From assembly GCF_000306785.1 (NCBI RefSeq), contig NC_017955.1, positions 310,001-374,000 on the forward strand: a DNA stretch of 64,000 nt, in the 5' to 3' direction. The notes beneath the pieces are model-generated. The model made no database searches, was not told the DNA's origin, and worked only from the letters and a program-made list of their open reading frames with translations. This DNA comes from Modestobacter italicus. GTDB taxonomy: Bacteria > Actinomycetota > Actinomycetes > Mycobacteriales > Geodermatophilaceae. The position numbers and the translations under genes are program-made. This document shows, in pieces, positions 1 through 64,000 of the stretch. Position 1 is the stretch's first letter, and every line of letters starts with the position of its first letter.

Positions 1-50
1 ACGGACCCCACCGGGGACCCGGTCCGGGGCTCCTCCCGGGACCAGGTGAC

Positions 51-68
51 CTGACCGGGGCCGGTCAG
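51..68. terminator. Hairpin at the 3' end of the esterase gene
   Basis: Arms CTGACCGG and CCGGTCAG around a GG loop form a perfect stem that overlaps the esterase stop codon. No T-run follows, as is usual for this GC content. Nothing else is seen in bases 1-50. Confidence 0.5.
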
Positions 69-1030
69 CCGAGAGCGGCCCGGGTCTCGGTGACGAGCTC
101 GGCGAGCGCCTGCGGGGCGCTGCGGCACAACCGGGGGAAGCTGAGGTACCCGTGCGGCATCCCGACGTACTCGGTCAGCCGCGCCGGGACGCCGGCCGCC
201 CGCAGCGCGTCGGCGTACCGCACGCCGTCGTCCCGGATCGGGTCGTGCTCGGCCACCTGCACGAGCGCCGGGGGCAGCCCGGAGTGGTCGGCGGCGTGCA
301 GCGGGGACGCGTAGGGCTGCCGGGGGTCCTGACCGCCCAGGTAGTGGTCGCGGAAGGCCACCACGTCGTCCTGCGTGAGGATCGGCGCGTGCGCGTTCTG
401 CGCGATCGACGGGCTGCCCAGGGTGAGGTCCGTCGCCGGGTAGAGCAGGCCCTGGAAGCCGATCGCGGGTCCGGACCGGTCGCGGCTCATCAGGCTGACC
501 ACCGCCGCCAGGTTGCCGCCGGCGCTGTCGCCCATGACCGCGACCCGGGTGGGGTCGGCGCCCAGGGCAGCGGCCCGGTCGACGAGGTCGACGAGCGCCG
601 CGTAGCAGTCCTCGGCGGCCGCCGGCCAGCGGTGGTCGGGCGCCAGCCGGTAGTCGACCGACACCACGACCGCCGGCAGGGCGACGGCGACGTTGCTGCA
701 CAGCCAGTCCGCGGCGTCCAGCGAACCGACCGTCCATCCACCGCCGTGGAAGTCGACCACCAGCGGCAACGGGTCCGTGCCCCCGCCGTGCGGCCGGTAC
801 ACCCGCACCGGGAGCGGACCCTCGGCGCCGGCCGCCGTCTCGTCGGCCAGTTCCACGCCGCGGGCGACCGCACCGAAGAGCAGGTCGGTCAGCGGGTTGT
901 GGCCGAGCCGCTGCTGCTTGGCGCGGGCGAGCTGGGCGTCGTCCATCCGGGCGACGGAGAACCGGCCGAAGACCCGGCCGGCCAGCCGGACCCGCAGGTC
1001 GAGCGGCGTGCCCGCCGGGGCCTCAGGCAC
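65..1030 (-). CDS. Alpha/beta hydrolase, HSL/LipH-type esterase
   Basis: Carboxylesterase of the hormone-sensitive-lipase family, about 321 aa, probably acting on short acyl esters in the cytoplasm. The oxyanion motif HGGGW, the nucleophile elbow GDSAGG, an Asp in EHDPIRDDG and the catalytic His in MPHGY appear in family order. I place the start at the GTG at 1030: the reading frame is open further upstream but that part is only the shadow of the ligase. This start overlaps the ligase stop by 8 bases (GTGCCTGA), so the two genes are probably translationally coupled. The substrate cannot be told. Confidence 0.85.
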   Translation of the reverse strand: MPEAPAGTPLDLRVRLAGRVFGRFSVARMDDAQLARAKQQRLGHNPLTDLLFGAVARGVELADETAAGAEGPLPVRVYRPHGGGTDPLPLVVDFHGGGWTVGSLDAADWLCSNVAVALPAVVVSVDYRLAPDHRWPAAAEDCYAALVDLVDRAAALGADPTRVAVMGDSAGGNLAAVVSLMSRDRSGPAIGFQGLLYPATDLTLGSPSIAQNAHAPILTQDDVVAFRDHYLGGQDPRQPYASPLHAADHSGLPPALVQVAEHDPIRDDGVRYADALRAAGVPARLTEYVGMPHGYLSFPRLCRSAPQALAELVTETRAALG

Positions 1031-2621
1031 GGTTCTTGAGGTCCTTGCGCAGGATCTTGCCGGCCATCGACTTGGGCACCTGCTCGATGAACTCGACCAG
1101 CCGGATCTTCTTGTGCGGGGCCAGCCGCTCCGCCGCGTAGGCCTGCACGGCCTCGGCGGTGATCTGCGAGCCGGGCGCGCGGACGACGAAGGCCTTGGGC
1201 AGCTCCTCGCCGCTCTCGGCGTCCTGCACACCGATCACCGCGGCGTCGGCGATCTCCGGGTTGCCCAGCAGCACGGCCTCCAGCTCGGCCGGGGCGACCT
1301 GGTAGCCCTTGTACTTGATCAGCTCCTTGACCCGGTCGACGACGGTGTAGCGGCCCTCGTCGTCGACGACCGCCACGTCGCCGGTGTGCAGCCAGCCCTC
1401 GGCGTCGAGGGTCTCGGCGGTGGCCTGGGCGTTGTTCAGGTAGCCCTTCATCACCTGCGGCCCGCGGACCCACAGCTCACCGCGCTCGCCGGGGGCGGCG
1501 TCCTCGCCGGTGGCCGGGTCGATCAGCCGGCACTCGGTGTTGGGCAGCGCGTAGCCCACCGTGCCCTTGGGGGTGGGGCCGGCGCCCGCGGGCTCGTGGC
1601 CGGCCTCGGGGGTGGTGTGCGAGACCGGCGACAGCTCGGTCATGCCGTAGCCCTGCGAGACAGCGACGCCGTCCGAGGCGCCACGGCGCAGGCGGGTCTC
1701 GACGGCATGCGCCAGCGACTCGTCCAGCGGTGCCGCCCCTGAGGTGATGGTCCGCAGTGAAGAGAGGTCGAAGGAGTCGACCAGCGGGTGCTTGGCCAGC
1801 GCGACCAGGATGGGCGGGGCAACGTAGGCCCGGGTGACCCGCTGGTCCTGGATGGTGCGCAGGAACTGCTCGAGGTCGAAGCGGGGCAGCGTCACCACCG
1901 AGCAGCCCCAGGCCAGTCCCTGGTTCATCAGCACGGTGAGCCCGTAGATGTGGAAGAACGGCAGGACGGCGATGACCCGCTCGTCGCCCTCGTGCAGGTC
2001 GAACAGCGGCCGGCACTGGGCCACGTTGGCCACCAGGTTGCGGTGGGTGAGCATGACGCCCTTCGGCAGGCCGGTGGTGCCGCTGGAGTAGGGCAGCGTG
2101 ACCAGGTCCTCCGCAGGGTCGATGTCCACCTGCACGGCGGGGGCATCGCTGGTCAGCAGGTCGCGCAGCGAGGCGTGGCCCTCGGCGCCGTCCATGACGA
2201 TGACCTCGTCGACCGGCGCGCTCTGCACGGCGGCCAGCGCACGGTCCAGGAACGGCGAGACGGTGACCAGCAGCTTCGCCCCGGAGTCCTTCAGCTGGAA
2301 GGCGATCTCCTCGGGCGTGTACAGCGCGTTGATCGGGCTGATGACGGCACCGGCCGCGGCGATCCCGTGGAAGACGACCGGGTACCAGATCGTGTTCGGG
2401 CTGAACACGGCCACGACGTCGCCCTTGACCACGCCCCGGGCGGCCAGCGCCGCGGCCATGCGCTCGACGTAGAACGCCAGCTCGCCGTGCGTGATGGTCT
2501 CGCCGGAGAGCCCGTCGACCAGCGCCGGGCGGTCGGCGCGCTCGGCGGCACCGGCCAGCACGAACTGCGGGACGGACAGCTCGGGGATCTCGACATCGGG
2601 AAAGCGGCTGGCCAGCGCCAC
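1023..2621 (-). CDS. Acyl-CoA synthetase, 4-coumarate-CoA ligase-like
   Basis: ANL-superfamily ligase of 532 aa that activates a carboxylate to acyl-AMP and then acyl-CoA. It has the ATP-binding loop YSSGTTGLPKG, the motif YGMTELSP, the hinge motif GWLHTGD, DRVKELIKYKGYQVAP and the C-terminal catalytic lysine in KSMAGKILRK. The GTG start at 2621 is preceded by a strong GAGGAGG site. The length is normal for plant-type 4CL-like enzymes. It overlaps the downstream esterase gene. An aromatic or medium-chain substrate is plausible but not shown. Confidence 0.9.
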   Translation of the reverse strand: MALASRFPDVEIPELSVPQFVLAGAAERADRPALVDGLSGETITHGELAFYVERMAAALAARGVVKGDVVAVFSPNTIWYPVVFHGIAAAGAVISPINALYTPEEIAFQLKDSGAKLLVTVSPFLDRALAAVQSAPVDEVIVMDGAEGHASLRDLLTSDAPAVQVDIDPAEDLVTLPYSSGTTGLPKGVMLTHRNLVANVAQCRPLFDLHEGDERVIAVLPFFHIYGLTVLMNQGLAWGCSVVTLPRFDLEQFLRTIQDQRVTRAYVAPPILVALAKHPLVDSFDLSSLRTITSGAAPLDESLAHAVETRLRRGASDGVAVSQGYGMTELSPVSHTTPEAGHEPAGAGPTPKGTVGYALPNTECRLIDPATGEDAAPGERGELWVRGPQVMKGYLNNAQATAETLDAEGWLHTGDVAVVDDEGRYTVVDRVKELIKYKGYQVAPAELEAVLLGNPEIADAAVIGVQDAESGEELPKAFVVRAPGSQITAEAVQAYAAERLAPHKKIRLVEFIEQVPKSMAGKILRKDLKNRA

Positions 2622-2724
2622 GGGGTCCTCCTCGACTCAGGTGCGGTGACGCCAGTCTCACACCCGGCGTGTCGCCCGCCACATCCGGGTTACCGGTGAG
2701 TAGGTCCGATTCCCGGACCTGGGG

Positions 2725-3150
2725 TCACCGCGGCCAGAGCACCGACTGGGTGCAGCGGAACAGCGCGATCGTCTTCCCCGTGGCGGCGTCGGTGACGACG
2801 GCGTCCCAGACCTGCGTCGTCCGGCCGGCGTGCACGTTGGTCGCCACGGCGGCGATCCGGCCCTCGCGCGCGGTGCCCAGGTGGTTGCTCTTCAGCTCCA
2901 GGGTGGTGAACCCGCTGGACCCCTCGGGCAGCAGCGCCCGGGTGGGCAGGCCGCAGCTGGTGTCGGCGAGGCTGACGACGGTGCCGGCGTGCAGGTACCC
3001 GTTGGGCGCCAGCAGGTCGGGCCGGACGTCGAGGTGGCTGGTCAGCCGACCGGGCTCGTGGCTGTCGACGACGATGCCGAGCAGCCCCGGCAGCGTCCCG
3101 GGCAGCAGCGCGTTGAGCTCGTCGGCGGTCAGGAAGCCGGTGGCGGTCAT
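2725..3150 (-). CDS. PaaI-type hotdog thioesterase
   Basis: A 141-aa single hotdog-fold protein, probably an acyl- or hydroxyphenylacetyl-CoA thioesterase. The PLAPNGYLHAG-like segment NGYLHAGTVVSLADT is the family signature, with the conserved Asp in ADT and Asn in KSNHLG. The start is taken at ATG 3150 (MTATGF), because sequence upstream does not resemble the family. It may be co-transcribed with neighbouring CoA genes, but a hairpin separates it from the VOC gene. Confidence 0.85.
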   Translation of the reverse strand: MTATGFLTADELNALLPGTLPGLLGIVVDSHEPGRLTSHLDVRPDLLAPNGYLHAGTVVSLADTSCGLPTRALLPEGSSGFTTLELKSNHLGTAREGRIAAVATNVHAGRTTQVWDAVVTDAATGKTIALFRCTQSVLWPR

Positions 3151-3170
3151 GCCAGGAAAGTAGATGAAGG

Positions 3171-3222
3171 ACCCCTGTGCCCCCCACGCCTCGCAGGCTC
3201 GGCGCGGGACCCTGCACAGGGG
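3171..3222. terminator. Long intergenic hairpin
   Basis: CCCCTGTGC and GCACAGGGG form the outer stem around a GC-rich loop that can pair partly with itself. It lies just downstream of the VOC gene stop on the minus strand, so it probably terminates that transcript. Confidence 0.55.
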
Positions 3223-3227
3223 CCAGG

Positions 3228-3608
3228 TCAGCGTGCGGTCTCCCAGAGGCCGACGACGTTGCCCTCGGGGTCCGCCAGGTAGGCGGCGAAGCCCATGTCC
3301 CCGACCGGCTCCCTCTCGCGCAGCGTCTTCCCGCCGAGCTGCCCCACGAGGGCGAGCGTGTCGTCGATGCTGTCGACGTCGACGACCAGGACGGGCGCCG
3401 CGGACGGGCTGCCGTCCCGCGGCATCAGCCCGCCGTTGATGAAGCCGGGCTCGGTCGGGCCCTCGTCGCCGCTCGGGCCCGAGACCACCAGCGTGTAGTC
3501 CATGCCCGGCATGTCCTGCTGCTGCCAGCCGAACGCCTCGCGGTAGAAGCCCCGCGCCCGGTCCCCGTCGTCGTACGGGATCTCGAAGTGCACGACACGA
3601 CCGCTCAT
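3228..3608 (-). CDS. VOC (glyoxalase/bleomycin-resistance fold) protein
   Basis: A 126-aa protein of the vicinal-oxygen-chelate fold. It opens with VVHFEIPYDD, which supplies the first metal-type His/Glu positions, contains NGGLMPRDG and ends with DPEGNVVGLWE, the usual C-terminal beta strand with a Glu ligand. Homologues are often annotated as glyoxalase-like with no known substrate. The ATG at 3608 gives the normal family length. Confidence 0.85.
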   Translation of the reverse strand: MSGRVVHFEIPYDDGDRARGFYREAFGWQQQDMPGMDYTLVVSGPSGDEGPTEPGFINGGLMPRDGSPSAAPVLVVDVDSIDDTLALVGQLGGKTLREREPVGDMGFAAYLADPEGNVVGLWETAR

Positions 3609-3751
3609 CTCCGCCTCCTCGAACGCGTTCCCGGACCCTCGGGAGTCTGGCCCGGGACGACCCCGGTGGCCAGGGGGCGGGACGCGAGGGGGCGTCCGGA
3701 CGACCTCCCCGGGTGGTGGCCCGGACGCGGGCGCCCGGGCAGGCTGTCCCC

Positions 3752-4333
3752 ATGAGCGACCTGAAGGCGGACCTCCTCACCTACCTGCAGCGGGGCCGGG
3801 ACGTGGTGGTCTGGAAGCTGGAGGGCGCCTCCGAGTACGACGTCCGCCGGCCGGTGACGCCGACCGGCACGAACCTGCTGGGCCTGGTCAAGCACCTGGC
3901 CGGGGTCGACGCCGGCTACCTGGGCCAGGTGTTCGGCCGGCCGTTCCCGGAGTCGATCCCCTGGGACGCCGAGGACGCCGACCCTGATGCCGACATGTGG
4001 GCCACCGCCGGGGAGTCGCGCGAGGAGCTGGTGGGGCTCTACCGCCGGGTGTGGGCGCACGGCGACGCGACGGTGGCGGCGCTGGACCTGGACACCGAGG
4101 GCACGGTGCCGTGGTGGCCGGAGGAGCGGCGGCATCCGACGCTGCAGCGGGTGCTGGTCCACCTGATCGCGGAGACCCACCGGCACGCCGGGCACGCCGA
4201 CGTCGTCCGCGAGCTGGTCGACGGCGCCGCCGGGCTGCTGCCAGGCGTCTCCAACCTGGGCGCGGAGGGTGCCGAGGCCCGAGCCGCCCACCACGCCCGG
4301 GTGCAGGCGGCCGCCGAGGAGGCGGTCCGCTAG
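3752..4333 (+). CDS. DinB/DUF664-type protein (mycothiol-dependent fold)
   Basis: A 193-aa four-helix-bundle protein of the DinB superfamily. Metal-type histidines lie in LVKHLAGVDAGY, LVHLIAETHRHAGHAD and nearby. Such proteins are metal-dependent and in actinobacteria several use mycothiol; the substrate here is unknown. The start is ATG 3752 (MSDLKAD), since the reading frame upstream is not family-like. Its stop overlaps the stop of the convergent pterin synthase gene by 4 bases. Confidence 0.85.
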   Translation: MSDLKADLLTYLQRGRDVVVWKLEGASEYDVRRPVTPTGTNLLGLVKHLAGVDAGYLGQVFGRPFPESIPWDAEDADPDADMWATAGESREELVGLYRRVWAHGDATVAALDLDTEGTVPWWPEERRHPTLQRVLVHLIAETHRHAGHADVVRELVDGAAGLLPGVSNLGAEGAEARAAHHARVQAAAEEAVR

Positions 4334-5202
4334 GCCAGGCCGCGGGTGGTGCGGGCCGGTGGCCGGTCACCGCGGATCGAGGCCACCATGTCCAGCGTCT
4401 GCCGGGTCGCCGCCACGTCGTGCACCCGGAACACCCGGGCCCCCAGCCAGGCGCTGACCGCGGTCGCCGCGAGCGTGCCGGTGAGCCGCTGGTCCACGGG
4501 CAGGTCGAGGGTCTCGCCGACGAAGTCCTTGTTCGACAGCGCCACCAGCACCGGCCAGCCCGTGGCCACCAGCTCGTCGAGCCGGCGGGTGGCCTGCAGC
4601 GAGTGGCGGGTGTTCTTGCCGAAGTCGTGACCGGGGTCGACCAGCACCCGCTCGGGGTCGACCCCGGCGGCGACCGCGGCCTCGGCCAGCGCCGTCGTCC
4701 GCGCCACGATGTCGGCCACCACGTCGTCGTAGCTGACCCGGTGCGGCCGGGTGCGCGGCGGGAGGCCGCCGGCGTGGGTGCAGACGATGCCCGCGCCCGC
4801 CGCCGCGGCGACCGCGGCCAGCTGCGGGTCGACCCCGCCCCACGCGTCGTTGACCACGGCGGCGCCGGCGGCCAGCGCCTCCCGGGCCACCTCTGCGCGC
4901 CAGGTGTCGATCGAGATCGGCAGCTCCGGGTGGGCCGCGCGGACGGCGGCGACCAGGTCGACGGTGCGCCGGATCTCCTCGGCGGCGTCCACCTCCGCGC
5001 CGGGGGCGGCCTTGACCCCGCCGACGTCCACCATGTCCGCGCCCTCGGCGACCACCTGGTCCACCCGGGTCAGCGCGTCGTCCAGGCCGAAGGTCGCGCC
5101 GCGGTCGTAGAACGAGTCGGGGGTGCGGTTGACGATGGCCATCACGACCAGCCCGCCGTCGGGCACGTCGAGGGGGCCGATGCGCAGCACGCGGTCAGCC
5201 AA
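4330..5202 (-). CDS. folP2: Dihydropteroate synthase family protein, FolP2-like
   Basis: A 290-aa TIM-barrel protein of the pterin-binding family. It begins VMAIVNRTPDSFYD (canonical start of the pterin site), has SIDTWRAEVA, the NDAWGG segment, DPGHDFGK and ends with RVHDVAATRQT. The usual DIGGEST-RPGA loop is replaced by DVGGVKAAPGA. That variant is typical of actinobacterial FolP2, which as I recall was reported to lack normal DHPS activity in mycobacteria. The start is TTG 5202, which has GGGGGAG five bases upstream; GTG 5190 is an alternative. Real DHPS activity is therefore uncertain. Confidence 0.85.
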   Translation of the reverse strand: MADRVLRIGPLDVPDGGLVVMAIVNRTPDSFYDRGATFGLDDALTRVDQVVAEGADMVDVGGVKAAPGAEVDAAEEIRRTVDLVAAVRAAHPELPISIDTWRAEVAREALAAGAAVVNDAWGGVDPQLAAVAAAAGAGIVCTHAGGLPPRTRPHRVSYDDVVADIVARTTALAEAAVAAGVDPERVLVDPGHDFGKNTRHSLQATRRLDELVATGWPVLVALSNKDFVGETLDLPVDQRLTGTLAATAVSAWLGARVFRVHDVAATRQTLDMVASIRGDRPPARTTRGLA

Positions 5203-5215
5203 GCAGACTCCCCCC

Positions 5216-5764
5216 GTGACCGAGTTCCCGCCCGCCCCTGACCGCGTCGACCCGCCCTACCGCGACGGGGAGCGGGCCGCCGTGGAGGCGTGGCTGGAGT
5301 TCCACCGCGCCACCCTGTTGGCCAAGTGCTCGGGGCTCACCCCCGAGCAGCTGGGTGAGCGCTCCGTCCCGCCGTCGTCGCTGAGCCTGCGCGGGCTGCT
5401 GCGGCACATGACCGAGGTCGAGCGGAGCTGGTTCCGCCGGGTCGTGGCCGGCGAGCAGGCGCCGCCGCTTTACTACGGACCCGACGACGAGGACGGCGAC
5501 TTCGACGGCGTCGGCCGGGACACCGACCACCCCGACACCGCGACCGCCGTGGCCCGGGAGCTGGCCGCCTTCACCGCCGAGTGCGAGGTCAGCCGCCGCC
5601 TGGCCGGTGCGCACGGCTCGCTGGACGACGTCGGCGCCGGCCTGCGGCACGGTCAGCAGGTCTCGCTGCGCTGGGTCTTCCTGCACATGATCGAGGAGTA
5701 CGCCCGGCACAACGGCCACGCCGACCTCCTCCGCGAGCGCATCGACGGCGCCACCGGCGATTGA
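5216..5764 (+). CDS. DinB family protein (DUF664)
   Basis: A 182-aa DUF664-type DinB protein starting at GTG 5216 (VTEFPPAPDRV). It shows LRHMTEVERSWF and HMIEEYARHNGHADLLRE, the two helices that carry the metal-binding histidines in this family, and the typical VEAWLEFHRATLL start. It is divergent from folP2 with only 13 bases between the two start codons, so their promoters must lie inside each other's coding sequence. Function beyond the fold is unknown. Confidence 0.88.
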   Translation: MTEFPPAPDRVDPPYRDGERAAVEAWLEFHRATLLAKCSGLTPEQLGERSVPPSSLSLRGLLRHMTEVERSWFRRVVAGEQAPPLYYGPDDEDGDFDGVGRDTDHPDTATAVARELAAFTAECEVSRRLAGAHGSLDDVGAGLRHGQQVSLRWVFLHMIEEYARHNGHADLLRERIDGATGD

Positions 5765-5769
5765 GAGTT

Positions 5770-5826
5770 CCGCCAAAGGCACGCTATTGGCGGGACCCAG
5801 GTCCGCCGAAGGCGTGCTCTCGGTGG
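5770..5826. repeat. Pair of 24-nt palindromic repeat units (family CCGCC...GGCGG)
   Basis: Two imperfect palindromes of 24 nt start at 5770 and 5803, each with arms near CCGCCRA/TYGGCGG and an AGGC-RYGC core. Their starts are 33 bases apart. The same pair with the same spacing lies at 19,400-19,456 and a single unit at 63,915. The position between convergent genes (5764 and 5836) suits a bidirectional terminator or REP-like repeat. Confidence 0.75.
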
Positions 5827-5835
5827 AACGGCAGG

Positions 5836-6777
5836 TCAGCGGAGCGCGCCCCAGGGGAGGACGGCGTGGACGCCGACCACCTGGTTGACCACCTGGGTGA
5901 CCCGCAGGTCGACCACCACGCTGGCCAGGCCGAGCGCGTCGGAGCGGCTGATCCCGTGCAGCGCGGCCATCACGTCGAGCATGGCGTCCAGCGCGACCGC
6001 CATGGCCTCGTCCAGGTCGTCGGCCACGCCCATGGTCACCCAGCCGGCGGGGGTCCTCGCCACCGGCGTGCGCAGCGGGGCCCCGAAGAGGTCGGGCAGC
6101 ACGTCGAGGGTCAGGTCGACGCGGTCCATCGGGCACTCGATCGCCGTCCCGCTGACCTCGCCGTCCCCCTGCGCGGCATGCCCGTCGCCGATCGAGAACA
6201 GCGCACCGGGCACGGTCACCGGGAGGTAGAGCGTCGCGCCGGCGACCAGCTCCCGGCAGTCGATGTTCCCGCCGTGCCAGTACGGCGGGATGGTCGAGTG
6301 CTGGCCGGGCTCGGCTGGCGGCACCCCCATCACGCCGAGGAAGGGCCGCAGGGCGACCGTGTGCCCGGCCTGGTTGCGGCCGACGCCGGCGACCGGGTCG
6401 AGGTCCCAGGCGTGCACGGTCGGTGCGGCGGTGACCCCCAGCCGCTCGTTGAGCGGGGTCGACCGCATCCCGACGTAGGTGGCGCCGAACGCCCCGGGGA
6501 CGACGTCGTCGACCCGCACGCTCAGCACCTGCCCGGCCTCCGCGCCGCGGACGGCGACCGGGCCGGTGAGCGCGTGCCCGTGCGCCGGGTCGTGCAGCGG
6601 GTGGCGCCGCCGGGCGCCGGGGTCGGTGGGGTCGTGCGGGCCGGTCCACCAGCCGGAGTCCAGGGTGCCGAAGCGCACCGTCGTCCCGGGGTCGACGGTC
6701 AGCACCGGCGGACGGTCCCGGTCCCAGGAGCCGTGCAGGGTGCGCTCGTCGGGCAGCAGGACGTGGCTCGGCTCCAT
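5836..6777 (-). CDS. Acetamidase/formamidase family protein
   Basis: A 313-aa protein of the FmdA/AmdA family, which hydrolyses formamide or acetamide to ammonia and the acid. It has TVRFGTLDSGWW, GHALTGPVAVRGAEAGQVL and the segment GDGHAAQGDGEVSGTAIE, which carries the metal/active-site residues of the family. I choose ATG 6777 (MEPSHVLLPD) over ATG 6801, because the latter lies inside a long hairpin. It is on its own transcription unit, bounded by hairpins. Confidence 0.85.
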   Translation of the reverse strand: MEPSHVLLPDERTLHGSWDRDRPPVLTVDPGTTVRFGTLDSGWWTGPHDPTDPGARRRHPLHDPAHGHALTGPVAVRGAEAGQVLSVRVDDVVPGAFGATYVGMRSTPLNERLGVTAAPTVHAWDLDPVAGVGRNQAGHTVALRPFLGVMGVPPAEPGQHSTIPPYWHGGNIDCRELVAGATLYLPVTVPGALFSIGDGHAAQGDGEVSGTAIECPMDRVDLTLDVLPDLFGAPLRTPVARTPAGWVTMGVADDLDEAMAVALDAMLDVMAALHGISRSDALGLASVVVDLRVTQVVNQVVGVHAVLPWGALR

Positions 6778-6795
6778 GCCCCCATCCTGAGGGCC

Positions 6796-6857
6796 AGGCA
6801 TAGGAACCTCTGCACCCGGTCCAGCGCTCGAGACCGGGTGTAAAGCTTCCTATGCCT
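6796..6857. terminator. 62-nt compound inverted repeat
   Basis: Outer arms AGGCATAGGAA and TTCCTATGCCT and inner arms CACCCGGTC and GACCGGGTG are each perfect, separated by 6-nt internal bulges and a 10-nt loop. It begins at the stop of the beta-lactamase-like gene and is probably its terminator. Confidence 0.7.
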
Positions 6858-8101
6858 CAGATCAGGGCCTGCTGGACCAGGGGGCGGAGGTAGTTGCGCA
6901 TCGGCAGGGTGCTCGAGGGCAGCAGCTGCGTGTAGAAGCTGACCGTGAGGTCCTCGACCGGGTCGACGTAGAACTCGGTCGAGGCCGCCCCGCCCCAGCT
7001 GTAGGTGCCGGCGCTGGCCACCCCGCCGTAGCGGACCGGGTCGATCACGGTGGAGAAGCCGAGCCCGAAGCCGACGCCGCGCAGCGGCACCTCGGCGTAC
7101 AGCGGCCGGCCGAAGGTCTCCAGGTCGGCGTTGCCGGGCAGGTGGTTGCGCACCATGTGCGCCAGCGTGCGGGAGCCGAGCACCCGCTCCCCGGACGGCG
7201 TCAGGCCGCCGGCGCGCAGCATCTCGACGAACTTGAGGTAGTCCCCGGCGGTGGAGACCAGCCCGCCGCCGCCGGACAGGAAGGCGGGCTTGCGGTGCGC
7301 GGCCTCGGCGAAGGGCGCCGGCAGCGGGACGACGCCGGGGCCGTAGAGCTGGGCGAGGGAGTCCACGTCGTCCTCGGGGCGCAGGCCGAACGACGTCTCG
7401 GTCATGCCCAGCGGCCCGAACACCCGCTCGGCGAACACCTCGTCCAGCGGCTTGCCGGCGACGACCTCCACCAGCCGGCCGAGCACGTCGGTGGACACCC
7501 CGTAGTTCCACTCGCTGCCGGGCTGGAACAGCAGCGGCATGGCGGCGAACTGGCGGGTGACCTCGGCGGAGTCCGCGCCGGGCGGGGTGCCCCACTCGTG
7601 GCCGCGCAGCCGGTAGTGGGCATCGACCGGGTGGGCGTGGTGGAACCCGTAGGTCAGCCCGGAGGTGTGGGAGAGCAGGTGGTGCACCCGGATCGGCGTC
7701 ATCAGCGGCACGGTCACCGGCTTCTGCGCCGGCCCGGCGGCGTACACCCGGGCCTCGGCGAACTCCGGCAGCCAGCGGCTGATCGGGTCGCCCAGCTCGA
7801 AGGCGCCCTCCTCGTACAGCGACATCGCCGCCACCGAGGTCACCGGCTTGGTCATCGAGTAGATCCGCCAGCGGGTGCCGTCGGTGACCGGCCGGCCGGC
7901 CTCGACGTCGGCGGAGCCGTACCTGCCGACGTGCACCAGGTGCCCGTGCCGGGCCACCGTCACCAGGAACCCGGGCAGCTGGCCCTCGTCGACCCAGCGG
8001 GCCAGCCGGCGGTCCACCCGCTGCAGCCGCTCGGCGTCCAGCCCGACCTCGGCCGGGTCGGTGGTCACGGACAGGTCGGTCTGCACAGCGGTCACGGACA
8101 C
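6857..8101 (-). CDS. Serine hydrolase of the beta-lactamase/EstB family
   Basis: A 414-aa class C beta-lactamase-like protein, most likely an esterase or peptidase. It has the SxxK motif SMTK near residue 82, HTSGLTYGF, and a Tyr motif in WNYGVSTD. No signal peptide is seen, so it is likely cytoplasmic, which argues against a resistance role. The frame is open to 8155, but the GTG at 8101 (VSVTAVQTD) is chosen because the terminator hairpin of the upstream HU gene ends at 8131. Confidence 0.85.
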   Translation of the reverse strand: MSVTAVQTDLSVTTDPAEVGLDAERLQRVDRRLARWVDEGQLPGFLVTVARHGHLVHVGRYGSADVEAGRPVTDGTRWRIYSMTKPVTSVAAMSLYEEGAFELGDPISRWLPEFAEARVYAAGPAQKPVTVPLMTPIRVHHLLSHTSGLTYGFHHAHPVDAHYRLRGHEWGTPPGADSAEVTRQFAAMPLLFQPGSEWNYGVSTDVLGRLVEVVAGKPLDEVFAERVFGPLGMTETSFGLRPEDDVDSLAQLYGPGVVPLPAPFAEAAHRKPAFLSGGGGLVSTAGDYLKFVEMLRAGGLTPSGERVLGSRTLAHMVRNHLPGNADLETFGRPLYAEVPLRGVGFGLGFSTVIDPVRYGGVASAGTYSWGGAASTEFYVDPVEDLTVSFYTQLLPSSTLPMRNYLRPLVQQALI

Positions 8102-8130
8102 CCCCGCGTCGTGGCGTGCTCCCCGATGAG

Positions 8131-8184
8131 CGACGCCCCCGCCGCATCCTGGCACGGGGTGCCAGGAACGCGACGGGGGCGTCG
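8131..8184. terminator. Terminator downstream of the HU gene
   Basis: Arms CGACGCCCCC and GGGGGCGTCG enclose a second stem CCTGGCAC/GTGCCAGG. It lies 26 bases after the HU stop in the direction of transcription. Confidence 0.75.
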
Positions 8185-8209
8185 GAGGTGCTCAGGTCGA
8201 GCTGTCAGC

Positions 8210-8497
8210 TCACTTCACCGGGACGGCGGCAGCGGCCTTCTTCAGGTTGGAGCCGGCGGTCACCTTGGCGGTGTGCGCCGCGGCGATCTCGATCGACTCA
8301 CCGGTCTGCGGGTTGCGGCCGGTGCGGGCCGAACGCTGCGAGCGCTCGACGGTGAGCAGCCCGGGGAGGGCGACCTTGTCGCCGCGGGTGATGGCCTCGA
8401 CGAGCTCCTCCTGCAGGCCGTTGAGCACCTGGTCGACGGTGGCGGAGGGGACGTCGGCGCGCTTGGCGATGGCGGAGACGAGTTCGGACTTGTTCAT
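8210..8497 (-). CDS. hup: HU-family DNA-binding protein
   Basis: A 95-aa histone-like protein that bends and compacts DNA. It starts MNKSELVSAIAKRA, contains DKVALPGLLTVERSQR and the DNA-intercalating beta-arm tip RTGRNPQTGESIEI. The length is that of the classic single-domain HU, without the Lys/Ala tail of mycobacterial Hup. AGAGGAA lies 6 bases before ATG 8497. The frame extends upstream but that part has no HU features. Confidence 0.95.
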   Translation of the reverse strand: MNKSELVSAIAKRADVPSATVDQVLNGLQEELVEAITRGDKVALPGLLTVERSQRSARTGRNPQTGESIEIAAAHTAKVTAGSNLKKAAAAVPVK

Positions 8498-8856
8498 CTG
8501 GGTTCCTCTCACTGGGGGGCGCTGCCCGCCCCGTCCGGGGCGGACGCAGTCTGGTGTCGCGGACGGCGGACCGGCCGCTCCCCGGTCGTCCAGGTGGACC
8601 CCGGGGCATCCACCGTGCCGTCCCGGAGCGCACCAGGTGCGCGGCCGGGGGTACGGCGGGCGGATCTGGTCGACCACGCTGTCGACCAGCAACGGCGGGC
8701 ACATTTCCATGCCGAGATCACTCCTGGCCACCCGGGACCCCGGATCGGCGCGGTTTTCGTGCTCGTCGGCCCCAGCCGTCACGCGCTCCCGACCGTCCCG
8801 GGCATCCAGCAGGTGCCGGATGAGCGGTGCACAGCACACCGACTTAGCGTGGACCC
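8498..8856. promoter_or_regulatory. Divergent promoter region between HU and aldo/keto reductase genes
   Basis: A 359-base stretch with no convincing gene. At the right end, TAGCGT at 8846-8851 lies six bases before ATG 8857 with no ribosome-binding site, which fits a leaderless transcript of the reductase. The left part should hold the HU promoter, which I cannot place. Confidence 0.45.
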
Positions 8857-9780
8857 ATGCCTCAGCTCCCCGGTACCGACCTGACCGTCAGCGACCTCTG
8901 CCTGGGCGGCAACGTGTTCGGCTGGACGGCGGACGAGCCGACGTCCTTCGCGCTGCTCGACCGCTTCGTCGACGCCGTCCCCAGCACCCAGTCCCCGTTC
9001 GTGGACACCGCCGAGATGTACGGCAACGGGGTGTCCGAGCAGATCCTCGGCCGCTGGATGGCCGAGCGCGGCATGCGCGACCGGGTGGTCGTGGCCACCA
9101 AGGCCAGCCCGGGGGAGAAGGAGCACCCGCTGTCGGCGCCGGAGATCCGGGACGCCGCGGAGCGGTCGCTGCGCAACCTGCAGGTCGACACGATCGACCT
9201 CTACTACGCCCACTACGACGACGAGACGACGCCGCTGGAGGAGACGCTCACCGCGTTCGACGAGCTGGTGCGGTCGGGCAAGGTCCGGCACATCGCGGCG
9301 TCGAACTACTCGGCGAAGCGGCTGACCGAGGCGCTGGAGACCTCGGAGCGGCTCGGTGCGGCCCGGTACGTGGCCCTGCAGCCGCACTACAACCTGATGG
9401 AGCGGCCGGCCTACGAGGCCGAGCTGCGCGACGTGGTGGCCGAGCACGGGCTGGGCTCGATGCCCTACTTCGGGTTGGCCCGCGGCTTCCTGACCGGCAA
9501 GTACCGGGCCGGCGAGACCATCGACTCGCCGCGGGCGAAGGGCGCCTCGCAGTACGTGGGCGAGAAGGGCGACCGGGTGCTGGCCGCGCTGGCCGAGGTC
9601 GCCGACGCGCACGGCACCACCGGCGCCGCGGTGGCGCTGCGCTGGCTGGCCGACCAGCCGACGGTCACCGCGCCGATCGCCAGCGGCCGCTCGGTCGACC
9701 AGCTGGCCGACCTGCTGCCGATGCTGGACCTGGTCCTCACCGACGACGAGCGCCAGCGCCTCACCGACGCCAGCGCCTGA
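8857..9780 (+). CDS. Aldo/keto reductase
   Basis: A 307-aa NADPH-dependent oxidoreductase with an (alpha/beta)8 barrel. The catalytic set is visible as Asp in FVDTAEMYG (about residue 50), Tyr in MYG (55), Lys in VVVATKAS (82) and His in YYAHYDDE (about 125). The NADP-binding part is in VTAPIASGRSVDQL. The length is typical. It probably starts on a leaderless mRNA. The physiological carbonyl substrate is unknown. Confidence 0.93.
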   Translation: MPQLPGTDLTVSDLCLGGNVFGWTADEPTSFALLDRFVDAVPSTQSPFVDTAEMYGNGVSEQILGRWMAERGMRDRVVVATKASPGEKEHPLSAPEIRDAAERSLRNLQVDTIDLYYAHYDDETTPLEETLTAFDELVRSGKVRHIAASNYSAKRLTEALETSERLGAARYVALQPHYNLMERPAYEAELRDVVAEHGLGSMPYFGLARGFLTGKYRAGETIDSPRAKGASQYVGEKGDRVLAALAEVADAHGTTGAAVALRWLADQPTVTAPIASGRSVDQLADLLPMLDLVLTDDERQRLTDASA

Positions 9781-9788
9781 GGCGCTGA

Positions 9789-9828
9789 TGGAGTGCCAGC
9801 GCTCGGAAGACGATGCGCTGGCACTCCA
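9789..9828. terminator. Perfect 14-bp-arm hairpin with conserved loop (copy 1)
   Basis: Arms TGGAGTGCCAGCGC and GCGCTGGCACTCCA flank the loop TCGGAAGACGAT. It sits between convergent genes and should stop both. The same hairpin in opposite orientation lies at 59,559-59,598. Confidence 0.85.
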
Positions 9829-9835
9829 CAACCGG

Positions 9836-10009
9836 CTACGCGAAGACGATGGCGGCGCGGACCTGCTCGACGAGTTCGGGCGAGACCTCGGTCAGCCCGT
9901 GGTCGGCGCCGGCGTGCGCGGCGACCTGGGCGAGGATGCCCTGCTCGTCGGGGGCGGTGAACGAACGCGTGCAGCCGGGGACGACGTCCCCGCAGGCGAA
10001 GGCCTTCAT
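9836..10009 (-). CDS. DUF1059 small protein
   Basis: A 57-aa protein beginning MKAFACGDVVPGC and ending VSPELVEQVRAAIVFA, the DUF1059 pattern with two cysteines (CG and GC) followed by a short helical domain. AAGGGAGCC lies just before ATG 10009. The function of DUF1059 is unknown; the cysteine pair could bind metal. Confidence 0.85.
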   Translation of the reverse strand: MKAFACGDVVPGCTRSFTAPDEQGILAQVAAHAGADHGLTEVSPELVEQVRAAIVFA

Positions 10010-10089
10010 GATGGCTCCCTTGCTCTGGGTGGCTGTCCGCCGGCAGGCGGTCAGGGTGGTGCACCGGGGCGGGTTCACGGCCCCGGGGG

Positions 10090-11181
10090 TCAGGGGGTGG
10101 CGGCGGCGGAGGCGAGGTCCTCGATCCGCAGGACGCCCAGGACGGCGCCGTTGCGGTCGGTGCACAGCACCGGGTCGAAGCGGTGCACGGGCCGGCGGGT
10201 CAGCGCGCGCTGCAGGGTCTCGGCGACCCCGGCGGACGGGTGCACCCGCAGCGTGACCGGCGCGCGGTAGGTCCCGCCGGTGCGCGGGTCGGCGAGCACC
10301 AGCTCGGTGGGGACGCCGGTCCGGTCCAGCACGACGTAGGGGGCCGGGGCGTCGTCCCCCTCGAAGGCCTCGCGCTGGCGGATCGGCCGCAGCAGGCTGG
10401 CGACGCTCTCGGCCAGCTGGGCGCGGGCGACCTGGTTGCGGACCAGCTGGGTGACCTCGGGGGTGAGCGGGGCGAAGTGCGGCGCCGGGCGGCCGAGCAG
10501 CCAGCCCTGGGCCAGCGGGACGCCGAGCCGGGCGAACACGGCGAGCTCACCGACGGTCTCGATGCCCTCGGCCAGCAGCCAGGCGTCGACCCGGTTGGTG
10601 AAGGTGCCGACCATCTCGGCCAGCGCGGCCTTCACCGGGTCGTCGTCGATCCCGGCGACCAGCGCGCGGTCGAGCTTGACCAGCTGCGGGCGCACCTCGG
10701 CGAGCTGCTGCAGGCCGGCGTAGCCGGAGCCGGCGTCGTCGATGGCGATGAGCGCGCCGCGACCGCGTAGCGCGGCGGTCTGCTCCCGCAGCGCCGCCAG
10801 GTCGGGCGTGGGCATGTGCTCGGTCAGCTCGACGACCACCCGGCGCAGCGTGGCCGGCTCGGCGAAGGCGGCGGCGACCGGGGCGGTGCCGAGCAGGTGC
10901 GGGCTGACGTTGACGGTCAGGAAGGTGTTGGGCGGCAGGTCGGGCAGGAAGGCCAGCGCGCGCCGGATGGCCAGGGCCTCCAGCTCGGCGCCGAGCCCGG
11001 CCTCCGCGGCGGCGGCGAACCAGACGTCGGGCGAGGCGGTCCCGGGGAACCGGGCCAGCGCCTCGTAGCCGGCCACGGTGGCCGTGGCCAGGTCGACGAT
11101 CGGCTGGAAGACGACGGTCAGGTCGTCCTCGCCGGCCAGCAGCGGGCGGCAGTCCCAGCGGTCGGGGAGGGTCGCGGTCAC
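10090..11181 (-). CDS. EAL-domain protein, probable c-di-GMP phosphodiesterase
   Basis: A 363-aa protein with an EAL domain in the first about 250 residues. It keeps EAL in GYEALARF, the Asn in VNVSP, the Glu in VELTEH, the double Asp in AIDDAGSGY (DDFG is normal, here DDAG), the Lys in VKLDRA and Glu in AEGIE. The metal and catalytic residues are thus all present and activity is likely. The last about 90 residues resemble a CBS-like sensory segment (VLCTDRNGAVLGVLRIEDL). Start GTG 11181 is a choice; a GGAGG is very close to it. It is divergent from the SpoIIE phosphatase gene. Confidence 0.8.
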   Translation of the reverse strand: MTATLPDRWDCRPLLAGEDDLTVVFQPIVDLATATVAGYEALARFPGTASPDVWFAAAAEAGLGAELEALAIRRALAFLPDLPPNTFLTVNVSPHLLGTAPVAAAFAEPATLRRVVVELTEHMPTPDLAALREQTAALRGRGALIAIDDAGSGYAGLQQLAEVRPQLVKLDRALVAGIDDDPVKAALAEMVGTFTNRVDAWLLAEGIETVGELAVFARLGVPLAQGWLLGRPAPHFAPLTPEVTQLVRNQVARAQLAESVASLLRPIRQREAFEGDDAPAPYVVLDRTGVPTELVLADPRTGGTYRAPVTLRVHPSAGVAETLQRALTRRPVHRFDPVLCTDRNGAVLGVLRIEDLASAAATP

Positions 11182-11353
11182 ACCTCCCAGATCGGCCGTC
11201 CGCCCGCGGAGCTTGAGCGCCCCGCCACGAAGCGGTGCCCGTCCGGGAGCGCGGGCCGTGCCAGCATGGAGCGCTCCACCGCCCGGTGGGTGACCGGCGA
11301 CGGAGCCGGGAACGCGTCCGGCCCGAGCCGGCGGAGCCGAGAGGAGGCCGGCC

Positions 11354-14203
11354 ATCGCGCCCGCGACGAGCACGACGGCGGCGTCCGACCCGCTGTCCGA
11401 CCCGCACCGGGTCGCGGCCGCCCGCCGGCTGCTGGACGAGGTCTCCGGACCGGCCGCCTACGACCGGCTGTCCGGGCTCGCCGCCCGGCTGGTCGGGGCC
11501 CCGCACGCCAAGGTCACCCTGTTCACCGACCACGACGTCGTCGTCGGCGGGCACGGGCTGCCGGCCGGTGTGGTCGGCGGCCCCGCCCTGCTCACCGGCG
11601 CGCTGTCGGCGATGACCGTGCGCCGGGCCGTGCCGCTCGACGTCCCCGACGCGCGCCGCGACGAGCAGCTCGCACAGCTGCCCGCGGTGACCTCCGGCCA
11701 GGTGCAGGCCTACCTCGGTGCGCCGCTGGTGGCGGCGTCCGGGCACGTCGTCGGCGTCCTCGCGGTGTACGACCCCCGGCCGCGGAGCTGGTCCGCGGAC
11801 GCCGCCGAGCTGCTCGGGCAGCTGTCCGCGTCGGTGATCGCCGAGCTGGAGCTCGCCGCCGCGCAGTCGGCCGTCGGCGCCTCGCTGGCCCGGCTGGACG
11901 TCGCGCTGGAGGCGGGCTCGGTCGGCATCTGGGAGCGCGACCTGCGCACCGGGACCGTGTACTGGGACCAGCGCAACGCGGCGATCTTCGGGCTGCAGGG
12001 CCCGCTCGAGCACGTCGGCGACGACAGCCAGCTGATGGCCGCCATCCACCCGGACGACCACGCCTCGGTGGCCGCGGCGATGCGCGCGGCGCTCGAGGGC
12101 AGCGGCGAGTTCGTCGCGGAGATGCGGGTGCTGCGGGCCGACGGGGCGCTGCGCTGGGCGGTCTCCCGCGGCCGGGTGGTCCGCAACTCGCGCGGCGAGG
12201 CGGTCCGGTTCCTGGGGACGACGGTCGACGTCACCGACGCGCGCGAGGAGGCCGGCCGCCGGCTGGCCTCGCTGCAGCGGACCACCGCGATCGCCGAGGT
12301 CGCCGCGGCGCTGGCCGGCGCGACCCGGATCGACCAGCTCGCCCAGATCACGCTGCGCGGCGCCGAGGTGCTCGGCGCCAGCACCGGCGCGCTCGCCGTG
12401 CTCGACCCCGGCTCCGGTCAGCTGCGGCTGCACATGGGCTCGCGGCTGATGGACGTGGTCGAGGTGGCGGCGGCCGAGGCGGGGGTGGCCCCGCCCCCCG
12501 ACGGCCTGGAGATCGCCCTGGACGACGAGCTGCCCACCCAGTGGGTGGCCCGGCACGGGGAGACGGTGCTGCTCCGCGACCCGGACGAGGCCGCCGAGCG
12601 GTTCCCGGCGATGGCCGAGCTGACCCGGGTGCTGGGCGCGGAGGCGCTGGCCGCGCTGCCGCTGCGGGTGGAGGGCCGGCTGCTCGGCGTCTTCGTGGCC
12701 GTGTGGGAGACCCCGCACCCGTTCGAGGGCGACGACGTCGAGGTGCTGGAGGCGCTGACCGCGCAGATCGCGCTGAGCGTCTCCCGGCTGCAGGCCGACG
12801 CCGAGCGCGACGCCGCGGTGGCCGAGATGCGGGCGGCCAACGCCCGGCTGCAGCTGCTGTCCGAGACCGGCCGGGTGCTGTCGGGGACGCTGGAGATCAC
12901 CGAGCAGATCGGGCAGCTGGCCCGGCTGGTCGTGCCGGCGCTGGGCGACTGGTGCTGGGTGCTGGTCACCGACGAGCGCGGCCGGCTGCGCGACATGGCC
13001 TCCGCGCACCGCGACCCCGGCCGGGGCGCGGAGCTGGAGCGGTACGTGCGCACCATGGTCGCCGGCATGACCGAGCACGCTGCCGCACGCGTGGTGCTGC
13101 GCACCGGGCAGCCGGTGGTGCTGCCCGAGCTGGACGCCGACTTCATCGAGCGCGCCCTCGACGACCCGGCCGCCCGTCGCGCCCTGACCCGGCTGGACCC
13201 GACCGCCGGGCTCGCCGTCCCGCTGGTCGCCCGCGGGCAGACGCTGGGGGTGCTGGGGCTCTACACCGCCGCCGACCGCGGCCCGCACACGCAGGCCGAG
13301 ATCGACACGGCGCGGGAGGTGGGCCGCCGGGCGGGCGTGGCGCTGCAGCAGGCCCGGCTGTTCGGCCAGCAGCGCCAGCTGGCGGAGGTGCTGCAGCGGA
13401 GCATGCTCACCGCGCCGCCGGCGCCGGACCACTGCGAGATCGCCGTCCGGTACGTGCCCGCGGCGGCCGGGGCGGAGGTAGGGGGGGACTGGTACGACGC
13501 GTTCGTCCAGCCCGACGGCGCGACGATGCTGGTGATCGGTGACGTCGTAGGCCACGACAGCCGGGCGGCGGCCGCGATGGGGCAGCTCCGCGGCCTGCTG
13601 CGCGGCATCGGCCACCACACCGGGGGCACCCCCGCCGAGGTGCTCACCGGCCTGGACCGGGCCGGCGCCGGCCTGGACCTGGACGCGATGGCGACCGCGC
13701 TGGTCGCCCGGCTGGAGCAGGACGACCCGGAGCTGGCCGAGTCCCGCACCCGGGTGCGCTGGTCGACCGCGGGGCACCCACCGCCGCTGCTCGTCGACCC
13801 CGACGGCACGGTGACGCTGCTCGACGGCGACGCCCCGGACCTGCTGCTCGGCGTGGAGCCGGACCGGCCGCGCACCGACCGGGTCGCCACCATCGAGCGC
13901 GGCGGCACGCTGCTGCTCTACACCGACGGCCTGGTGGAGCGGCGCGACCGGGACCTCGACGCCGGCATCGCCGAGCTGGTCCGGGTGCTCGGCGGGCTCA
14001 CCGAGCTGCCGCTGCAGCAGCTGTGCGACCGGCTGCTGGAGCGCATGTACCTCCCCGACACCGAGGACGACGTGGCGCTGCTGGCCGTGCGGCTGCACCC
14101 GCAGGACCTGCCGCGCCCACCCGAGGCCGGGCCGCAGCGGGTCCCGCCGGGCATCGCGCCGGCGCCCGACGTCGTCCCCGGGGCGGGCGCCGCCCGGCGC
14201 TGA
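11354..14203 (+). CDS. GAF-PAS-GAF-GAF sensor with SpoIIE (PP2C) phosphatase domain
   Basis: A multidomain sensor phosphatase of the RsbU/RsbP kind, expected to dephosphorylate an anti-sigma-factor antagonist. Order: N-terminal GAF-like segment, PAS (VALEAGSVGIWERDL to LGTTVDVTDAREE), two GAF domains, then SpoIIE with GGDWYDAF, VIGDVVGHD, STAGHPPPLL, YTDGLVERRD and DDVALLAVR. The first in-frame ATG/GTG/TTG is GTG 11570, but the frame reads as GAF sequence from 11354. There an ATC codon sits six bases after GAGAGGAGG and no ATG, GTG or TTG lies between the stop at 11291 and 11570. I therefore place the start at ATC 11354 (about 949 aa). No anti-sigma gene is nearby. Confidence 0.85.
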   Translation: MAPATSTTAASDPLSDPHRVAAARRLLDEVSGPAAYDRLSGLAARLVGAPHAKVTLFTDHDVVVGGHGLPAGVVGGPALLTGALSAMTVRRAVPLDVPDARRDEQLAQLPAVTSGQVQAYLGAPLVAASGHVVGVLAVYDPRPRSWSADAAELLGQLSASVIAELELAAAQSAVGASLARLDVALEAGSVGIWERDLRTGTVYWDQRNAAIFGLQGPLEHVGDDSQLMAAIHPDDHASVAAAMRAALEGSGEFVAEMRVLRADGALRWAVSRGRVVRNSRGEAVRFLGTTVDVTDAREEAGRRLASLQRTTAIAEVAAALAGATRIDQLAQITLRGAEVLGASTGALAVLDPGSGQLRLHMGSRLMDVVEVAAAEAGVAPPPDGLEIALDDELPTQWVARHGETVLLRDPDEAAERFPAMAELTRVLGAEALAALPLRVEGRLLGVFVAVWETPHPFEGDDVEVLEALTAQIALSVSRLQADAERDAAVAEMRAANARLQLLSETGRVLSGTLEITEQIGQLARLVVPALGDWCWVLVTDERGRLRDMASAHRDPGRGAELERYVRTMVAGMTEHAAARVVLRTGQPVVLPELDADFIERALDDPAARRALTRLDPTAGLAVPLVARGQTLGVLGLYTAADRGPHTQAEIDTAREVGRRAGVALQQARLFGQQRQLAEVLQRSMLTAPPAPDHCEIAVRYVPAAAGAEVGGDWYDAFVQPDGATMLVIGDVVGHDSRAAAAMGQLRGLLRGIGHHTGGTPAEVLTGLDRAGAGLDLDAMATALVARLEQDDPELAESRTRVRWSTAGHPPPLLVDPDGTVTLLDGDAPDLLLGVEPDRPRTDRVATIERGGTLLLYTDGLVERRDRDLDAGIAELVRVLGGLTELPLQQLCDRLLERMYLPDTEDDVALLAVRLHPQDLPRPPEAGPQRVPPGIAPAPDVVPGAGAARR

Positions 14204-14211
14204 GCGCGGGG

Positions 14212-14913
14212 TCAGCGCCGCCGGCGCCGCCGGCGGGGGTGCCGCGCCACCAGCCGGGTGCGGGCGCGCTCGGGCAGGTCGAGCGCGACCGGCGCCTCCC
14301 AGCCCCGCCACACCGACAGCACCCGCAGCGCGGCGACCAGCACGATGACCAGCGCGGCGACCGGGAGCGGCGGCAACCCCAGCGGCCCGGCGAGCACGGT
14401 GAGCGCGGTCGCGCCGAGCAGGGCCGCGACCGCGTTGTAGGGCCCCGGCTGCACGATGTCGGCCCGCTGGGCCAGCAGCACGTCCCGGATCACGGCGCCG
14501 CCGACCGCCGTGACCGTGCCGATGAACACCACCGAGGCGCTGGGCAGCCCGGCCAGCTGGGCCTTCTGCGCGCCGATCACGGTGAAGAAGCCCAGCGTGA
14601 TCGCGTCCAGCACGACCAGCAGCCCGGTCAGCCGGGACAACCAGCCGGAGAAGTAGAAGGTCACCGCGGCGGTGACCGCGACCGTCGGCAGGTAGGCGGT
14701 GTCGGTCAGCGCGACCGGCGGGCCGTCGGCGAGCAGGACGTCGCGGATCAGCCCGCCGCCCAGGCCGGTGCTCACCGCCAGCAGCAGGACGCCGGAGACG
14801 GCGAACCCCTCGCGCGCGGCGAGCAGGCCGCCGGTCAGCGCGCCGATGACGATCGCGGCCAGGTCGACCGCGCCCGGCACCCGCAACGTCTCGGCGGCCG
14901 CCAGGATCTCCAC
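14212..14913 (-). CDS. TRIC/UPF0126 family cation channel
   Basis: A 233-aa membrane protein with about seven hydrophobic segments and the duplicated glycine/arginine motif of the trimeric intracellular cation channel family: GLGGGLIRDVLLA in the first half and AVGGAVIRDVLLA in the second. Prokaryotic members conduct monovalent cations. The C-terminus is a very basic Arg tail. GTG 14913 is preceded at nine bases by GGGAGGAT. It is convergent with the phosphatase gene, with only 8 bases between stops. Confidence 0.88.
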   Translation of the reverse strand: MEILAAAETLRVPGAVDLAAIVIGALTGGLLAAREGFAVSGVLLLAVSTGLGGGLIRDVLLADGPPVALTDTAYLPTVAVTAAVTFYFSGWLSRLTGLLVVLDAITLGFFTVIGAQKAQLAGLPSASVVFIGTVTAVGGAVIRDVLLAQRADIVQPGPYNAVAALLGATALTVLAGPLGLPPLPVAALVIVLVAALRVLSVWRGWEAPVALDLPERARTRLVARHPRRRRRRR

Positions 14914-15034
14914 GACCGCTCATCCTCCCGGACCCCCGGGTGGCGGTGGCGGCAGGGCCCAGCGCAGGCTGGCTTCCGGGCGACCGCACGCCCCGACCGG
15001 TCACCGCGGTGCCCGGACCCCCCAGGAGGCACCC

Positions 15035-16570
15035 ATGGCCATCCGCCGGCCGGACACCCAGGACGTCGCCGCGCTCGCCGAGAGCTACGGCATGCACCCC
15101 GGCGAGGACGCCGTGGCCACCTACACGGCCCTCATCGACGGCTCGCTGGTCTCCTACGACGCGGTCGAGGAGCTCTACGCCGCGATCGCGCCGCAGGCGC
15201 CGGCGGGCCGGTCCGGGCAGCGTCCGGACGACGACGCGAACCCGCTGGGCGCCTGGTACGTGCGGACCGAGATCACCGGCGCCCCCGACGGCCCGCTGGC
15301 CGGGCGGACGGTGGCGGTCAAGGACAACACCGCGGTCGCCGGCGTCCCGATGATGAACGGCTCGCACACCCTGGAGGGCTTCGTGCCCACCCGGGACGCC
15401 ACCGTGGTGAGCCGGCTGCTCGCCGCCGGCGCCACCATCACCGGCAAGTCCGTCTGCGAGGACCTCTGCTTCTCCGGCGGCAGCCACACCTCGGTGACCG
15501 GCCCGGTGCGCAACCCCTGGGACCGGAGCCGGACCACCGGCGGCAGCTCGAGCGGCAGCGGCGCGCTGGTCGCCGCCGGCGAGGTGGACCTCGGCCTCGG
15601 CGGCGACCAGGGCGGGTCGATCCGGATGCCGGCCGCCTTCTGCGGCGTGGTCGGGCACAAGCCGACCTTCGGGCTGGTGCCCTACACCGGCGCCTTCCCG
15701 ATCGAGCTGACCATCGACCACCTCGGCCCGATCACCCGCACCGTCGCCGACGCCGCCCTGGCGCTCGACGTCCTGGCCGGCCGGGACGGTCTCGACCCGC
15801 GGCAGCCGGCCGACCTGGCGCCCGAGCAGTACGCGGCCGCGCTCGGCGGGGACGTCGCCGGCCTGCGGGTGGGCGTGGTGACGCAGGGCTTCGGCTGGGA
15901 GGGGCTGTCCGAGCCCGGCGTCGACGAGACGGTGCGCGCCGCCGCGGCCCGGCTGGGGGAGCTGGGCATCGAGGTGGTCGAGGTCGACCTGCCGTGGCAC
16001 CGGCACGCGCTGCACGTCTGGAACGTGATCGCCACCGACGGCGCGGCGGTGCAGATGGTCGAGGGCAACGGCTACGGCCACAACTGGGACGGGTTCTACG
16101 ACCCGGAGCTGATCGCCCACTACGGGCGGCAGAGCCGGGCGGTGGCCGACCGGTGGTCGCCGACGGTGACCCTGGTGGCGCTGGCCGGGCGGTGGTCGGC
16201 GCAGCAGGAGCAGACCCGGCACTACGCGATGGCCCGCGACCTCGTCGTCGAGGTCCGGGCGCAGTACGACCGGGCGCTCGCCGACGTCGACCTGCTGCTG
16301 ATGCCGACCGTGCCGATGGTCGCCCCGCTGATCCCCGCCGCCGACGACCCGCTCGAGGTCCAGGTGGCCCGGGCGCTGGAGATGATCGTCAACACCGCGC
16401 CGTTCGACGTCAGCGGGCACCCGGCGACCAGCGTCCCGGCCGGGCTCTCCGACGGGCTGCCGGTCGGGATGATGCTGGTCGGCCGGCGCTTCGAGGACAC
16501 CACCTGCCTGAAGGTGGCCCATGCCTTCGAGCAGATCGTTGGCGGCTTCCCCGCCCCGCCCACCGCCTGA
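15035..16570 (+). CDS. Amidase signature family amidase
   Basis: A 511-aa amide hydrolase with the Ser-cisSer-Lys triad: Lys in VAVKDNTAV, then TTGGSSSGSG carrying cis-Ser, and the nucleophile Ser in GGDQGGSIRMPA. The about 80-residue N-terminal helical extension before the core is common in nitrile-type amidases. AGGAGG lies eight bases before ATG 15035. The substrate may be a monoacyl amide, but this is inference. Confidence 0.92.
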   Translation: MAIRRPDTQDVAALAESYGMHPGEDAVATYTALIDGSLVSYDAVEELYAAIAPQAPAGRSGQRPDDDANPLGAWYVRTEITGAPDGPLAGRTVAVKDNTAVAGVPMMNGSHTLEGFVPTRDATVVSRLLAAGATITGKSVCEDLCFSGGSHTSVTGPVRNPWDRSRTTGGSSSGSGALVAAGEVDLGLGGDQGGSIRMPAAFCGVVGHKPTFGLVPYTGAFPIELTIDHLGPITRTVADAALALDVLAGRDGLDPRQPADLAPEQYAAALGGDVAGLRVGVVTQGFGWEGLSEPGVDETVRAAAARLGELGIEVVEVDLPWHRHALHVWNVIATDGAAVQMVEGNGYGHNWDGFYDPELIAHYGRQSRAVADRWSPTVTLVALAGRWSAQQEQTRHYAMARDLVVEVRAQYDRALADVDLLLMPTVPMVAPLIPAADDPLEVQVARALEMIVNTAPFDVSGHPATSVPAGLSDGLPVGMMLVGRRFEDTTCLKVAHAFEQIVGGFPAPPTA

Positions 16571-16573
16571 CCC

Positions 16574-16615
16574 GGTTTCGGCGCCGAACCCTCGTCCGGT
16601 CTCGGCGCCGAAACC
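16574..16615. repeat. Two copies of the palindrome GGTTTCGGCGCCGAAACC
   Basis: Copies at 16,574-16,590 (one base short) and 16,598-16,615 (one mismatch) lie between the convergent amidase and acyl-CoA oxidase genes. A perfect copy lies at 20,801. They could serve as terminator or protein-binding sites. Confidence 0.75.
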
Positions 16616-16623
16616 TGCTCCTC

Positions 16624-18666
16624 TTACTGGGCGGGGGCCATCTGCAGGTCGGTGGCGGTGGCGTCCTGCTGGGGCTCGGCGCCGGCCGCGCGCAGGGCGG
16701 CGTCGTGCTCGGCCATGGCCTGCTGGCGGCCCGGCTCCTCGGCCAGGACGGCGCAGTTGAGCCAGGCCTCGGGGACGGCGAAGGCGTCGACCAGCGTCCG
16801 CATGTGCGGGCGCAGCTCGCCGAGCAGGTCGTTCACCGCGCCGGTCAGCGCCTTGGCGCGGGTGGGGGTGAGCCGGCCGTGCTCCAGGAACCAGCCCTTG
16901 TCCGCCTCGATCGTGCTCAGCGCGTACAGGTCGCAGACCCGGCTCAGCAGCGCGCGGGCGGCCGGGTCGGCCGTGCGCTCGATGCCGGCGACGAAGGCCT
17001 CCAGCACGATCCGGTCGATGTGCGCCTGCGCGGCCGCCAGCACGTGGTCCTGCACGTCGTTGAAGACGTCGAACGGACGCGTCCCCGGCGTCGCCGCGCC
17101 CTTGCGCAGCCGCTTGATCGCGCCGCCCAGCACGTGCTTCTCCCGGTCCTCCAGCGCCCGGAGCTGCCAGCCGCGGTCGGTGAGGGCGACGTCGTCGTCC
17201 CGGCCGGGGACGGCGTCGACGAGCCGCTGGATCAGCGCCCGGGCGGCGGTGCGCTCCAGCACCGTCTCGCGCACCTGCTCGGCGACGAACTGCGCGCGGC
17301 CCCAGCCGTCCAGCGAGCCGAAGGCGTCCCGGTAGCCGGTGAGCAGGCCCTTGGCGACCAGCTGCAGCAGGACGGTGTTGTCGCCCTCGAAGGTGGTGAA
17401 CACGTCGGTGTCGGCCTTGAGCGCCGGCAGCCGGTTCTCGGCCAGGTAGCCGGCGCCGCCGCAGGCCTCGCGGGCCAGCTGGATGGTCCGGGTGGCGTGC
17501 CAGGTGTTCGCGACCTTGAGCCCGGCGGCCCGCGACTCCAGCTCGCGCTGCGCCGCCTCGTCGACCTCGCCGGCGCCCAGCACGTCGTGCATCCGGGAGA
17601 CGAGCTCCTCCTGGGCGAAGTGCAGCGCGTACGTCGTCGCCAGGGCGGGCAGCAGCTTGCGCTGGTGCACCCGGTAGTCGTTGACCACGACCTCCCGGTC
17701 CTCGCCCGGGGCGGCGAACTGGCGGCGGACGTCGCCGTAGCGGACGGCGATCTCCAGCGCCACCTTCGTCGCCGAACCGGCCGAGCCGCCGACGCTGACC
17801 CGACCGCGCACCAGCGTGCCGAGCATGGTGAAGAAGCGCCGGGTCTCGTTGGCGATGGTCGAGGTGTACGTGCCGTCGGCGGCGACCTGGCCGTAGCGGT
17901 CCAGCAGCATGTCCCGCGGGACGGTCACGTGGTCGAAGCTGAGCCGGCCGTTGTCGACGCCGAGCAACCCGGCCTTGGGGCCGTCATCGCCGATCGTGAC
18001 ACCCGGCATGGGCGCGCCGTCCTCGTCGCGGATCGGCACGAGGAAGGCGTGCACGCCCCGGCCCTCGCCGAGGGTGACCAGCTGCGCGAAGACGACCGCC
18101 ATCCGGCCGTCCTGCGCCGCGTTGCCGATGTAGTCCTTGCGGGCGGCCTCGTGCGGGGTGTGCAGGTCGAAGGTCTGCGTGGCCGGGTCGTAGGTGCACG
18201 TCGTCCGCAGCTGCTGGACGTCGGAGCCGTGCCCGGTCTCGGTCATCGCGAAGCAGCCCGGCAGCGCGAAGCTCATGATGTCGGGCAGGTAGGCGTCGTG
18301 CTGGCGCTTCGTGCCCAGCGCCTGGACGGCGCCACCGAACAGCCCCCACTGGACGCCGGCCTTGACCATCAGCGACAGGTCGGCGAAGGCGAGCATCTCC
18401 ACCGACACCACCGAGCCGCCGGCGTCGTCCGCGCCGCCGTACTTGCGGGGGAAGCCGAGGGAGACCCGGCCGGTGGCGGCGAGCTCCCGGGTCAGCGCGG
18501 TCACCCGCTCCCGCGCCTGCGGCATCGACTCGCCGTAGACCGGCGCGTACCGGGCGCTGCCGAGCTGCTCCCGCGCGTCGCGGCGGACCTGCGCCCACCG
18601 GCCGTCGAGGACCTCGGTCAGCCGCGCGGGGTCGACCGGGGTGAGGGGGGCGGGGGTGCTGGTCAC
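16624..18666 (-). CDS. Acyl-CoA dehydrogenase/oxidase family protein (ACOX-like)
   Basis: A 680-aa flavoprotein of the acyl-CoA oxidase branch, longer than usual dehydrogenases. It has CFAMTETGHGSDVQ (substrate/FAD loop), GRVSVGGSAGSATKVALEIA, REACGGAGYLAENRL and TDVFTTFEGDNTVLLQ with the catalytic Glu in FEGDN. It would do the first oxidation step of fatty-acyl-CoA degradation. GTG 18666 overlaps the TetR stop as GTGA and has GGAGGAGA upstream, so it is coupled to the regulator. The divergent thiolase/FabG/MaoC genes supply later steps. Confidence 0.9.
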   Translation of the reverse strand: MTSTPAPLTPVDPARLTEVLDGRWAQVRRDAREQLGSARYAPVYGESMPQARERVTALTRELAATGRVSLGFPRKYGGADDAGGSVVSVEMLAFADLSLMVKAGVQWGLFGGAVQALGTKRQHDAYLPDIMSFALPGCFAMTETGHGSDVQQLRTTCTYDPATQTFDLHTPHEAARKDYIGNAAQDGRMAVVFAQLVTLGEGRGVHAFLVPIRDEDGAPMPGVTIGDDGPKAGLLGVDNGRLSFDHVTVPRDMLLDRYGQVAADGTYTSTIANETRRFFTMLGTLVRGRVSVGGSAGSATKVALEIAVRYGDVRRQFAAPGEDREVVVNDYRVHQRKLLPALATTYALHFAQEELVSRMHDVLGAGEVDEAAQRELESRAAGLKVANTWHATRTIQLAREACGGAGYLAENRLPALKADTDVFTTFEGDNTVLLQLVAKGLLTGYRDAFGSLDGWGRAQFVAEQVRETVLERTAARALIQRLVDAVPGRDDDVALTDRGWQLRALEDREKHVLGGAIKRLRKGAATPGTRPFDVFNDVQDHVLAAAQAHIDRIVLEAFVAGIERTADPAARALLSRVCDLYALSTIEADKGWFLEHGRLTPTRAKALTGAVNDLLGELRPHMRTLVDAFAVPEAWLNCAVLAEEPGRQQAMAEHDAALRAAGAEPQQDATATDLQMAPAQ

Positions 18667-19316
18667 GGGTTCTCCTCCAGGGTGCGCGGAGCGGGGGTCA
18701 CGACGCCGGACAGGCCGACCCAGGCGAGGTCGGTCAGCTGTGCGGCGAGCTGCGGGCGGGGCACGGGGCGGTCGGCGCGCAGCCACCAGTCGGCGGCGGC
18801 GCGGACCAGGCCGATGACGCCGTGCCCCCAGGCGGCGGCCGGTGCGGTGTCCTGGCCGGCCCGGGCCAGGAAGTCGGCCACCAACCGGCCCACCTCGTCA
18901 CCGACCAGCGTGGACAGGGTCCGGATGGGGTCGCTGCCGTCGTCGCCGGCCGGGGAGTGGGTGACGACGAAGCGGTAGACCTCGGGGTCGGCCTCGAGGA
19001 AGGCCAGGTAGGTGTCGACGGCGGCCGCGACCATCTGCCGCGGGTCGGAGCTGCTGCCCATCGCCTCGCGCAGCTTGCGGGTGAGCTGGGTGGCGACCCG
19101 TTCGCAGACCGCGACGTGCAGCTCGTTGCGGTCGGCGAAGTGCCGGTAGACGACGGTCTTGCTCGTGCCCGCCTCGGCCGCGATCTCCTCCATGCCGACG
19201 GCGGCGCCCACCCGGCCGACCGCGGTCAGCGTGGCGTCGACGAGCTGCTCGCGGCGGGCGCGGCGGTGCTCGTCCCACCGGGAGTCGCGCCGGTCGCGCC
19301 GCGTCGTCTCCTTCAC
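18663..19316 (-). CDS. TetR family regulator of the acyl-CoA cluster
   Basis: A 217-aa TetR regulator with N-terminal helix-turn-helix GMEEIAAEAGTSKTVVYRHFADRNEL and a helical ligand domain. It is the first gene of a two-gene unit with the ACOX-like gene and is divergent from the thiolase gene. A fatty-acyl-CoA ligand is a reasonable inference from the neighbours. The start is GTG 19316. A repeat-containing operator lies just upstream. Confidence 0.9.
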   Translation of the reverse strand: MKETTRRDRRDSRWDEHRRARREQLVDATLTAVGRVGAAVGMEEIAAEAGTSKTVVYRHFADRNELHVAVCERVATQLTRKLREAMGSSSDPRQMVAAAVDTYLAFLEADPEVYRFVVTHSPAGDDGSDPIRTLSTLVGDEVGRLVADFLARAGQDTAPAAAWGHGVIGLVRAAADWWLRADRPVPRPQLAAQLTDLAWVGLSGVVTPAPRTLEENP

Positions 19317-19319
19317 GCT

Positions 19320-19346
19320 ACCGACGGTACCTGATACCTTCGGTAC
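19320..19346. promoter_or_regulatory. Candidate TetR operator with two TACC-N3-GGTA repeats
   Basis: TACCGACGGTA overlapping the start-proximal region is followed after five bases by TACCTTCGGTA. Each is an inverted repeat and both share the GGTACC core. The position directly upstream of the regulator gene and between divergent transcripts fits autoregulation. Confidence 0.6.
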
Positions 19347-19399
19347 CGCTCACCCCACTCACCCTTCCGTGCCAGACGCGCCTCTGGCGGCACCACTTA

Positions 19400-19456
19400 C
19401 CGCCAAGAGCACGCCTGTGGCGGAAGCACTCCCCGCCGAGAGCGTGCTCTGGGCGG
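19400..19456. repeat. Second pair of 24-nt palindromic units
   Basis: Units at 19,400-19,423 and 19,433-19,456, starts 33 bases apart, match the pair at 5770/5803. A degenerate third unit may precede at 19,367-19,390. They lie between the divergent TetR and thiolase genes, upstream of the thiolase start, so a pure terminator role is unlikely here. Confidence 0.75.
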
Positions 19457-19508
19457 GACAGCAGTCCGCGTCGGGCGCGTGTCCGGCGTCCTCGACCCGG
19501 AGGTCCCC

Positions 19509-20786
19509 ATGCCAGCCACTCGCCAGGCCGCGATCGTCGGCGGCAACCGCATCCCGTTCGCCCGCAGCAACCGCGCCTACGCCCGGGCCAGCAACTCCGG
19601 CATGCTCACCGCGACCATCGACGGGCTCGTCGCCCGGTTCGGGCTGCAGGGCGAGGCGGTCGGTGAGGTCGTCGCCGGCGCCGTCCTCAAGCACTCCCGC
19701 GACCTCAACCTGACCCGCGAGGCCGTCCTCGGCTCGCGGCTGTCCGCGGCCACGCCGGCCTACGACGTCGCGCAGGCCTGCGGCACGGGGCTGGAGGCCG
19801 CCGTCCTGGTCGCCAACAAGATCGCGCTGGGGCAGATCGAGTCCGGGATCGCCGGCGGGGTCGACACGACGTCGGACGCGCCGCTCGCGGTGAACGAGGA
19901 GCTGCGCCGCACGCTGCTGAGCCTGAACTCGGCCCGGACGCTGAAGCAGCGGCTGGCGGCGCTGGCCCGGATCCGCCCCGGGCAGCTCGTGCCGGAGGCG
20001 CCGCGCAACGCCGAGCCGCGGACCGGTCTGGCGATGGGCGACCACGCGGCGATCACGGCCGCGGAGTGGGAGATCGGCCGCGAGGAGCAGGACGAGCTGG
20101 CCGTCCGGTCGCACCGGGCGCTCGCGGCCGCCTACGACCGCGGCTTCTTCGACGACCTGGTGACGCCGTTCCTCGGCCTGACCCGGGACGACAACCTGCG
20201 GCCGGACTCCTCGGTGGAGAAGCTGTCGACGCTGAAGCCGGTGTTCGGCGGGCCCGAGGGCACGATGACGGCCGGCAACTCGACCCCGCTCACCGACGGC
20301 GCGTCCGCCGTCCTGCTGGCCTCGGACGAGTGGGCGGCCGCGCACGGCCTGCCGGTGCTCGCGCACCTCGTCGACGCGCAGACCGCCGCGGTCGACTTCG
20401 TGCACGGCGGCGAGGGGCTGTTGATGGCGCCCGTCCACGCCGTCCCGGTGCTGCTCGCCCGCAACGGGCTGACCCTGCAGGACTTCGACTTCTACGAGGT
20501 CCACGAGGCCTTTGCCTCCACGGTGCTCGCGACGCTGAAGGCGTGGGAGGACCCGGCGTACTGCAAGGACACGCTGGGGTTGGACGCCCCGCTGGGTGCG
20601 ATCGACCGGACGAAGCTCAACGTCAACGGCTCGTCGCTGGCGGCTGGCCACCCCTTCGCCGCGACCGGCGGCCGGATCGTGGCGTCGCTGGCCAAGCAGC
20701 TGCAGGAGGCGGGCCCGGGCAAGCGCGGCCTGATCTCCATCTGCGCCGCCGGTGGCCAGGGCGTCGTCGCTGTCCTCGAGTCCTGA
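19509..20786 (+). CDS. fadA2: Acetyl-CoA C-acyltransferase (thiolase), FadA2/FadI-like
   Basis: A 425-aa degradative-type thiolase that cleaves 3-ketoacyl-CoA. The nucleophilic Cys is in VAQACGTGLEA, the catalytic His in SLAAGHPFAATGG and the second Cys in ICAAGGQG. ATG 19509 begins MPATRQAAIVGG, the normal thiolase N-terminus. The order thiolase, FabG4-like, MaoC-like matches mycobacterial fadA2-fabG4-htdX, with a long acyl-CoA oxidoreductase divergent as fadE5 is there. The gene symbol rests on that synteny plus family. Confidence 0.9.
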   Translation: MPATRQAAIVGGNRIPFARSNRAYARASNSGMLTATIDGLVARFGLQGEAVGEVVAGAVLKHSRDLNLTREAVLGSRLSAATPAYDVAQACGTGLEAAVLVANKIALGQIESGIAGGVDTTSDAPLAVNEELRRTLLSLNSARTLKQRLAALARIRPGQLVPEAPRNAEPRTGLAMGDHAAITAAEWEIGREEQDELAVRSHRALAAAYDRGFFDDLVTPFLGLTRDDNLRPDSSVEKLSTLKPVFGGPEGTMTAGNSTPLTDGASAVLLASDEWAAAHGLPVLAHLVDAQTAAVDFVHGGEGLLMAPVHAVPVLLARNGLTLQDFDFYEVHEAFASTVLATLKAWEDPAYCKDTLGLDAPLGAIDRTKLNVNGSSLAAGHPFAATGGRIVASLAKQLQEAGPGKRGLISICAAGGQGVVAVLES

Positions 20787-20800
20787 CCCCACCCCCTGCA

Positions 20801-20818
20801 GGTTTCGGCGCCGAAACC
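20801..20818. repeat. Perfect palindrome GGTTTCGGCGCCGAAACC
   Basis: An 18-bp perfect palindrome in the 55-base gap between thiolase and fabG4 on the same strand. It matches the two copies at 16,574-16,615 that flank the same metabolic cluster on the other side. Confidence 0.8.
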
Positions 20819-20841
20819 GGCAACGACGCAAGGACGACGAC

Positions 20842-22182
20842 ATGAGCGACTGGTACCGCGACTTCGCCAACTCCGGCCTCGGCGGCACGATCACGACGCA
20901 GCTGGGGTTGCCCCGGCCGGCGGAGCTGCGCCGGTACGAGCCCGGTCAGCCGCTGCTGCCCGGCCCGGCCGTGGTCGGCTCGGCCGGGCAGGGACGGCTG
21001 CGCGACCAGCTGACCGCGCTGCTGATCGAGGCCGGTATCACGGTCAGCAACCCGGCCGAGGACGGCGAGCGGCTGTCCGCCGTCCTGCTCGACGCCACCG
21101 GGCTCACCGGCCCCGCTGACCTGGCCGGGGCGCACGCGCTGCTCGCCCCGGCGGTGCGGCGGCTGGCGCCGAGCGGCCGGGTGCTGGTCCTCGCCGACCC
21201 GCCGGCCGACGCAGGCGACCCCGCCCAGGCCGCGGCCCGGCAGGCGCTCGAGGGCCTGGTCCGCTCTCTGGCCAAGGAGCTGCGGTCCGGCGCGACGGCC
21301 AACCTGGTGCTCGTGCCCGCCGGCGCCGAGGACGGCCTGGCCGGCCCGGTGCGGTTCTTCCTCTCCGGCCGCTCGGCCTACGTCGACGGCCAGGTGCTGA
21401 CCCTGGCGCCGGCGGACCTGCCCGCCGCCGAGGACGTCGACCGGCCGCTCGCCGGCAAGGTCGCCGTCGTCACCGGCGCGGCGCGCGGCATCGGCGCGGC
21501 CATCGCCCGGGTGCTGGCCCGCGACGGCGCGCACGTGGTCGCCGTCGACGTCCCGGCGGCGGGGGAGCAGCTGGCCCAGGTCGCCAACGAGGTGCACGGG
21601 ACGGCGGTGGCCCTGGACGTCACCGCCGCGGACGCCGGTCCGCGGCTGGCCCGCCAGCTGGTCGCGCGGCACGGCGGGGTGGACGTCGTGGTGCACAACG
21701 CCGGCATCACCCGGGACAACCTGCTGGTCAACATGGACGCCGACCGCTGGAACTCGGTGATGGCGGTCAACCTGCAGGCCCAGCTCGACCTCACCGCGGC
21801 GCTGCTGGCGACCGAGGGTGCGCTCCGGCCCGCCGCCCGGGTGGTGAGCGTCAGTTCGCAGTCCGGCATCGCCGGGAACCGCGGGCAGACCAACTACGCG
21901 GCGTCCAAGGCCGGGATCATCGGCATGGTGCGCGCCTGGGCGCCCGCGTTCGCCGAGCGCGGCGCCACCATCAACGCGGTCGCGCCGGGCTTCATCGTCA
22001 CCGAGATGACGGCGCGGATGCCGCTCGGCACCCGCGAGGTCGGCGCACGGCTCAACTCGCTGCAGCAGGGAGGGCTGCCGGTGGACGTCGCCGAGACGAT
22101 CGCCTGGCTCGCCCAGCCGGGCAGCAGCGGGGTCAACGGCCAGGTCGTGCGGGTGTGCGGCCAGTCGCTGCTCGGCGCCTGA
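20842..22182 (+). CDS. fabG4: High-molecular-weight 3-oxoacyl-ACP/CoA reductase, FabG4-like
   Basis: A 446-aa SDR with an extra N-terminal flavodoxin-like half (residues 1-about 205), followed by the reductase domain starting LAGKVAVVTGAARGIGAA. Active-site residues appear as VVHNAGITRDN, Ser in SVSSQSGI and YxxxK in TNYAASKAG. The long form is typical of mycobacterial FabG4, which uses NADH with CoA thioesters. AAGGA precedes ATG 20842. Its stop overlaps the maoC start in TGATG. Confidence 0.92.
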   Translation: MSDWYRDFANSGLGGTITTQLGLPRPAELRRYEPGQPLLPGPAVVGSAGQGRLRDQLTALLIEAGITVSNPAEDGERLSAVLLDATGLTGPADLAGAHALLAPAVRRLAPSGRVLVLADPPADAGDPAQAAARQALEGLVRSLAKELRSGATANLVLVPAGAEDGLAGPVRFFLSGRSAYVDGQVLTLAPADLPAAEDVDRPLAGKVAVVTGAARGIGAAIARVLARDGAHVVAVDVPAAGEQLAQVANEVHGTAVALDVTAADAGPRLARQLVARHGGVDVVVHNAGITRDNLLVNMDADRWNSVMAVNLQAQLDLTAALLATEGALRPAARVVSVSSQSGIAGNRGQTNYAASKAGIIGMVRAWAPAFAERGATINAVAPGFIVTEMTARMPLGTREVGARLNSLQQGGLPVDVAETIAWLAQPGSSGVNGQVVRVCGQSLLGA

Positions 22183-23027
22183 TGACGACGACGCTCGACG
22201 CGCAGCCGGACATGACGGCGCTGCTGGTCCGCGCCGCGCTCACCGCCCGCGGCCGTGGCGGTGACCTGCCGACCACCCGGCTGGCCCGGGAGGGCGTGCG
22301 GGTCGACCCGGGCCGGCTGGCCGACTACGACGAGGTGTGCCGGTTCCCGCTCAGCGACACCCTCCCGGTGACCTTCCCGCACGTGCTCACATTCCCGCTG
22401 CAGGTCGCGCTGATGACGGACCGGTCGTTCCCGCTGGCGCTGCCCGGGCTGGTGCACGTGCGCAACGTGATCGAGCAGGTCCGGCCGATCAGCTCGGCCG
22501 AACCGCTCGACCTGCAGGTGTGGGCCGAGCGGCTGGCCGCCCATCGCAGCGGCGCGACGGTCGACCTGTGCGCGTCGGTCTCGGTCGGTGGGGCTGAGGT
22601 GTGGCGCGGGCGGTCGACCTACCTGGCCCGCGGCGCCGCCGCGCCGGAGGGTTCGCCGCAGGCCGATCTGGACGTGTCCGTCGGCGAGCTCGCGCGGACG
22701 ACGGCCCGGTGGCGGGTGCCCGCCGACGCCGGCCGGCGCTACGCCAGGGTCTCCGGCGACGTGAACCCGATCCACCTGTCCGGCCTGACCGCGCGCGCCT
22801 TCGGCTTCCGGCGGGCCATCGCGCACGGCATGTGGGTGCAGGCACGCGCGCTGGCGGCGCTGTCCGGCCGGATGCCCGACGCGCCCACCGTGGACGTCGC
22901 CTTCCGGAAGCCGCTGTTCCTCCCCGCGACCGTCGTGCTGGCGATGGCAGCGGCGGCCTCGGGGTGGGACCTCACCGTCCGGGACGCCGGGACGGGCACC
23001 GAACACCTGGTCGGCGCAGTCCGCTAG
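22182..23027 (+). CDS. htdX: MaoC-like dehydratase, HtdX-like
   Basis: A 281-aa double-hotdog hydratase. The C-terminal half carries the R-hydratase motif YARVSGDVNPIHLS and the AIAHGMW segment, giving the Asp/His dyad. It would hydrate or dehydrate 3-hydroxyacyl thioesters beside the FabG4-like reductase. Its ATG at 22182 shares a base with the fabG4 stop, so translation is coupled. The N-terminal half is a degenerate hotdog. Confidence 0.88.
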   Translation: MTTTLDAQPDMTALLVRAALTARGRGGDLPTTRLAREGVRVDPGRLADYDEVCRFPLSDTLPVTFPHVLTFPLQVALMTDRSFPLALPGLVHVRNVIEQVRPISSAEPLDLQVWAERLAAHRSGATVDLCASVSVGGAEVWRGRSTYLARGAAAPEGSPQADLDVSVGELARTTARWRVPADAGRRYARVSGDVNPIHLSGLTARAFGFRRAIAHGMWVQARALAALSGRMPDAPTVDVAFRKPLFLPATVVLAMAAAASGWDLTVRDAGTGTEHLVGAVR

Positions 23028-23040
23028 AGCCGGTCGATCG

Positions 23041-23060
23041 TTGTCGTTTCTTGCCGACAA
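23041..23060. terminator. Weak hairpin after maoC
   Basis: TTGTCG and CGACAA with an eight-base loop, 13 bases after the stop of the three-gene unit. The stem is short. The remaining bases to 23,216 probably hold the promoter of the surface-protein gene. Confidence 0.35.
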
Positions 23061-23216
23061 ACCGACCGGATCGGCCCACATAACGATCCAGTAACGTGCC
23101 GTAACACACGCTCGCGGCGTAGATGTGTCGCACCTGTGCGCATGGTGTTGTCACTTCGCGCCCGGATCACCGGGGCACATGCCACCCGGTAGTCCGGGTT
23201 GATTCGGGGAGACGAC

Positions 23217-25178
23217 GTGAGCATCAAGAGCCCTGCGCGGCGTTGGAGCGGCCTGCTGGCCGTCGGCACCATCGCTGCCTCCACTGCTGTCATGAGCATG
23301 GCCGGGGTCGCCCAGGCCGCGCCGACCACCACCACGGACGCGAACTGCGGCCCGGTCACCAGCGACCCGGCCGCGGACGCCCGCGCCGCCGCCGACAAGG
23401 CCGCCGCCGCTGCCGCGCTCGCCAAGGACGCGGCCGACAAGGCCGGTGCAGCTGCGGTCGTCGCCCAGGACGCCGCCAAGTCGGCCGCCGACGCCTCCGT
23501 GGCAGCCGCCGCCACCGCCGCGTCGGCTGTCACCGCTGCCGCAGCCGCGCAGTCGGCCGTCGACGCCGCGCAGGTCGCCTACGACGCCGCGAAGGCCACC
23601 TACGACGCCGCGTCGGCTGAGGTCGCGCTGGCCGAGCAGAACCTCGCCACCGCCACCGAGGATGCTGCCGCCGCCAAGACCGCCTCGGACAACGCGGCCG
23701 AGGCCGCCGCCGAGGCGGAGCAGAAGAACATCCAGTCGCACATCGCTGAGGCGGACGCCGGCCAGGCCTACATGGACGCCTCCTCGGAGGCAGCGATTGC
23801 GCGGGACAACGCGCAGTCGGCGGCCGAATACCTCCAGACGATCAATGACGACCCGTCGTCGACCGACCAGGACAAGGCCGATGCCCAGGCCGCGGTGGAG
23901 TCCGCCGACGCTGCTGTCACTGCCGCTGCCAACGCCGAGGCCTCCGCGTTCCAGGCTGCCGCCCTGGCATCGACGCTGGCGTCCGCCGACTACCAGGCCT
24001 GGCAGGCGGCGCTGACCAGCGCGAGCGAGCTCGCAACCGCCGCGACCGCTGCTCAGAGCGCCGCTGAGACCGCCAAGACCGCTGCCGACGAGGCCGCGGC
24101 CGACGCCGTCGCCCCCAAGGCCGCCGCCGACGAGGCGAAGGCCAACCTCGACGAGGCCAAGGCTGCCAAGGCCACCGCCGACGAGCTCGTCACCTCCACC
24201 GCCGCGACCGCGACGGCCAAGGCCACCGCCGCGACCGCGGCCGCCACCGCCGCGGACACCGCCAAGGCCGCTGCTGACAAGGCCGCTGCCGACGCCACGG
24301 CCTCGCAGGCTGCCGCCGACGCGGCCAAGGCGGCGGCCGACGCCTACGACTCCCCGCTGTACACCGGTGGCAGCTCCTCCTCGGCGATCAGTGTGATCGC
24401 CGCTGGCGACTGCGGCACCGAGGTCCCCGGCGTCGTCGTCGCCGCGCCGGTGAACGTCAAGGCCTCCGTGGGCACCTCCTCGATCAACGTCACCTGGGAC
24501 GCCCCGGCCGACACGACCGGCATCGCCGGCTACGAGGTCTTCGCCCTCCCGGGTGCCGAGCCGCAGAGCAGCGCCGGTCTGGTCACCTGCGTCGTCGACG
24601 CCGACGGGCGCGCCTGCCTGCTGGGTGTCGAGGCAGGCCAGCAGTACACCGTCGGCGTCCACGCCTTCGACACCGAGGGCAACCTGGGTGAGTCCGGCGA
24701 GTTCATCGTCACCGGCGTCGTCCCGGCCCCGACGGTCGCCAAGTCCGTCCCGGCCGGCAACGCCGAGCTGAAGTCGAAGGACGGGTCGGTCGACAAGGTC
24801 ACCGCCGGCCAGAAGATGACCTTCGTCGGCAGCGGCTACCTGCCCTTCTCCACCGTCACCCTGGTCGTCTACTCCGAGCCCCAGGTGGTCGGGACCGTCG
24901 TCGCCGACGAGAACGGCAACTTCACCGTCGACGTCACCATCCCGGCGAACCTGGTCAACGGCGAGCACAGCCTGGTGGCCACGGGTGTCGACGCCAACGG
25001 CAACCCCTACGTCCTGCGCGCTGACTTCACCGTCTCCGGTGGCGTCGCCTCCAGCGCCCAGCCGGGCGGGCTCGCCTACACCGGCGCCTCGATCGCACTG
25101 CCCATGCTCGGTGGCCTCACGGCCGTCGGTGTCGGTGGTGGCCTGCTCGTCGCGGCCCGGCGTCGCAAGAACGCCTGA
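23217..25178 (+). CDS. Secreted surface protein with Ala-rich coiled coil, Fn3, Ig-like domain and LAYTG sorting signal
   Basis: A 653-aa predicted cell-wall-anchored protein. Residues 1-34 are a signal peptide ending VAQA. Residues about 45-385 are a very Ala-rich, Lys/Asp/Glu-spaced helical region likely to form a long coiled-coil stalk. A fibronectin-III-like domain (about 410-500) is followed by an Ig-like domain (about 505-612). The C-terminus has LAYTG at 619-623, a hydrophobic segment and the tail RRRKNA. LAxTG is the motif of class E sortases, and such a sortase is the next gene. GTG 23217 is preceded by GGGGAG. No catalytic domain is seen; an adhesin or stalk role is inference. Confidence 0.88.
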   Translation: MSIKSPARRWSGLLAVGTIAASTAVMSMAGVAQAAPTTTTDANCGPVTSDPAADARAAADKAAAAAALAKDAADKAGAAAVVAQDAAKSAADASVAAAATAASAVTAAAAAQSAVDAAQVAYDAAKATYDAASAEVALAEQNLATATEDAAAAKTASDNAAEAAAEAEQKNIQSHIAEADAGQAYMDASSEAAIARDNAQSAAEYLQTINDDPSSTDQDKADAQAAVESADAAVTAAANAEASAFQAAALASTLASADYQAWQAALTSASELATAATAAQSAAETAKTAADEAAADAVAPKAAADEAKANLDEAKAAKATADELVTSTAATATAKATAATAAATAADTAKAAADKAAADATASQAAADAAKAAADAYDSPLYTGGSSSSAISVIAAGDCGTEVPGVVVAAPVNVKASVGTSSINVTWDAPADTTGIAGYEVFALPGAEPQSSAGLVTCVVDADGRACLLGVEAGQQYTVGVHAFDTEGNLGESGEFIVTGVVPAPTVAKSVPAGNAELKSKDGSVDKVTAGQKMTFVGSGYLPFSTVTLVVYSEPQVVGTVVADENGNFTVDVTIPANLVNGEHSLVATGVDANGNPYVLRADFTVSGGVASSAQPGGLAYTGASIALPMLGGLTAVGVGGGLLVAARRRKNA

Positions 25179-25210
25179 TCCACACCGCCGGTAGGCGGTA
25201 GCACCAACCC

Positions 25211-25245
25211 GTCGGGCCCTGCTCCTCTCCGGAGCAGGGCCCGAC
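25211..25245. terminator. Strong terminator after the surface protein gene
   Basis: Perfect 15-bp arms GTCGGGCCCTGCTCC and GGAGCAGGGCCCGAC with a five-base loop, followed by TCGTTT. Confidence 0.9.
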
Positions 25246-25376
25246 TCGTTTCCCGGGGACCACACCCGTCCCCCGACACCTCGCAGGCCCCGCGAGCTGC
25301 CGGGGATCGCGTCAGAGCTCGCCTACGCTTCTCCCGGCGCGCAGTCGTTGCGGGCGGCACAGCAACGGGGGAGTGC

Positions 25377-26411
25377 ATGTCGGACCCGGACCAGGGCCTG
25401 CAGTCGGGCCGGACCCAGCGGTGGGACCGGGTCCCCGAGCTCGGCGGACCGTCCGTCCCGGGGCGCCCGCCGGTTCCCCCGCGCCGCGTCGCGGAGCCCG
25501 CGGCCGTCGCCCGGGACCAGCACGCCGAGCCGGCCACCGCGTGGCACGCGCCGGCGCCGGTCACCACCGTCGTCCCGCAGCAGCACCCCGACCCGATCTG
25601 GGACGCCGCCGACTCCGCCGACGACGGCGAGTGGGCCTTCGCCTGGGAGGACGACGACGAGTGGGACGACGAGCCGGTGCGGCAGCGTGACCCCCTCTGG
25701 CGGCTCCTGGTCCGCGGTGCCGGCGAGCTGCTGGTCACCGCGGGCCTGGTCGTGCTGCTGTTCGTCGTCTACGAGGTCTACGTGACCGACCTGCTCAACG
25801 ACCGCACGCAGGGCAACCTCGCCGAGCAGATCCGCGACCAGTGGGACCAGGCGTCGGCGGCACCGGAGAACCTGGTGGCCCCCGCGGTCGGCGAGCCGCT
25901 CGCCATCCTGCACGTCCCGCGGCTCGGGGAGGACTACTCGCGCGTGGTCCTGGAGGGCGTCAGCGAGGAACAGCTGGCCGAGGGGCCGGGGCACTACATC
26001 GGCACCGCGCTGCCCGGGCAGCAGGGGAACCTGGCCATCGCCGGGCACCGGGTGGGCAAGGGCTCGCCGTTCCTGGACACCGACAAGCTGGTCCCCGGCG
26101 ACCCGATCGTCGTGGAGACCGCGCAGAACTGGTACGTCTACCGGGTCCTCGGCGACGCGGCCACCGGCGACTACACGACCGACGCGAGCGGCATCCCCGG
26201 GCAGCAGATCGTCAAGCCCGACGACGTCTCGGTGATCGCGCCGACCCCGGGCGCCGCCGGCGCGGCGCCCAGCGGGGCCTACCTGACGCTGACCACCTGC
26301 CACCCCAAGTACTCGGCGAAGCAGCGGCTGATCGTGCACGCCGCGCTGGACGGCGACCCGGTCAGCAAGGCCGAGTTCCCCGACGGCCCGCCGGCCCTGA
26401 CCGAAGGCTGA
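25377..26411 (+). CDS. srtE: Class E sortase
   Basis: A 344-aa membrane transpeptidase that cleaves LAxTG proteins between Thr and Gly and links them to peptidoglycan. Residues 1-105 are a Pro/Asp-rich cytoplasmic tail. A membrane anchor lies at about 110-132 and the sortase barrel at about 170-335, with His224 in IAGHR, Cys308 in TLTTCHP and Arg317 in KQRL. TLTTC is the class E signature. ATG 25377 has CGGGGGAG upstream. It lies between two genes for LAxTG proteins. Confidence 0.95.
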   Translation: MSDPDQGLQSGRTQRWDRVPELGGPSVPGRPPVPPRRVAEPAAVARDQHAEPATAWHAPAPVTTVVPQQHPDPIWDAADSADDGEWAFAWEDDDEWDDEPVRQRDPLWRLLVRGAGELLVTAGLVVLLFVVYEVYVTDLLNDRTQGNLAEQIRDQWDQASAAPENLVAPAVGEPLAILHVPRLGEDYSRVVLEGVSEEQLAEGPGHYIGTALPGQQGNLAIAGHRVGKGSPFLDTDKLVPGDPIVVETAQNWYVYRVLGDAATGDYTTDASGIPGQQIVKPDDVSVIAPTPGAAGAAPSGAYLTLTTCHPKYSAKQRLIVHAALDGDPVSKAEFPDGPPALTEG

Positions 26412-26419
26412 GGAACACC

Positions 26420-26578
26420 GTGTACGGCTTCATCTGGCGGCACCTGCCCGGACCGACCGCGGCCCGGGCGGTGCTCGCGCTGGTCCTGCTCCTGGCGTTC
26501 GTCGCGCTGTTGCTGTTCGTCGTCTTCCCGTGGGTCGAGCCCCGGCTGCCGTTCAACGACGTGACCATCGACCAGTAG
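26420..26578 (+). CDS. Small single-span membrane protein downstream of sortase E
   Basis: A 52-aa protein starting VYGFIWRHLPGP, with one hydrophobic helix (about residues 17-38) and a short C-terminal part ending NDVTIDQ. Only eight bases separate it from the sortase stop, with GAGGAA before GTG 26420, so it belongs to the sortase transcript. Similar 50-aa proteins are, to my knowledge, common next to SrtE in actinobacteria, but their role is unknown. Confidence 0.85.
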   Translation: MYGFIWRHLPGPTAARAVLALVLLLAFVALLLFVVFPWVEPRLPFNDVTIDQ

Positions 26579-26586
26579 AGACAGAA

Positions 26587-26615
26587 CGGCCCCGCTGCCG
26601 GAGGCAGCGGGGCCG
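26587..26615. terminator. Bidirectional terminator
   Basis: Perfect 13-bp arms CGGCCCCGCTGCC and GGCAGCGGGGCCG with a three-base loop between the convergent sortase unit and helicase gene. Confidence 0.9.
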
Positions 26616-26620
26616 AGCGG

Positions 26621-28405
26621 TCAGCGCCCGCTGCGGGAGGGGCGTCGACCCTGGCGTGATCCCGACCGGGAGCCCGGCCGGGGACGACGGGAGTCACGTC
26701 CGCCGCCCTCGCGCGCACCGCGGCCGGCCGGGCCGCGGGTGCTGCAGGGCCGGCAGGTGCTGAACCACGGGGCGATCGCGGTGCCGCACTCGCTGCACTT
26801 GCCGGAGCGGCCCAGCGAGATGGCACCGGGGAGCATCTCGGTGATCGTCTCCGAGCACTCCTCCTCGACCCAGGCGGCGTCGTCGCTGCTCAACCCGGCG
26901 ACCCCGGGGAACTGGCGGAGCAGGGTCTGCGCGTCGCGCGCGGCGGCCGCGGTCTGCTCGAACTCCTCGACGCTGCCGCCGACCGGGAGGTCGGGGAGGA
27001 TCAGCTCCGGCGGCACGGGCAGCCCGACGGCGTGCTGCAGGGCGGCCTTGGCCAGCACCAGCCAGCGGGTCCGCCGCGGCGGGTTGTAGTCGATCGCGAG
27101 GTTGACCAGCCGCCACACGGTCTCCAGGTCGCCGGCCGCGCCGAGCGGGCCGCGCAGCAGCGGCAGCAGGGCGTGCACCCGCAGCACGAGGCTGGTCACG
27201 TCGTCGGCGGTCATCGCCTGGTCGCGGGTGGCGGCCCGGGCCCAGGCCATCCACCGGGTCAGCGCCTCGGGCAGGTCGACCGCCTCGTGGGCGCCGAGGT
27301 CGTCGAGCTCCGGGCGCAGCCGGGGCGCCCGCTTGGGCAGGTCGCTCATCTCGTCGCCGCGGGCGACCGCGGCACCGGCACCGACCAGCGCGGCGACGGG
27401 CTTGAGCCCGCTGATCCCGATCAGGATGCCGACCTGGCCGTGCCCGGTCAGCCCGTACCGGCCGGCGCGCCCGGCGATCTGGGCGGCCTCCCAGGTGCGC
27501 AGCGGGCGCAGCTCCTGGCCGTCGAACTTCGTCGTCTCGGCGAAGAGCACCGTGGTCGCCGGCACGTTGATGCCGTGGCCGATGACGTCGGTGGTCACCA
27601 GCACGTCGAGCTCGCCGGTGGTGAACCGCTCGATGACCTCGCGGCGGGTGGCCGGCGGCAGCGCGCCGTAGAGGACGCCGACCTTGCCCGCGCGGTGCTG
27701 GTCCAGCTCCGCTGCGACGGCGTAGACCGTCTTGCGGGAGAAGGCGACGACCAGCGTCTGCGGACGGACGGCGTCCGGGCGGACCGGGCCGCGGAGGACG
27801 TCGAGGCGGGACAACCGCTTGTGGTTGACGACCTCGACCTGCTCGGCGTCGGCGACCAGCGGCTTGAGCACCAGGTAGGCCTCGGCCGCGGAGATCAGGT
27901 GCATCTCCTGGTACTCACCGGTGAGCAGGAGGCGGGCCCAGTGGTGGCCGCGGTCGGCGTCGGTGACCCAGTGCGCCTCGTCGAGCACCAGCATCCGGCC
28001 CCGGTCGGGGGCCTTCTCCACGGTGCAGCAGACGATCGGCGCGTTCGGGTCGATCTCCTCCTCGCCGGTGGACAGGCCGACGGTGCCGGCCGGCAGCTGG
28101 GCGGAGAGCTTGGCGTAGGCCTCGTGGGCCAGCTGCCGCAGCGGTGCGGCGTAGACACCGGAGCCGGCGGCGGCCAGTGCCTGCAGCGACTCGTAGGTCT
28201 TGCCGGAGTTGGTGGGGCCCAGGTGGAAGACGACGTGCTCGGGCCGGGTCGCCCGGGTGGGGAGCTCGGGGGCGGCGCCGTCGACCCAGATCTGCTGGGC
28301 GCGCTTCTCGTCGCGGGCGGCGGTCCGGTCGGCCTCGCGGGAGGCGGCCTCACGTGAGGCGCTGCGCTCGCGGCGACGGGCGGGGGCTTGCTGCGGGACG
28401 GTCAC
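26621..28405 (-). CDS. Suv3-like superfamily 2 RNA helicase
   Basis: A 594-aa helicase resembling mitochondrial Suv3. Walker A is GPTNSGKT, motif II DEAH, motif VI QIAGRAGR, and motif V-type VTTDVIGHGINVP. After the helicase core and a helical Suv3-type C-terminal region come a four-cysteine zinc ribbon (CSECGTAIAPWFSTCRPC) and an Arg/Gly/Ser-rich tail likely to bind RNA. RNA unwinding in decay is inferred from the family. I choose GTG 28405 (VTVPQQAPARR); the frame is open to 28504 with no better site. Confidence 0.85.
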   Translation of the reverse strand: MTVPQQAPARRRERSASREAASREADRTAARDEKRAQQIWVDGAAPELPTRATRPEHVVFHLGPTNSGKTYESLQALAAAGSGVYAAPLRQLAHEAYAKLSAQLPAGTVGLSTGEEEIDPNAPIVCCTVEKAPDRGRMLVLDEAHWVTDADRGHHWARLLLTGEYQEMHLISAAEAYLVLKPLVADAEQVEVVNHKRLSRLDVLRGPVRPDAVRPQTLVVAFSRKTVYAVAAELDQHRAGKVGVLYGALPPATRREVIERFTTGELDVLVTTDVIGHGINVPATTVLFAETTKFDGQELRPLRTWEAAQIAGRAGRYGLTGHGQVGILIGISGLKPVAALVGAGAAVARGDEMSDLPKRAPRLRPELDDLGAHEAVDLPEALTRWMAWARAATRDQAMTADDVTSLVLRVHALLPLLRGPLGAAGDLETVWRLVNLAIDYNPPRRTRWLVLAKAALQHAVGLPVPPELILPDLPVGGSVEEFEQTAAAARDAQTLLRQFPGVAGLSSDDAAWVEEECSETITEMLPGAISLGRSGKCSECGTAIAPWFSTCRPCSTRGPAGRGAREGGGRDSRRPRPGSRSGSRQGRRPSRSGR

Positions 28406-28773
28406 AGACGCGGGATGTCCTTCGGTGAGGGGCAGGCGGTGGGAGATCGACGCGCGCGTGCGCGGACCTGCACGGAAGTGGAACACCGCCGTTCCACACA
28501 TCATGCCCGATCACGCGAGTGTGGTGGTCCCGGCTGGATCATAGGCACATCCTGACGGGGAAAGTGCGCCCTACGAATCGAGACCGGGCGTAATTGCTGG
28601 CAGAACCTGCCCGTGAACTGCGCGAATGTACACAGGTCACGTTTGCATAACGCGGCGCACCATCGGCTCGGCGGGGCGTGGCGGCGTCTGCGCCCGGTGG
28701 TCAGGTGCTCCCAGCACCCGGACGTCCGGGTAACGAGCCCGGCGTTCCGGGCACCATCCCCAGGGAGCTCGAC
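28406..28773. promoter_or_regulatory. Divergent promoter region, helicase and second surface protein
   Basis: A 368-base gap without a gene. It includes a less GC-rich stretch around 28,560-28,650 (for example CACGTTTGCATAACG) that probably holds the promoter of the surface-protein gene. No clear operator was found. Confidence 0.4.
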
Positions 28774-30543
28774 GTGCGTCTCACGTCCCCGTCCCGTCGT
28801 GCGGCCGGCCTGCTGGCCGTCAGCGCGATCGGCCTGTCCACCGCCCTCCTGAGCGTCGCCGGCGTCGCCTCTGCCGAGCCGATCACCTCCATGCCGGCCG
28901 GCCCCAGCTACCAGTACGTCACGGCCGACACCGCTCTCACCGTCCCGTTCGGCGCCTGCGTCATCGACCTGGAGGTCAACGGCGGCAACGGTGGCTCGAC
29001 GACCGGTCACGCCGGTGGGCTGGGCTTCTCGTACACCGTCAGCATCGACGTCCAGAAGGACGACGTCATCACGCTGAAGCCGGGCACGCGCGGTGCCGCG
29101 GCCGGCGCGGGCGGCACCTCGACCGTGGGGGCCGCGGGCGGCGACGGTGGCGAGCTCAGCACCGAGGAGCCCGGTGGCGCCGGCGGTGGCGCCGGCTCGG
29201 CGGTGCTGGTCAACGGCACGCTCGCTGTGGTGGCCGGGGGTGGTGGCGGTGCCGGCACCGGCGCCGCCGGTGGGGATTCGGGTGAGTGGGGGGAGAGCGT
29301 CGAGGCCTCCCTCGACATCGAGGACCCCGACTACGTCGACGACTGGGCGCAGGGTGGTGGCCCCGCAGCCGACTACAACGGGCCGACGACGGGCTTCGCG
29401 GGTGAGGCCGGGTCCACGGCCGAGGAGACCGAGTACTACGCCGACGGCCAGCCAGGCGGCGGCACCGACGCGGACGTCGCGGACGGCATCGCCGGTGCCG
29501 GTGGCGACGGCGCCCTGTGGGGCGCTGGCGGCGGTGGCGGCGGCATCTTCGGTGGCGGTGGCGGCGCGTCCGTCGGCGACACCAAGGGTGCCGGTGGCGG
29601 TGGTGGGAGCAACTACCTCGACGCCGACGTCGTGGACTACCTCGACTACGGCCTGGCGACCGCGGACACGGACGGGAGCATCGGCTACGCCTACGAGGAG
29701 TGCGCCCCGGAGACCGACCCCGGCACCGGCGGCGGCGGCACCACGAACCCCGGCACGGGCACCGGCACGACCCCGATCGACACCACCCCGGTGTTCACCC
29801 TCCCGGCCCCGGCCTCCGCGGGCCTGAAGGCCGGCGTCCAGTCGCTCACCTTCCAGTGGGCCCCGCCGTCGGACACCGAGGGCCTGACCGGTTACACGAT
29901 GGAGGCCTACCTCCAGTACGACGAGAGCATCGACCCGGAGACGATCCCCGAGGGCACCGACTCCGTCCTCAGCTGTGACGCCCCGGCCACCGCGACCAGC
30001 TGCACCGTGCTCGCCGCGGCCGGCTACACCTACGCCGGCTTCGTCCAGACCGTCTACGGCGACGAGTACGGCGACTACGCCGACACCGGCGTCTCCGGCG
30101 TCGTCTCGGCCCCGGCCGCTCCCTCGGCCACGCTGCCCAAGGCCGACGGCGTGCTGACCAGCAGCGACAGCGACGGCAAGGTCGTCGCCGGCGAGCAGAT
30201 CACCATCTCCGGCAAGGACTTCCTGCCCGGCTCCACGGTCGACCTGGTCGTCTACTCCACCCCGGTCGAGCTGGGCACCGCCACGGTCCTGGCGGACGGC
30301 ACCTTCTCCGCGACGGTGACCCTGCCCAAGTCGCTCGAGAACGGCGTCCACCACCTGGTGGCCACCGGTGTCGACGTCAACGGCAACGTCCGCACCCTGG
30401 TCGTCGAGGTCACCGTCTCCGGTGGCACCGCCGTCCTGGCCCTCACCGGCTTCTCGGCCCTGCCGTACGCCGGTGCCGGCGCCCTGGCCCTCCTCGCCGG
30501 TGGCGGCCTCCTGGTCGTCTCCCGTCGTCGCCAGGCTGCCTGA
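28774..30543 (+). CDS. Secreted Gly-rich surface protein with Fn3, Ig-like domain and LALTG sorting signal
   Basis: A 589-aa predicted sortase substrate. Residues 1-34 are a signal peptide ending VASA. Residues about 50-310 are a glycine-rich domain with many GGNGG/GAGGG turns and interspersed Asp/Tyr, resembling beta-sandwich glycine-rich autoadhesive domains. A Gly/Thr/Pro linker, an Fn3-like domain and an Ig-like domain follow. The last is clearly homologous to that of the first surface protein (both have LVVYS, NGxHxLVATGVDxNGN and VTVSGG-type segments). LALTG at 555-559, a hydrophobic helix and the tail SRRRQAA complete the sorting signal. GTG 28774 follows AGGGAG. Function is not known; adhesion or aggregation is inference. 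Confidence 0.87.
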   Translation: MRLTSPSRRAAGLLAVSAIGLSTALLSVAGVASAEPITSMPAGPSYQYVTADTALTVPFGACVIDLEVNGGNGGSTTGHAGGLGFSYTVSIDVQKDDVITLKPGTRGAAAGAGGTSTVGAAGGDGGELSTEEPGGAGGGAGSAVLVNGTLAVVAGGGGGAGTGAAGGDSGEWGESVEASLDIEDPDYVDDWAQGGGPAADYNGPTTGFAGEAGSTAEETEYYADGQPGGGTDADVADGIAGAGGDGALWGAGGGGGGIFGGGGGASVGDTKGAGGGGGSNYLDADVVDYLDYGLATADTDGSIGYAYEECAPETDPGTGGGGTTNPGTGTGTTPIDTTPVFTLPAPASAGLKAGVQSLTFQWAPPSDTEGLTGYTMEAYLQYDESIDPETIPEGTDSVLSCDAPATATSCTVLAAAGYTYAGFVQTVYGDEYGDYADTGVSGVVSAPAAPSATLPKADGVLTSSDSDGKVVAGEQITISGKDFLPGSTVDLVVYSTPVELGTATVLADGTFSATVTLPKSLENGVHHLVATGVDVNGNVRTLVVEVTVSGGTAVLALTGFSALPYAGAGALALLAGGGLLVVSRRRQAA

Positions 30544-30577
30544 TCCCCGGTAGCAACCCGCACCACCTGCACGCCGA

Positions 30578-30613
30578 CTCCGGCCCGTCCCGCACCCGCG
30601 GGGCGGGCCGGAG
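30578..30613. terminator. Terminator after second surface protein gene
   Basis: Arms CTCCGGCCCGTCCC and GGGGCGGGCCGGAG (one G:T-type mismatch) with an eight-base loop. Confidence 0.8.
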
Positions 30614-30650
30614 CCCGTTGCGGGCCGGGGCGCTAGCCTCAGCAGCGCCG

Positions 30651-30737
30651 GGAGGGCTCGCCTAGTGGCCGATGGCGGCGGTCTTGAAAACCGCTATGGG
30701 GTCAAACCCATCGTGGGTTCGAATCCCACGCCCTCCG
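30651..30737 (+). tRNA. serT: tRNA-Ser (anticodon TGA)
   Basis: An 87-nt cloverleaf with acceptor stem GGAGGGC/GCCCTCC and discriminator G. The anticodon loop CTTGAAA reads UCA codons. The long class II variable arm is GGGTCAAACCC and the T arm GTGGGTTCGAATCCCAC. The CCA end is not encoded. A TAGCCT box at 30,634 may be its -10 element. The gene is intact although its 3' half is the attachment site of the downstream elements. Confidence 0.95.
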
Positions 30738-30848
30738 CTCTGATCAGCGGTTTCGTCGTTGTTCGACCGGGCGTCGGGCTCCTGAGGGGGCTCAGCGCCC
30801 TCGTCGTGCCCGCTGCGTGCCCGTACGGTTCGCGCTCGTGCCCGCCGC
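30687..30848. repeat. Attachment repeat copy 1 (left end of element 1)
   Basis: From AAAACCGC in the anticodon stem through the tRNA 3' end and a further 110 bases, this stretch recurs at 46,145-46,306 with only about two mismatches. It contains the tRNA 3' half (the crossover region) and the left arm motif at 30,806-30,828. Confidence 0.9.
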
Positions 30849-30860
30849 CCGGAGGACGCC
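30792..30860 (-). pseudogene. Leftover C-terminal tail of an earlier integrase
   Basis: On the minus strand the frame ending at 30,792 reads AAGTSANRTGTQRARRGR, the same tail as the integrase remnant that ends at 46,250. The intact integrase (31,466) ends differently. It marks an older or recombined integrase next to the tRNA. Confidence 0.6.
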
Positions 30861-30991
30861 CGCGGCGACGACCTGGCGCCGACCAGGGGATCTCGGGCAA
30901 GATCCTCTTCTTCGCCACGCCCCCCATGTGGGAGCTGTGCCGATGCAAATGGCGGCACGAGTGCTCAAGCCGTCGGGACAGGAGGCGCTGG

Positions 30992-31252
30992 ATGAAGAAG
31001 CACGAGCTGGACACAGGTAACACAGCCATGCGCAGGGGCGCATCGCTTCTGATCATCCCCGCCGGCTTGTTCGTTGCTGCTCTCGGCCTCTTCTCCGGCT
31101 CCCTGTCCACGGGACTGAGGATCTTCATCGTCGCCCTTGGCATCTGCTTCGCTGTAGCGGGGTGGTGGATCTTCGTCACGCTGAGCAAGATCCTGGCCCG
31201 GGAGAAGACCAACCAGGGTGGGTTGGTGCAGGAGGGCGATCGCGATGGCTGA
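30992..31252 (+). CDS. Small two-span membrane protein
   Basis: An 86-aa protein starting MKKHELDTGNTAM, with hydrophobic segments at about residues 14-35 and 43-65 and a charged C-terminus. AGGAGG lies before ATG 30992. Its stop overlaps the next small gene by eight bases (ATGGCTGA), so the two are coupled. I recognise no family. Confidence 0.6.
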   Translation: MKKHELDTGNTAMRRGASLLIIPAGLFVAALGLFSGSLSTGLRIFIVALGICFAVAGWWIFVTLSKILAREKTNQGGLVQEGDRDG

Positions 31253-31397
31253 GTGGCTGGCAGCGGCCTTCGGAGTGCTGCTGATCGTGGTCGCAGCCCT
31301 CGCCGGCGTTCAGCCGGGGGTGATCGCAATCGGTGCGGTGGCGGTGGTCATCGCCGTGGCCGCCTTCTTCATCAGGTCCCGCAAGAGCACCCGTTAG
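31245..31397 (+). CDS. Very small two-span membrane protein
   Basis: A 50-aa protein (MAEWLAAAFGV to RSRKSTR) with two hydrophobic stretches and a basic tail, overlapping the preceding small membrane gene. GGAGGGCGATCGCG is upstream of ATG 31245. Unknown function; paired small membrane proteins in islands can be toxins or anchors, but nothing here proves it. Confidence 0.55.
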   Translation: MAEWLAAAFGVLLIVVAALAGVQPGVIAIGAVAVVIAVAAFFIRSRKSTR

Positions 31398-31465
31398 CTG
31401 CGATCGCTGCTCGCCGACATCTGTCGACCCTCGGCCTCCCTCGGGCGTCCTCGGGCTCTTGTGGT

Positions 31466-32611
31466 TCAGCGGGCTCGACGAGGCCGCTGCCTGTCCGGAG
31501 GGTTCGTCCTCGGGCCGGCCGCGAGGCGGCCCAGCCGTGCGGCGACCTCGGCGTCGCGTCGCTCGGCGGCGTGCTGGTAGATCATTGCCGCGCGCGACGA
31601 CGAGTGGCCGGCCCGGCGCATCACCTCGGCGAGCGTGGCGCCGCTCTGTGCTGCCAGCGTGAGGCCGGCATGGCGCAGGTCGTGCAGGTGCGCCTCGGGC
31701 AGGGACGCCCGCTTCCGCGCCGTCTGCCAGGCCGCATGCACGTGATGCGCGCGGAGCAGGCTGCCATCGGGCCTGGCGAACAGCCGGTCGGTCGGGACAG
31801 TCGTCCCCCGCACTCGCAAATGCTCGTCCAATGCGTCGACACCCTGGTCGGGCAGGTGCACGGTCCGCTGGCTTCCCGCCTTCGGCGCGCTTTCCTCCGG
31901 TCCGGTGTCGGTCTCGACGACCTGTCGCCGCACAGACACCTTGCCCGCGTCCAAGTCGACGTCCTCGATGCGCAGAGCGACGAGCTCGCCCAGCCGCAGG
32001 TGCCCCCAAAAGGCGAGCTCGACCAGGCCGCGGAGATGGACGGGCATGTTGGCGGCGAGCTGTTGGACCTGCTCGAGGTCCAGCAGCGGCCGCTCGTCGC
32101 TCCGCGCCTGTCCGGCGCCGGTGATGCGGCACGGGTTGCGGGCCAGGGCGTCGTCCGCGACCGCGGTGGAGAGGATCGCGCGGAGGACGGCGTAGGCCTG
32201 GCGCGCGGCCGTCGGGCCCGTGGCAGCGGTGGTCTGGGCGTGCCACCGTCGTACGACGGCCGGCGTGATGCGGTCGAGGGGTAGATCTCCGAGGCTTGGC
32301 AGTACCCAGCGGTCGAGTGAGTGCTGGTAGGTCTCCCGGGTCCGGGTGGCCAGCGGACGGCCGCGGACGCTGCGCTCGGCGAGCCAGGACTGGCTGTACT
32401 CACGGAGCCGGACGCCGCTGCGGTGTGGATCGAGCCAGGCGCCTCGGGCCATGTCGACTTCGGTCGCGGCCAGGAAGCGGGCGGCGTCCGTCTTGGTCGC
32501 GAAGGTGGTGGGCGCGGACCGGTCCCTGCCGTCGGGTCCGGGGTAGCGGGCCTGCCAGCGACCGGAGGGCAGCTTGCGCACCCGCCCGAACCGCCGTCTG
32601 GCTGGAGGCAC
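31466..32611 (-). CDS. int: Tyrosine recombinase/integrase of element 1
   Basis: A 381-aa site-specific integrase. It has an N-terminal AP2-like arm-binding domain (GRWQARYPGPDGR), a SAM-like core-binding domain and a catalytic domain with Arg in WGHLRLGEL, HxxR in LHDLRHAG, the His/Arg in GHSSSRAA and the nucleophile Tyr in MIYQHAA. The C-terminus points to the tRNA att site, the usual order. GTG 32611 is the start. Everything needed for activity appears intact. Confidence 0.95.
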   Translation of the reverse strand: MPPARRRFGRVRKLPSGRWQARYPGPDGRDRSAPTTFATKTDAARFLAATEVDMARGAWLDPHRSGVRLREYSQSWLAERSVRGRPLATRTRETYQHSLDRWVLPSLGDLPLDRITPAVVRRWHAQTTAATGPTAARQAYAVLRAILSTAVADDALARNPCRITGAGQARSDERPLLDLEQVQQLAANMPVHLRGLVELAFWGHLRLGELVALRIEDVDLDAGKVSVRRQVVETDTGPEESAPKAGSQRTVHLPDQGVDALDEHLRVRGTTVPTDRLFARPDGSLLRAHHVHAAWQTARKRASLPEAHLHDLRHAGLTLAAQSGATLAEVMRRAGHSSSRAAMIYQHAAERRDAEVAARLGRLAAGPRTNPPDRQRPRRAR

Positions 32612-32671
32612 TCGGAAGCCCTTACCGACTAGACCGTGCGCGGCGGTGGGAGCTGCAGGACGTCGGGGTGG

Positions 32672-32893
32672 TCACCGTCGGCTGGTGGTCGGAGCTGCCG
32701 GCTCGACGACGCGCGCGTCCAGGTAGGCGTCGAGGTCGGACTGCCAGAAGCGCAGCGAGCGGCCGGCGTAGGTGAACCGGACCTTGCGTTCCGCGACCAG
32801 GCGGTAGATCAGTCGTCGGCCGCAGCGGAGGTATTCGGCAGCGCTGTCGACGTCGTGCAGTCGGCCGGTGGAGCGGGTGTTGTGGGTCGCCAC
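32672..32893 (-). CDS. xis: Probable excisionase, MerR-like HTH
   Basis: A 73-aa winged-helix protein with the segment LHDVDSAAEYLRCGRRLIYRLVAERKV followed by AGRSLRFWQSDLDAYL, the pattern of helix_turn_helix_17/excisionase proteins. AGGGGA lies five bases before GTG 32893; the open frame upstream is not family-like. It lies 60 bases upstream of the integrase on the same strand, as expected for a directionality factor. Confidence 0.85.
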   Translation of the reverse strand: MATHNTRSTGRLHDVDSAAEYLRCGRRLIYRLVAERKVRFTYAGRSLRFWQSDLDAYLDARVVEPAAPTTSRR

Positions 32894-33224
32894 GTCTGTC
32901 CCCTCGTACGCCGGTGAACGTTCGTCAAAGCACTCGGCGGCGTAGGTCGTGCATGGGATTCGCCGTCGTTGCCCTGTAGGCGCCGTGCGCCGCTGATCGG
33001 TGACATGGCTGCAGCCGGCCGGGCGAGCGCCAGCCGTGAGTGTCATTGCCCGCGGCCGTCTTGCGCCGGCGGGTTGGGTTCCCCGGATCGGACCTGGAGG
33101 CTGTGTACGGCTGGCCACAGGGGAGAAGGAAGTGGTGTAACGGCCGCCCCGTCAGGGCGGCGATGCGCGGGATGACGCGGTCTGGGATGTGTCACCCCGG
33201 CTGCTGGTCGGCCGGCTCGGAACG
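32894..33224. other. Intergenic gap with one hairpin
   Basis: No gene seen in 331 bases. A hairpin GCCGCCC/GGGCGGC at 33,143-33,161 may terminate the zinc-ribbon gene. Confidence 0.4.
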
Positions 33225-33716
33225 TCACCCCTGTCGGGTTCGGCGCTCGAAGGCGGCCAGGACCTCCCGCAGCGCGCCCGCAACGATGGGCAGGTCCCGG
33301 TCGTAGACGGCGCCACGATCCAGCTGCTGGCAGAGCTCGCGCAGAGTGTCACCCCACTCGCCGTGGCGCGGAACTCGCACCGCAGGGGTCGGGATGGAGA
33401 TGACGACCGGCCGCTCGACGATCTCGACCGCTGCCAAGCCGGAAGCGGCGGCGCGCTTCTGCTCCCAAGCGCGCTTCCTGCATGTGGCCGAGCACCACTT
33501 GGGGACAGGCCCGCGGGTCCGGGGCGTGATCGGGCCCTGGCACCACCCACAGGTGGTCGCAGCAGCCCGACGCGCGCTGTCGGTCGCCCGAGCCGATAAC
33601 GATTCGCGGGCTGGTTCTGGTCCTTGAGCTGTCGCCGCGCGCTCTTGCTCCTGACGTCGACGGCGTTCGCGCTCACGTCGGCGGGCTCTGTAGTCGCTGT
33701 TCCCTTTGTTGCTCAT
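33225..33716 (-). CDS. Unknown basic protein with a four-cysteine zinc motif
   Basis: A 163-aa protein. The N-terminal 25 residues are almost all Arg/Glu/Gln. A likely zinc ribbon follows, CGWC (56-59) and CSATC (75-79), then KRAWEQKRAAASG. The C-terminal part is helical. ATG 33716. I do not recognise the family; similar small Cys-ribbon proteins are frequent in actinobacterial mobile elements. A DNA-binding role is plausible only from charge and zinc motif. Confidence 0.7.
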   Translation of the reverse strand: MSNKGNSDYRARRRERERRRRQEQERAATAQGPEPARESLSARATDSARRAAATTCGWCQGPITPRTRGPVPKWCSATCRKRAWEQKRAAASGLAAVEIVERPVVISIPTPAVRVPRHGEWGDTLRELCQQLDRGAVYDRDLPIVAGALREVLAAFERRTRQG

Positions 33717-33930
33717 GCCCTTGAGGCTGGGGATCCCAGGTGCATCAACTCGTCACCACGATTTCGCGAGCGCCGGGTGAGCTCCTATGTGTCAACGCTG
33801 GTCGGGCGTAGCGTCCGGTTCGGCGGTGGGTGCGGTGGACTGGCCGTAGCGAAGATCAGGTTCGGGACTGCAAGCCTGTCGCGCAGCTGGCTTCGGCCGT
33901 AGAGACGCGTCCCGTTTGCCGCTGCCGCAC
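33717..33930. other. Gap that probably contains one end of the IS110 element
   Basis: A 214-base stretch without a gene, downstream of the transposase. IS110 elements lack terminal inverted repeats, so the border cannot be placed by eye. Confidence 0.35.
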
Positions 33931-34989
33931 TCACCGTCCCGGTGCGGCGGCGCCGGCCAGCTCCGGTAGCGGGTGAGCCGCGAGGTCGTCCTGCAGGGTC
34001 TTGTAGACGACGTCGGAGAGTCGTCGTTTGAGGCAGCGCAGGGCTTCCCGGCTGGTCTTCCCTTCGGCGCGTTTGCGCAGGTAGTAGGCCCGGCCCTCGG
34101 TGTCGGCGCGGATCTGGGTGATCGCGATCGTGTAGAGCACCCGGTTCAAGGTTCGGTTGCCTGAGCGGTTGAGCCGGTGCCGGGTGGTGCGCCCGGAGGA
34201 GGCCGGGATGGGGGCGGTGCCGTTGGCGGCGGCGAAGGCGTGCCGGGAGCGGTAGCGGCGGATGTCGGCGACCTCGCCGAGGATGGTGGCCGCGCCCACC
34301 GGGCCGACGCCGTAGAGGTCGGTCAGCCCGGTCTCGACCTCGGCGATCGCGGTGGTGATCAGCCCGGTGAGGTCCCGGATCTCGGCGGTGAGCTGGGCCA
34401 GGCGGATCAGCCGGCGGCGGGTCAGCTGCGCCCGCACGCTGGTGTCGCCGTCGAGCAGGTCTTGCGCGGCGGTGAGGAACGTCGGGGCGGTCAGCCGGGG
34501 GATGGTGGCCTGGTAGCCGGGCAGCAGGCCGTGCAGCTCGGAGTGGGTGCGGTTGGCCAGCGCGGTGCGCTCGGCCACCAGCTGGGCGCGGTAGTCCGCC
34601 AGCGCCCGCAGGTCCGCGGCCACGCCGATGGCCAACCGGACCGCCGGCAGCCCGGCCTCGCGGGCGGTGATCCGGGCGATGGCGACCGCATCGACCGGGT
34701 CGGTTTTGCCCTGCCCGGGCCGGCCCGAGCGTTCCCGGCTGGTCAGGCTCGGTGGTACTTCCACCACCTCCAGCCCGCCGGTGAGCACGAGGCGGACCGC
34801 GGCACCGCGGCCGTAGTTGCCCGAGCCCTCGATGCCCACCCGGGTCACCGTGTGCTCCTCCAGCAGCAGTTCCAGAGCGTCGAAGCCGGCCTCGGTGTTG
34901 GCCAGCTCAGTGACCACCGCCGGGCGGCCGGTGTCATCGATGACCGCGACGGCGAGGGTGTCTTTGTGGGTGTCGATCCCGGCGAGCAT
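33931..34989 (-). CDS. IS110 family transposase
   Basis: A 352-aa DEDD recombinase. The N-terminal RuvC-like part shows GIDTHKD, the Glu in GIEGSGNYG and KTDPVDA. The C-terminal transposase_20 part shows LYGVGPVGAATILGEV and PASSGRTTRHRLNRSGN with the serine region. ATG 34989 (MLAGIDTHKD) is the family start. The gene is full length, so the element may be active. IS110 recombinases use a noncoding bridge RNA from the element end. Confidence 0.95.
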   Translation of the reverse strand: MLAGIDTHKDTLAVAVIDDTGRPAVVTELANTEAGFDALELLLEEHTVTRVGIEGSGNYGRGAAVRLVLTGGLEVVEVPPSLTSRERSGRPGQGKTDPVDAVAIARITAREAGLPAVRLAIGVAADLRALADYRAQLVAERTALANRTHSELHGLLPGYQATIPRLTAPTFLTAAQDLLDGDTSVRAQLTRRRLIRLAQLTAEIRDLTGLITTAIAEVETGLTDLYGVGPVGAATILGEVADIRRYRSRHAFAAANGTAPIPASSGRTTRHRLNRSGNRTLNRVLYTIAITQIRADTEGRAYYLRKRAEGKTSREALRCLKRRLSDVVYKTLQDDLAAHPLPELAGAAAPGR

Positions 34990-35320
34990 GCGTCTCCATC
35001 CCGGTCCAGCGAGCTGGCGAACCGCCGGTGCCCGGGCGCAGCGCATGCATCTGCGGGCCGCCGTGAGCCCATGCTCCTATCAAGCGTCAGCCGCCCGGAC
35101 CTCGGCGAACGTCACCGGCGGGCACTCACTACGAAGGCCACGACAGAACACGGCGGGCAGCAAAAGGTCGAGCCTCGCCGGTGACGCCCGCGAGCACCCC
35201 GCCTCGGTGACGGAGCCCGTCTATTACCGCAGATGCAAGAGGTGTGTCGGCAACCGTGCTCTTGTCGGTAGCGGCTTCTGCCAGCCAGCGTCACTCGCCC
35301 AATCGCCCGCGACGGGGTGC
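34990..35320 (-). ncRNA. Candidate bridge-RNA region of the IS110 element
   Basis: The noncoding end upstream of an IS110-group transposase is where bridge RNA is encoded in studied elements. Here it contains inverted arms GTCACCGGCG (35,111) and CGCCGGTGAC (35,176) with a 55-base loop. Boundaries and the target and donor loops are not resolved. Confidence 0.4.
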
Positions 35321-35675
35321 CTCGATGCGGGTGGGACCTATCGCCAACGGTTCGGAATTCAGCGCGCAGCGCTCGCGGTCATGACCGGTGTCTAGCGTGG
35401 CCAGCAGGTCCACGACCCCGGTTCCACCCGCCCGATGTGAAATCCGGCGAGAGTGTCGTGTCGTCCGGGAAACGACACGTCGAGCCCCGTCCAACAACCG
35501 ACATGGCCGTCCGGAGCGCGACACTCCACGGCGGGCCGCGTGCTGCCCGCAGTCGGTCGGCATGCCACCCGGGAGCGGCCGCGTCGTCGGCCACGGCGGG
35601 GCTGCCCTGGTCGGGCGAGGCCGGCACCGCTGCGGCGCCCGCGGTGCCGGGTGGGTGGCTTCCTAGACTCGCCGG
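35321..35675. other. Gap upstream of the ATPase gene with one hairpin and a leaderless-type promoter
   Basis: No gene seen. A hairpin CGTGTCGT/ACGACACG lies at 35,457-35,479. TAGACT at 35,664-35,669 sits six bases before GTG 35676 and no ribosome site exists, so the ATPase gene is probably transcribed without a leader. Confidence 0.45.
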
Positions 35676-37070
35676 GTGACCGTGCGCCTGCCGAGCCGCT
35701 ACGAGGACCTCGACCCCGCGTTCCGGGGGCGGCTGCGCCCCAACCGCCCGCTGCTCGAACTGGTCCAGCGGGCCCACCGGGCCATGAGCATCTCGGGGGG
35801 AATCCGGTTCCTGCCGATCTACGGGAGGAGTGGCACTGGGAAGAGCTCCGCCGCCCGGGAGTTGGCGACGCACCTTCCCGAGGCGAAGGTCGTCGAGCTG
35901 TCGCGCGCGGCGATTATCTCCGAGGCGACGCTTCTCCAGGAGATCCGCACGGCCATTGGCCGCCGGAACCAGCCCAGCCTCCTCATCGCGGTCGTCGACC
36001 AGTACGAGGAGCGCGTGGCCGAATCGTCATCGGTGCCGACCCAGTTCGTGGAGCGGCTGAGCCTGCTGGACCGCGGGGAGCTCCGTCAGACCCCGGTCCT
36101 CTTCCTGTGGCTCACCACGAGCCGGGACTTCCAGCAGGATCTCGCGGCAGCAACCAGCCGCAACGAGCGCATTCTGCTGGCCGGCGACTTCGAGCTGATG
36201 GGTCCCGAACAGACCGAGTGGGCCGAAATCGTCGAGGAGACGTTCGCGTTCCACAACCAGGAGCAGCCGCTCGCCGACTTCGAGGTGCTCCGCACCAACA
36301 TCGACGAGGTCGCGGACGTCGCCCCGACCCTGGGCGCGACGATCGAGGCCGTCGGGGAACTGCTCGGCCATCAAGCGTCGTCCCTCCAGGATCTGTCTCA
36401 GTACCAGGTCGTCATGCTGTGGCCGGTCACGGACGGGCACCGCATCACCAGGGTGTCCGCGTTCACCAATGCCCGCGACGGCTACAAGCTGGACTGGAAC
36501 GCCTTCTACCGAGAGCTCAACGAGGAGGACCGGCGGACCCTCCCGCTGTCGGAGCTGAACCGGGCACGGCTGTACTTCGACGTCCGGCTCGTGCCCATCG
36601 CGGCGGCCGACCTGCACCCGCTGTGCCGCAAGCTCGACGACCCCGACTTCGTCCCCAGCCCGTCGTACCTGGACCGATTCGAGAAATCGCACTTTTTCTC
36701 CATCGTGAACGAGACCTGGAACCCGGCGACCTTCGCGCCGATGCGCGAGCGCGACTCCGACCGGGCCACGAAGGCCCGGGAGTGGTACGAGGGCGGCATC
36801 ACCGACCAGCCCACTGCCCTGGGGCGGCGGATCGCCAAGTGCCTCACCGCTCTGGGCCTCAACGCCGACCACGAGCGCACCATCAAGTCACCCCACGCCA
36901 CCGTGCGCGCCGACATCGCGGTCGACCGCAAGGAGAGCCAGCAGACCACGTGCATCGTGGAGCTCAAGGTGTTCTCGACTGAGGGGACCCGGCCGTCCTC
37001 GATCAAGGACGCGATTCGGACCACCCTGAAGCGCCACGCGCAGTTCGCGGGGTTCCTCGGGCGGCAGTGA
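35676..37070 (+). CDS. P-loop ATPase with C-terminal PD-(D/E)XK-like segment
   Basis: A 464-aa protein of no family that I can name. Walker A is GRSGTGKSS (residues 50-58) and a Walker-B-like strand is SLLIAVVDQYEER (101-113), so the N-terminal half is a STAND/AAA-like ATPase. The C-terminal 75 residues hold ADIAV (Asp413), then CIVELKV (Glu429-x-Lys431), the spacing of a PD-(D/E)XK nuclease core, followed by a helix. The middle is unassigned. The start is GTG 35676 without leader. It lies beside a protein kinase and restriction-type nucleases, so defence is a reasonable guess. Confidence 0.75.
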   Translation: MTVRLPSRYEDLDPAFRGRLRPNRPLLELVQRAHRAMSISGGIRFLPIYGRSGTGKSSAARELATHLPEAKVVELSRAAIISEATLLQEIRTAIGRRNQPSLLIAVVDQYEERVAESSSVPTQFVERLSLLDRGELRQTPVLFLWLTTSRDFQQDLAAATSRNERILLAGDFELMGPEQTEWAEIVEETFAFHNQEQPLADFEVLRTNIDEVADVAPTLGATIEAVGELLGHQASSLQDLSQYQVVMLWPVTDGHRITRVSAFTNARDGYKLDWNAFYRELNEEDRRTLPLSELNRARLYFDVRLVPIAAADLHPLCRKLDDPDFVPSPSYLDRFEKSHFFSIVNETWNPATFAPMRERDSDRATKAREWYEGGITDQPTALGRRIAKCLTALGLNADHERTIKSPHATVRADIAVDRKESQQTTCIVELKVFSTEGTRPSSIKDAIRTTLKRHAQFAGFLGRQ

Positions 37071-37177
37071 CCCGCGTCGCTCGATGGCACTCGGGGCCGG
37101 CAGGCGGACGGTCCGGCCCCGGGAAGCCACCCCATCAGAGGACGAGGGGCGGCTGCCGTGGCCGCTACCGTTTGGCC

Positions 37178-37480
37178 GTGCCGTACCCGCCGCACAAGGA
37201 ACACCCGCCCGTGGCGGTCTTTGCAGGCATGGCCTCGCCTCGGACCGACCCCGGAGTGCAGTCCCAGGTCGAGCGGTTCGTCATCGAGGAGTACGCCGCC
37301 GGCAGGAGCTTGCGTGAGCTGGCGGAGCTCACCGACCGGTCGTTCTCCGCGATGGCAACATCCTCGACAAGCACGGGGTCCGGCGTCGTTCTGCCAAGCC
37401 CCGCGCCTCCGCGTGGGGCCGGCCACCGCGCCCAGCATCCACGTGCCGGGGCGCTCCGGTGGCTCGACCACCACCGGGGG
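37178..37480 (+). pseudogene. Frameshifted helix-turn-helix protein
   Basis: From GTG 37178 the frame reads QVERFVIEEYAAGRSLRELA and then ELTDRSFSA, a common actinobacterial HTH protein. At about 37,350 the family continuation (NILDKHGVRRR) lies in the other frame, so one base is missing. Either the gene is broken or the assembly lost a base. The intact product would be about 70-90 aa. Confidence 0.65.
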
Positions 37481-37481
37481 C

Positions 37482-39569
37482 TCAGGCTCGACGCCAGGAG
37501 CCCGCGGGGTCGCTCTCCGGAATGAATGACGGCCGGAACAGCTTGCCCTTCACCGCCGCGCCGAACCAGCCGATCCAGCGGTCCCCGAACTCGTCGGTCT
37601 CTCCGGGGACCAGTTCGGTGAACGGCCACGCCACCTGCGTGGACGCTAGGACGTCGGACAAAGCGCCTTCCGCTTTTTCAGGCCACAGTGCGAACGGCTC
37701 CTGGGGGCCGCCACCGTGCTGAGACATGAAGGCGGTTTCGAACCAGCCGTACTGGCCCTCTCGCTGCGCGTCGCAGTACCACAATGAATGGCTGCGCCCC
37801 TCCCAGTCGGCGTGGGTGGGATGGACAACGACCTTGACCGTCGCGTGCGCGATGACGTCGAACGGCCACCGTGGGGCGAGGTCTGGAACGGGCCACGCCG
37901 TCGACAGCTCCAAAGCCGCGCCGTCGAGGATGACGAGCCAACCCCCGTCATCTAGGTGATAGACGGCGACGCCCGGCGCTGCCTCAAGGACGGTGGACAG
38001 CAGAGTCGTCGACACGCGCGCCCAGGTTCGGCTGGCTGCCGCAGCGAGTCCCGGCCGGCGCTTCTGCTTCGTCATGTTGGTGATGTCCTGCGCCGTCACC
38101 ACCGCCGCGGCTGCCACCTCCCGTTCGCAGTGCTGCCGGTAGGCGTCGACGAGCGCCGAGAACCCCGGTGCCGTCTTCGGTGTGGCTGCATGCTCAAGGC
38201 GCTGGAGCAGGCTCACCGGTGTCGGGCGGGCTTTCGGCTGCTTCGCCAGACAGTCCTGGACGATCGCGTCGAGCTGAGGCGAGACGCCCCCGAGATGCGG
38301 CGGCGCCTGGGTCAGGTGCTGCTCCTGAAAGTCGTGAAGGCCCGGGCCGGGGAATGGCCGGTGCCCGGCCAGCAGCTCGAAGGCCATCACACCGACGGCG
38401 TAGACGTCGGCCGCCGACGTTGCACGGTCCAGCCGCCACTGCTCGGGCGCGGCGTACTCCTTCGACAGGGAGAACATCCGGGTGTGGGTGGCTGTGGATG
38501 CGTCGCTGTAGCGGGAGATGCCGAAGTCGGCTAGGCACCAGGTGCCGTCGAGCAGCATGACATTCTCGGGCTTGATGTCGCGATGCACTACCTGGCCCTC
38601 GAGGTCGGTCAGCGCGGTGACCACGTCAATCAGCACCGCCAGGGCTTCCCCGACGGACAGGCCGCCGCCGGCCGCGAACAGGCGCTCGCGAAGCGTCGCG
38701 TCCGCCATCGGCATGACCAGGACGTAGTCGTCGCCGAGCTCGCCGTCGTCGAGCACTGGGACGACGTTCCGGAAGCCCTCTTGCCGGGCGAACAGCAGTT
38801 CCCGTTCTGCCCCCGGCTCCTTCGGCACGAACTTCACGGCCACGGCAGTCCCGTCGTCGCCCACGGCGACGAACACCTTCCCGAAGCCACCCTCGCCCAG
38901 CTGCTCGCCGAGCCGCCAGCGGCGGTTCAGCTGGATGATGTTCTCTGCTGGCGCTGCCTGGCGGGTGTCTCGGGAGGCAGGGGCCCGCTCCTTGCGTCGC
39001 CCCCAGTACTCCGCCAGGTCATGGACACCCGCGTAAGGCCGCGCCCGGCGGTCCACGCGGAGCTGCCAAGAGTCCTCCGACAGGCTGTTGCTGCCGGTCC
39101 AGGGTTCGCTGACCAGCAGGAGGCCGGACCGCCGGGCGACGTCCCGTGCTCGGGACGGGTCGATGCCCAGTTCCCTGGCCACGTCGGCGAAGGTGAGCAA
39201 CGGGTCGGCCTCGGCCGGGTCCAGGTCCCGTTCGGCGGCCGCTGCGAGCCGAGCTGCCGCCACGACGACGTCGATCGCCGGACCACTTCCAGAGCAGGAC
39301 GCGGCTCCGGCGAGGGTTAGCGTCAACTCCCCGTCATCCCGGGGCGGCGCCCCACCCTCGGGCCGCCCGCCGCGCAGCAGCTCCGTCGACGTGCGACTCA
39401 TGACGGTGGCGATGTCCAGGTGGTGCTGGTGGAACAGAACCCGGTCCACGCGCTCGTAGGTGGGCCAGTGGCCGCCCATGGCGAGCATGTCCCACACCGT
39501 CTGGAGCAGAAGCGCGACCTCTAGGTCCGGCGGCACGAGCAGCCCAGGCACTTCCTCGGCCGTGCTCAT
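37482..39569 (-). CDS. Ser/Thr protein kinase with unknown N- and C-terminal domains
   Basis: A 695-aa soluble kinase. Residues 1-about 210 are an unassigned helical region. The kinase domain spans about 216-465, with GEGGFG (225-230), Lys246 in AVKF, HRDIKPEN (329-336), DFG (348-350) and APEQW (374-378), all active-site residues present. Residues about 475-695 are an unassigned domain rich in Trp and His. No membrane span and no PASTA repeat are present, unlike housekeeping PknB. Three-part cytosolic kinases in islands are often anti-phage sensors. ATG 39569. The HTH remnant overlaps its 3' end. Confidence 0.88.
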   Translation of the reverse strand: MSTAEEVPGLLVPPDLEVALLLQTVWDMLAMGGHWPTYERVDRVLFHQHHLDIATVMSRTSTELLRGGRPEGGAPPRDDGELTLTLAGAASCSGSGPAIDVVVAAARLAAAAERDLDPAEADPLLTFADVARELGIDPSRARDVARRSGLLLVSEPWTGSNSLSEDSWQLRVDRRARPYAGVHDLAEYWGRRKERAPASRDTRQAAPAENIIQLNRRWRLGEQLGEGGFGKVFVAVGDDGTAVAVKFVPKEPGAERELLFARQEGFRNVVPVLDDGELGDDYVLVMPMADATLRERLFAAGGGLSVGEALAVLIDVVTALTDLEGQVVHRDIKPENVMLLDGTWCLADFGISRYSDASTATHTRMFSLSKEYAAPEQWRLDRATSAADVYAVGVMAFELLAGHRPFPGPGLHDFQEQHLTQAPPHLGGVSPQLDAIVQDCLAKQPKARPTPVSLLQRLEHAATPKTAPGFSALVDAYRQHCEREVAAAAVVTAQDITNMTKQKRRPGLAAAASRTWARVSTTLLSTVLEAAPGVAVYHLDDGGWLVILDGAALELSTAWPVPDLAPRWPFDVIAHATVKVVVHPTHADWEGRSHSLWYCDAQREGQYGWFETAFMSQHGGGPQEPFALWPEKAEGALSDVLASTQVAWPFTELVPGETDEFGDRWIGWFGAAVKGKLFRPSFIPESDPAGSWRRA

Positions 39570-39711
39570 GACGTCCCCCTCGTGACATGCCCGGTCGTCC
39601 TCGCGTCAGGAAACCCGACGGCGCACGCCGCCCTCCCGCTCCTGTGACGCGATGCCGCCGGTCAGCATGACACCGCACGCAGGTTGCCCCCGTCCCGACG
39701 CGTTGCGGCCC

Positions 39712-40611
39712 TTACGCGGAGAGCCGAGCCGGCTCGCGGAAGACCTGTTCGGTGTGCCAGCCCCGGTGGGTGTCGGCCACCGTGGGGTGCCCGGCCTGCG
39801 GCGACAGCAGGGGCGCCCCGGCCAGGGACAGCACCTGCGCCTGGGCGGCCCGCGCCCGGCCGACGAACAACTGGGACACCATGACGGTGCCATCGTCGGC
39901 CAGCCCGACTACGCCGCGGTCGAACAGCCGGTGGTGCAGCGTGCACAGCCCGAGCGCGTTGTCGATGGAGTCGGGTCCGCCGATGGCCCGCCAGTGCACG
40001 TGGGCGGCATCCAGCCCGATGACCTCCCCGCCGAGCCAGTCGTCGAAGCCGCACGTGGCGCAGCGGCCCTCGTACGCGACGAGAACGGCGGCACAGAACG
40101 CGGTGTCACGGCGGCGGCCGGCCTCGGCGACCGCGGCCTCGACGGGTTCGAGGGCGAGTCCGCACCGGGCCAGCAGGTCCTCGTGGAGGGACGCCGGGAA
40201 GTTTGCATCGAGTAGGGCGCGGACGGCGGCCGCGAGCAGGGTGGGGTCGGCGGGCAGCGCCGCCTCGAACGCGGGTTCTAGCTGGCCGACCGCACCGGCG
40301 GATCGGAGGCGGCCGACAGCGGTGCCCAGCGGGCGTGCGTCCGCGCCGGTGGCGTCCGTCATGGCCCACAGCCCGTCGTTGGTCAGGTGGGGGAACGGGA
40401 ACTCGGGGTGGTGACTTGCCACGGCTCGGGCCGAAGTCGCGGAGCAGCTGGCGGACGGGCTCCTCCAGCTCGGTGAATGCGACCGGCCCGGGGCGACCGG
40501 CCTGAAGCCGGCGAGCATCCACAGCAGCAGAAGGGGCTTGTGCGGGGCGCGCTGCCCGTCCCTGCTCCAGCGACGCAGCTTCTGCACGCGGGCCAGCCAC
40601 TGTTCCTGCAC
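39712..40611 (-). CDS. HNH endonuclease of the phosphorothioate-sensing (SBD-HNH, ScoMcrA-like) type, internally frameshifted
   Basis: A 299-aa modification-dependent restriction enzyme. The N-terminus RAPHKPLLLLWML and HHPEFPFPHLTNDGLW are hallmarks of the sulfur-binding domain. The HNH part has CATC (184-187), AAHVHW (His204) and DNALGLCTLHHRLFDRG. Residues 34-66 are out of the ancestral frame: the expected VAFTELEEPVRQLLRDFG is readable in another frame of the same DNA. Two compensating indels (about -1 then -2) restore the frame. The reading frame is intact but sulfur binding may be damaged. GTG 40611 is chosen; the frame is open to 40692. Confidence 0.82.
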   Translation of the reverse strand: MQEQWLARVQKLRRWSRDGQRAPHKPLLLLWMLAGFRPVAPGRSHSPSWRSPSASCSATSARAVASHHPEFPFPHLTNDGLWAMTDATGADARPLGTAVGRLRSAGAVGQLEPAFEAALPADPTLLAAAVRALLDANFPASLHEDLLARCGLALEPVEAAVAEAGRRRDTAFCAAVLVAYEGRCATCGFDDWLGGEVIGLDAAHVHWRAIGGPDSIDNALGLCTLHHRLFDRGVVGLADDGTVMVSQLFVGRARAAQAQVLSLAGAPLLSPQAGHPTVADTHRGWHTEQVFREPARLSA

Positions 40612-40799
40612 GCCCCCATCCTGACCTCCCCGACGTCCCAAGCTGCTGTGCAGATCCGCGTCGCCACGGGGCGTGTCCCCAACCCGGGGCATGGCGGGAG
40701 GTCCGGCGCGCTAGCGTGCCAGGAGGATGGGATCAAGAAGGCGACCCTCGTGGTGGGCGCGACCACGGGGCACCCATGAGGCTGAGGTAGGAACAGGCC

Positions 40800-41411
40800 G
40801 TGAGCGCAGCGGAGGCGACCGCGCAGTCCCTCATCGACGTCTGGGCTGGTGAGGTCCGGCGCCTCGTGCCCGAGGTTCGGGCCCTACATCAGCAGTACGA
40901 CCTGGACCTCCAGAGGGTGAAGGACGACGTCCGAAGGCTGAACGAGGGGCAGGGCGGGGACTGGAGTCTCGGCGAGCACTACACCTACGCCACTTGGCGG
41001 CGGTTCTGGGCTGCACAGCATCACCTCGTGTGGGCCGCGCACCAACTGGAGCGCTGGGTGCGGCGTCTGGCTCGCGAGCGGGGCACCCTCGAACCTGAGC
41101 CCGACCCCCTGCTCGCTGCCCTGCGCAACGCTCTCGAACATCTCGACGAGGCGGAGCTCGATGGGTACCTCCTCGCCTCAGCCGGGAACGACCCGCGACG
41201 CAACCGGTCGCTGCGGAGCCTGCCCGATGCACGGCTGCCCATCGGGATGACGACGGACCCCCGCCAGCTGTTCGACCTTCTCGACACCGACGAGGTCGAG
41301 CGTCGGGCCCTTGGCGTTGTGACCACCGCGGACCGGTTGGCGGCGGAAGTGCAGGCGTGGGCGCAGGAACGGAGGTCCCGCGGTGAGATGTCACCGGTCG
41401 CGGACGACTAA
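40800..41411 (+). CDS. Unknown helical protein
   Basis: A 203-aa protein starting at GTG 40800. It is rich in Leu, Arg, Glu and Trp with heptad-like helices (for example HHLVWAAHQLERWVRRLARERG) and no membrane span or known motif. Neighbours are the HNH nuclease upstream (divergent) and a second unknown gene. I do not recognise it; coding is supported by third-position GC bias and length. Confidence 0.65.
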   Translation: MSAAEATAQSLIDVWAGEVRRLVPEVRALHQQYDLDLQRVKDDVRRLNEGQGGDWSLGEHYTYATWRRFWAAQHHLVWAAHQLERWVRRLARERGTLEPEPDPLLAALRNALEHLDEAELDGYLLASAGNDPRRNRSLRSLPDARLPIGMTTDPRQLFDLLDTDEVERRALGVVTTADRLAAEVQAWAQERRSRGEMSPVADD

Positions 41412-41487
41412 CGGTGAGCGGTTTCGCTCTGCGCCCGAGCAGTCCAACTCGGCGGAGGCGCGCCGAGAACTGAGCTCGCCAGCGCAC

Positions 41488-41517
41488 AGCCCCGACGTCC
41501 GCGCGGACGTCGGGGCT
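41488..41517. terminator. Perfect palindrome terminator
   Basis: Arms AGCCCCGACGTCCGC and GCGGACGTCGGGGCT with no unpaired loop base beyond the turn, between two convergent genes. Confidence 0.88.
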
Positions 41518-41536
41518 GCCGTGCTGACCAGCTAAT

Positions 41537-42490
41537 TCAGGCGGCGCAACACCGCCGCGGGCACGGGTAGGTCTCGGGCAGCAGCGCCGGCACGAGCTCC
41601 AGGCTGGTCTGAGGCCAACGGTGCGTCGCCGTGTACGAGCTCACCATCCAGGTTCTTGCGGCGAACTCCCGCAGCTTCTCGGAGGACGCCTCTGGGAGCT
41701 GCAAGCGGGCGGCTCGCGTCGCCCAGGAGTGCAGCAGACGGGGGTGCTCCGCCGTGGCCCAGCGCCATGGCCAAACCAAGTCCGCGGTCGCGTGGTACTT
41801 GCCGAGGAGGCCGCCGCGGGGCGCGTGAACCGGGACGAAGAGTCCACGCACATGGGGGTGGATGCGCCGGACCCGGGCGTCGGTGCCGCAGCTGTTCCAT
41901 GGCGCCGGCACCGGCACAGCTGAGGCCGCCGCGGAGCCGTATCCGATCTGCACCAGCTGCGGAACCACGTGCGAGATGGCGTCCGGGCAGTCCCGGGTAG
42001 GGGTCTCCTTGAACCTCAGTCGGCCGCCGTCCGCGGTGCGGAAGGAGCAGGTGCAGCGGGACCCGCTATGGGCGCCGATGACCAGCTCGCCGGCGGCCTC
42101 GGCGGCGACGAAGGCGTTCGCCTGACGTTGAGCCTCGCCCAGCTGCGGGTCGGTGAGGGCGCTGAGGCGGCCCGACTGACCAGGGGAGCCCGGGCCCTTG
42201 AGCTCACCCGCACTCAGGTCGAGCAGCCCGTCGGGTGTTTCCTCGGCGAGGTGGACGTCGAGCCCCGTGGTCAGCGACGGAGTTTGAAGGACCACGAGCG
42301 GCCGGGTGAGCACCCGCGTGGCGTAGTGGTGGGCGATCCATCCGCCGGCCAGTTCCAGCCAGGCGCTTTGGGCGACGGGCCCGAAGTCGGGATCGGTGAG
42401 GATGGCGACGATCGAGTCGGCGAGGTCGGCTTCCGCCGGCCTGCGCAGCAGGTCATCGTCGGCCGGGCGGATGTACGGAGTGGCGTGCAC
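41537..42490 (-). CDS. Unknown protein of the island
   Basis: A 317-aa protein from GTG 42490 with no family that I recognise. The middle has FVAAEAAGELVIGAHSGSRC and the C-terminal part is rich in His, Trp and Arg, ending in CPRRCCAA, an unusual Cys cluster. It is compositionally similar to the rest of the island. No signal peptide or membrane segment. Confidence 0.6.
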   Translation of the reverse strand: MHATPYIRPADDDLLRRPAEADLADSIVAILTDPDFGPVAQSAWLELAGGWIAHHYATRVLTRPLVVLQTPSLTTGLDVHLAEETPDGLLDLSAGELKGPGSPGQSGRLSALTDPQLGEAQRQANAFVAAEAAGELVIGAHSGSRCTCSFRTADGGRLRFKETPTRDCPDAISHVVPQLVQIGYGSAAASAVPVPAPWNSCGTDARVRRIHPHVRGLFVPVHAPRGGLLGKYHATADLVWPWRWATAEHPRLLHSWATRAARLQLPEASSEKLREFAARTWMVSSYTATHRWPQTSLELVPALLPETYPCPRRCCAA

Positions 42491-42933
42491 GGGTCTCCTC
42501 GGAGCTCGGATGCCCGGCGCGCGCGGGTGCGCTCGCCGGGTGTGCGAGCTCCGCCCCGGTCAGAGCGTCCGCCGTGTGCGCAGCGAACCCGGAGGTTGCC
42601 ATGCCAAGGCCCCAGCAGGTTGGGGCGGGCGGTCGCTGAATGCCAGGGGCCAGCACCAGTCGACGCCAGCATGGTATCACCAAGATCGATCTCACGGCGG
42701 TGCGCGCGGCGGCTGCCGCGGTGGCGGCCCCGGCGTCCTGACACTGACCCATCCTGGCGAAGCGTTATGGACATGACGCCCCATAACGGGACCCTCCATG
42801 GATGTGCCCGAGTTCAGCGGGCTGGTCACGCCGGGGTGGAGGTCCGTCGAGGCGGGTGCTCTTCCAGCCAGCGGCGCTCCACGGTCGTACCGGGGCGCAA
42901 AGCTCCGTACTGCAGCGTCATCTGCGGCGGCTC
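42491..42933. other. Gap with a recombination-site-like inverted repeat
   Basis: No convincing gene. At 42,763-42,788, CGTTATGG and CCATAACG face each other across ten bases, resembling a tyrosine-recombinase core site. Near the right end (42,956-42,983) a 9-bp unit GCGGCAGGC repeats three times. Confidence 0.5.
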
Positions 42934-43378
42934 TTAGGTGTCACCTGCCCATGGCCGCGGCAGGCGCGGCAGGCGCGGCAGGCGCGTGCGCGGGTCCATC
43001 TCCGGGGCCGGCGGCACGTGGTCGGGGTGCCAGAACACGTGCTGTTCGGCGGCCTCCCACAGCAGTCCGAAGAGGGCCATGCCGAAGCCGCCGTCGAACT
43101 TGGCACGGTGGTCCGCCAGCGTCCTCGGGTCCGGCTGCGACCCAGGCGTGGGCATGATCAGGAACCGGTGCGCGTCTAGCGGCACCAGCACGTCCCAGTG
43201 GGCGACCGACAGCAGCTGGTCGTCGTGGTCCTGGCCGTTCATCACCACGACGGGGACGTCGGACGTCGGCAGGCACGCGTCGCTGAACCCGATGCCCCAC
43301 GGCGTGCTGCCGACGATGGCGGCCAGCGGCGCGAGGTGCTCGGTGATGAGCAGCAAGAACCCGGGGTTCTTGCTGCTC
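42934..43378 (-). pseudogene. Truncated DUF4238-like protein
   Basis: About 147 aa from the ATG at 43378 (MSSKNPGFLLL). The segment LPTSDVPVVVMNG, then HWDVLVPLDAHRFLIMPT, resembles the C-terminal half of DUF4238 proteins, which are about 300 aa. The 5' half is missing, and the first 11 residues come from a palindrome at the breakpoint. The C-terminus RLPRLPRLPR comes from a 9-bp tandem repeat. Family assignment is tentative. Confidence 0.5.
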
Positions 43379-43726
43379 ATGGGTGCGCTCCTCGTAGGCA
43401 ACGCAGGGTTGCTGATCCGTGATCTCTACACCGAGGAACCCGACACGCTAGGCGTCGTGCTGAGAATTGCAACGGTGGTCTGCTGGCTCGTCCTTCTGGT
43501 GGCAAGCGTGATCGGCCGGTATCGGCAGCATCGCCAAACAGCCGAACGTGGTCACACCTCGCCGGTCGATAGAACTCAGACCTCCTCCCTGCATCACCTC
43601 TGTGGCCGCGCTGGGCAATCGACAGCGGTGTCCTCAAGCGGTCCACTCAAATACACGGCAGGTGGAGGTATGGCCCACGTACCGCGGAGCGCAGAACCTC
43701 GAGGCGACGAACACTCGGCAGCCTGA
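43346..43726 (+). CDS. Small two-span membrane protein, doubtful
   Basis: A 126-aa frame from ATG 43346 that starts MSSKNPGFLLLMG, with hydrophobic segments at about residues 7-23 and 36-58 (VLRIATVVCWLVLLVASVIG). It overlaps the minus-strand fragment because both begin in the palindrome 43,353-43,377. The last 60 residues look random. It may be a real membrane gene whose end is shifted, or a chance frame. Confidence 0.4.
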   Translation: MSSKNPGFLLLMGALLVGNAGLLIRDLYTEEPDTLGVVLRIATVVCWLVLLVASVIGRYRQHRQTAERGHTSPVDRTQTSSLHHLCGRAGQSTAVSSSGPLKYTAGGGMAHVPRSAEPRGDEHSAA

Positions 43727-43845
43727 CCCGCCGGAAATTTTGGCGGCTTCAACGAGGGTCATGAAAGGCTTGAGCGATCATGCTTGCGGTTGGCTCGCGT
43801 CGCGTCTCAAGCGAGTTGAATTCGCTCAGCGGATCGTGTGAGGGG

Positions 43846-45597
43846 TCACTGCTTTGTGGCGATGAATGCCACTACGTCAGACAGGAGTTGCTCTGCCTCT
43901 GGACTAGAGGTGTAGAGACTTTCCTCGAAGACCTGACGCAGCCACGTCTGCTTATTTCCTCCCACCTCAGGGTGGAAGCGCTCCAGCTCCCCGATGGGAA
44001 GGATGAAGAGACCCACAGACTTAGCAGCGGCAAGTATGGCGTTGAAGGCATCGACTGGATTGCCGCTTGGAAGCGCGCCTACTCCGTTTTTCTTAGCGAG
44101 TTCCCATCCGCTGCGACTCCTCAGCAGGTCTCGAACTTCTCGAACCTCCGACGGGGACATTGAGGGTTCGGTGCTGGCGTCGATGCGTTCGATGATGCGG
44201 TAACGAGTGAAGGCGCGATCCGGTTTCGTCGCTTGGGCGCTGAGCGCACTCTCGACAGTGTTCAGAGCCGCCGACAAAGAGGTCGGATCGCCCCCTAGCA
44301 CAGTGAGCAACTCTACAAACTTTGACCTATCCGCCAAAAGGTCGATATCCGCGATGATCGCCGTCGGGACCTGCGTCGACAGGAGCGCCCTCGCTGCTTT
44401 GGCGAACCGATCCTTGCCGCCGCACTGAGTGAATAGCAGATCGGGCCGCGGTACGGCTGCTTCCGCCCTCGTAAATTTGTTATCGAGGACTGCGGCGTAG
44501 TATTGACAATCACCTTCCGCTTCACACAGCACCACGCCCTTGTAGAAAATCCCGCTTAGGATGTTCGAATACCTGAGTAGCGGGTCTTCGAAGAGCCCGC
44601 GTACGGCTGCTGGTGGCAGCTGCGCTACGGCATTAACGGCCGGCTCAGGGCGTGTGAGCCGAGCGATGGTGACGTCTGTGGCAGACGCCGAGGCTTGAAG
44701 AACTCCTCGCAGAAAGTCGTCACTGTGGGTCGACACCAAGAGCTGCGTTCTCTGCTTGGCCAGGTCCACGAATACCTCGCCGAGGAGCCTAGCTTGGGGA
44801 GGGTGGAGGAAGGCTTCGGGTTCGTCGATCAGCACAATGTCGTACTGGCCTGCCATCAACGTTAGAACCATGCCCAGGAACGCCTGGACCCCGTGCCCCT
44901 GCTGCGCCACAAGCGGCAGGGAAGCCACCTCCGCGATGTATGGCGACGGCTGTCCGACCGCAGGTTCCGGCGTTGTTGGCCTCCCAACGTGCAGGCCGAT
45001 CTGAGCTCCTCCGTGGCGATTGAGTGTCAAGTCTATGCCAAAGGCGCGCATCGCCAAGACTTGGACCCGCTCCTCGAGCGCCCGATCAGCCCACGTCTTT
45101 TGCAACGGCCCTGTCGGGACCTCTTGGTAGAGATTCGGCACCTGCGCGTGACCTAGGTGTCCCAGTCGACTCTCCGGCTGGAGCAGCATGGCTAGGTGCT
45201 GCGCCAGAAATCCCAGGTGTTGCGCCTCTGGACCGCTGGACAGGACGGCATCAATCTGAGAAAGGGGAGTTGCTCCGACTCCGCGCCCGAAAAAGTGGTC
45301 CTCGTAATATAGTCCGTCCTCATACTGACCTGCGGACCTCAATTCAGCGCTCAGGGCCAGTCTGCTATGGACCTCTTCTCGACTCGGTAGGGCAAGGTCG
45401 AGATGGTCCACAACAGGGAGGGGGCTATATTGCTGTCCCCCGGTGTGCTGAATTAGTTGCCAGGCCGATCCGAGAAGAGCCGACTTGCCAACATTGTTCG
45501 GTCCAACGATGACTGTCAGGTGGTCGCTGACATCGATATGGTCCCCGCTTCGCAGTTGTATGCACTTGATGCGAGCGGGCACATCTCCTCCAGACAT
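43846..45597 (-). CDS. OLD-family ATP-dependent nuclease (ABC ATPase plus TOPRIM)
   Basis: A 583-aa overcoming-lysogenization-defect family protein. Walker A is GPNNVGKSA (32-40), the signature region VAQQGHGVQAFLGM, Walker B IVLIDEPEAFLHP (254-266) and the switch STHSDDF. The TOPRIM domain has Glu359 in VLCEAEGD, TQCGGKDR and Asp417/419 in IADIDLL. It would cleave or nick DNA under nucleotide control, typical of anti-phage systems. No UvrD-like partner follows, so it is a stand-alone class 1 OLD and not a Gabija pair. The DNA is visibly richer in A/T than its neighbours. Confidence 0.9.
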   Translation of the reverse strand: MSGGDVPARIKCIQLRSGDHIDVSDHLTVIVGPNNVGKSALLGSAWQLIQHTGGQQYSPLPVVDHLDLALPSREEVHSRLALSAELRSAGQYEDGLYYEDHFFGRGVGATPLSQIDAVLSSGPEAQHLGFLAQHLAMLLQPESRLGHLGHAQVPNLYQEVPTGPLQKTWADRALEERVQVLAMRAFGIDLTLNRHGGAQIGLHVGRPTTPEPAVGQPSPYIAEVASLPLVAQQGHGVQAFLGMVLTLMAGQYDIVLIDEPEAFLHPPQARLLGEVFVDLAKQRTQLLVSTHSDDFLRGVLQASASATDVTIARLTRPEPAVNAVAQLPPAAVRGLFEDPLLRYSNILSGIFYKGVVLCEAEGDCQYYAAVLDNKFTRAEAAVPRPDLLFTQCGGKDRFAKAARALLSTQVPTAIIADIDLLADRSKFVELLTVLGGDPTSLSAALNTVESALSAQATKPDRAFTRYRIIERIDASTEPSMSPSEVREVRDLLRSRSGWELAKKNGVGALPSGNPVDAFNAILAAAKSVGLFILPIGELERFHPEVGGNKQTWLRQVFEESLYTSSPEAEQLLSDVVAFIATKQ

Positions 45598-46144
45598 ATA
45601 AACATGGCGACTCGTCCACTATCGCAGGCGGCAGGGCGGCCCGCACCTGTACGTACGTTCCGGCCGCCTCTCGTCGCTCCGCGCGGTTCACTCGGGTGAT
45701 CCTGCAGCCCCACACTCTGGTCACGGTGGAGCCTGTGTTGGCGGTCGACCGTGAAATTAGAGCCAGCGGCGGCAGGTCGCACCACGAGGCAGCGATCCGG
45801 CCGAACTGTATTCCCGGTTTCAACTTCCCGCGTCGTTCGTCGTTCGTCGGTCGGGTGTAAGGGCCACATGCTCGGGGCCGTAGACGTCGACTTCAGCTCG
45901 CGACTTGGCACGTCGGGTCGACGTGTCCCATAGGCCGCCTTCAGGAACAAACCGGCCTCGTCGCCAGGCCAACGCCAGATCGCCTCGCAGGCTGTCGACT
46001 CCCGGCTGCTTGACCGTGCCCGCTACGTGCCCGTACGGCGGGCACGAAACGGCCAATCGGAGTCACCAGCGGTGAACCGACCAGGCAGCTGACCAGCGGA
46101 TATGCGGAAAGGGACTGCTCAGCGAGCACGGCAGAGAGAACTTA
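45598..46144. other. Right end of element 1 without genes
   Basis: A 547-base stretch. It contains the right arm motif (46,016-46,038) 129 bases before the second att copy. No convincing gene; short frames here are poor in coding signal. Confidence 0.6.
46016..46038. promoter_or_regulatory. Putative integrase arm site, right end of element 1
   Basis: GTGCCCG followed after four bases by GTGCCCGTACGG, the same motif as at 30,806, 46,264, 49,111 and 49,363. It lies 129 bases before the att repeat. Confidence 0.65.
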
Positions 46145-46306
46145 AAAACCGCTATGGGGTCAAACCCATCGTGGGTTCGAATCCCACGCCCTCCGCTCTG
46201 AGCAGCGGTTTCGTCGTTGTTCGACCGGGCGTCGGGCTCCTGAGGGGGCTCAGCGCCCTCGTCGTGCCCGCTGCGTGCCCGTACGGTTCGCGTTCGTGCC
46301 CGCCGC
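46145..46306. repeat. Attachment repeat copy 2 (junction of elements 1 and 2)
   Basis: Near-identical to 30,687-30,848, including the tRNA-Ser 3' half, which here lacks its 5' half. It forms the right end of element 1 and the left end of element 2. Confidence 0.9.
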
Positions 46307-46411
46307 GAGGCGGCCCAGCCGGGCGGCGACCTCGGCGTCGCGTCGCTCGGCGGCGTGCTGATAGATCATTGCCGCCCGCGACGACGAATGGCCGGCCCGG
46401 CGCATCACCTC
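46250..46411 (-). pseudogene. Integrase C-terminal remnant
   Basis: The minus-strand frame reads EVMRRAGHSSSRAAMIYQHA and then AERRDAEVAARLGRLAAG, matching the catalytic end of the intact integrase including the Tyr, with a different tail (TNANRTGTQRARRGR). The match stops abruptly at about 46,411. Confidence 0.9.
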
Positions 46412-46426
46412 GACGTCCTTGTCGCA

Positions 46427-46768
46427 ATGGAACCGAGCAGGACGGCGGAGGTCATCACCCAGCTGGAGCGCCTGCAGGCAGACCTGAAGGCGGACCTCTT
46501 GGCGGTACAGCCCGACGACCTCGGTGCGCGGCGGGCGAGGGTCGCGCTGAGCGTGCTTCGCGGCGTGAGTCAGCCCACTCAAATCCGGGGAGTTGTCCGG
46601 GAAGTGCAGACGGAGGTGTCCGCCGAAGAGCGCCGCCTGGTGCGCGCCTTGCGGGCCGTCGACTTCGAGCTGCGTCACCTCCGTTCGCCTGAGTGGAAAC
46701 GAGCGGTGTCCCGCCTGCCGCGGGTGGTGGGTCTGCCGAGAGCGTCGAAGTTGCTGGACCCGTACTGA
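46427..46768 (+). CDS. Small helical protein of unknown function
   Basis: A 113-aa frame from ATG 46427 (MEPSRTAEVITQLERL), amphipathic helices with many Arg and Glu, ending RASKLLDPY. It begins just beyond the integrase breakpoint and could be a real cargo gene or a fusion product. I do not recognise it. Confidence 0.45.
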   Translation: MEPSRTAEVITQLERLQADLKADLLAVQPDDLGARRARVALSVLRGVSQPTQIRGVVREVQTEVSAEERRLVRALRAVDFELRHLRSPEWKRAVSRLPRVVGLPRASKLLDPY

Positions 46769-47196
46769 GCGGCTCCGCAGCCGGCCTCCACCCGTGATCG
46801 CAGAGCGCGCCCTGACACTGCAGCGCGTCCTGGTCGTCGGGGTCGTCCCGATTGACGAGCCGGGCGCTGCGTCCGGCAAACCGCTATGTCCTCGCCCGAG
46901 GAGGGCAGAATCGACGGACGGCCTACTGCCCGGACGGGTCGACTCCGAACTGGGCGTACGAGCTCTGCTGGTCAGGCATCGTTCACTCATCGAAAACGTA
47001 CTGAGACGGGCCCATCCACTCAACGTTGACCAACATGATCTGTCCTGGTCAACGGGCCTTTCCGCAAACTGTCGACGTTGATCAATCAGGTCAAGATCAA
47101 ATCGCGGGTTGTGGGTTCGATCCCCACGGGGCGCACGCCGGCTCCGGGCGGCCGGACCGGGGCCCCTCCCTCCGGCCGCCCGACTGCTGCGCCGGG
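46769..47196. other. Gap containing a fragment of another tRNA gene
   Basis: No gene. At 47,106-47,142 a T arm GTGGGTTCGATCCCCAC is followed by GGGGCGCA, the 3' end of a tRNA other than tRNA-Ser. The 5' part is absent. It suggests an older insertion or a chimeric piece. Confidence 0.6.
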
Positions 47197-47922
47197 TCAG
47201 GCGACGAAGCCGGCCAGCACCTCGTCGAACCAGGGGTAGAGCTCCTCGGCGGGTGTGCTCAGCCGGGACTTGAGGTTGCGGGTCGGCTCGTCGGCCAGCA
47301 CCTCGAGCGCACCGGCGAGCATCCCGTCGTAGGCCTGGGTGACGACGCTGACGGCGCTCACCTTCGGCACGTTCCACTTCTGCGACATCGGGGTGTCGAC
47401 CATCCCGACCAGCAGGCCGGTGACCTGGGTGCCCTGCCCGCGCAGCTGGACTCGCAGCGCGTTGGTCGCCGACCACATCGCCGCCTTGGACGCGGCGTAG
47501 CCGGTCGGCACGCTCAGCCAGCTCGCTGCCGACAGGACGTTGAGCAGGTTGCCACCGCCGTTGGCCGCCAGCGCCGGGGCGAAGGCGTTCGCGACCCGGA
47601 TCGCACCGAAGAAGTTGGTCTCGAAGACGCGGCGCAGCTCGTCCTCCGGCCCGGCGATGGAGTCGCCCTCGGGGGCGATGCCGGCGTTGTTGACCACCAG
47701 GTCGACGTCGGACGCAGCGGTGACGGCCCGGACGACGGCGTCGGGGTCGGTGACGTCCAGGGCGAGGGGGCTGACCCGGCTGTCGGTCCAGGTCCGCGGC
47801 GTACGGGCGGCGGCGTGGACGCGACGGGCGCCGCGGTCGAGCGCCTGCTGCACGAACTCCTCGCCGAGTCCGCCGTTCGCGCCGGTCACGAGCACGGTGC
47901 GGCCATCGAGTGACGCATTCAT
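47197..47922 (-). CDS. Short-chain dehydrogenase/reductase
   Basis: A 241-aa classical SDR. The Rossmann motif is VLVTGANGGLGEE, NNAGIA follows, and the active site is Ser in NVLSAASWL and YAASK. GAGGAG lies five bases before ATG 47922. It is divergent from a TetR gene with a double operator between them, so the regulator almost surely controls it. Substrate unknown. Confidence 0.92.
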   Translation of the reverse strand: MNASLDGRTVLVTGANGGLGEEFVQQALDRGARRVHAAARTPRTWTDSRVSPLALDVTDPDAVVRAVTAASDVDLVVNNAGIAPEGDSIAGPEDELRRVFETNFFGAIRVANAFAPALAANGGGNLLNVLSAASWLSVPTGYAASKAAMWSATNALRVQLRGQGTQVTGLLVGMVDTPMSQKWNVPKVSAVSVVTQAYDGMLAGALEVLADEPTRNLKSRLSTPAEELYPWFDEVLAGFVA

Positions 47923-47940
47923 CTAGACTCCTCGCTCAAG

Positions 47941-47981
47941 TGGGGACTGTCCCCAGCTAGAGCATGTGGGGACTGTCCCCA
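47941..47981. promoter_or_regulatory. Tandem TetR operator, TGGGGACTGTCCCCA twice
   Basis: Two identical 15-bp perfect palindromes at 47,941-47,955 and 47,967-47,981, centres 26 bases apart, lie between the divergent SDR and TetR genes. Confidence 0.88.
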
Positions 47982-47999
47982 GTTCGTCAAGGAGGCGAC

Positions 48000-48650
48000 G
48001 TGACCACTGTTGGGGGCGTCGCGGCCAAGCGCCCGCTGCGCGCCGACGCGCAGCGCAACCGGGACGCCGTCCTCCGGGCCGCGCGGGAGACGTTCGAGAC
48101 CGAGGGCGTGCTCGCCTCGCTCGACGGCATTGCGCTGAAGGCCGGCGTCGGCAACGCGACGCTGTACCGGAACTTCCCTACCCGCGACGACCTGCTCGCC
48201 GCCGTTCTGGAGTCCAACGTGGTCGACGCGCTGGCCGCCGCCGACGAGCTGTCCCGCTCCCTGTCGCCGCGGGACGCCCTCGCCGAGTGGCTGGTGCACC
48301 TGACCTGGCAGCTGCGCATCTGGCACGACCTGCCCTACTGCATCTCCGTCGTCACCACCGACCCCGACTCACCCCTGAGCTCGGCGCGGAACCCGCTGCT
48401 CGTCCGCACCGAGGTGCTCCTGGAGGCCGCCCGGTCCGCGGGCGATGTGCGGGACGACGTCACCGCCGACGAGCTGCTCGAGCTGGCCACCGCGCTGTCC
48501 TGGGGCGTCGACCGCTACCGCGACGACGAGCCCACCGCGCGCCGCCGGGTGGCCATCGCGACCGCCGGCGTCTTCACCTGGCCACCCGGCAGGCGGTTCC
48601 GCGGAACCGCCTGCCGGGTGTCTCAGAGGCCGGCCTGGTCCACTCCGTAG
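48000..48650 (+). CDS. TetR family regulator of the adjacent SDR gene
   Basis: A 216-aa regulator starting at GTG 48000 after GGAGG. The HTH is SLDGIALKAGVGNATLYRNFPTRDDL. The last about 22 residues are encoded by an 18-bp-arm terminator hairpin and what follows, so the natural stop was probably near 48,580 and has been lost. The ligand is unknown. Confidence 0.88.
   Translation: MTTVGGVAAKRPLRADAQRNRDAVLRAARETFETEGVLASLDGIALKAGVGNATLYRNFPTRDDLLAAVLESNVVDALAAADELSRSLSPRDALAEWLVHLTWQLRIWHDLPYCISVVTTDPDSPLSSARNPLLVRTEVLLEAARSAGDVRDDVTADELLELATALSWGVDRYRDDEPTARRRVAIATAGVFTWPPGRRFRGTACRVSQRPAWSTP
48583..48620. terminator. Perfect hairpin overlapping the TetR 3' end
   Basis: Arms CACCCGGCAGGCGGTTCC and GGAACCGCCTGCCGGGTG with loop GC. 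It lies just after the stop of the lipoprotein fragment on the minus strand. Confidence 0.88.
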
Positions 48651-48711
48651 TCGGCCTGGGCCTGGGTGAACTGGTCGCCGTACTCACTGGAGAGCTGGTC
48701 GATCAACCCCG
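48623..48711 (-). pseudogene. C-terminal fragment of an Ltp-type lipoprotein
   Basis: The minus strand reads GLIDQLSSEYGDQF followed by TQAQADYGVDQAGL and a stop. This is the repeat of the host-cell-surface-exposed lipoprotein (Ltp) family. Only about 28 residues remain; the 5' part is deleted at about 48,705. Confidence 0.7.
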
Positions 48712-48775
48712 CGCACCGACAAGGGCAAGCCTGTCTGCGCGGGCGCTGCCCGGCCCGGCGTTGTGGACGACGAAC

Positions 48776-48991
48776 TCACCCGCTGAGCGGTGTTCCTGCG
48801 GCTGTGGGCCCGAGGCTGCGGTAGCCCGATCTGGCCCGGACTCGTAGGCGCATCCGCTCGCCCTGCGTGCCCAACGGTGCCAGGACCTCGGCTGGCCGGG
48901 GCCCGAGGGACGTGAACCAGTGCGGCGTGCTGGTGTCGATCTCAGCGACCTCGCCGGCCGGGATCGAGTCGGGTGCGCAGTCGACGTCCAT
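48776..48991 (-). pseudogene. Fragment resembling the cupin end of an XRE-cupin regulator
   Basis: A short frame with AGEVAEIDTSTPHWFTSLGP and LGTQGERMRLRVR, resembling the C-terminal cupin of XRE-type regulators. No HTH precedes it in frame. Assignment is tentative; it is part of the debris before the third att copy. Confidence 0.45.
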
Positions 48992-49110
48992 GACGCTGCG
49001 GTCAGGACGTCGGCGACCCTGCTCGTTCGGTGGGCGGGTCCCGGTCGGCGCGAAGCGTCGGCCGCCGGCTTCGAGTACAGGAACAGCACGGGCCGATCAA
49101 CTTCCGGACC

Positions 49111-49132
49111 GTGCCCGATACGTGCCCGTAGG
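49111..49132. promoter_or_regulatory. Putative integrase arm site, right end of element 2
   Basis: Same motif (GTGCCCG, then CGTGCCCGTA) 131 bases before the third att copy. Confidence 0.6.
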
Positions 49133-49241
49133 ACGTCCACGAGAGGGTCGACAGGGGTGATCAACGGCGAGTCCCAGAAGCGTCCTGACCTGCGGACGCG
49201 ACGACAAGAGCACGTGAGAAAGGCGCGTCGGAGCGATCATG

Positions 49242-49293
49242 AAAACCGCTATGGGGCAAGCCCATCGTGGGTTCGAATCCCACGCCCTCCGCT
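49242..49293. repeat. Attachment repeat copy 3 (right end of element 2)
   Basis: tRNA-Ser 3' half again, but with the variable arm GGGGCAAGCCC in place of GGGGTCAAACCC. Flanking sequence still resembles the other copies, with more mismatches. Confidence 0.88.
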
Positions 49294-49385
49294 CAACCCA
49301 GCGGTTCTCGTGCTCGTTCACCTGGGCTTCGCGCTCCCTGGAGGCAGCTCAGCGCCTGCGTTGCGCCCGCTGCGTGCCCGTACGG

Positions 49386-49470
49386 TTCGCGCCCGTGCCC
49401 GCCGCGAGGCGACCCAGCCCGGGCGGCGACCTCGGCGTGCTGGTGGGTCGTCGCCGCCCGCGACGAGTAC
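49386..49470 (-). pseudogene. Strongly decayed third integrase tail
   Basis: The minus strand shows SSRAATTHQHAEVAARAG, a degraded version of the integrase end with several deletions. The arm motif precedes it at 49,363-49,385. It implies a third, mostly lost insertion. Confidence 0.7.
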
Positions 49471-49474
49471 TCGA

Positions 49475-50203
49475 TCAGGGCTGGGGTGGCTCGAGCAGGT
49501 CGCCGGTGGCGACCAGGTGGGCCGCGACGTCTCCCACCGTGGCCGCGGTCCGCTCTGCGATCTCGATGAGCACGCGAAGGGCGTCGGGGGCTGCCAGGTC
49601 GAGTCGCTCGATGAGCATGCCGGTGGCCTGCTCGATCACCGATCGGGTGTCGGAGTCGGCCCGCAGTCGCGCGGCCTCGGCGAGGACGGCCTGGTAGTCG
49701 CGCACGTTCCGGAGGGCGACCGCTGCCTGGAAGGCCAGCTCGGCGGCGGTCGTCCTGGCGTGGTCGTCGAAGGCGCCGGGGACCGGCGCGTAGATGTTCA
49801 GTGACCCGGTGACGTCGGCCGGGACACCCAGCGGCAGGGACAGGGAGCTGAGGGTCCCGTGCTGGACCGCCTGCTGGGCGAAGTGCGTCCAGCGGGGGTC
49901 GGTGCGGGTGTCGACGACCTCGGTCGGCTCGCCGGTGGTGGCGGCGTGCAGGCACGGGCCCTGGCCGGCCGTGTACTGCGCCTGGTCCAGGGTGACGGCG
50001 AGCGGGCCGGTGGCGGCCGCGGTGGTCATCCGACGGCCGTCGGGCATGCTCACCGAGGCTTCGATGCCACCGCGCAGTGCCTGTTTGACCAGATGGGCCA
50101 ACGTGTGGGTCAGCAGCGGGACCGTCGTGTGCCGCAGGGGCAGACCGGCGAGCAGTTCCCGTGCCGTGGAGGCGGTGGGGGCGGGCTGGTCGGCGGGCGA
50201 CAT
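49475..50203 (-). CDS. GAF-ANTAR transcription antiterminator
   Basis: A 242-aa RNA-binding regulator. A GAF sensor domain (about residues 25-165, with GQGPCLHAATTGEP) is followed by an ANTAR domain (VIEQATGMLIERLDLAAPDA, then DALRVLIEIAERT). ANTAR proteins bind dual hairpins in leader RNAs. ATG 50203. It lies next to a second GAF-ANTAR gene on the same strand; the two share layout but differ in sequence. Confidence 0.92.
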   Translation of the reverse strand: MSPADQPAPTASTARELLAGLPLRHTTVPLLTHTLAHLVKQALRGGIEASVSMPDGRRMTTAAATGPLAVTLDQAQYTAGQGPCLHAATTGEPTEVVDTRTDPRWTHFAQQAVQHGTLSSLSLPLGVPADVTGSLNIYAPVPGAFDDHARTTAAELAFQAAVALRNVRDYQAVLAEAARLRADSDTRSVIEQATGMLIERLDLAAPDALRVLIEIAERTAATVGDVAAHLVATGDLLEPPQP

Positions 50204-50463
50204 GGGCTGGCTCCGGTGAGGGGTGCACCGGGGGGTCGGCCTCGGCAGGAACCCCGAGCTGAGGCCCCGCGTACATGCGCTCGTTGTCTCGACGCGGTGT
50301 GTCCTGGACGACGGTACGCCGGTCGTGTGGCGGGCGCGTGTGGCCTGTCAGCTCCGGCGTCGGTCAGTCCGAGCTGTTCGAGCTCGCGCTCCGGCGCGGT
50401 CCGTCTCAGGAGGTCGACGGGACGGGTGCACCACCGGAGAGGCCGAGGTCGGCCATCGGGTGG

Positions 50464-51204
50464 TCAGTGCCGGCGCCGGCGGTCCGGTGACGTCGCGATC
50501 TCGCCGGTGAGGATGAGGTGGTCGGCGACGTCGCGCAGCTTGACGTTGGCAGCCTGGGAGGCGTGGACGAGGACCTGGAACGCCTGGTCGGCGGTCAGCT
50601 TGTGCCGTTCCATCAGGACGCCCTTGGCCTGGTCGATGGTCGCCCGTGACTGCAGGGCCACCTCCAGGTTGGCGACGACGTCACGGGCGCTCTGGTAGGC
50701 GTGCATGTTGCCGATGGCAGCGGCCGCGGCGTCGGCGAGCTGCCCGGCCGCCACGCGCGATGCCTCGTCGAAGCCGCCTGCCTCGGCGGCGTAGATGTTC
50801 AGGCCCGCCGACAGCCCGTCCGCCGGCAGCGCCACCGACAAGGAGCTGAGGCACTGCAGGTAGACGGCTCGGGGGGTGTAGTCAGGCCAACGGGTCTCGC
50901 TGCGAGCGTCGGTGATCTCGACCAGCTCGCCGGTCTCAGCGGCGTGGAGACAAGGCCCGTGACCTCGTTCGTACTGGGTCTCGTCCAGGTCCAAGGCCAG
51001 TTGCCCGCTGTACGCAGCGGTCGCGGGTCGGGTGCCGATCAGGACCGAGATCGAGGCGTCCACACGGCCGGGCAGGACGGCGCTCGTCTCATCGACCACG
51101 GCCTGCAGGACCGTGTCCATGGACTCCCGGCTGACCTGCAGGTTGTTGATCCGCTGCAGTGCCGAGACGGCGGCTGGGAGAAACGAGACGCCGGGGTCGG
51201 GCAT
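50464..51204 (-). CDS. GAF-ANTAR transcription antiterminator
   Basis: A 246-aa protein with GAF (about 25-165, GHGPCLHAAETGELVEI) and ANTAR (ATIDQAKGVLMERHKLTADQ, then AFQVLVHASQ) domains and a His/Arg-rich end. ATG 51204. The frame is open far upstream but only as a shadow of the divergent gene. Probably an ancient tandem duplication with the preceding gene. Confidence 0.92.
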   Translation of the reverse strand: MPDPGVSFLPAAVSALQRINNLQVSRESMDTVLQAVVDETSAVLPGRVDASISVLIGTRPATAAYSGQLALDLDETQYERGHGPCLHAAETGELVEITDARSETRWPDYTPRAVYLQCLSSLSVALPADGLSAGLNIYAAEAGGFDEASRVAAGQLADAAAAAIGNMHAYQSARDVVANLEVALQSRATIDQAKGVLMERHKLTADQAFQVLVHASQAANVKLRDVADHLILTGEIATSPDRRRRH

Positions 51205-51504
51205 CGTGTCGTCTTCCGGAACGGTCCTACCGCGGGGAGGTCCCTGCGGCGTCGACACCCGAGAGGTGCCCGGCGGGGATGCGCCGTTGTGTGACGCACC
51301 GAGGCCGTCGAGATGTGATCCCGTGACGAGGTCACAGTAGCTGCGACTGCACGGAGGGGACACCGGGCGGGCTGGCTCCTGCGGCTGGGGAACACCGGGT
51401 CCTGCCAGTCTCGGCTCCGTCCCGGCCTGAGCTGGTCGATCTCCGCCTCCACCCGTGCGCGGTGCGGCAGACTCTCGCGCGCCACGACCGCCGGGAGGCC
51501 GAAG
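51205..51504. promoter_or_regulatory. Divergent promoter region
   Basis: Three hundred bases between the GAF-ANTAR and DHFR-like genes. A palindrome GTGACGAGGTCAC lies at 51,323-51,335. No gene seen. Confidence 0.4.
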
Positions 51505-52110
51505 GTGTCCGACACCACCTGCCACATGTCGATCTCGCTGGACGGCTTCGCCGCCGGTCCGGACCAGAGCCTCGAGAACCCCCTGGGCGTGCGGGGGATC
51601 GAGGTGCACGGTTGGCACATCGGCGACCCGCGGGCCACCGACGCCGACCAGGTCGCGAACGGGTGGCTCATGCGCCCCCGCGGCGCGTACGTGATGGGCC
51701 GTAACATGTTCGGCCCGGTCCGCGGGGAGTGGGACGTGGAGTGGACCGGCTGGTGGGGTCCCGAGCCGCCGTACCACGCACCCGTGTTCGTGCTGACCCA
51801 CCACCGGCACGACCCGATCGAGATGGACGGCGGGACGACCTTCCACTTCGTCACCGAGGGCTTCGACGCGGCCTACGCCGCAGCGCGCGAGGCCGCCGGT
51901 GACGAGGGTGTGGACATCGCCGGCGGGGCCTCGACCGTCCGGCAGGCACTCCTCGCCGGCGTGGTCGACGAGCTGACCCTCGACATCGCGCCCGTCCTGC
52001 TCGGCTCGGGTGAGCGCATCTTCGACGGGGTCGGGCACGTCGACTTCGAGCCCGCCGCGGTGCTGCACTCCCCGCTCGCCACCCACATCCGCTACCGCCG
52101 CGCCCGCTGA
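51505..52110 (+). CDS. Dihydrofolate reductase family protein (RibD C-terminal fold)
   Basis: A 201-aa reductase-like protein. It begins MSISLDGFAAGPDQ, has GAYVMGRNMFG, VFVLTHHRHD and GVDIAGGASTVRQALLAG for NADP binding and VDELTLDIAPVLLGSGERIF, all usual in this family. It is not the folate enzyme FolA. GTG 51505. Confidence 0.92.
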   Translation: MSDTTCHMSISLDGFAAGPDQSLENPLGVRGIEVHGWHIGDPRATDADQVANGWLMRPRGAYVMGRNMFGPVRGEWDVEWTGWWGPEPPYHAPVFVLTHHRHDPIEMDGGTTFHFVTEGFDAAYAAAREAAGDEGVDIAGGASTVRQALLAGVVDELTLDIAPVLLGSGERIFDGVGHVDFEPAAVLHSPLATHIRYRRAR

Positions 52111-52205
52111 CCCGCCGCCGCAGGCGGCGCTGCGCCGATGACTCCTGCCCGCCGGCGCGGTCCCTCCTGCTTGAGGCTTGCAGCAGGAGGAGGGTGGGTG
52201 CCGGC

Positions 52206-52598
52206 ATGGCCGTGATCGAGGACGTCCGACCGCTCGGCGCCGAGCTGGAGCGCTCGTACGAGGTGTACGTGCGCGGCAGGCTGACGTTCCGCGTCGGCCG
52301 GATCGTGTACGTGGCGTTCTCCGCCGACGAGCGACTGATGGGCTTCGCGTTCCCGAAGGAGGAGCGAGCGGCGCTGGTCCGGGGCGAGCCGCAGGCGTTC
52401 CGGCTGCCGCCGCCGTCGGACCTGGGCTTCTCCTGGGTCCTCGCCGACCTCGCCGCGCTCGACCCGGTCGAGGCCCGCGCGCTCGTCGTCGACGCCTGGC
52501 GCTTCGTCGTCCCCCGAAGGGGTCGGGTGCCTACGACCTGCTCCACCCCGGAGGCCGGGGCTGATGACGGATCCCTTCGTCTTCAACCCGGGGGTTGA
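52206..52598 (+). CDS. MmcQ/YjbR family protein, 3' frameshifted
   Basis: About 130 aa. It shows SYEVYVRGRLTFRVGRIVYV and LMGFAFPKEERAALV, the YjbR fold of about 115-120 aa. The family end (AYDLLHPGGRG) is encoded just downstream in another frame, stopping at 52,562-52,564. A run of five C at about 52,511 has probably lost one C. The present frame runs on with unrelated residues. ATG 52206 or GTG 52194 could be the start. Confidence 0.75.
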   Translation: MAVIEDVRPLGAELERSYEVYVRGRLTFRVGRIVYVAFSADERLMGFAFPKEERAALVRGEPQAFRLPPPSDLGFSWVLADLAALDPVEARALVVDAWRFVVPRRGRVPTTCSTPEAGADDGSLRLQPGG

Positions 52599-52622
52599 CA
52601 ACGGCACTCGCCCGCGTAGCGT
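52595..52622 (+). promoter_or_regulatory. Sigma-70-type promoter
   Basis: TTGACA at 52,595-52,600 and TAGCGT at 52,617-52,622 with a 16-base spacer, 43 bases before ATG 52665. Confidence 0.65.
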
Positions 52623-52664
52623 CGTGATCACCCATCCGGTTGAAGAAGAATCGTTCGGAGAGGC

Positions 52665-53264
52665 ATGGCGATGACAACAGCGCTGCAGACCCCGTCCCAG
52701 CGGCACGCCCACGACGCCGCCCGGTTCACCGAGCTGGTCGAGTCCGCCTCGGCCGGCGACTGGGCGCGACCCAGCCCGGTCGCGGGGTGGACGGCGCTCG
52801 ACGTCGTGGCACACCTGGTCGAGTGGCCCCGCGGCTTCCTCACCGGCGCCGGGATCGAGCTCCCGCCCCTGGACGTCGAGGCCGACCCCGCCGCCGCGTG
52901 GCGGCAGCACGTCGCCGACATCCAAGCCGTCCTCGACGACCCCGCCGGGCGGGTGCTGAGCAACCCGCACACCGGCGACCGGCCGGTGGACGAGGCGATC
53001 GACCAGTTCTACAGCGGCGATGTCTGGCTGCACTCCTGGGACCTGGCCAGGGCGCTCGGTCGCGAGGTCGACATGGGTCAGGAGCGGTGCGCTGCCGCGC
53101 TGGCGGCCATGCAGCCGATCGAGCAGCTGCTGCGCGACAGCGGGCAGTACGGTCCCGCCGTGCCCGTCGACGACGACGCCTCCCCGCAGGACAGGTTGAT
53201 GGCCTTCATCGGCCGGGACCCGGCCTGGGGGTGCGGCGACGGGATGGCGCGAGCGGCCGGCTGA
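52665..53264 (+). CDS. Maleylpyruvate isomerase-like protein (TIGR03086/DinB fold)
   Basis: A 199-aa metal-binding DinB-fold protein. HDAARFTELV, the motif WTALDVVAHLVEW and DVWLHSWDLARALG are the family signatures with the three metal-type His. Many members use mycothiol. ATG 52665. Substrate unknown. Confidence 0.9.
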   Translation: MAMTTALQTPSQRHAHDAARFTELVESASAGDWARPSPVAGWTALDVVAHLVEWPRGFLTGAGIELPPLDVEADPAAAWRQHVADIQAVLDDPAGRVLSNPHTGDRPVDEAIDQFYSGDVWLHSWDLARALGREVDMGQERCAAALAAMQPIEQLLRDSGQYGPAVPVDDDASPQDRLMAFIGRDPAWGCGDGMARAAG

Positions 53265-53276
53265 GCCCCGCGGCGG

Positions 53277-53855
53277 TCAGTCGAGGGACGCGCTGGCCGC
53301 CCGTAGCTCTGCGAGCGCCGTCGCGGTGTGCTCGGCCAGCCCCTCGGCGCCGTCGCGCGCACCCTCGGACCAGGCGGCGTAGCCCCGCTTGAACGCCAGC
53401 ACGCCCAGCTCGGCGGCCAGGTGTGCGGTCGTCTCGGGCACGCCCCGGTCGAGCAGGGCGGAGGTCATGGCGGCGGCCATGCCGACGCTCTTGAGCGCGT
53501 CGCGCTCCTGGAGTTCGGTGCTGGCGGCGACGGCCGCCTTCAGCCGCGGGCCGAGGTCCCGGTTCACCGGGCCCATGGCGCCCGACGCGCGGTCGAGCCC
53601 GGCGGCGACCGCCTGCAGCGGGCTCGCCCCGGGCGGCGCCTCGGTGATCCCGTCGGCCAGCAGCCGGCTCAGCGTCTCCTGCCCGGCGACCAGCACGTCG
53701 CGCTTGTCGCCGAAGTGCCGGAAGAACGTGCTCCGGGTGACCCCGGCGCGCTCGGCGATCTGCGCGACCGTCGTGTCGTCGTAGCCCTGCTCGGTGAACA
53801 GGTCGACGGCGGCCACCACGAGGCGTTCACGCGCTCCCGGTTCCCATCGGCCCAC
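53277..53855 (-). CDS. TetR family regulator
   Basis: A 192-aa regulator with HTH TTVAQIAERAGVTRSTFFRHFGDKRDV. It is divergent from an NAD(P)-binding oxidoreductase gene, with two matching operators between. GTG 53855 start. The genes are typical of a self-contained xenobiotic-responsive pair. Confidence 0.92.
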   Translation of the reverse strand: MGRWEPGARERLVVAAVDLFTEQGYDDTTVAQIAERAGVTRSTFFRHFGDKRDVLVAGQETLSRLLADGITEAPPGASPLQAVAAGLDRASGAMGPVNRDLGPRLKAAVAASTELQERDALKSVGMAAAMTSALLDRGVPETTAHLAAELGVLAFKRGYAAWSEGARDGAEGLAEHTATALAELRAASASLD

Positions 53856-53869
53856 CGTGCCATCCTAGG

Positions 53870-53924
53870 TGATGCGACACGTGTCGCGTCACGTGTGTAC
53901 GGTGATGGGACACCTGTCGCATCA
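53870..53924. promoter_or_regulatory. Tandem 22-bp TetR operators
   Basis: Two 22-bp near-palindromes at 53,870-53,891 and 53,903-53,924, both TGATG-N-GACAC...TGTCGC-R-TCA, centres 33 bases apart, between the divergent TetR and reductase genes. Confidence 0.85.
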
Positions 53925-53940
53925 CTCCTGGGGAGTCCTC

Positions 53941-54822
53941 ATGCACGTCTTCGTCACCGGCGGCACCGGCACCATCGGGTCACCCGTCGTCACCGAACTG
54001 CTCGGCAACGGGCACACCGTCCTCGCGCTGGCCCGCTCCGACTCCTCCGCCCAGGCGCTCGAGGCCGTCGGCGCCACGGTGCTGCGGGGCGGGCTGGCTG
54101 ACCTCGACGTCCTGCGGTCGGGCGCCGCCCAGTCCGACGGCGTGATCAGCCTGGCCTTCGGGCGGGACTACGGCACCGCCGAGTCGCTCGCCGCGGGCAT
54201 CGCCGAGGAGGGCGCCGCCATGGCGGCGCTGGGGGAGGAACTGGTCGACAGCGACCGGCCGATCGTCGCGGTCTCGGGCACCCCGTGGGTGCCCGGCCAC
54301 ACCGCCACCGAGGACGACCCGCTGCCGACCGAGGGTCCGGTCGGCGGGCGGGCCGCCTCGGTGACGGCGTTGCTGGCGCTCGCCTCGCGCGGGGTGCGGA
54401 GCGCGGCCGTCCGGATGCCGCGCACCGTCCACGACCAGGGCGCGGGCGGGTTCGCCGGGTTGCTCACCGCCCAGGCGCGCCGGACCGGGGTGTCCGGCTA
54501 CCCGGGCGACGGCGCCCAGCGCTGGCCGGCCGTGCACGCGCGCGATGCGGCCGTTCTGTTCCGGCTGGCCCTCGAGTCGGCGCCGGCGGGGACGGCGTGG
54601 CACGCCGTCGCCGACGAGGGCGACACGGTGCGGGACATCGCCGCCGTGATCGGCCGGCGGCTGGGCCTGCCGGTCCGGGAGCTGCCGGTGGCCGAGTTCG
54701 GCCCGTTCGGGCCGATCTTCGCGATGGACCAGCCGGCGTCCAGTGCGCGGACCCGGGAGGTGCTCGGCTGGACCCCGACGCACCCGAGCCTGCTGGCGGA
54801 CCTGGAGAACGTCCGGCCCTGA
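53941..54822 (+). CDS. NAD(P)-dependent epimerase/dehydratase-like oxidoreductase
   Basis: A 293-aa extended SDR. The N-terminus HVFVTGGTGTIGSPVV binds the cofactor; ARDAAVLFRLALESA and LGWTPTHPSLLADL are typical of the NAD-dependent epimerase-like group. ATG 53941 follows CTGGGGAG. Controlled by the divergent TetR by inference. Confidence 0.9.
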   Translation: MHVFVTGGTGTIGSPVVTELLGNGHTVLALARSDSSAQALEAVGATVLRGGLADLDVLRSGAAQSDGVISLAFGRDYGTAESLAAGIAEEGAAMAALGEELVDSDRPIVAVSGTPWVPGHTATEDDPLPTEGPVGGRAASVTALLALASRGVRSAAVRMPRTVHDQGAGGFAGLLTAQARRTGVSGYPGDGAQRWPAVHARDAAVLFRLALESAPAGTAWHAVADEGDTVRDIAAVIGRRLGLPVRELPVAEFGPFGPIFAMDQPASSARTREVLGWTPTHPSLLADLENVRP

Positions 54823-54826
54823 CCGG

Positions 54827-55690
54827 TCAGGCCGCCCGGGCGGTCGACGTGGCGAGCAGGTCGCGCACGGAGCGGGGCTCGCGGCCGAGCAGCTCGCCGA
54901 GCAGGGGGTCGACGCCGGCGAAGAACCCCTGCTCGGCGGCCTGGTACATGCCGAGCAGGAAGCGGGCGACGAACTCCGGCTGCCCGCCGGCGACCTGGGC
55001 GGCGAGCCACTCGTCCTCGCCGACCACCACCCGCTCGACGGTCCGACCGGTCAGCTCGGACGCCGTCGCCGCGACCTCCTCGAACGTCGGTGCGGCGCTC
55101 GCGGTGAGCGTCAGCGGGCCGTCGTGGGCACCGTTCGAGGCCAGGACGAAGGCGGCGGCCTCCGCGGTGTCCTCCCGGGCCGTCCACGACACCGGCCCGT
55201 CGGTCGGGACGCTGATCACCCCGGTCTCCTGCCACGGCCCGGCCAGGAAGGTGAGGCTGTGGGCGTAGAAGCCGTTGCGCAGCGACGTCCACGGGACGCC
55301 CGACGCCTCGAGCAGCTGCTCGGTCGCGGCGTGGTCGCGGCCCGCGGAGAACGGGGTGCCGGGGGCCGCGCCCTGGTGGCTGGTGTAGAGGATGCGCCCG
55401 ACGCCGGCGGTGGCGGCGGCCTCGACCGCCGCGCGGTGCAGTGCCACCGCGTCCGCGGCCGGGTCGCTCGAGGACACCAGCAGCAGCTGGTCGGCGCCGG
55501 CGAACGCGCCGGGCAGCGAGGTCAGGTCGGCGTAGTCGCCGTGCCGGACCTCCACCCCGAGCTCGGCGAACCGCTGGGCCCGCGTCACGTCGCGCACGGC
55601 GACGGCCAGCTCGCTCGCCGGCAGCCGCTGGAGCAGGTGGTCGACGGTGGCGCCGTTCAGCGCGCCGGTGGCTCCGGTGATGACGATCAT
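54827..55690 (-). CDS. NmrA/QorB-like NAD(P)H-binding oxidoreductase
   Basis: A 287-aa atypical SDR starting MIVITGATGALNGATV. It has SSSDPAAD, HQGAAPGTPFSAGRDHAATE and LLEASGVPWTSLRNGFY, the pattern of quinone oxidoreductase 2 (QorB). Divergent from a TetR gene. Four bases separate its stop from that of the convergent neighbour. Confidence 0.9.
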   Translation of the reverse strand: MIVITGATGALNGATVDHLLQRLPASELAVAVRDVTRAQRFAELGVEVRHGDYADLTSLPGAFAGADQLLLVSSSDPAADAVALHRAAVEAAATAGVGRILYTSHQGAAPGTPFSAGRDHAATEQLLEASGVPWTSLRNGFYAHSLTFLAGPWQETGVISVPTDGPVSWTAREDTAEAAAFVLASNGAHDGPLTLTASAAPTFEEVAATASELTGRTVERVVVGEDEWLAAQVAGGQPEFVARFLLGMYQAAEQGFFAGVDPLLGELLGREPRSVRDLLATSTARAA

Positions 55691-55699
55691 GGCTGGCTC

Positions 55700-55776
55700 A
55701 CTCCTGTATCGGTGGAAACAGATGCAGGTTAACTACGAAAACACTGCGATAGCAAGATTCCGTTATCGTTGGAACC
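55700..55776. promoter_or_regulatory. Probable TetR operator region
   Basis: An A/T-richer 86-base gap between divergent genes. ATCGGTGGAAAC (55,709) and ATCGTTGGAACC (55,764) are direct repeats, and CGATA/TATCG arms lie around 55,747-55,768. Confidence 0.55.
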
Positions 55777-56514
55777 ATGGCCGATGCACCCAGCCGACGG
55801 GACGACACCCGAGCCCGGATCGTCGACGTCGCGGCGCGGCTCCTCCGGGAGCAGGGCCCGGCCGGGGTGACCACGCGCGGGGTCGCCGAGGCCGCCGGCG
55901 TGCAGGCGCCGGCGATCTACCGCCTCTTCGGCGACAAGGACGGCCTGCTCGACGCCGTCGCCGAGCACGTGATGGCCACCCAGGTCTCCAGCAAGGCGGC
56001 GGTGGTGCAGGCGGCGTCGGCCGACGGCGTCGACCCGCTCGACGACCTGCGCGTCGGATGGGACGCGCAGATCGAGTTCGGCGTCGCGAACCCCGGCCTG
56101 TTCCGCCTGCTCAGCGACCCGGACCGGGTGGTCGGCTCCCCGGCGGCGCAGGCCGGGCGGCAGGTGCTGGCGGCCCGGGTGCACCGGGTGGCGGCGACCG
56201 GGCGGCTCAAGGTCAGCGAGCAGCGGGCCGTCGACGTCGTCCAGGCGGCCGGGATCGGCACGATCCTCACCCTGCTGTCGACCCCGGTTGAGCAGCGCGA
56301 CGCCGGACTCGCCGCCAGCATGTACGAGGCCGTGCTCGGGCAGCTGCTCACCGACGCACCTCCGCCGGCGGAGGACGGGCCGATGGCCATCGCGGTCGCC
56401 TTCCGCGCGGTGGCGCCGGGCTTCGACGTCCTGAGCGAGGGGGAGCAGCGGCTGCTGGCCGAGTGGCTCGACCGGGTGGTCGGCGCCACGGCCAGGACCC
56501 CGTCTCACCCCTAA
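55777..56514 (+). CDS. TetR family regulator
   Basis: A 245-aa regulator with HTH VTTRGVAEAAGVQAPAIYRLFGDKDGL and an extended C-terminal domain. ATG 55777. It is divergent from the QorB-like gene, its likely target. Confidence 0.92.
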   Translation: MADAPSRRDDTRARIVDVAARLLREQGPAGVTTRGVAEAAGVQAPAIYRLFGDKDGLLDAVAEHVMATQVSSKAAVVQAASADGVDPLDDLRVGWDAQIEFGVANPGLFRLLSDPDRVVGSPAAQAGRQVLAARVHRVAATGRLKVSEQRAVDVVQAAGIGTILTLLSTPVEQRDAGLAASMYEAVLGQLLTDAPPPAEDGPMAIAVAFRAVAPGFDVLSEGEQRLLAEWLDRVVGATARTPSHP

Positions 56515-56533
56515 GGGTCTCCCGCAGAACGGT

Positions 56534-57616
56534 GTGCCCCAGCAAGTGGGCACGACTGCCGATCCACAGGGCATGCGAATCCCGCGGACCATGGGGGCAC
56601 GAGACCCCCGCTCAGCAGCCAGGACGGCGGTCCTGGTGCTGCTGGTCTGCGCCGTCACGCTGCTGGTCTTCTCCCTGTTCGGGCCCAACGCCGTCTCGCC
56701 GACCGGGATCACCGCCTCCTGGGTCAGCTCGGGCCTGCTCGTGGTCCTCGCCGTCGCCTTCCAGCTCACGCCGGCGGAGCGGATCGACAGCCGGGGCGGC
56801 TACGTGCTCATCGCCCTCATCGGCGTGACCCTCTGCTGCGGGATGAACTGGATCACCAGCGACCCCTCCGCCGGTGCGCAGGCCTTCCTCGCCTTCCCGG
56901 TGCTGTGGGCCGGGGTGCACCTGCGCCGGGGCGCCGTCACGCTCGTCACCGTCCTGGCGGTCGGCGGCGACGGCATCGTGCTGTTCCACCTCGAGCCGGT
57001 CGCCAACGCCCTCACCGACCTCAGCTTCTTCGGCGCCGTGCTCGCCGTCATGGCGGTCATGCTGGTCCGCGCGGGCGAGACCCAGGACCGCCTGGTCGCG
57101 ATGCTCAAGCAGCAGGCCGGCGTCGACTCGCTCACCGGGCTGGTGAACCGCCGGGTGCTCGACGAGGCGCTGTCGACGGCGCTCAGCACCCGGCCCGCCG
57201 GCCACGGGACGGCGCTGGTGATCGTCGACGTCGACTCGTTCAAGTCCATCAACGACCAGCACGGCCACCCGGTCGGGGACGACGCCCTGGCGCACATCGC
57301 CGGGGTGCTCCGCTCGGTGGTGCGCGCCGGCGACGGGGTGCTCAGCCGGATGGGCGGTGACGAGCTGGCCGTGCTGCTGCCCGATTGCCCCGCCGACGTC
57401 GCGGTCCGCCGGGCGACGGAGGTGCTGGACGCCGTCCGGGCCACCCCGCTGGTGCTCCCCGACGGCGAGCTGCTGGCCATCTCGGTCAGCCTCGGCGTCG
57501 CCCACGCCCCCTCGCACGCCCTCGCCCTGGAGGAGCTCTACGCCGCGGCCGACGCGGCGCTGTACGCCGCCAAGCGCGGCGGGCGCGGCCGGGTCGCGGT
57601 GGCCGGCGCGCACTGA
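56534..57616 (+). CDS. Membrane diguanylate cyclase (GGDEF domain)
   Basis: A 360-aa protein with about five to six hydrophobic segments (residues about 30-180) followed by a GGDEF domain. The domain shows DSLTGLVNRRVLDE, DVDSFKSINDQHGHPVGD, the active site MGGDEL and YAAADAALYAAKRGGR. It should make c-di-GMP and balance the EAL protein at 10,090. RAGD precedes GGDEL by six instead of five residues, so the inhibitory site is probably absent. ATG 56573 or 56591 may be the true start. Confidence 0.9.
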   Translation: MPQQVGTTADPQGMRIPRTMGARDPRSAARTAVLVLLVCAVTLLVFSLFGPNAVSPTGITASWVSSGLLVVLAVAFQLTPAERIDSRGGYVLIALIGVTLCCGMNWITSDPSAGAQAFLAFPVLWAGVHLRRGAVTLVTVLAVGGDGIVLFHLEPVANALTDLSFFGAVLAVMAVMLVRAGETQDRLVAMLKQQAGVDSLTGLVNRRVLDEALSTALSTRPAGHGTALVIVDVDSFKSINDQHGHPVGDDALAHIAGVLRSVVRAGDGVLSRMGGDELAVLLPDCPADVAVRRATEVLDAVRATPLVLPDGELLAISVSLGVAHAPSHALALEELYAAADAALYAAKRGGRGRVAVAGAH

Positions 57617-57625
57617 CGCGCCGGG

Positions 57626-58741
57626 TCAGACCAGCCGGCGGAGGGTGGCGGCCAGCGTCCGCGCGGTCAGCCGGCCGTCGGCCAGGCCCAGGGCGACGAC
57701 GTCGTCGAACACCCGCTGCTCCGCCACGGCCGCCCGCACGGCGGCGTCCATGAGCACCGGCCACCGGCTCAGCTGCGACGCGGCGCCCGAGGACCGCAGG
57801 TGCGCGCCCAGCCGCCGGTCCAGCGCGCGCCGCAGCACCTGCCCGGCCCGCGCTCCGGCGGCCGACGCCGCGCCGGCGAGCGCGCCGGACAGCACCGCGT
57901 AGAAGATCCCCTCGCCGGTCAGCGGGTTGATCAGCGACTGCGCGTCGCCGGCCAGCAGCACCCGCCCGCCCGGCTGCCGCGGCCGGCCGGTCGACAGCGG
58001 CAGCCGGTGCGCGCGCAGCCCGGTCGGCTGCACCCCCGGCAGCATCCGGTGCAGCCCGGCGACGAGCTCGGCCCGGGTCACCCCGCCCGAGACGAGCTCC
58101 CCGTAGCCCACGTTCGCCCGCCCGTCGCCCAGCGGGAACGACCAGGCGTACGCCGGCCAGCGCTGCTGCGTCGTCGTCACCACCTGGACGCCGTCCGTGC
58201 CGGGCAGCACGGGGGCGTAGCCCCGGATCGCCACGGCCAGCTGGTCCGGCCGGTTCGGGGGCACGCCCAGCGCGCGCCGGACGACGGACTCCGCGCCGTC
58301 GGCACCGACCAGCACCGGCGCCCGGAACCGCCCGTCGACCTCGACGTGCGTCGGCGAGACGGCGACCGACCGCACCGTGTGCTGCCGGAACCGGGCGCCG
58401 CCGGCCAGCACCTGGTCGAGCAGCCGGCCGTCCAGCACCGCTCGCGGGACCACGACCGAGGGGCGCGCCGTCTCCCGCTCCACCGTCGTCCCGCGCGGGC
58501 CCTGCAGCCGGAGCCGCGGGACGGCGGGGAAGCCGTCGGTCAGCGCGGCGACGTCGATGCCGAGGACTGCCAGCACGTCCAGCGCCTCGGGGGCGATCCC
58601 GTCGCCGCAGACCTTGTCCCGCGGGAAGGCGGCGCGGTCGAGCACCAGCACGTCGGCGTCCGGACGGGCCCGGCGGACGGCCGCGGCGCACGCCGCCCCG
58701 GCCGGGCCGCCACCGACCACGAGGACGTCCGCGTGCTCCAT
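57626..58741 (-). CDS. FAD-dependent oxidoreductase, geranylgeranyl reductase family
   Basis: A 371-aa flavoprotein. The dinucleotide fold is DVLVVGGGPAGAAC, then FPRDKVCGDGIAPEAL, LVGADGAESVVRRALG and AGDAQSLINPLTGEGIFYA. These are marks of the group that reduces isoprenoid chains, for example menaquinone side chains. TAGCGT ends seven bases before ATG 58741 with no ribosome site, so the mRNA is probably leaderless. Confidence 0.9.
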   Translation of the reverse strand: MEHADVLVVGGGPAGAACAAAVRRARPDADVLVLDRAAFPRDKVCGDGIAPEALDVLAVLGIDVAALTDGFPAVPRLRLQGPRGTTVERETARPSVVVPRAVLDGRLLDQVLAGGARFRQHTVRSVAVSPTHVEVDGRFRAPVLVGADGAESVVRRALGVPPNRPDQLAVAIRGYAPVLPGTDGVQVVTTTQQRWPAYAWSFPLGDGRANVGYGELVSGGVTRAELVAGLHRMLPGVQPTGLRAHRLPLSTGRPRQPGGRVLLAGDAQSLINPLTGEGIFYAVLSGALAGAASAAGARAGQVLRRALDRRLGAHLRSSGAASQLSRWPVLMDAAVRAAVAEQRVFDDVVALGLADGRLTARTLAATLRRLV

Positions 58742-58760
58742 GCCGCGGACGCTATGCGGC

Positions 58761-58940
58761 TCAGGTGTTCCCGGCGGGATCCGGGGTGCCGGCCGGGCCG
58801 CAGTTGCCGCCCCCCGATGAGAGGTTGCTGCCCTGGCACTGGTCCTCGCCCCGGTCGAGGTCGAGGTTGTCGCCTCCGCAGCCGGTGAGCACGGCCGTGC
58901 CGGCGATGGCGAGGACGGCGAGGATCCGCTTCAGTCGCAT
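58761..58940 (-). CDS. Small lipoprotein
   Basis: A 59-aa protein MRLKRILAVLAIAG then TAVLTGCGGD, a lipoprotein signal with lipobox LTGC (Cys21). The mature part is short, Gly/Asn/Asp-rich with three more Cys (QCQG, GNCG). Function unknown. Confidence 0.75.
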   Translation of the reverse strand: MRLKRILAVLAIAGTAVLTGCGGDNLDLDRGEDQCQGSNLSSGGGNCGPAGTPDPAGNT

Positions 58941-58974
58941 GCCGGATGGGGTTCCCCGACCGGGGCGCCGCGAA

Positions 58975-59544
58975 TCAGGCGGCGGGCGGGGTCCACTTGC
59001 GGGCCGGGTGCTCGTAGCCGTCGACGAAGGCGAGCAGCTCCGCCGCGTCGTGCACGACGCCGAGCGCCTCGAGCCGGTGGGAGGCCAGGTAGCCGTCGTC
59101 GACCATCCGGGTCAGCTGGGTCAGCTGCGGCTGCCAGAACCCGTCGACGTCGAGGAACGCCGTCGGCTTGGCGTGCAGGCCGAGCATCCCCCAGGTCCAC
59201 GCCTCGAACAGCTCCTCGAGCGTGCCCGCGGCGCCGGGGAGCGCGACGAACGCGTCGGCGAGCTCGGCCATCCGCGCCTTGCGCTCGTGCATCGTCTGCA
59301 CGACCTCGATGTGCTGCAGCCCGGGGTGGGCCAGCTCGTCGTCCACCAGGTGCTGCGGGATCACCCCGACGACCTCGCCGCCGGCGGCCAGCGCCGCGTC
59401 GGCGACCACGCCCATCAGGCCGACGTGCCCGCCGCCGTAGACGATGCCGATCCCCGCGCGGGCCAGCTCGGTGGCGAAGGTCGCGGCGGCCTGCTGGTGG
59501 GACGGCGGCCCGGCCTGGGACCCGGTGAAGACGGCGATGCGCAC
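58975..59544 (-). CDS. LOG family protein (cytokinin riboside 5'-monophosphate phosphoribohydrolase-like)
   Basis: A 189-aa Rossmann-fold protein starting at GTG 59544 (VRIAVFTGSQ). It has GIGIVYGGGHVGLMG, HERKARMAE and LPGAAGTLEEL, where the family PGGxGTxxE has Ala for the second Gly. It probably hydrolyses a nucleoside monophosphate to base and ribose phosphate. Confidence 0.9.
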   Translation of the reverse strand: MRIAVFTGSQAGPPSHQQAAATFATELARAGIGIVYGGGHVGLMGVVADAALAAGGEVVGVIPQHLVDDELAHPGLQHIEVVQTMHERKARMAELADAFVALPGAAGTLEELFEAWTWGMLGLHAKPTAFLDVDGFWQPQLTQLTRMVDDGYLASHRLEALGVVHDAAELLAFVDGYEHPARKWTPPAA

Positions 59545-59558
59545 GCCGCCGACGGTAG

Positions 59559-59598
59559 TGGAGTGCCAGCGCATCGTCTTCCGCGCGCTGGCACTCCA
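59559..59598. terminator. Perfect 14-bp-arm hairpin with conserved loop (copy 2)
   Basis: Same arms as at 9789 and the loop ATCGTCTTCCGC, the reverse complement of the other loop but for one base. It lies eight bases after the stop of the four-gene operon. Confidence 0.88.
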
Positions 59599-59605
59599 CT
59601 CGGCG

Positions 59606-60061
59606 TCAGGCGTAGGCGCGGGTGACCCACTCGGCGATGCAGACCGGCTTGTCGCCGCCCTCGCGCTCGACGGTGACGGCGAGGGTGTTCTGCAGCCCGC
59701 CGGCGACCTCCTCGACGTCCTTGAGCGTCACGCGCGCCCGGACCTTGGAGCCGACCGGCACCGGCGCGGGGAACCGGACCTTGTTCAGGCCGTAGTTCAC
59801 GCCCATCTTCGCGTCGGTGATCGTGTAGGTCTGCGAGACCAGCGGCACGATCAGCGACAGGGTCATGAAGCCGTGCGCGATGGGGCCGCCGAAGGGGCTC
59901 TCCGCCTTCGCCCGCTCGACGTCGACGTGGATCCACTGGTGGTCGCCGGTGGCGTCGGCGAACAGGTTCACCGCGTCCTGGGTGATCTCGTACCAGTCGC
60001 TGGTGCCGAGCTCCTGGCCCTTCAGCGAGGGCAGTTCGGCGATCGTGGTGGTGGTGGTCAT
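59606..60061 (-). CDS. MaoC family (R)-hydratase
   Basis: A 151-aa single-hotdog enoyl-CoA hydratase. FADATGDHQWIHVD and GGPIAHGFMTLSL form the hydratase 2 motif with Asp/His. The ATG at 60061 overlaps the ligase stop as ATGA. Last gene of the overlapping four-gene operon, ended by the hairpin at 59,559. Confidence 0.93.
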   Translation of the reverse strand: MTTTTTIAELPSLKGQELGTSDWYEITQDAVNLFADATGDHQWIHVDVERAKAESPFGGPIAHGFMTLSLIVPLVSQTYTITDAKMGVNYGLNKVRFPAPVPVGSKVRARVTLKDVEEVAGGLQNTLAVTVEREGGDKPVCIAEWVTRAYA

Positions 60062-61602
60062 GCGTCCTCCTCGGTGAGCACGTACGTGTGCCGTAGGTCG
60101 GGCTTGCGGATCTTGCCGGTCGCGGTCTTGGGCAGCTCGGTCACGTACCGGACCTCCTTGGGCACCTTGAACCCCGCCAGGCGTTCCCGCAGCCTGGCGC
60201 GCAGCGCGTCACCGTCCTGCGCGGCGCCGGGCGCCGGGACGACGACGGCCATGCCCACCTCGCCCCAGTGCGGGTCGGGCACGCCGATGACCGCGACCTC
60301 CTGCACCTCGGGCAGCTCGAGCATCACGGACTCGACCTCGGCCGGGTACACGTTCTCGCCGCCGGAGATGATCATGTCCTTGTAGCGGTCGCGGATGTAG
60401 AGGTAGCCGTCCTCGTCGACCGAGCCGGCGTCCCCGGAGTGGTACCAGCCGTCGACGATCGCGGCCGCGGTCGCCTCGGGGGCGTTCCAGTAGCCGGCCA
60501 TGATGTTCGGCCCGGACAGCACGATCTCCCCGACCTCCCCGGGCGGGCACGGGGTGCCGTCGGGCCGGACCACCCGGACGTCGGTGAAGAACTGCGGCTT
60601 GCCGGCCGACCCGACGTGGCTGACGGCGTCCGCGCTGTCCAGCGCGGTGCCGGCCGGTGCCGACTCGGTCATGCCGTAGGCCTGCTGCACCGTGACCCCG
60701 CGGTCGAGCCAGGTGCGCAGCAGCGGCAGGGGGAGCGGTGCGCCGGCCGCACCGATGGTGCGCAGCGCCGAGAGGTCCAGGGTCTGGAACCCGGGCTGGC
60801 GGCTCAGCGCGTCGAGCATCGTGGGGACGGCGAAGAACGACGTCACCCGCTGCTCGGAGATGACCTGCAGCGTCGCCGGTGGGTCGAACCCGCGGACCAG
60901 CACCCCGCAGCCGCCGCGCATCAGGGTCGGGTTGAGCGTGCCGTTCAGCCCGCCGATGTGGAACAGCGGTGCCAGCGCGAGCGTCCGCTCGTCCGGGGCG
61001 AAGTCGAAGCCCAGCACCTGGCTCATGCACGACCAGGTCATGTTGCCGTGGGTCAGCACCGCGCCCTTGGGCCGGCCGGTGGTCCCGGAGGTGTACATGA
61101 TCAGGCAGATGTCGTCGAGGGTGACCGGCTCGTCGCGCTGCACCGGCTCGGCGTCGGCGAGCAGCTGCTGCCAGTCCAGCGAGCCGGCGCCGCCGGCCAG
61201 CGGCGGCTCGGCCGCGATCCACGCCCGGACGGCGGGCAGCTCGGTGCGCAGGGTGTCCGCCGTCGTCCCGTGCTCCCGGCCGTGCAGCACCAGCGAGGCG
61301 CCGGAGTGCTCCAGCACGTACTGCGCCTCCGGCGCGGTCAGCCGGGCGTTGACCGGCACCCAGATCGCGCCGAGCTGGCCGCAGGCGTAGAGCGTCTCCA
61401 GGCCGGCGGGGTGGTTGGCGCCGAACCAGGCGACCCGGTCACCGCGCTGCACCCCGAGCCCGGCGAGCGCGGACGCCGCCCGGCGGACCCGCAGCGCGAA
61501 CTCGCCGTGGGTCGTCGTCGTCCCCTCGAACCACAGCGCCGGTTTGTGCGGCGAGCTCCGCAGGTGCCGCTCGGGCCAGGAGCCCAGCCCGGCGTTCCTC
61601 AC
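60058..61602 (-). CDS. Acyl-CoA synthetase (FadD-like)
   Basis: A 514-aa ANL ligase. P-loop IMYTSGTTGRPKGAVLTHGN, then YGMTESAPAGTA, WYHSGDAGSVDEDGYLYI, DRYKDMIISGGENVYPAEVE and PKTATGKIRKPDLR with the catalytic Lys. GTG 61602 overlaps the amidohydrolase stop as GTGA. It would supply CoA thioesters to the SDR and MaoC enzymes of the operon. Confidence 0.93.
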   Translation of the reverse strand: MRNAGLGSWPERHLRSSPHKPALWFEGTTTTHGEFALRVRRAASALAGLGVQRGDRVAWFGANHPAGLETLYACGQLGAIWVPVNARLTAPEAQYVLEHSGASLVLHGREHGTTADTLRTELPAVRAWIAAEPPLAGGAGSLDWQQLLADAEPVQRDEPVTLDDICLIMYTSGTTGRPKGAVLTHGNMTWSCMSQVLGFDFAPDERTLALAPLFHIGGLNGTLNPTLMRGGCGVLVRGFDPPATLQVISEQRVTSFFAVPTMLDALSRQPGFQTLDLSALRTIGAAGAPLPLPLLRTWLDRGVTVQQAYGMTESAPAGTALDSADAVSHVGSAGKPQFFTDVRVVRPDGTPCPPGEVGEIVLSGPNIMAGYWNAPEATAAAIVDGWYHSGDAGSVDEDGYLYIRDRYKDMIISGGENVYPAEVESVMLELPEVQEVAVIGVPDPHWGEVGMAVVVPAPGAAQDGDALRARLRERLAGFKVPKEVRYVTELPKTATGKIRKPDLRHTYVLTEEDA

Positions 61603-62474
61603 CGCAGTCCCAGGGCCACGATCGCGTTCTCCTTCATGATCAGCGGCTTGACCTCGGGCTTGATGTCCAGCTGCTCGAAGTCGGCCATCCAGCGCTCGGG
61701 GCGCAGCAGCGGGTAGTCCGAGCCGAACAGCACCTTGCGCTTGAGCAGCCCGTTCGCGGCCTTGACCAGCTGCGGCGGGAAGTACTTCGGCGACCAGCCG
61801 GACAGGTCGATGTAGGCGTTGGCCTTGTGGGTGGCCACCGAGATCGCCGCGTCCTGCCAGGGCACCGAGGGGTGCGCCATGATGATCGTCAGGCCCGGGA
61901 AGTCGGCGGCGACGTCGTCGAGCAGCATCGGGTCGGAGTACCGCAGCTTGATCCCGCGGCCGCCGGGCAGCCCCGCGCCGATGCCGGTCTGGCCGGTGTG
62001 GAACAGCGCCGGGACGCCGAGGGCCTGCAGCTCCTCGTACAGCGGGTAGACCGCCCGGTCGTTGGGCTCGAAGGCCTGGATGCTCGGGTGGAACTTGAAC
62101 CCGCGGACCCCGTGCTGCTCGACGAGCCTGCGGGCCAGCGCGATGCCCTTGCTGCCCCGCGCCGGGTCGACCGAGCCGAAGGGGATGAGCACGTCGGGGT
62201 GCTCGGCGGCGAGGTCGGCGATCTCCTCGTTGGACAGCGCCGGGTGCCCGGTGGCGTGCTCGATGTCGACGGTGAAGACGACGGCGGCCATGTTCTTGGC
62301 CCGGTAGTCGGCGGCGATGTCCGGCACGGTCGGGTTGTACGGGTCGCCCTTGAAGTACTTGGCGGCCGCGTCGTTGAGCTCGTCGTCGAGCGCCAGGTGG
62401 CCGTGGGTGTCGGCGTGCACGTGCGTGTGCACGTCGATCGCGACCAGGGCGTCGAGGTCCAGCTGGAGCGTCAC
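61599..62474 (-). CDS. Amidohydrolase family 2 protein
   Basis: A 291-aa TIM-barrel hydrolase or decarboxylase. AIDVHTHVH gives the HxH metal ligands, GVRGFKFHPSIQ, LFHTGQTG, IMAHPSVPW and FGSDYPLLRPERW give the other His and Asp. GTG 62474 overlaps the SDR stop as GTGA. In related operons such proteins act on ring carboxylates; the role here is inference. Confidence 0.9.
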   Translation of the reverse strand: MTLQLDLDALVAIDVHTHVHADTHGHLALDDELNDAAAKYFKGDPYNPTVPDIAADYRAKNMAAVVFTVDIEHATGHPALSNEEIADLAAEHPDVLIPFGSVDPARGSKGIALARRLVEQHGVRGFKFHPSIQAFEPNDRAVYPLYEELQALGVPALFHTGQTGIGAGLPGGRGIKLRYSDPMLLDDVAADFPGLTIIMAHPSVPWQDAAISVATHKANAYIDLSGWSPKYFPPQLVKAANGLLKRKVLFGSDYPLLRPERWMADFEQLDIKPEVKPLIMKENAIVALGLR

Positions 62475-63379
62475 TTCGGCGGCTCCGGCAGCTGCTGGCC
62501 CACGGTCTGCAGCGAGCCCTCGAACGACTTCGGCCAGACCTCGGCGATGGCGTCGGCGGACCAGCCGGTGCCGTCGGCGAACTCGACCACCACCTCGGAC
62601 GGGTGCGACCAGAGCGCGAGCCGGTCACCGCCGATGCCGACCGCCTGCCCGGTGATCCCGGCGGCGGCGTCGGAGGCCAGGAAGGCGACCAGCCCGGCGG
62701 CGTCCTCCGGCGTGCCGAAGCCCATCTCCTGGCGGGCGAAGGCCGGCAGCGGCTCGCCCTTCTTCAGCAGCTCGATGTAGGGCTGCACGAAGGGGACGGT
62801 CTCGGTCATCGCGGTGGCGGCCACCGGGACGACCGCGTTGACGGTGATCTGCGCGCGGGCCAGCTCCATCGCCCAGGTGCGGACCATGCCGACGATCCCG
62901 GCCTTGGCGGCGGCGTAGTTGGTCTGGCCGAAGTTGCCGACCTGGCCGGTGGGGGACCCGACGCAGATGATCCGCCCGCCCTCGCCCTGCTCCCGCATCC
63001 GGATGGCCGCCGCCCGGGTGCAGGTGAACGTCCCGCGCAGGTGGGTGGTGATGACCGCGTCGAACTGCTCGTCGGTCATCTTCCACAGCGTGGTGTCGCG
63101 CAGGATGCCGGCGTTGTTGACCAGGACGTCGAGCCGGCCGAACTCGCCCACCGCCCGGTCGACCAGCGCCTGCGCGGCCTCGCTGGTGCCGACGGGGACG
63201 ACCTCGGCCACGGCGTTGCCGCCGGCCTGGGTGATCGAGGCGACCGCTGCGTCGGCGACCGCCGCCTCGACGTCGTTGACCACGACCGCGGCGCCGCGGC
63301 GGGCCAGCTCGGTGGCGTAGGCGAGGCCGAGGCCCCGCCCGGATCCGGTGACGACGGCGACCTTGCCGGTCAGGTCCAC
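62471..63379 (-). CDS. Short-chain dehydrogenase, 3-hydroxyacyl-CoA type
   Basis: A 302-aa SDR resembling the dehydrogenase part of peroxisomal multifunctional enzyme. VAVVTGSGRGLGLAYA, NNAGILRD, Ser in CVGSPTGQVG and NYAAAKAG are visible. The about 50-residue C-terminal extension WSHPSEVVVEFADG is typical of that group. First gene of the operon, GTG 63379, divergent from a MarR gene. Confidence 0.92.
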   Translation of the reverse strand: MDLTGKVAVVTGSGRGLGLAYATELARRGAAVVVNDVEAAVADAAVASITQAGGNAVAEVVPVGTSEAAQALVDRAVGEFGRLDVLVNNAGILRDTTLWKMTDEQFDAVITTHLRGTFTCTRAAAIRMREQGEGGRIICVGSPTGQVGNFGQTNYAAAKAGIVGMVRTWAMELARAQITVNAVVPVAATAMTETVPFVQPYIELLKKGEPLPAFARQEMGFGTPEDAAGLVAFLASDAAAGITGQAVGIGGDRLALWSHPSEVVVEFADGTGWSADAIAEVWPKSFEGSLQTVGQQLPEPPK

Positions 63380-63424
63380 GGGTGCTCCTCATCGGGACGG
63401 GGGTGGTGCGGGCAACGTAGGTGC

Positions 63425-63452
63425 GTATCGTGGAGGTTGTCAACGATGGAGG
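63425..63452. promoter_or_regulatory. Possible MarR operator
   Basis: ATCGT at 63,427 and ACGAT at 63,443 face each other across 11 bases in the short gap between the divergent SDR and MarR genes, overlapping the MarR ribosome site region. Confidence 0.45.
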
Positions 63453-63457
63453 TGTGC

Positions 63458-63886
63458 ATGGGTCAGCCCCTGGCCGACGACCTGGGATTCCTGCTCTCCC
63501 GCGCCAGCGGGCAGGTCGTGCGGGCGACGAACGCCGCCCTGGCCGAGCACGGGCTGCGGGTGCGGACCTACTCGGTGCTGGTGCTGGCCTGCGAGGCCGC
63601 CGACGGGCTCAGCCAGCGCGAGCTGGCCACCGTGCTCGGCCTGGACCCCTCCCAGGTGGTGCTGCTGGTCGACGAACTGGCCGCCGCCGGGCTGGTGGAG
63701 CGGCAGGCGGCCGAGGCCGACCGGCGCACCCGGCTCGTGGTGCCCACGGCCGAGGGCCGGCGGGCCCGCGACGCCGCCGGCCAGGCGGCCGACGCCGCCG
63801 TCGAGACCCCCCTCGGCCTGCTCGGGGACGCCGAGCGCGACCGGCTGCGGGACATGCTCACCCGCATCTGGACCGCCACCGGCTGA
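63458..63886 (+). CDS. MarR family regulator
   Basis: A 142-aa winged-helix regulator with LSQRELATVLGLDPSQVVLLVDELAAAGL and the wing EADRRTRLVVPT. ATG 63458 follows GGAGGTG by three bases; ATG 63446 also lies in frame. It probably controls the divergent four-gene CoA operon and may sense an aromatic acid or CoA thioester. Confidence 0.92.
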   Translation: MGQPLADDLGFLLSRASGQVVRATNAALAEHGLRVRTYSVLVLACEAADGLSQRELATVLGLDPSQVVLLVDELAAAGLVERQAAEADRRTRLVVPTAEGRRARDAAGQAADAAVETPLGLLGDAERDRLRDMLTRIWTATG

Positions 63887-63914
63887 GGAAGGACCCGAGC
63901 TGCGCCGTCGCCGT

Positions 63915-63938
63915 CCGCCAAAGGCGCGCCTTCGGCGG
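63915..63938. repeat. Single 24-nt palindromic unit
   Basis: The best palindrome of the CCGCC...GGCGG family (core AAGGCGCGCCTT), located 29 bases after the MarR stop. Nothing else is seen to the end of the window. Confidence 0.75.
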
Positions 63939-64000
63939 CGCCGTCGTCCGGGCTCCTCCGGCGACTGAGCAGTTGTGGTCGCCGGCCGCGGCGTGTCCGC

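What the first reader, a model, noticed from the sequence alone, without database searches (positions are those of the whole stretch)
30651..49293. Two elements integrated in tandem in one tRNA-Ser(UGA) gene
The 3' half of an intact tRNA-Ser recurs at 46,145 and 49,242. The intervals are 15.5 and 3.1 kb. Each interval starts with integrase sequence pointing at the tRNA. The arrangement reads as a stack: a newer, complete element next to the tRNA and an older, decayed one pushed outward.
Basis: seen in the sequence. Interest (0 to 1): 0.75.

Follow-up and report, generated by a model that had tools for sequence, protein, structure and literature searches.

The report
Stacked mobile elements in one tRNA gene
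At one serine tRNA gene of a soil actinobacterium, related mobile elements have inserted one after another, each leaving behind a piece of the tRNA gene, which is a known kind of insertion hotspot with an unusually legible history.

Summary
The 3' part of tRNA-Ser(UGA) (30651-30738) recurs at 46145-46198 and 49240-49294, each time followed by the left end of an integrase element, with arm-like sites at near-constant spacing. The genus is Modestobacter (Geodermatophilaceae). The stack is larger than claimed. The third copy also opens an element, so three left ends are visible. A congener with an empty site (G014) shows that the chromosome resumes near 56,500, not at 49,293, so about 25.8 kb is inserted. 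The inner element is not simply 'new and complete'. Its left end is composite (an arm 98% like element 2's, a 617-bp insert, then the integrase), and the window holds no TrwC-type relaxase, which several relatives carry. In 16 measurable congeners the site ranges from empty to about 50 kb filled. Displaced copies sometimes carry a different tRNA variable arm from the present tRNA. In two species the displaced copy equals a relative's current tRNA 3' half, so insertion replaces half of this tRNA gene. Tandem islands at tRNA genes are well known. This is a new member of a known kind, with a tidy fossil record.

The parts
30651..30738 (+). tRNA-Ser(UGA), the integration target; identity between the copies begins within the anticodon (30685-30687)
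   Evidence: ARAGORN; BLAST of the 3' part; aligned ends
30792..30848 (-). remnant of an integrase 3' end holding the left arm-like site (30806-30825); 30739-30848 is 98% identical to element 2's left end
30849..31465 (.). 617-bp insert between left arm and integrase; outside G000 only short matches (up to about 70 bp) listed in 112 family genomes
31466..32611 (-). element 1 tyrosine integrase, 381 aa, open frame with RLGEL, HDLRH, GH and IYQH motifs
   Evidence: Pfam PF00589 8.7e-22; PHROG integrase; motifs located, their catalytic role is recalled
32672..33118 (-). HTH_17 protein, likely excisionase
   Evidence: PF12728; phrog_66 excisionase 1.2e-05
33225..33716 (-). small protein of the integration module, with a relative in a Klenkia locus
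   Evidence: no Pfam match; 58% to L069
33931..35046 (-). IS110-family transposase inside element 1
   Evidence: PF01548, PF02371
35676..37070 (+). AAA ATPase cargo
   Evidence: PF00004 above its cut-off
37482..39569 (-). Ser/Thr protein kinase cargo
   Evidence: PF00069; PADLOC mad6 4.5e-48 and PD-T4-6 models
39712..40692 (-). HNH endonuclease cargo
   Evidence: PF13391; PADLOC HNH 5.3e-10
40800..42490 (.). two unknown cargo ORFs (40800-41411 +, 41537-42490 -)
   Evidence: no Pfam, PADLOC or PHROG match at the limits used
43846..45597 (-). AAA ATPase with weak OLD-like TOPRIM match, possible defence nuclease
   Evidence: PF13304; PF20469 below its cut-off; PADLOC Old 1.4e-19
46016..46035 (+). 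element 1 right arm-like site, 127 bp before the position aligned with 30685
46145..46198 (+). second copy of the tRNA 3' part: attR of element 1 and left core of element 2
46253..46411 (-). element 2 integrase remnant (aa 329-381, 83%) with left arm-like site 46264-46283
47197..47922 (-). element 2 cargo: short-chain dehydrogenase
   Evidence: PF00106
47964..48650 (+). element 2 cargo: TetR regulator
   Evidence: PF00440, PF21597
49111..49130 (+). element 2 right arm-like site, 129 bp before the core
49240..49294 (+). third copy of the tRNA 3' part, 96%: right core of element 2 and left core of element 3
49295..49438 (-). element 3 left end: arm-like site 49363-49382 (1 mismatch) and integrase-like DNA; its right end was not found
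49439..56495 (.). rest of the inserted block; pieces of 52192-56490 are shared at the outermost place with G006, G007 and G010
   Evidence: not present between tRNA and right flank in G014 and G016
56496..56520 (+). point where the chromosome resumes, 8 bp from the tRNA in empty-site genome G014

Best explanation
The region is a stack of at least three insertions of elements using one tyrosine-integrase subfamily that targets the anticodon-loop part of tRNA-Ser(UGA). An element recombines with the tRNA gene and supplies a new tRNA 3' half plus its left arm and integrase end. The former 3' half is pushed outward with the element's right arm beside it. A later element uses the restored tRNA again, so older ones move outward and decay. 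Shown: the copies, the paired arm-like sites, integrases beside this tRNA in relatives, the empty site, and displaced tRNA halves equal to relatives' current halves. Inferred: the reaction, the arm-binding role, and the order in this window. The left end of element 1 is composite, which suggests a further insertion or a recombination event there.
For: Copies and arms. Of 11 outer copies in the loci analysed, 8 have the arm 127-129 bp before the core; the other 3 (G002, G011, G012) have none. Integrase specificity, in the 30 loci that one search returned (it listed many more, weaker matches): 15 of 15 at 72% best-segment identity or more (own genome included) lie beside tRNA-Ser(tga), 14 of them with the arm; 0 of 14 at 41-45% have it in their 1.5-kb flanks; the one at 61% (L094) lies about 0.7 kb from a broken 5' half of it. 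Empty site: G014 has the full tRNA, 8 bp, then the homolog of 56496. Displaced half equals a relative's current half in G006 (as in G000 and G007) and in G012 (as in G020). Outward decay: copy 2 54/54, copy 3 96%; element 2 integrase is a remnant; no right end of element 3 was found.
Against: Element 1's left arm is 98% identical to element 2's but only about 63% to the arm region beside its own integrase, so the innermost boundary is not a plain single insertion. No right core or arm for element 3 was found. In G001 the displaced half is type C while its nearest relatives G005 and G013 carry type D, which the simplest replacement order does not give. No excision or read data.
Confidence: 0.9

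Rival explanations
1. One element plus later duplications: the second and third tRNA pieces arose by copying or conversion of the left end, not by separate insertions.
For: The left ends at 30739-30848 and 46195-46306 are 98% identical, as a recent copy or conversion would be.
Against: The second and third copies each have a right arm before the core as well as a left arm after it, and the third left end is only 78-79% like the other two. Congeners hold insertions with the same ends.
Confidence: 0.06
2. New elements entered at the outermost copy, so the outer ones are younger.
For: Displaced copies hold core sequence and could serve as target sites (inference).
Against: The outer copies and integrase remnants are more decayed. 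In G006 and G012 the displaced half equals relatives' current tRNA half, so the tRNA-proximal insertion is the newer one there.
Confidence: 0.04
3. The repeats are chance or a tRNA pseudogene cluster without mobile DNA.
For: None found.
Against: Integrase, excisionase-like gene, arms at near-constant spacing, empty site.
Confidence: 0.005

Closest known systems
Tandem tRNA/tmRNA genomic islands as catalogued in Islander (PMC4383910, abstract start and passages seen)
   Same: Tyrosine integrase, restored tRNA, displaced tRNA fragment, several islands in a row. Its Table 1 lists 3919 islands, tandems of two or more 125, of three or more 4.
   Different: Only the inner integrase is intact here, so two of the three elements would fail Islander's rule that each member has its own integrase and fragment.
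Tandem actinomycete ICEs in Frankia and Streptomyces avermitilis (PMC3218068, passages seen)
   Same: Two elements in tandem in one tRNA gene of an actinobacterium.
   Different: No actinomycete-ICE transfer or replication genes were found among the element 1 ORFs scanned.
Dehalococcoides ssrA islands (PMC3146451, passages seen)
   Same: Multiple tandem islands with direct repeats, an integration module at the left edge and old syntenic material beyond the furthest repeats.
   Different: tmRNA target and a serine recombinase.
Geodermatophilus and Blastococcus elements with a TrwC-type relaxase at the same tRNA (L066, L067, L071, L073, L074)
   Same: 80-83% identical integrase, same tRNA, same arm motif.
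   Different: They carry a TrwC-type relaxase-helicase near the integrase; the window has no TrwC match.

Membership tests
Site-specific genomic island at a tRNA gene | Restored tRNA and displaced tRNA fragment flanking integrase DNA | tested here: met
Site-specific genomic island at a tRNA gene | Empty site in a relative | tested here: met
   G014, 8 bp from full tRNA to the homolog of 56496; G016 nearly so, 137 bp to the homolog of 56558
Islander tandem array | Each island has its own tRNA fragment and integrase gene | tested here: not met
   Element 1 meets it; element 2 has only 53 integrase codons and element 3 a remnant with no right fragment found
Actinomycete ICE (AICE) | FtsK-type transfer and replication genes (recalled) | tested here: not met
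   No such Pfam match in the 11 element 1 ORFs scanned, of 12 picked; 37067-37525 was not scanned
Integrative mobilizable element with MobF relaxase | TrwC-type relaxase | tested here: not met
   Six-frame search of the whole genome with PF08751 finds five, none inside the window; tblastn with the L066 relaxase finds nothing in the window
Prophage or phage satellite | Phage structural or packaging genes | tested here: not met
   10 element 1 proteins (of 12 picked) against PHROGs: integrase, excisionase, kinase and unknowns only
Mobile element | Excision as a circle | not testable with these tools
   no reads or cultures

The most novel reading that the evidence does not exclude
Integrase elements are the main cause of variable-arm turnover in tRNA-Ser(UGA), usually found once per genome, across Geodermatophilaceae. 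Each insertion swaps the 3' half, including the class II arm that seryl-tRNA synthetase reads (recalled). Displaced halves in these stacks are a readable fossil record of the gene's past sequences.
Probability: 0.35. Interest if true: 0.6.

Novelty: new member of a known kind. Interest (0 to 1): 0.36.

Why it matters
The site gives a record, ordered by position, of repeated insertions at one tRNA gene across a genus, with the empty site and fillings up to about 50 kb available for comparison. If displaced halves do record earlier tRNA versions, mobile elements are shown to rewrite part of a tRNA gene, and the effect of different variable arms on charging becomes testable.

Tried and rejected
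Looked for a tRNA core at the outer boundary. In the matching gaps of G007, G006 and G010 the local scores are 14, 18 and 19, against shuffle means of about 17 and maxima of 24-26; in window 56380-56560 the best score is 15, against 94-108 for the real copies. At first I took G002 as a second empty site; it lacks the tRNA 5' half and is an outer copy beside the flank. Looked for a source of the 617-bp insert in 112 family genomes: outside G000 only short matches are listed. Looked for a tie between variable-arm type A and the left arm: A in 11 of 14 genomes with the exact left-arm pattern and in 42 of 85 others with an intact-tRNA pattern match; 53 A-type tRNAs in all after leaving out G012, whose A match is its displaced copy. 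This is not a clear association, and the exact pattern misses G010 and G015, whose arms have one mismatch. Relatives of the integrase on phages or plasmids: all best places in 1109 phage and 102 plasmid records are under 60% identity. A relaxase homology search with one relative's protein proved too narrow, since it missed the Pfam TrwC match in G006; a second query and a whole-genome PF08751 search were added and also put no relaxase in the window; the G006 query matches the window only through its HTH part.

Papers: (Modestobacter, tRNA, genomic island) listed 2 papers, not opened. (variable arm or variable loop with integration terms) listed 1 and 0; in the one (PMC11195616) the single 'variable arm' passage is about chromosome arms. 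I found no account of arm swapping in these searches, which cover open-licence papers only.

Considered and rejected: chance repeats, a tRNA pseudogene cluster, a prophage, an actinomycete ICE. Dropped before a count: G017 from the tree (weak 70% flank match, long branch) and G002 from its count of arm changes (no tRNA seen).
Full report
Where it is. The window is positions 310001-374000 of a single-contig genome of 5,575,517 bases. The integrase search names close matches in Modestobacter, Geodermatophilus, Blastococcus and Klenkia. From recall, not from a call, the genome size suggests M. marinus/italicus BC501.

The observation. There is one tRNA in the window, tRNA-Ser(tga) at 30651-30738. 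Its 3' part recurs at 46145-46198 (54/54) and 49240-49294 (96%). Identity begins within the anticodon (30685-30687). The similarity runs on past the tRNA end into an integrase 3' end at all three places. A 20-base motif occurs at 30806, 46016, 46264, 49111 and 49363; 0.20 matches are expected and 0 of 100 shuffles reach five. It lies 121-123 bp after each of the three core starts, and 127 and 129 bp before the two outer core starts, as arm-type integrase sites would.

Relatives share these ends. In the loci analysed there are 11 outer copies of the tRNA 3' part: two in the window, and one each in G001, G002, G006, G007, G010, G011, G012, L077 and L079. Eight of the 11 have the motif 127-129 bp before the core; those of G002, G011 and G012 do not. 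One search covered 112 family genomes for the integrase and returned 30 loci out of a longer list of matches. In these, the 15 with best-segment identity of 72% or more (one is the window's own) all lie beside tRNA-Ser(tga), 14 with the motif; the 14 at 41-45% have no tRNA-Ser(tga) within their 1.5-kb flanks. The remaining one (L094, 61%) lies about 0.7 kb from a broken 5' half of this tRNA.

How much is inserted. In G014 the full tRNA is followed after 8 bp by the homolog of window 56496; in G016 the homolog of 56558 begins 137 bp after the full tRNA. In G011 an outer copy lies 3 bp from the homolog of 56504. So the chromosome resumes near 56,500, and 30739 to about 56,495 (25.8 kb) is inserted. 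Of 22 congeners, tRNA and right flank can be placed on one contig in 16. Approximate distances from the tRNA to the first right-flank match (which begins between window 56496 and 56843) are G014 0, G016 0.1, G003 1.2, G009 2.4, G011 3.1, G020 5.0, G017 5.2, G010 8.8, G007 9.6, G013 12.0, G008 15.9, G006 17.9, G001 23.1, G018 30.9, G012 49.8 and G005 49.8 kb. G017 rests on a 70% match. G002, G004, G015, G019, G021 and G022 could not be measured.

The three left ends. Element 1 runs from the tRNA to 46144. Its left end is composite. Bases 30739-30848 match element 2's left end at 98% (108 of 110 columns). Then come 617 bp with only short matches listed in 112 family genomes outside G000, then an intact integrase whose own arm region matches the inner one at only about 63%. 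The integrase (381 aa) has the Pfam domain and an open frame; an HTH_17 protein follows with a PHROG excisionase match. Cargo is an IS110 transposase, an AAA ATPase, a protein kinase, an HNH endonuclease, an OLD-like ATPase and unknowns. PADLOC gives kinase, HNH and Old matches, which suggests but does not establish defence. Element 2 (46145-49239) keeps 53 integrase codons and carries a dehydrogenase and a TetR gene. Element 3 begins at 49240 with an arm and integrase-like DNA to about 49438; no right end was found.

The outer block. Pieces of 52192-56490 occur at the outermost place in G006, G007 and G010 too, and the right-flank tree groups these with the window's genome (ultrafast bootstrap 99, SH-aLRT 100). 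Most simply the block predates their split. About 1.58 kb of it (near 53266-54851) is absent at that place from those three but has homologs elsewhere in G009, G012 and G020.

Element type. Five relatives (L066, L067, L071, L073, L074) have a near-full-length match to the L066 TrwC-type relaxase near the integrase, L070 only a fragment, among 15 relative loci searched; Pfam TrwC was confirmed in L066, L073 and L074, the three of the five that were run. G006 has a shorter TrwC match that this query missed. The window has none: a six-frame search of the whole genome with the TrwC family finds five relaxases, all outside the window. Element 1 is thus an integrase-excisionase island without its own recognisable transfer genes. 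It is not shown to be mobile. Mobilisation in trans by one of the genome's relaxase elements is possible but untested.

The tRNA halves. The variable arm at this tRNA takes several distinct forms in the family. The intact-tRNA pattern matches in 99 of 112 genomes, 97 of them with one match and two (G012, G124) with two. The displaced copy differs in arm type from the present tRNA in G001 (C against B), G007 (C against A) and G012 (A against D), and in minor form in G006, G010, G011, L079 and the window's third copy; in L077 and the window's second copy the arm is the same. In G006 the displaced half equals the current half of G000 and G007. In G012 it equals that of G020, with which G012 and G009 form a well-supported group whose inner order is not resolved (0.892 for G012 with G009). 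That is good evidence that insertion replaced the half. Against a simple account: G001's displaced half is type C while its nearest relatives are type D, and type A shows no clear tie to the left arm (11 of 14 with the exact arm pattern, 42 of 85 without). On the right-flank tree at least 6 changes of type are needed among 16 genomes, with G017 dropped and G002 not counted, so homologous recombination of the locus may also act.

Comparison with print. Islander (PMC4383910, passages) lists in Table 1 3919 islands, tandems of two or more 125 and of three or more 4, 2083 islands with anticodon-centred sites and 159 with a 5' tRNA fragment. Tandem actinomycete ICEs are described in Frankia and S. 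avermitilis (PMC3218068, passages), and ssrA stacks in Dehalococcoides (PMC3146451, passages). The finding is therefore a new member of a known kind. I found no account of variable-arm replacement, which is weak evidence of absence.

Verdict. Its count, its outer limit and the word 'complete' need correction.

Noticed in passing
L121 (G023:C45 near 175941-176008) and L120 (G023:C45:151461-151549): In another genus the native tRNA-Ser 5' half is broken about 0.7 kb from a 61% identical integrase, and a full tRNA-Ser with a different 5' half lies about 24.4 kb away, as if an element replaced the 5' half. G011 (L051) also has the different 5' half.
   Followed up: partly
left arms in L066-L075 against the window and L055: In Geodermatophilus and Blastococcus the arm GCTACG appears to hold the integrase TAG stop; with GCTGCG in Modestobacter the frame reads about 11 codons further into the arm.
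   Followed up: partly
window 53266-54851: A block of about 1.58 kb (TetR-like ORF, NAD-binding protein) sits here but is absent at this place in G006, G007 and G010; homologs lie elsewhere in G009, G012 and G020 (the NAD-binding match is, the TetR name is by eye).
   Followed up: no
window 49475-52086 and L049 3781-13136: GAF-ANTAR genes: two in the window's outer block, four in the element of G006.
   Followed up: no
L055 3506-8975: The element at this tRNA in VKM Ac-2985 carries an AAA ATPase, a subtilase and a SIR2-like protein in a row, which looks like a defence cassette.
   Followed up: no
L066 318-1148 and 3840-4973: TIR-domain proteins (one CAP12/Pycsar-like) near the relaxase-bearing Blastococcus element; whether both lie inside it was not settled.
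   Followed up: no
outside the window: G000:C1:792148-793014, 1672299-1673513, 3092519-3093727, 3715028-3716236, 5182051-5182920: The genome holds five TrwC relaxase matches elsewhere; the one at 5182051 lies about 4 kb from an integrase 41% identical to element 1's.
   Followed up: no
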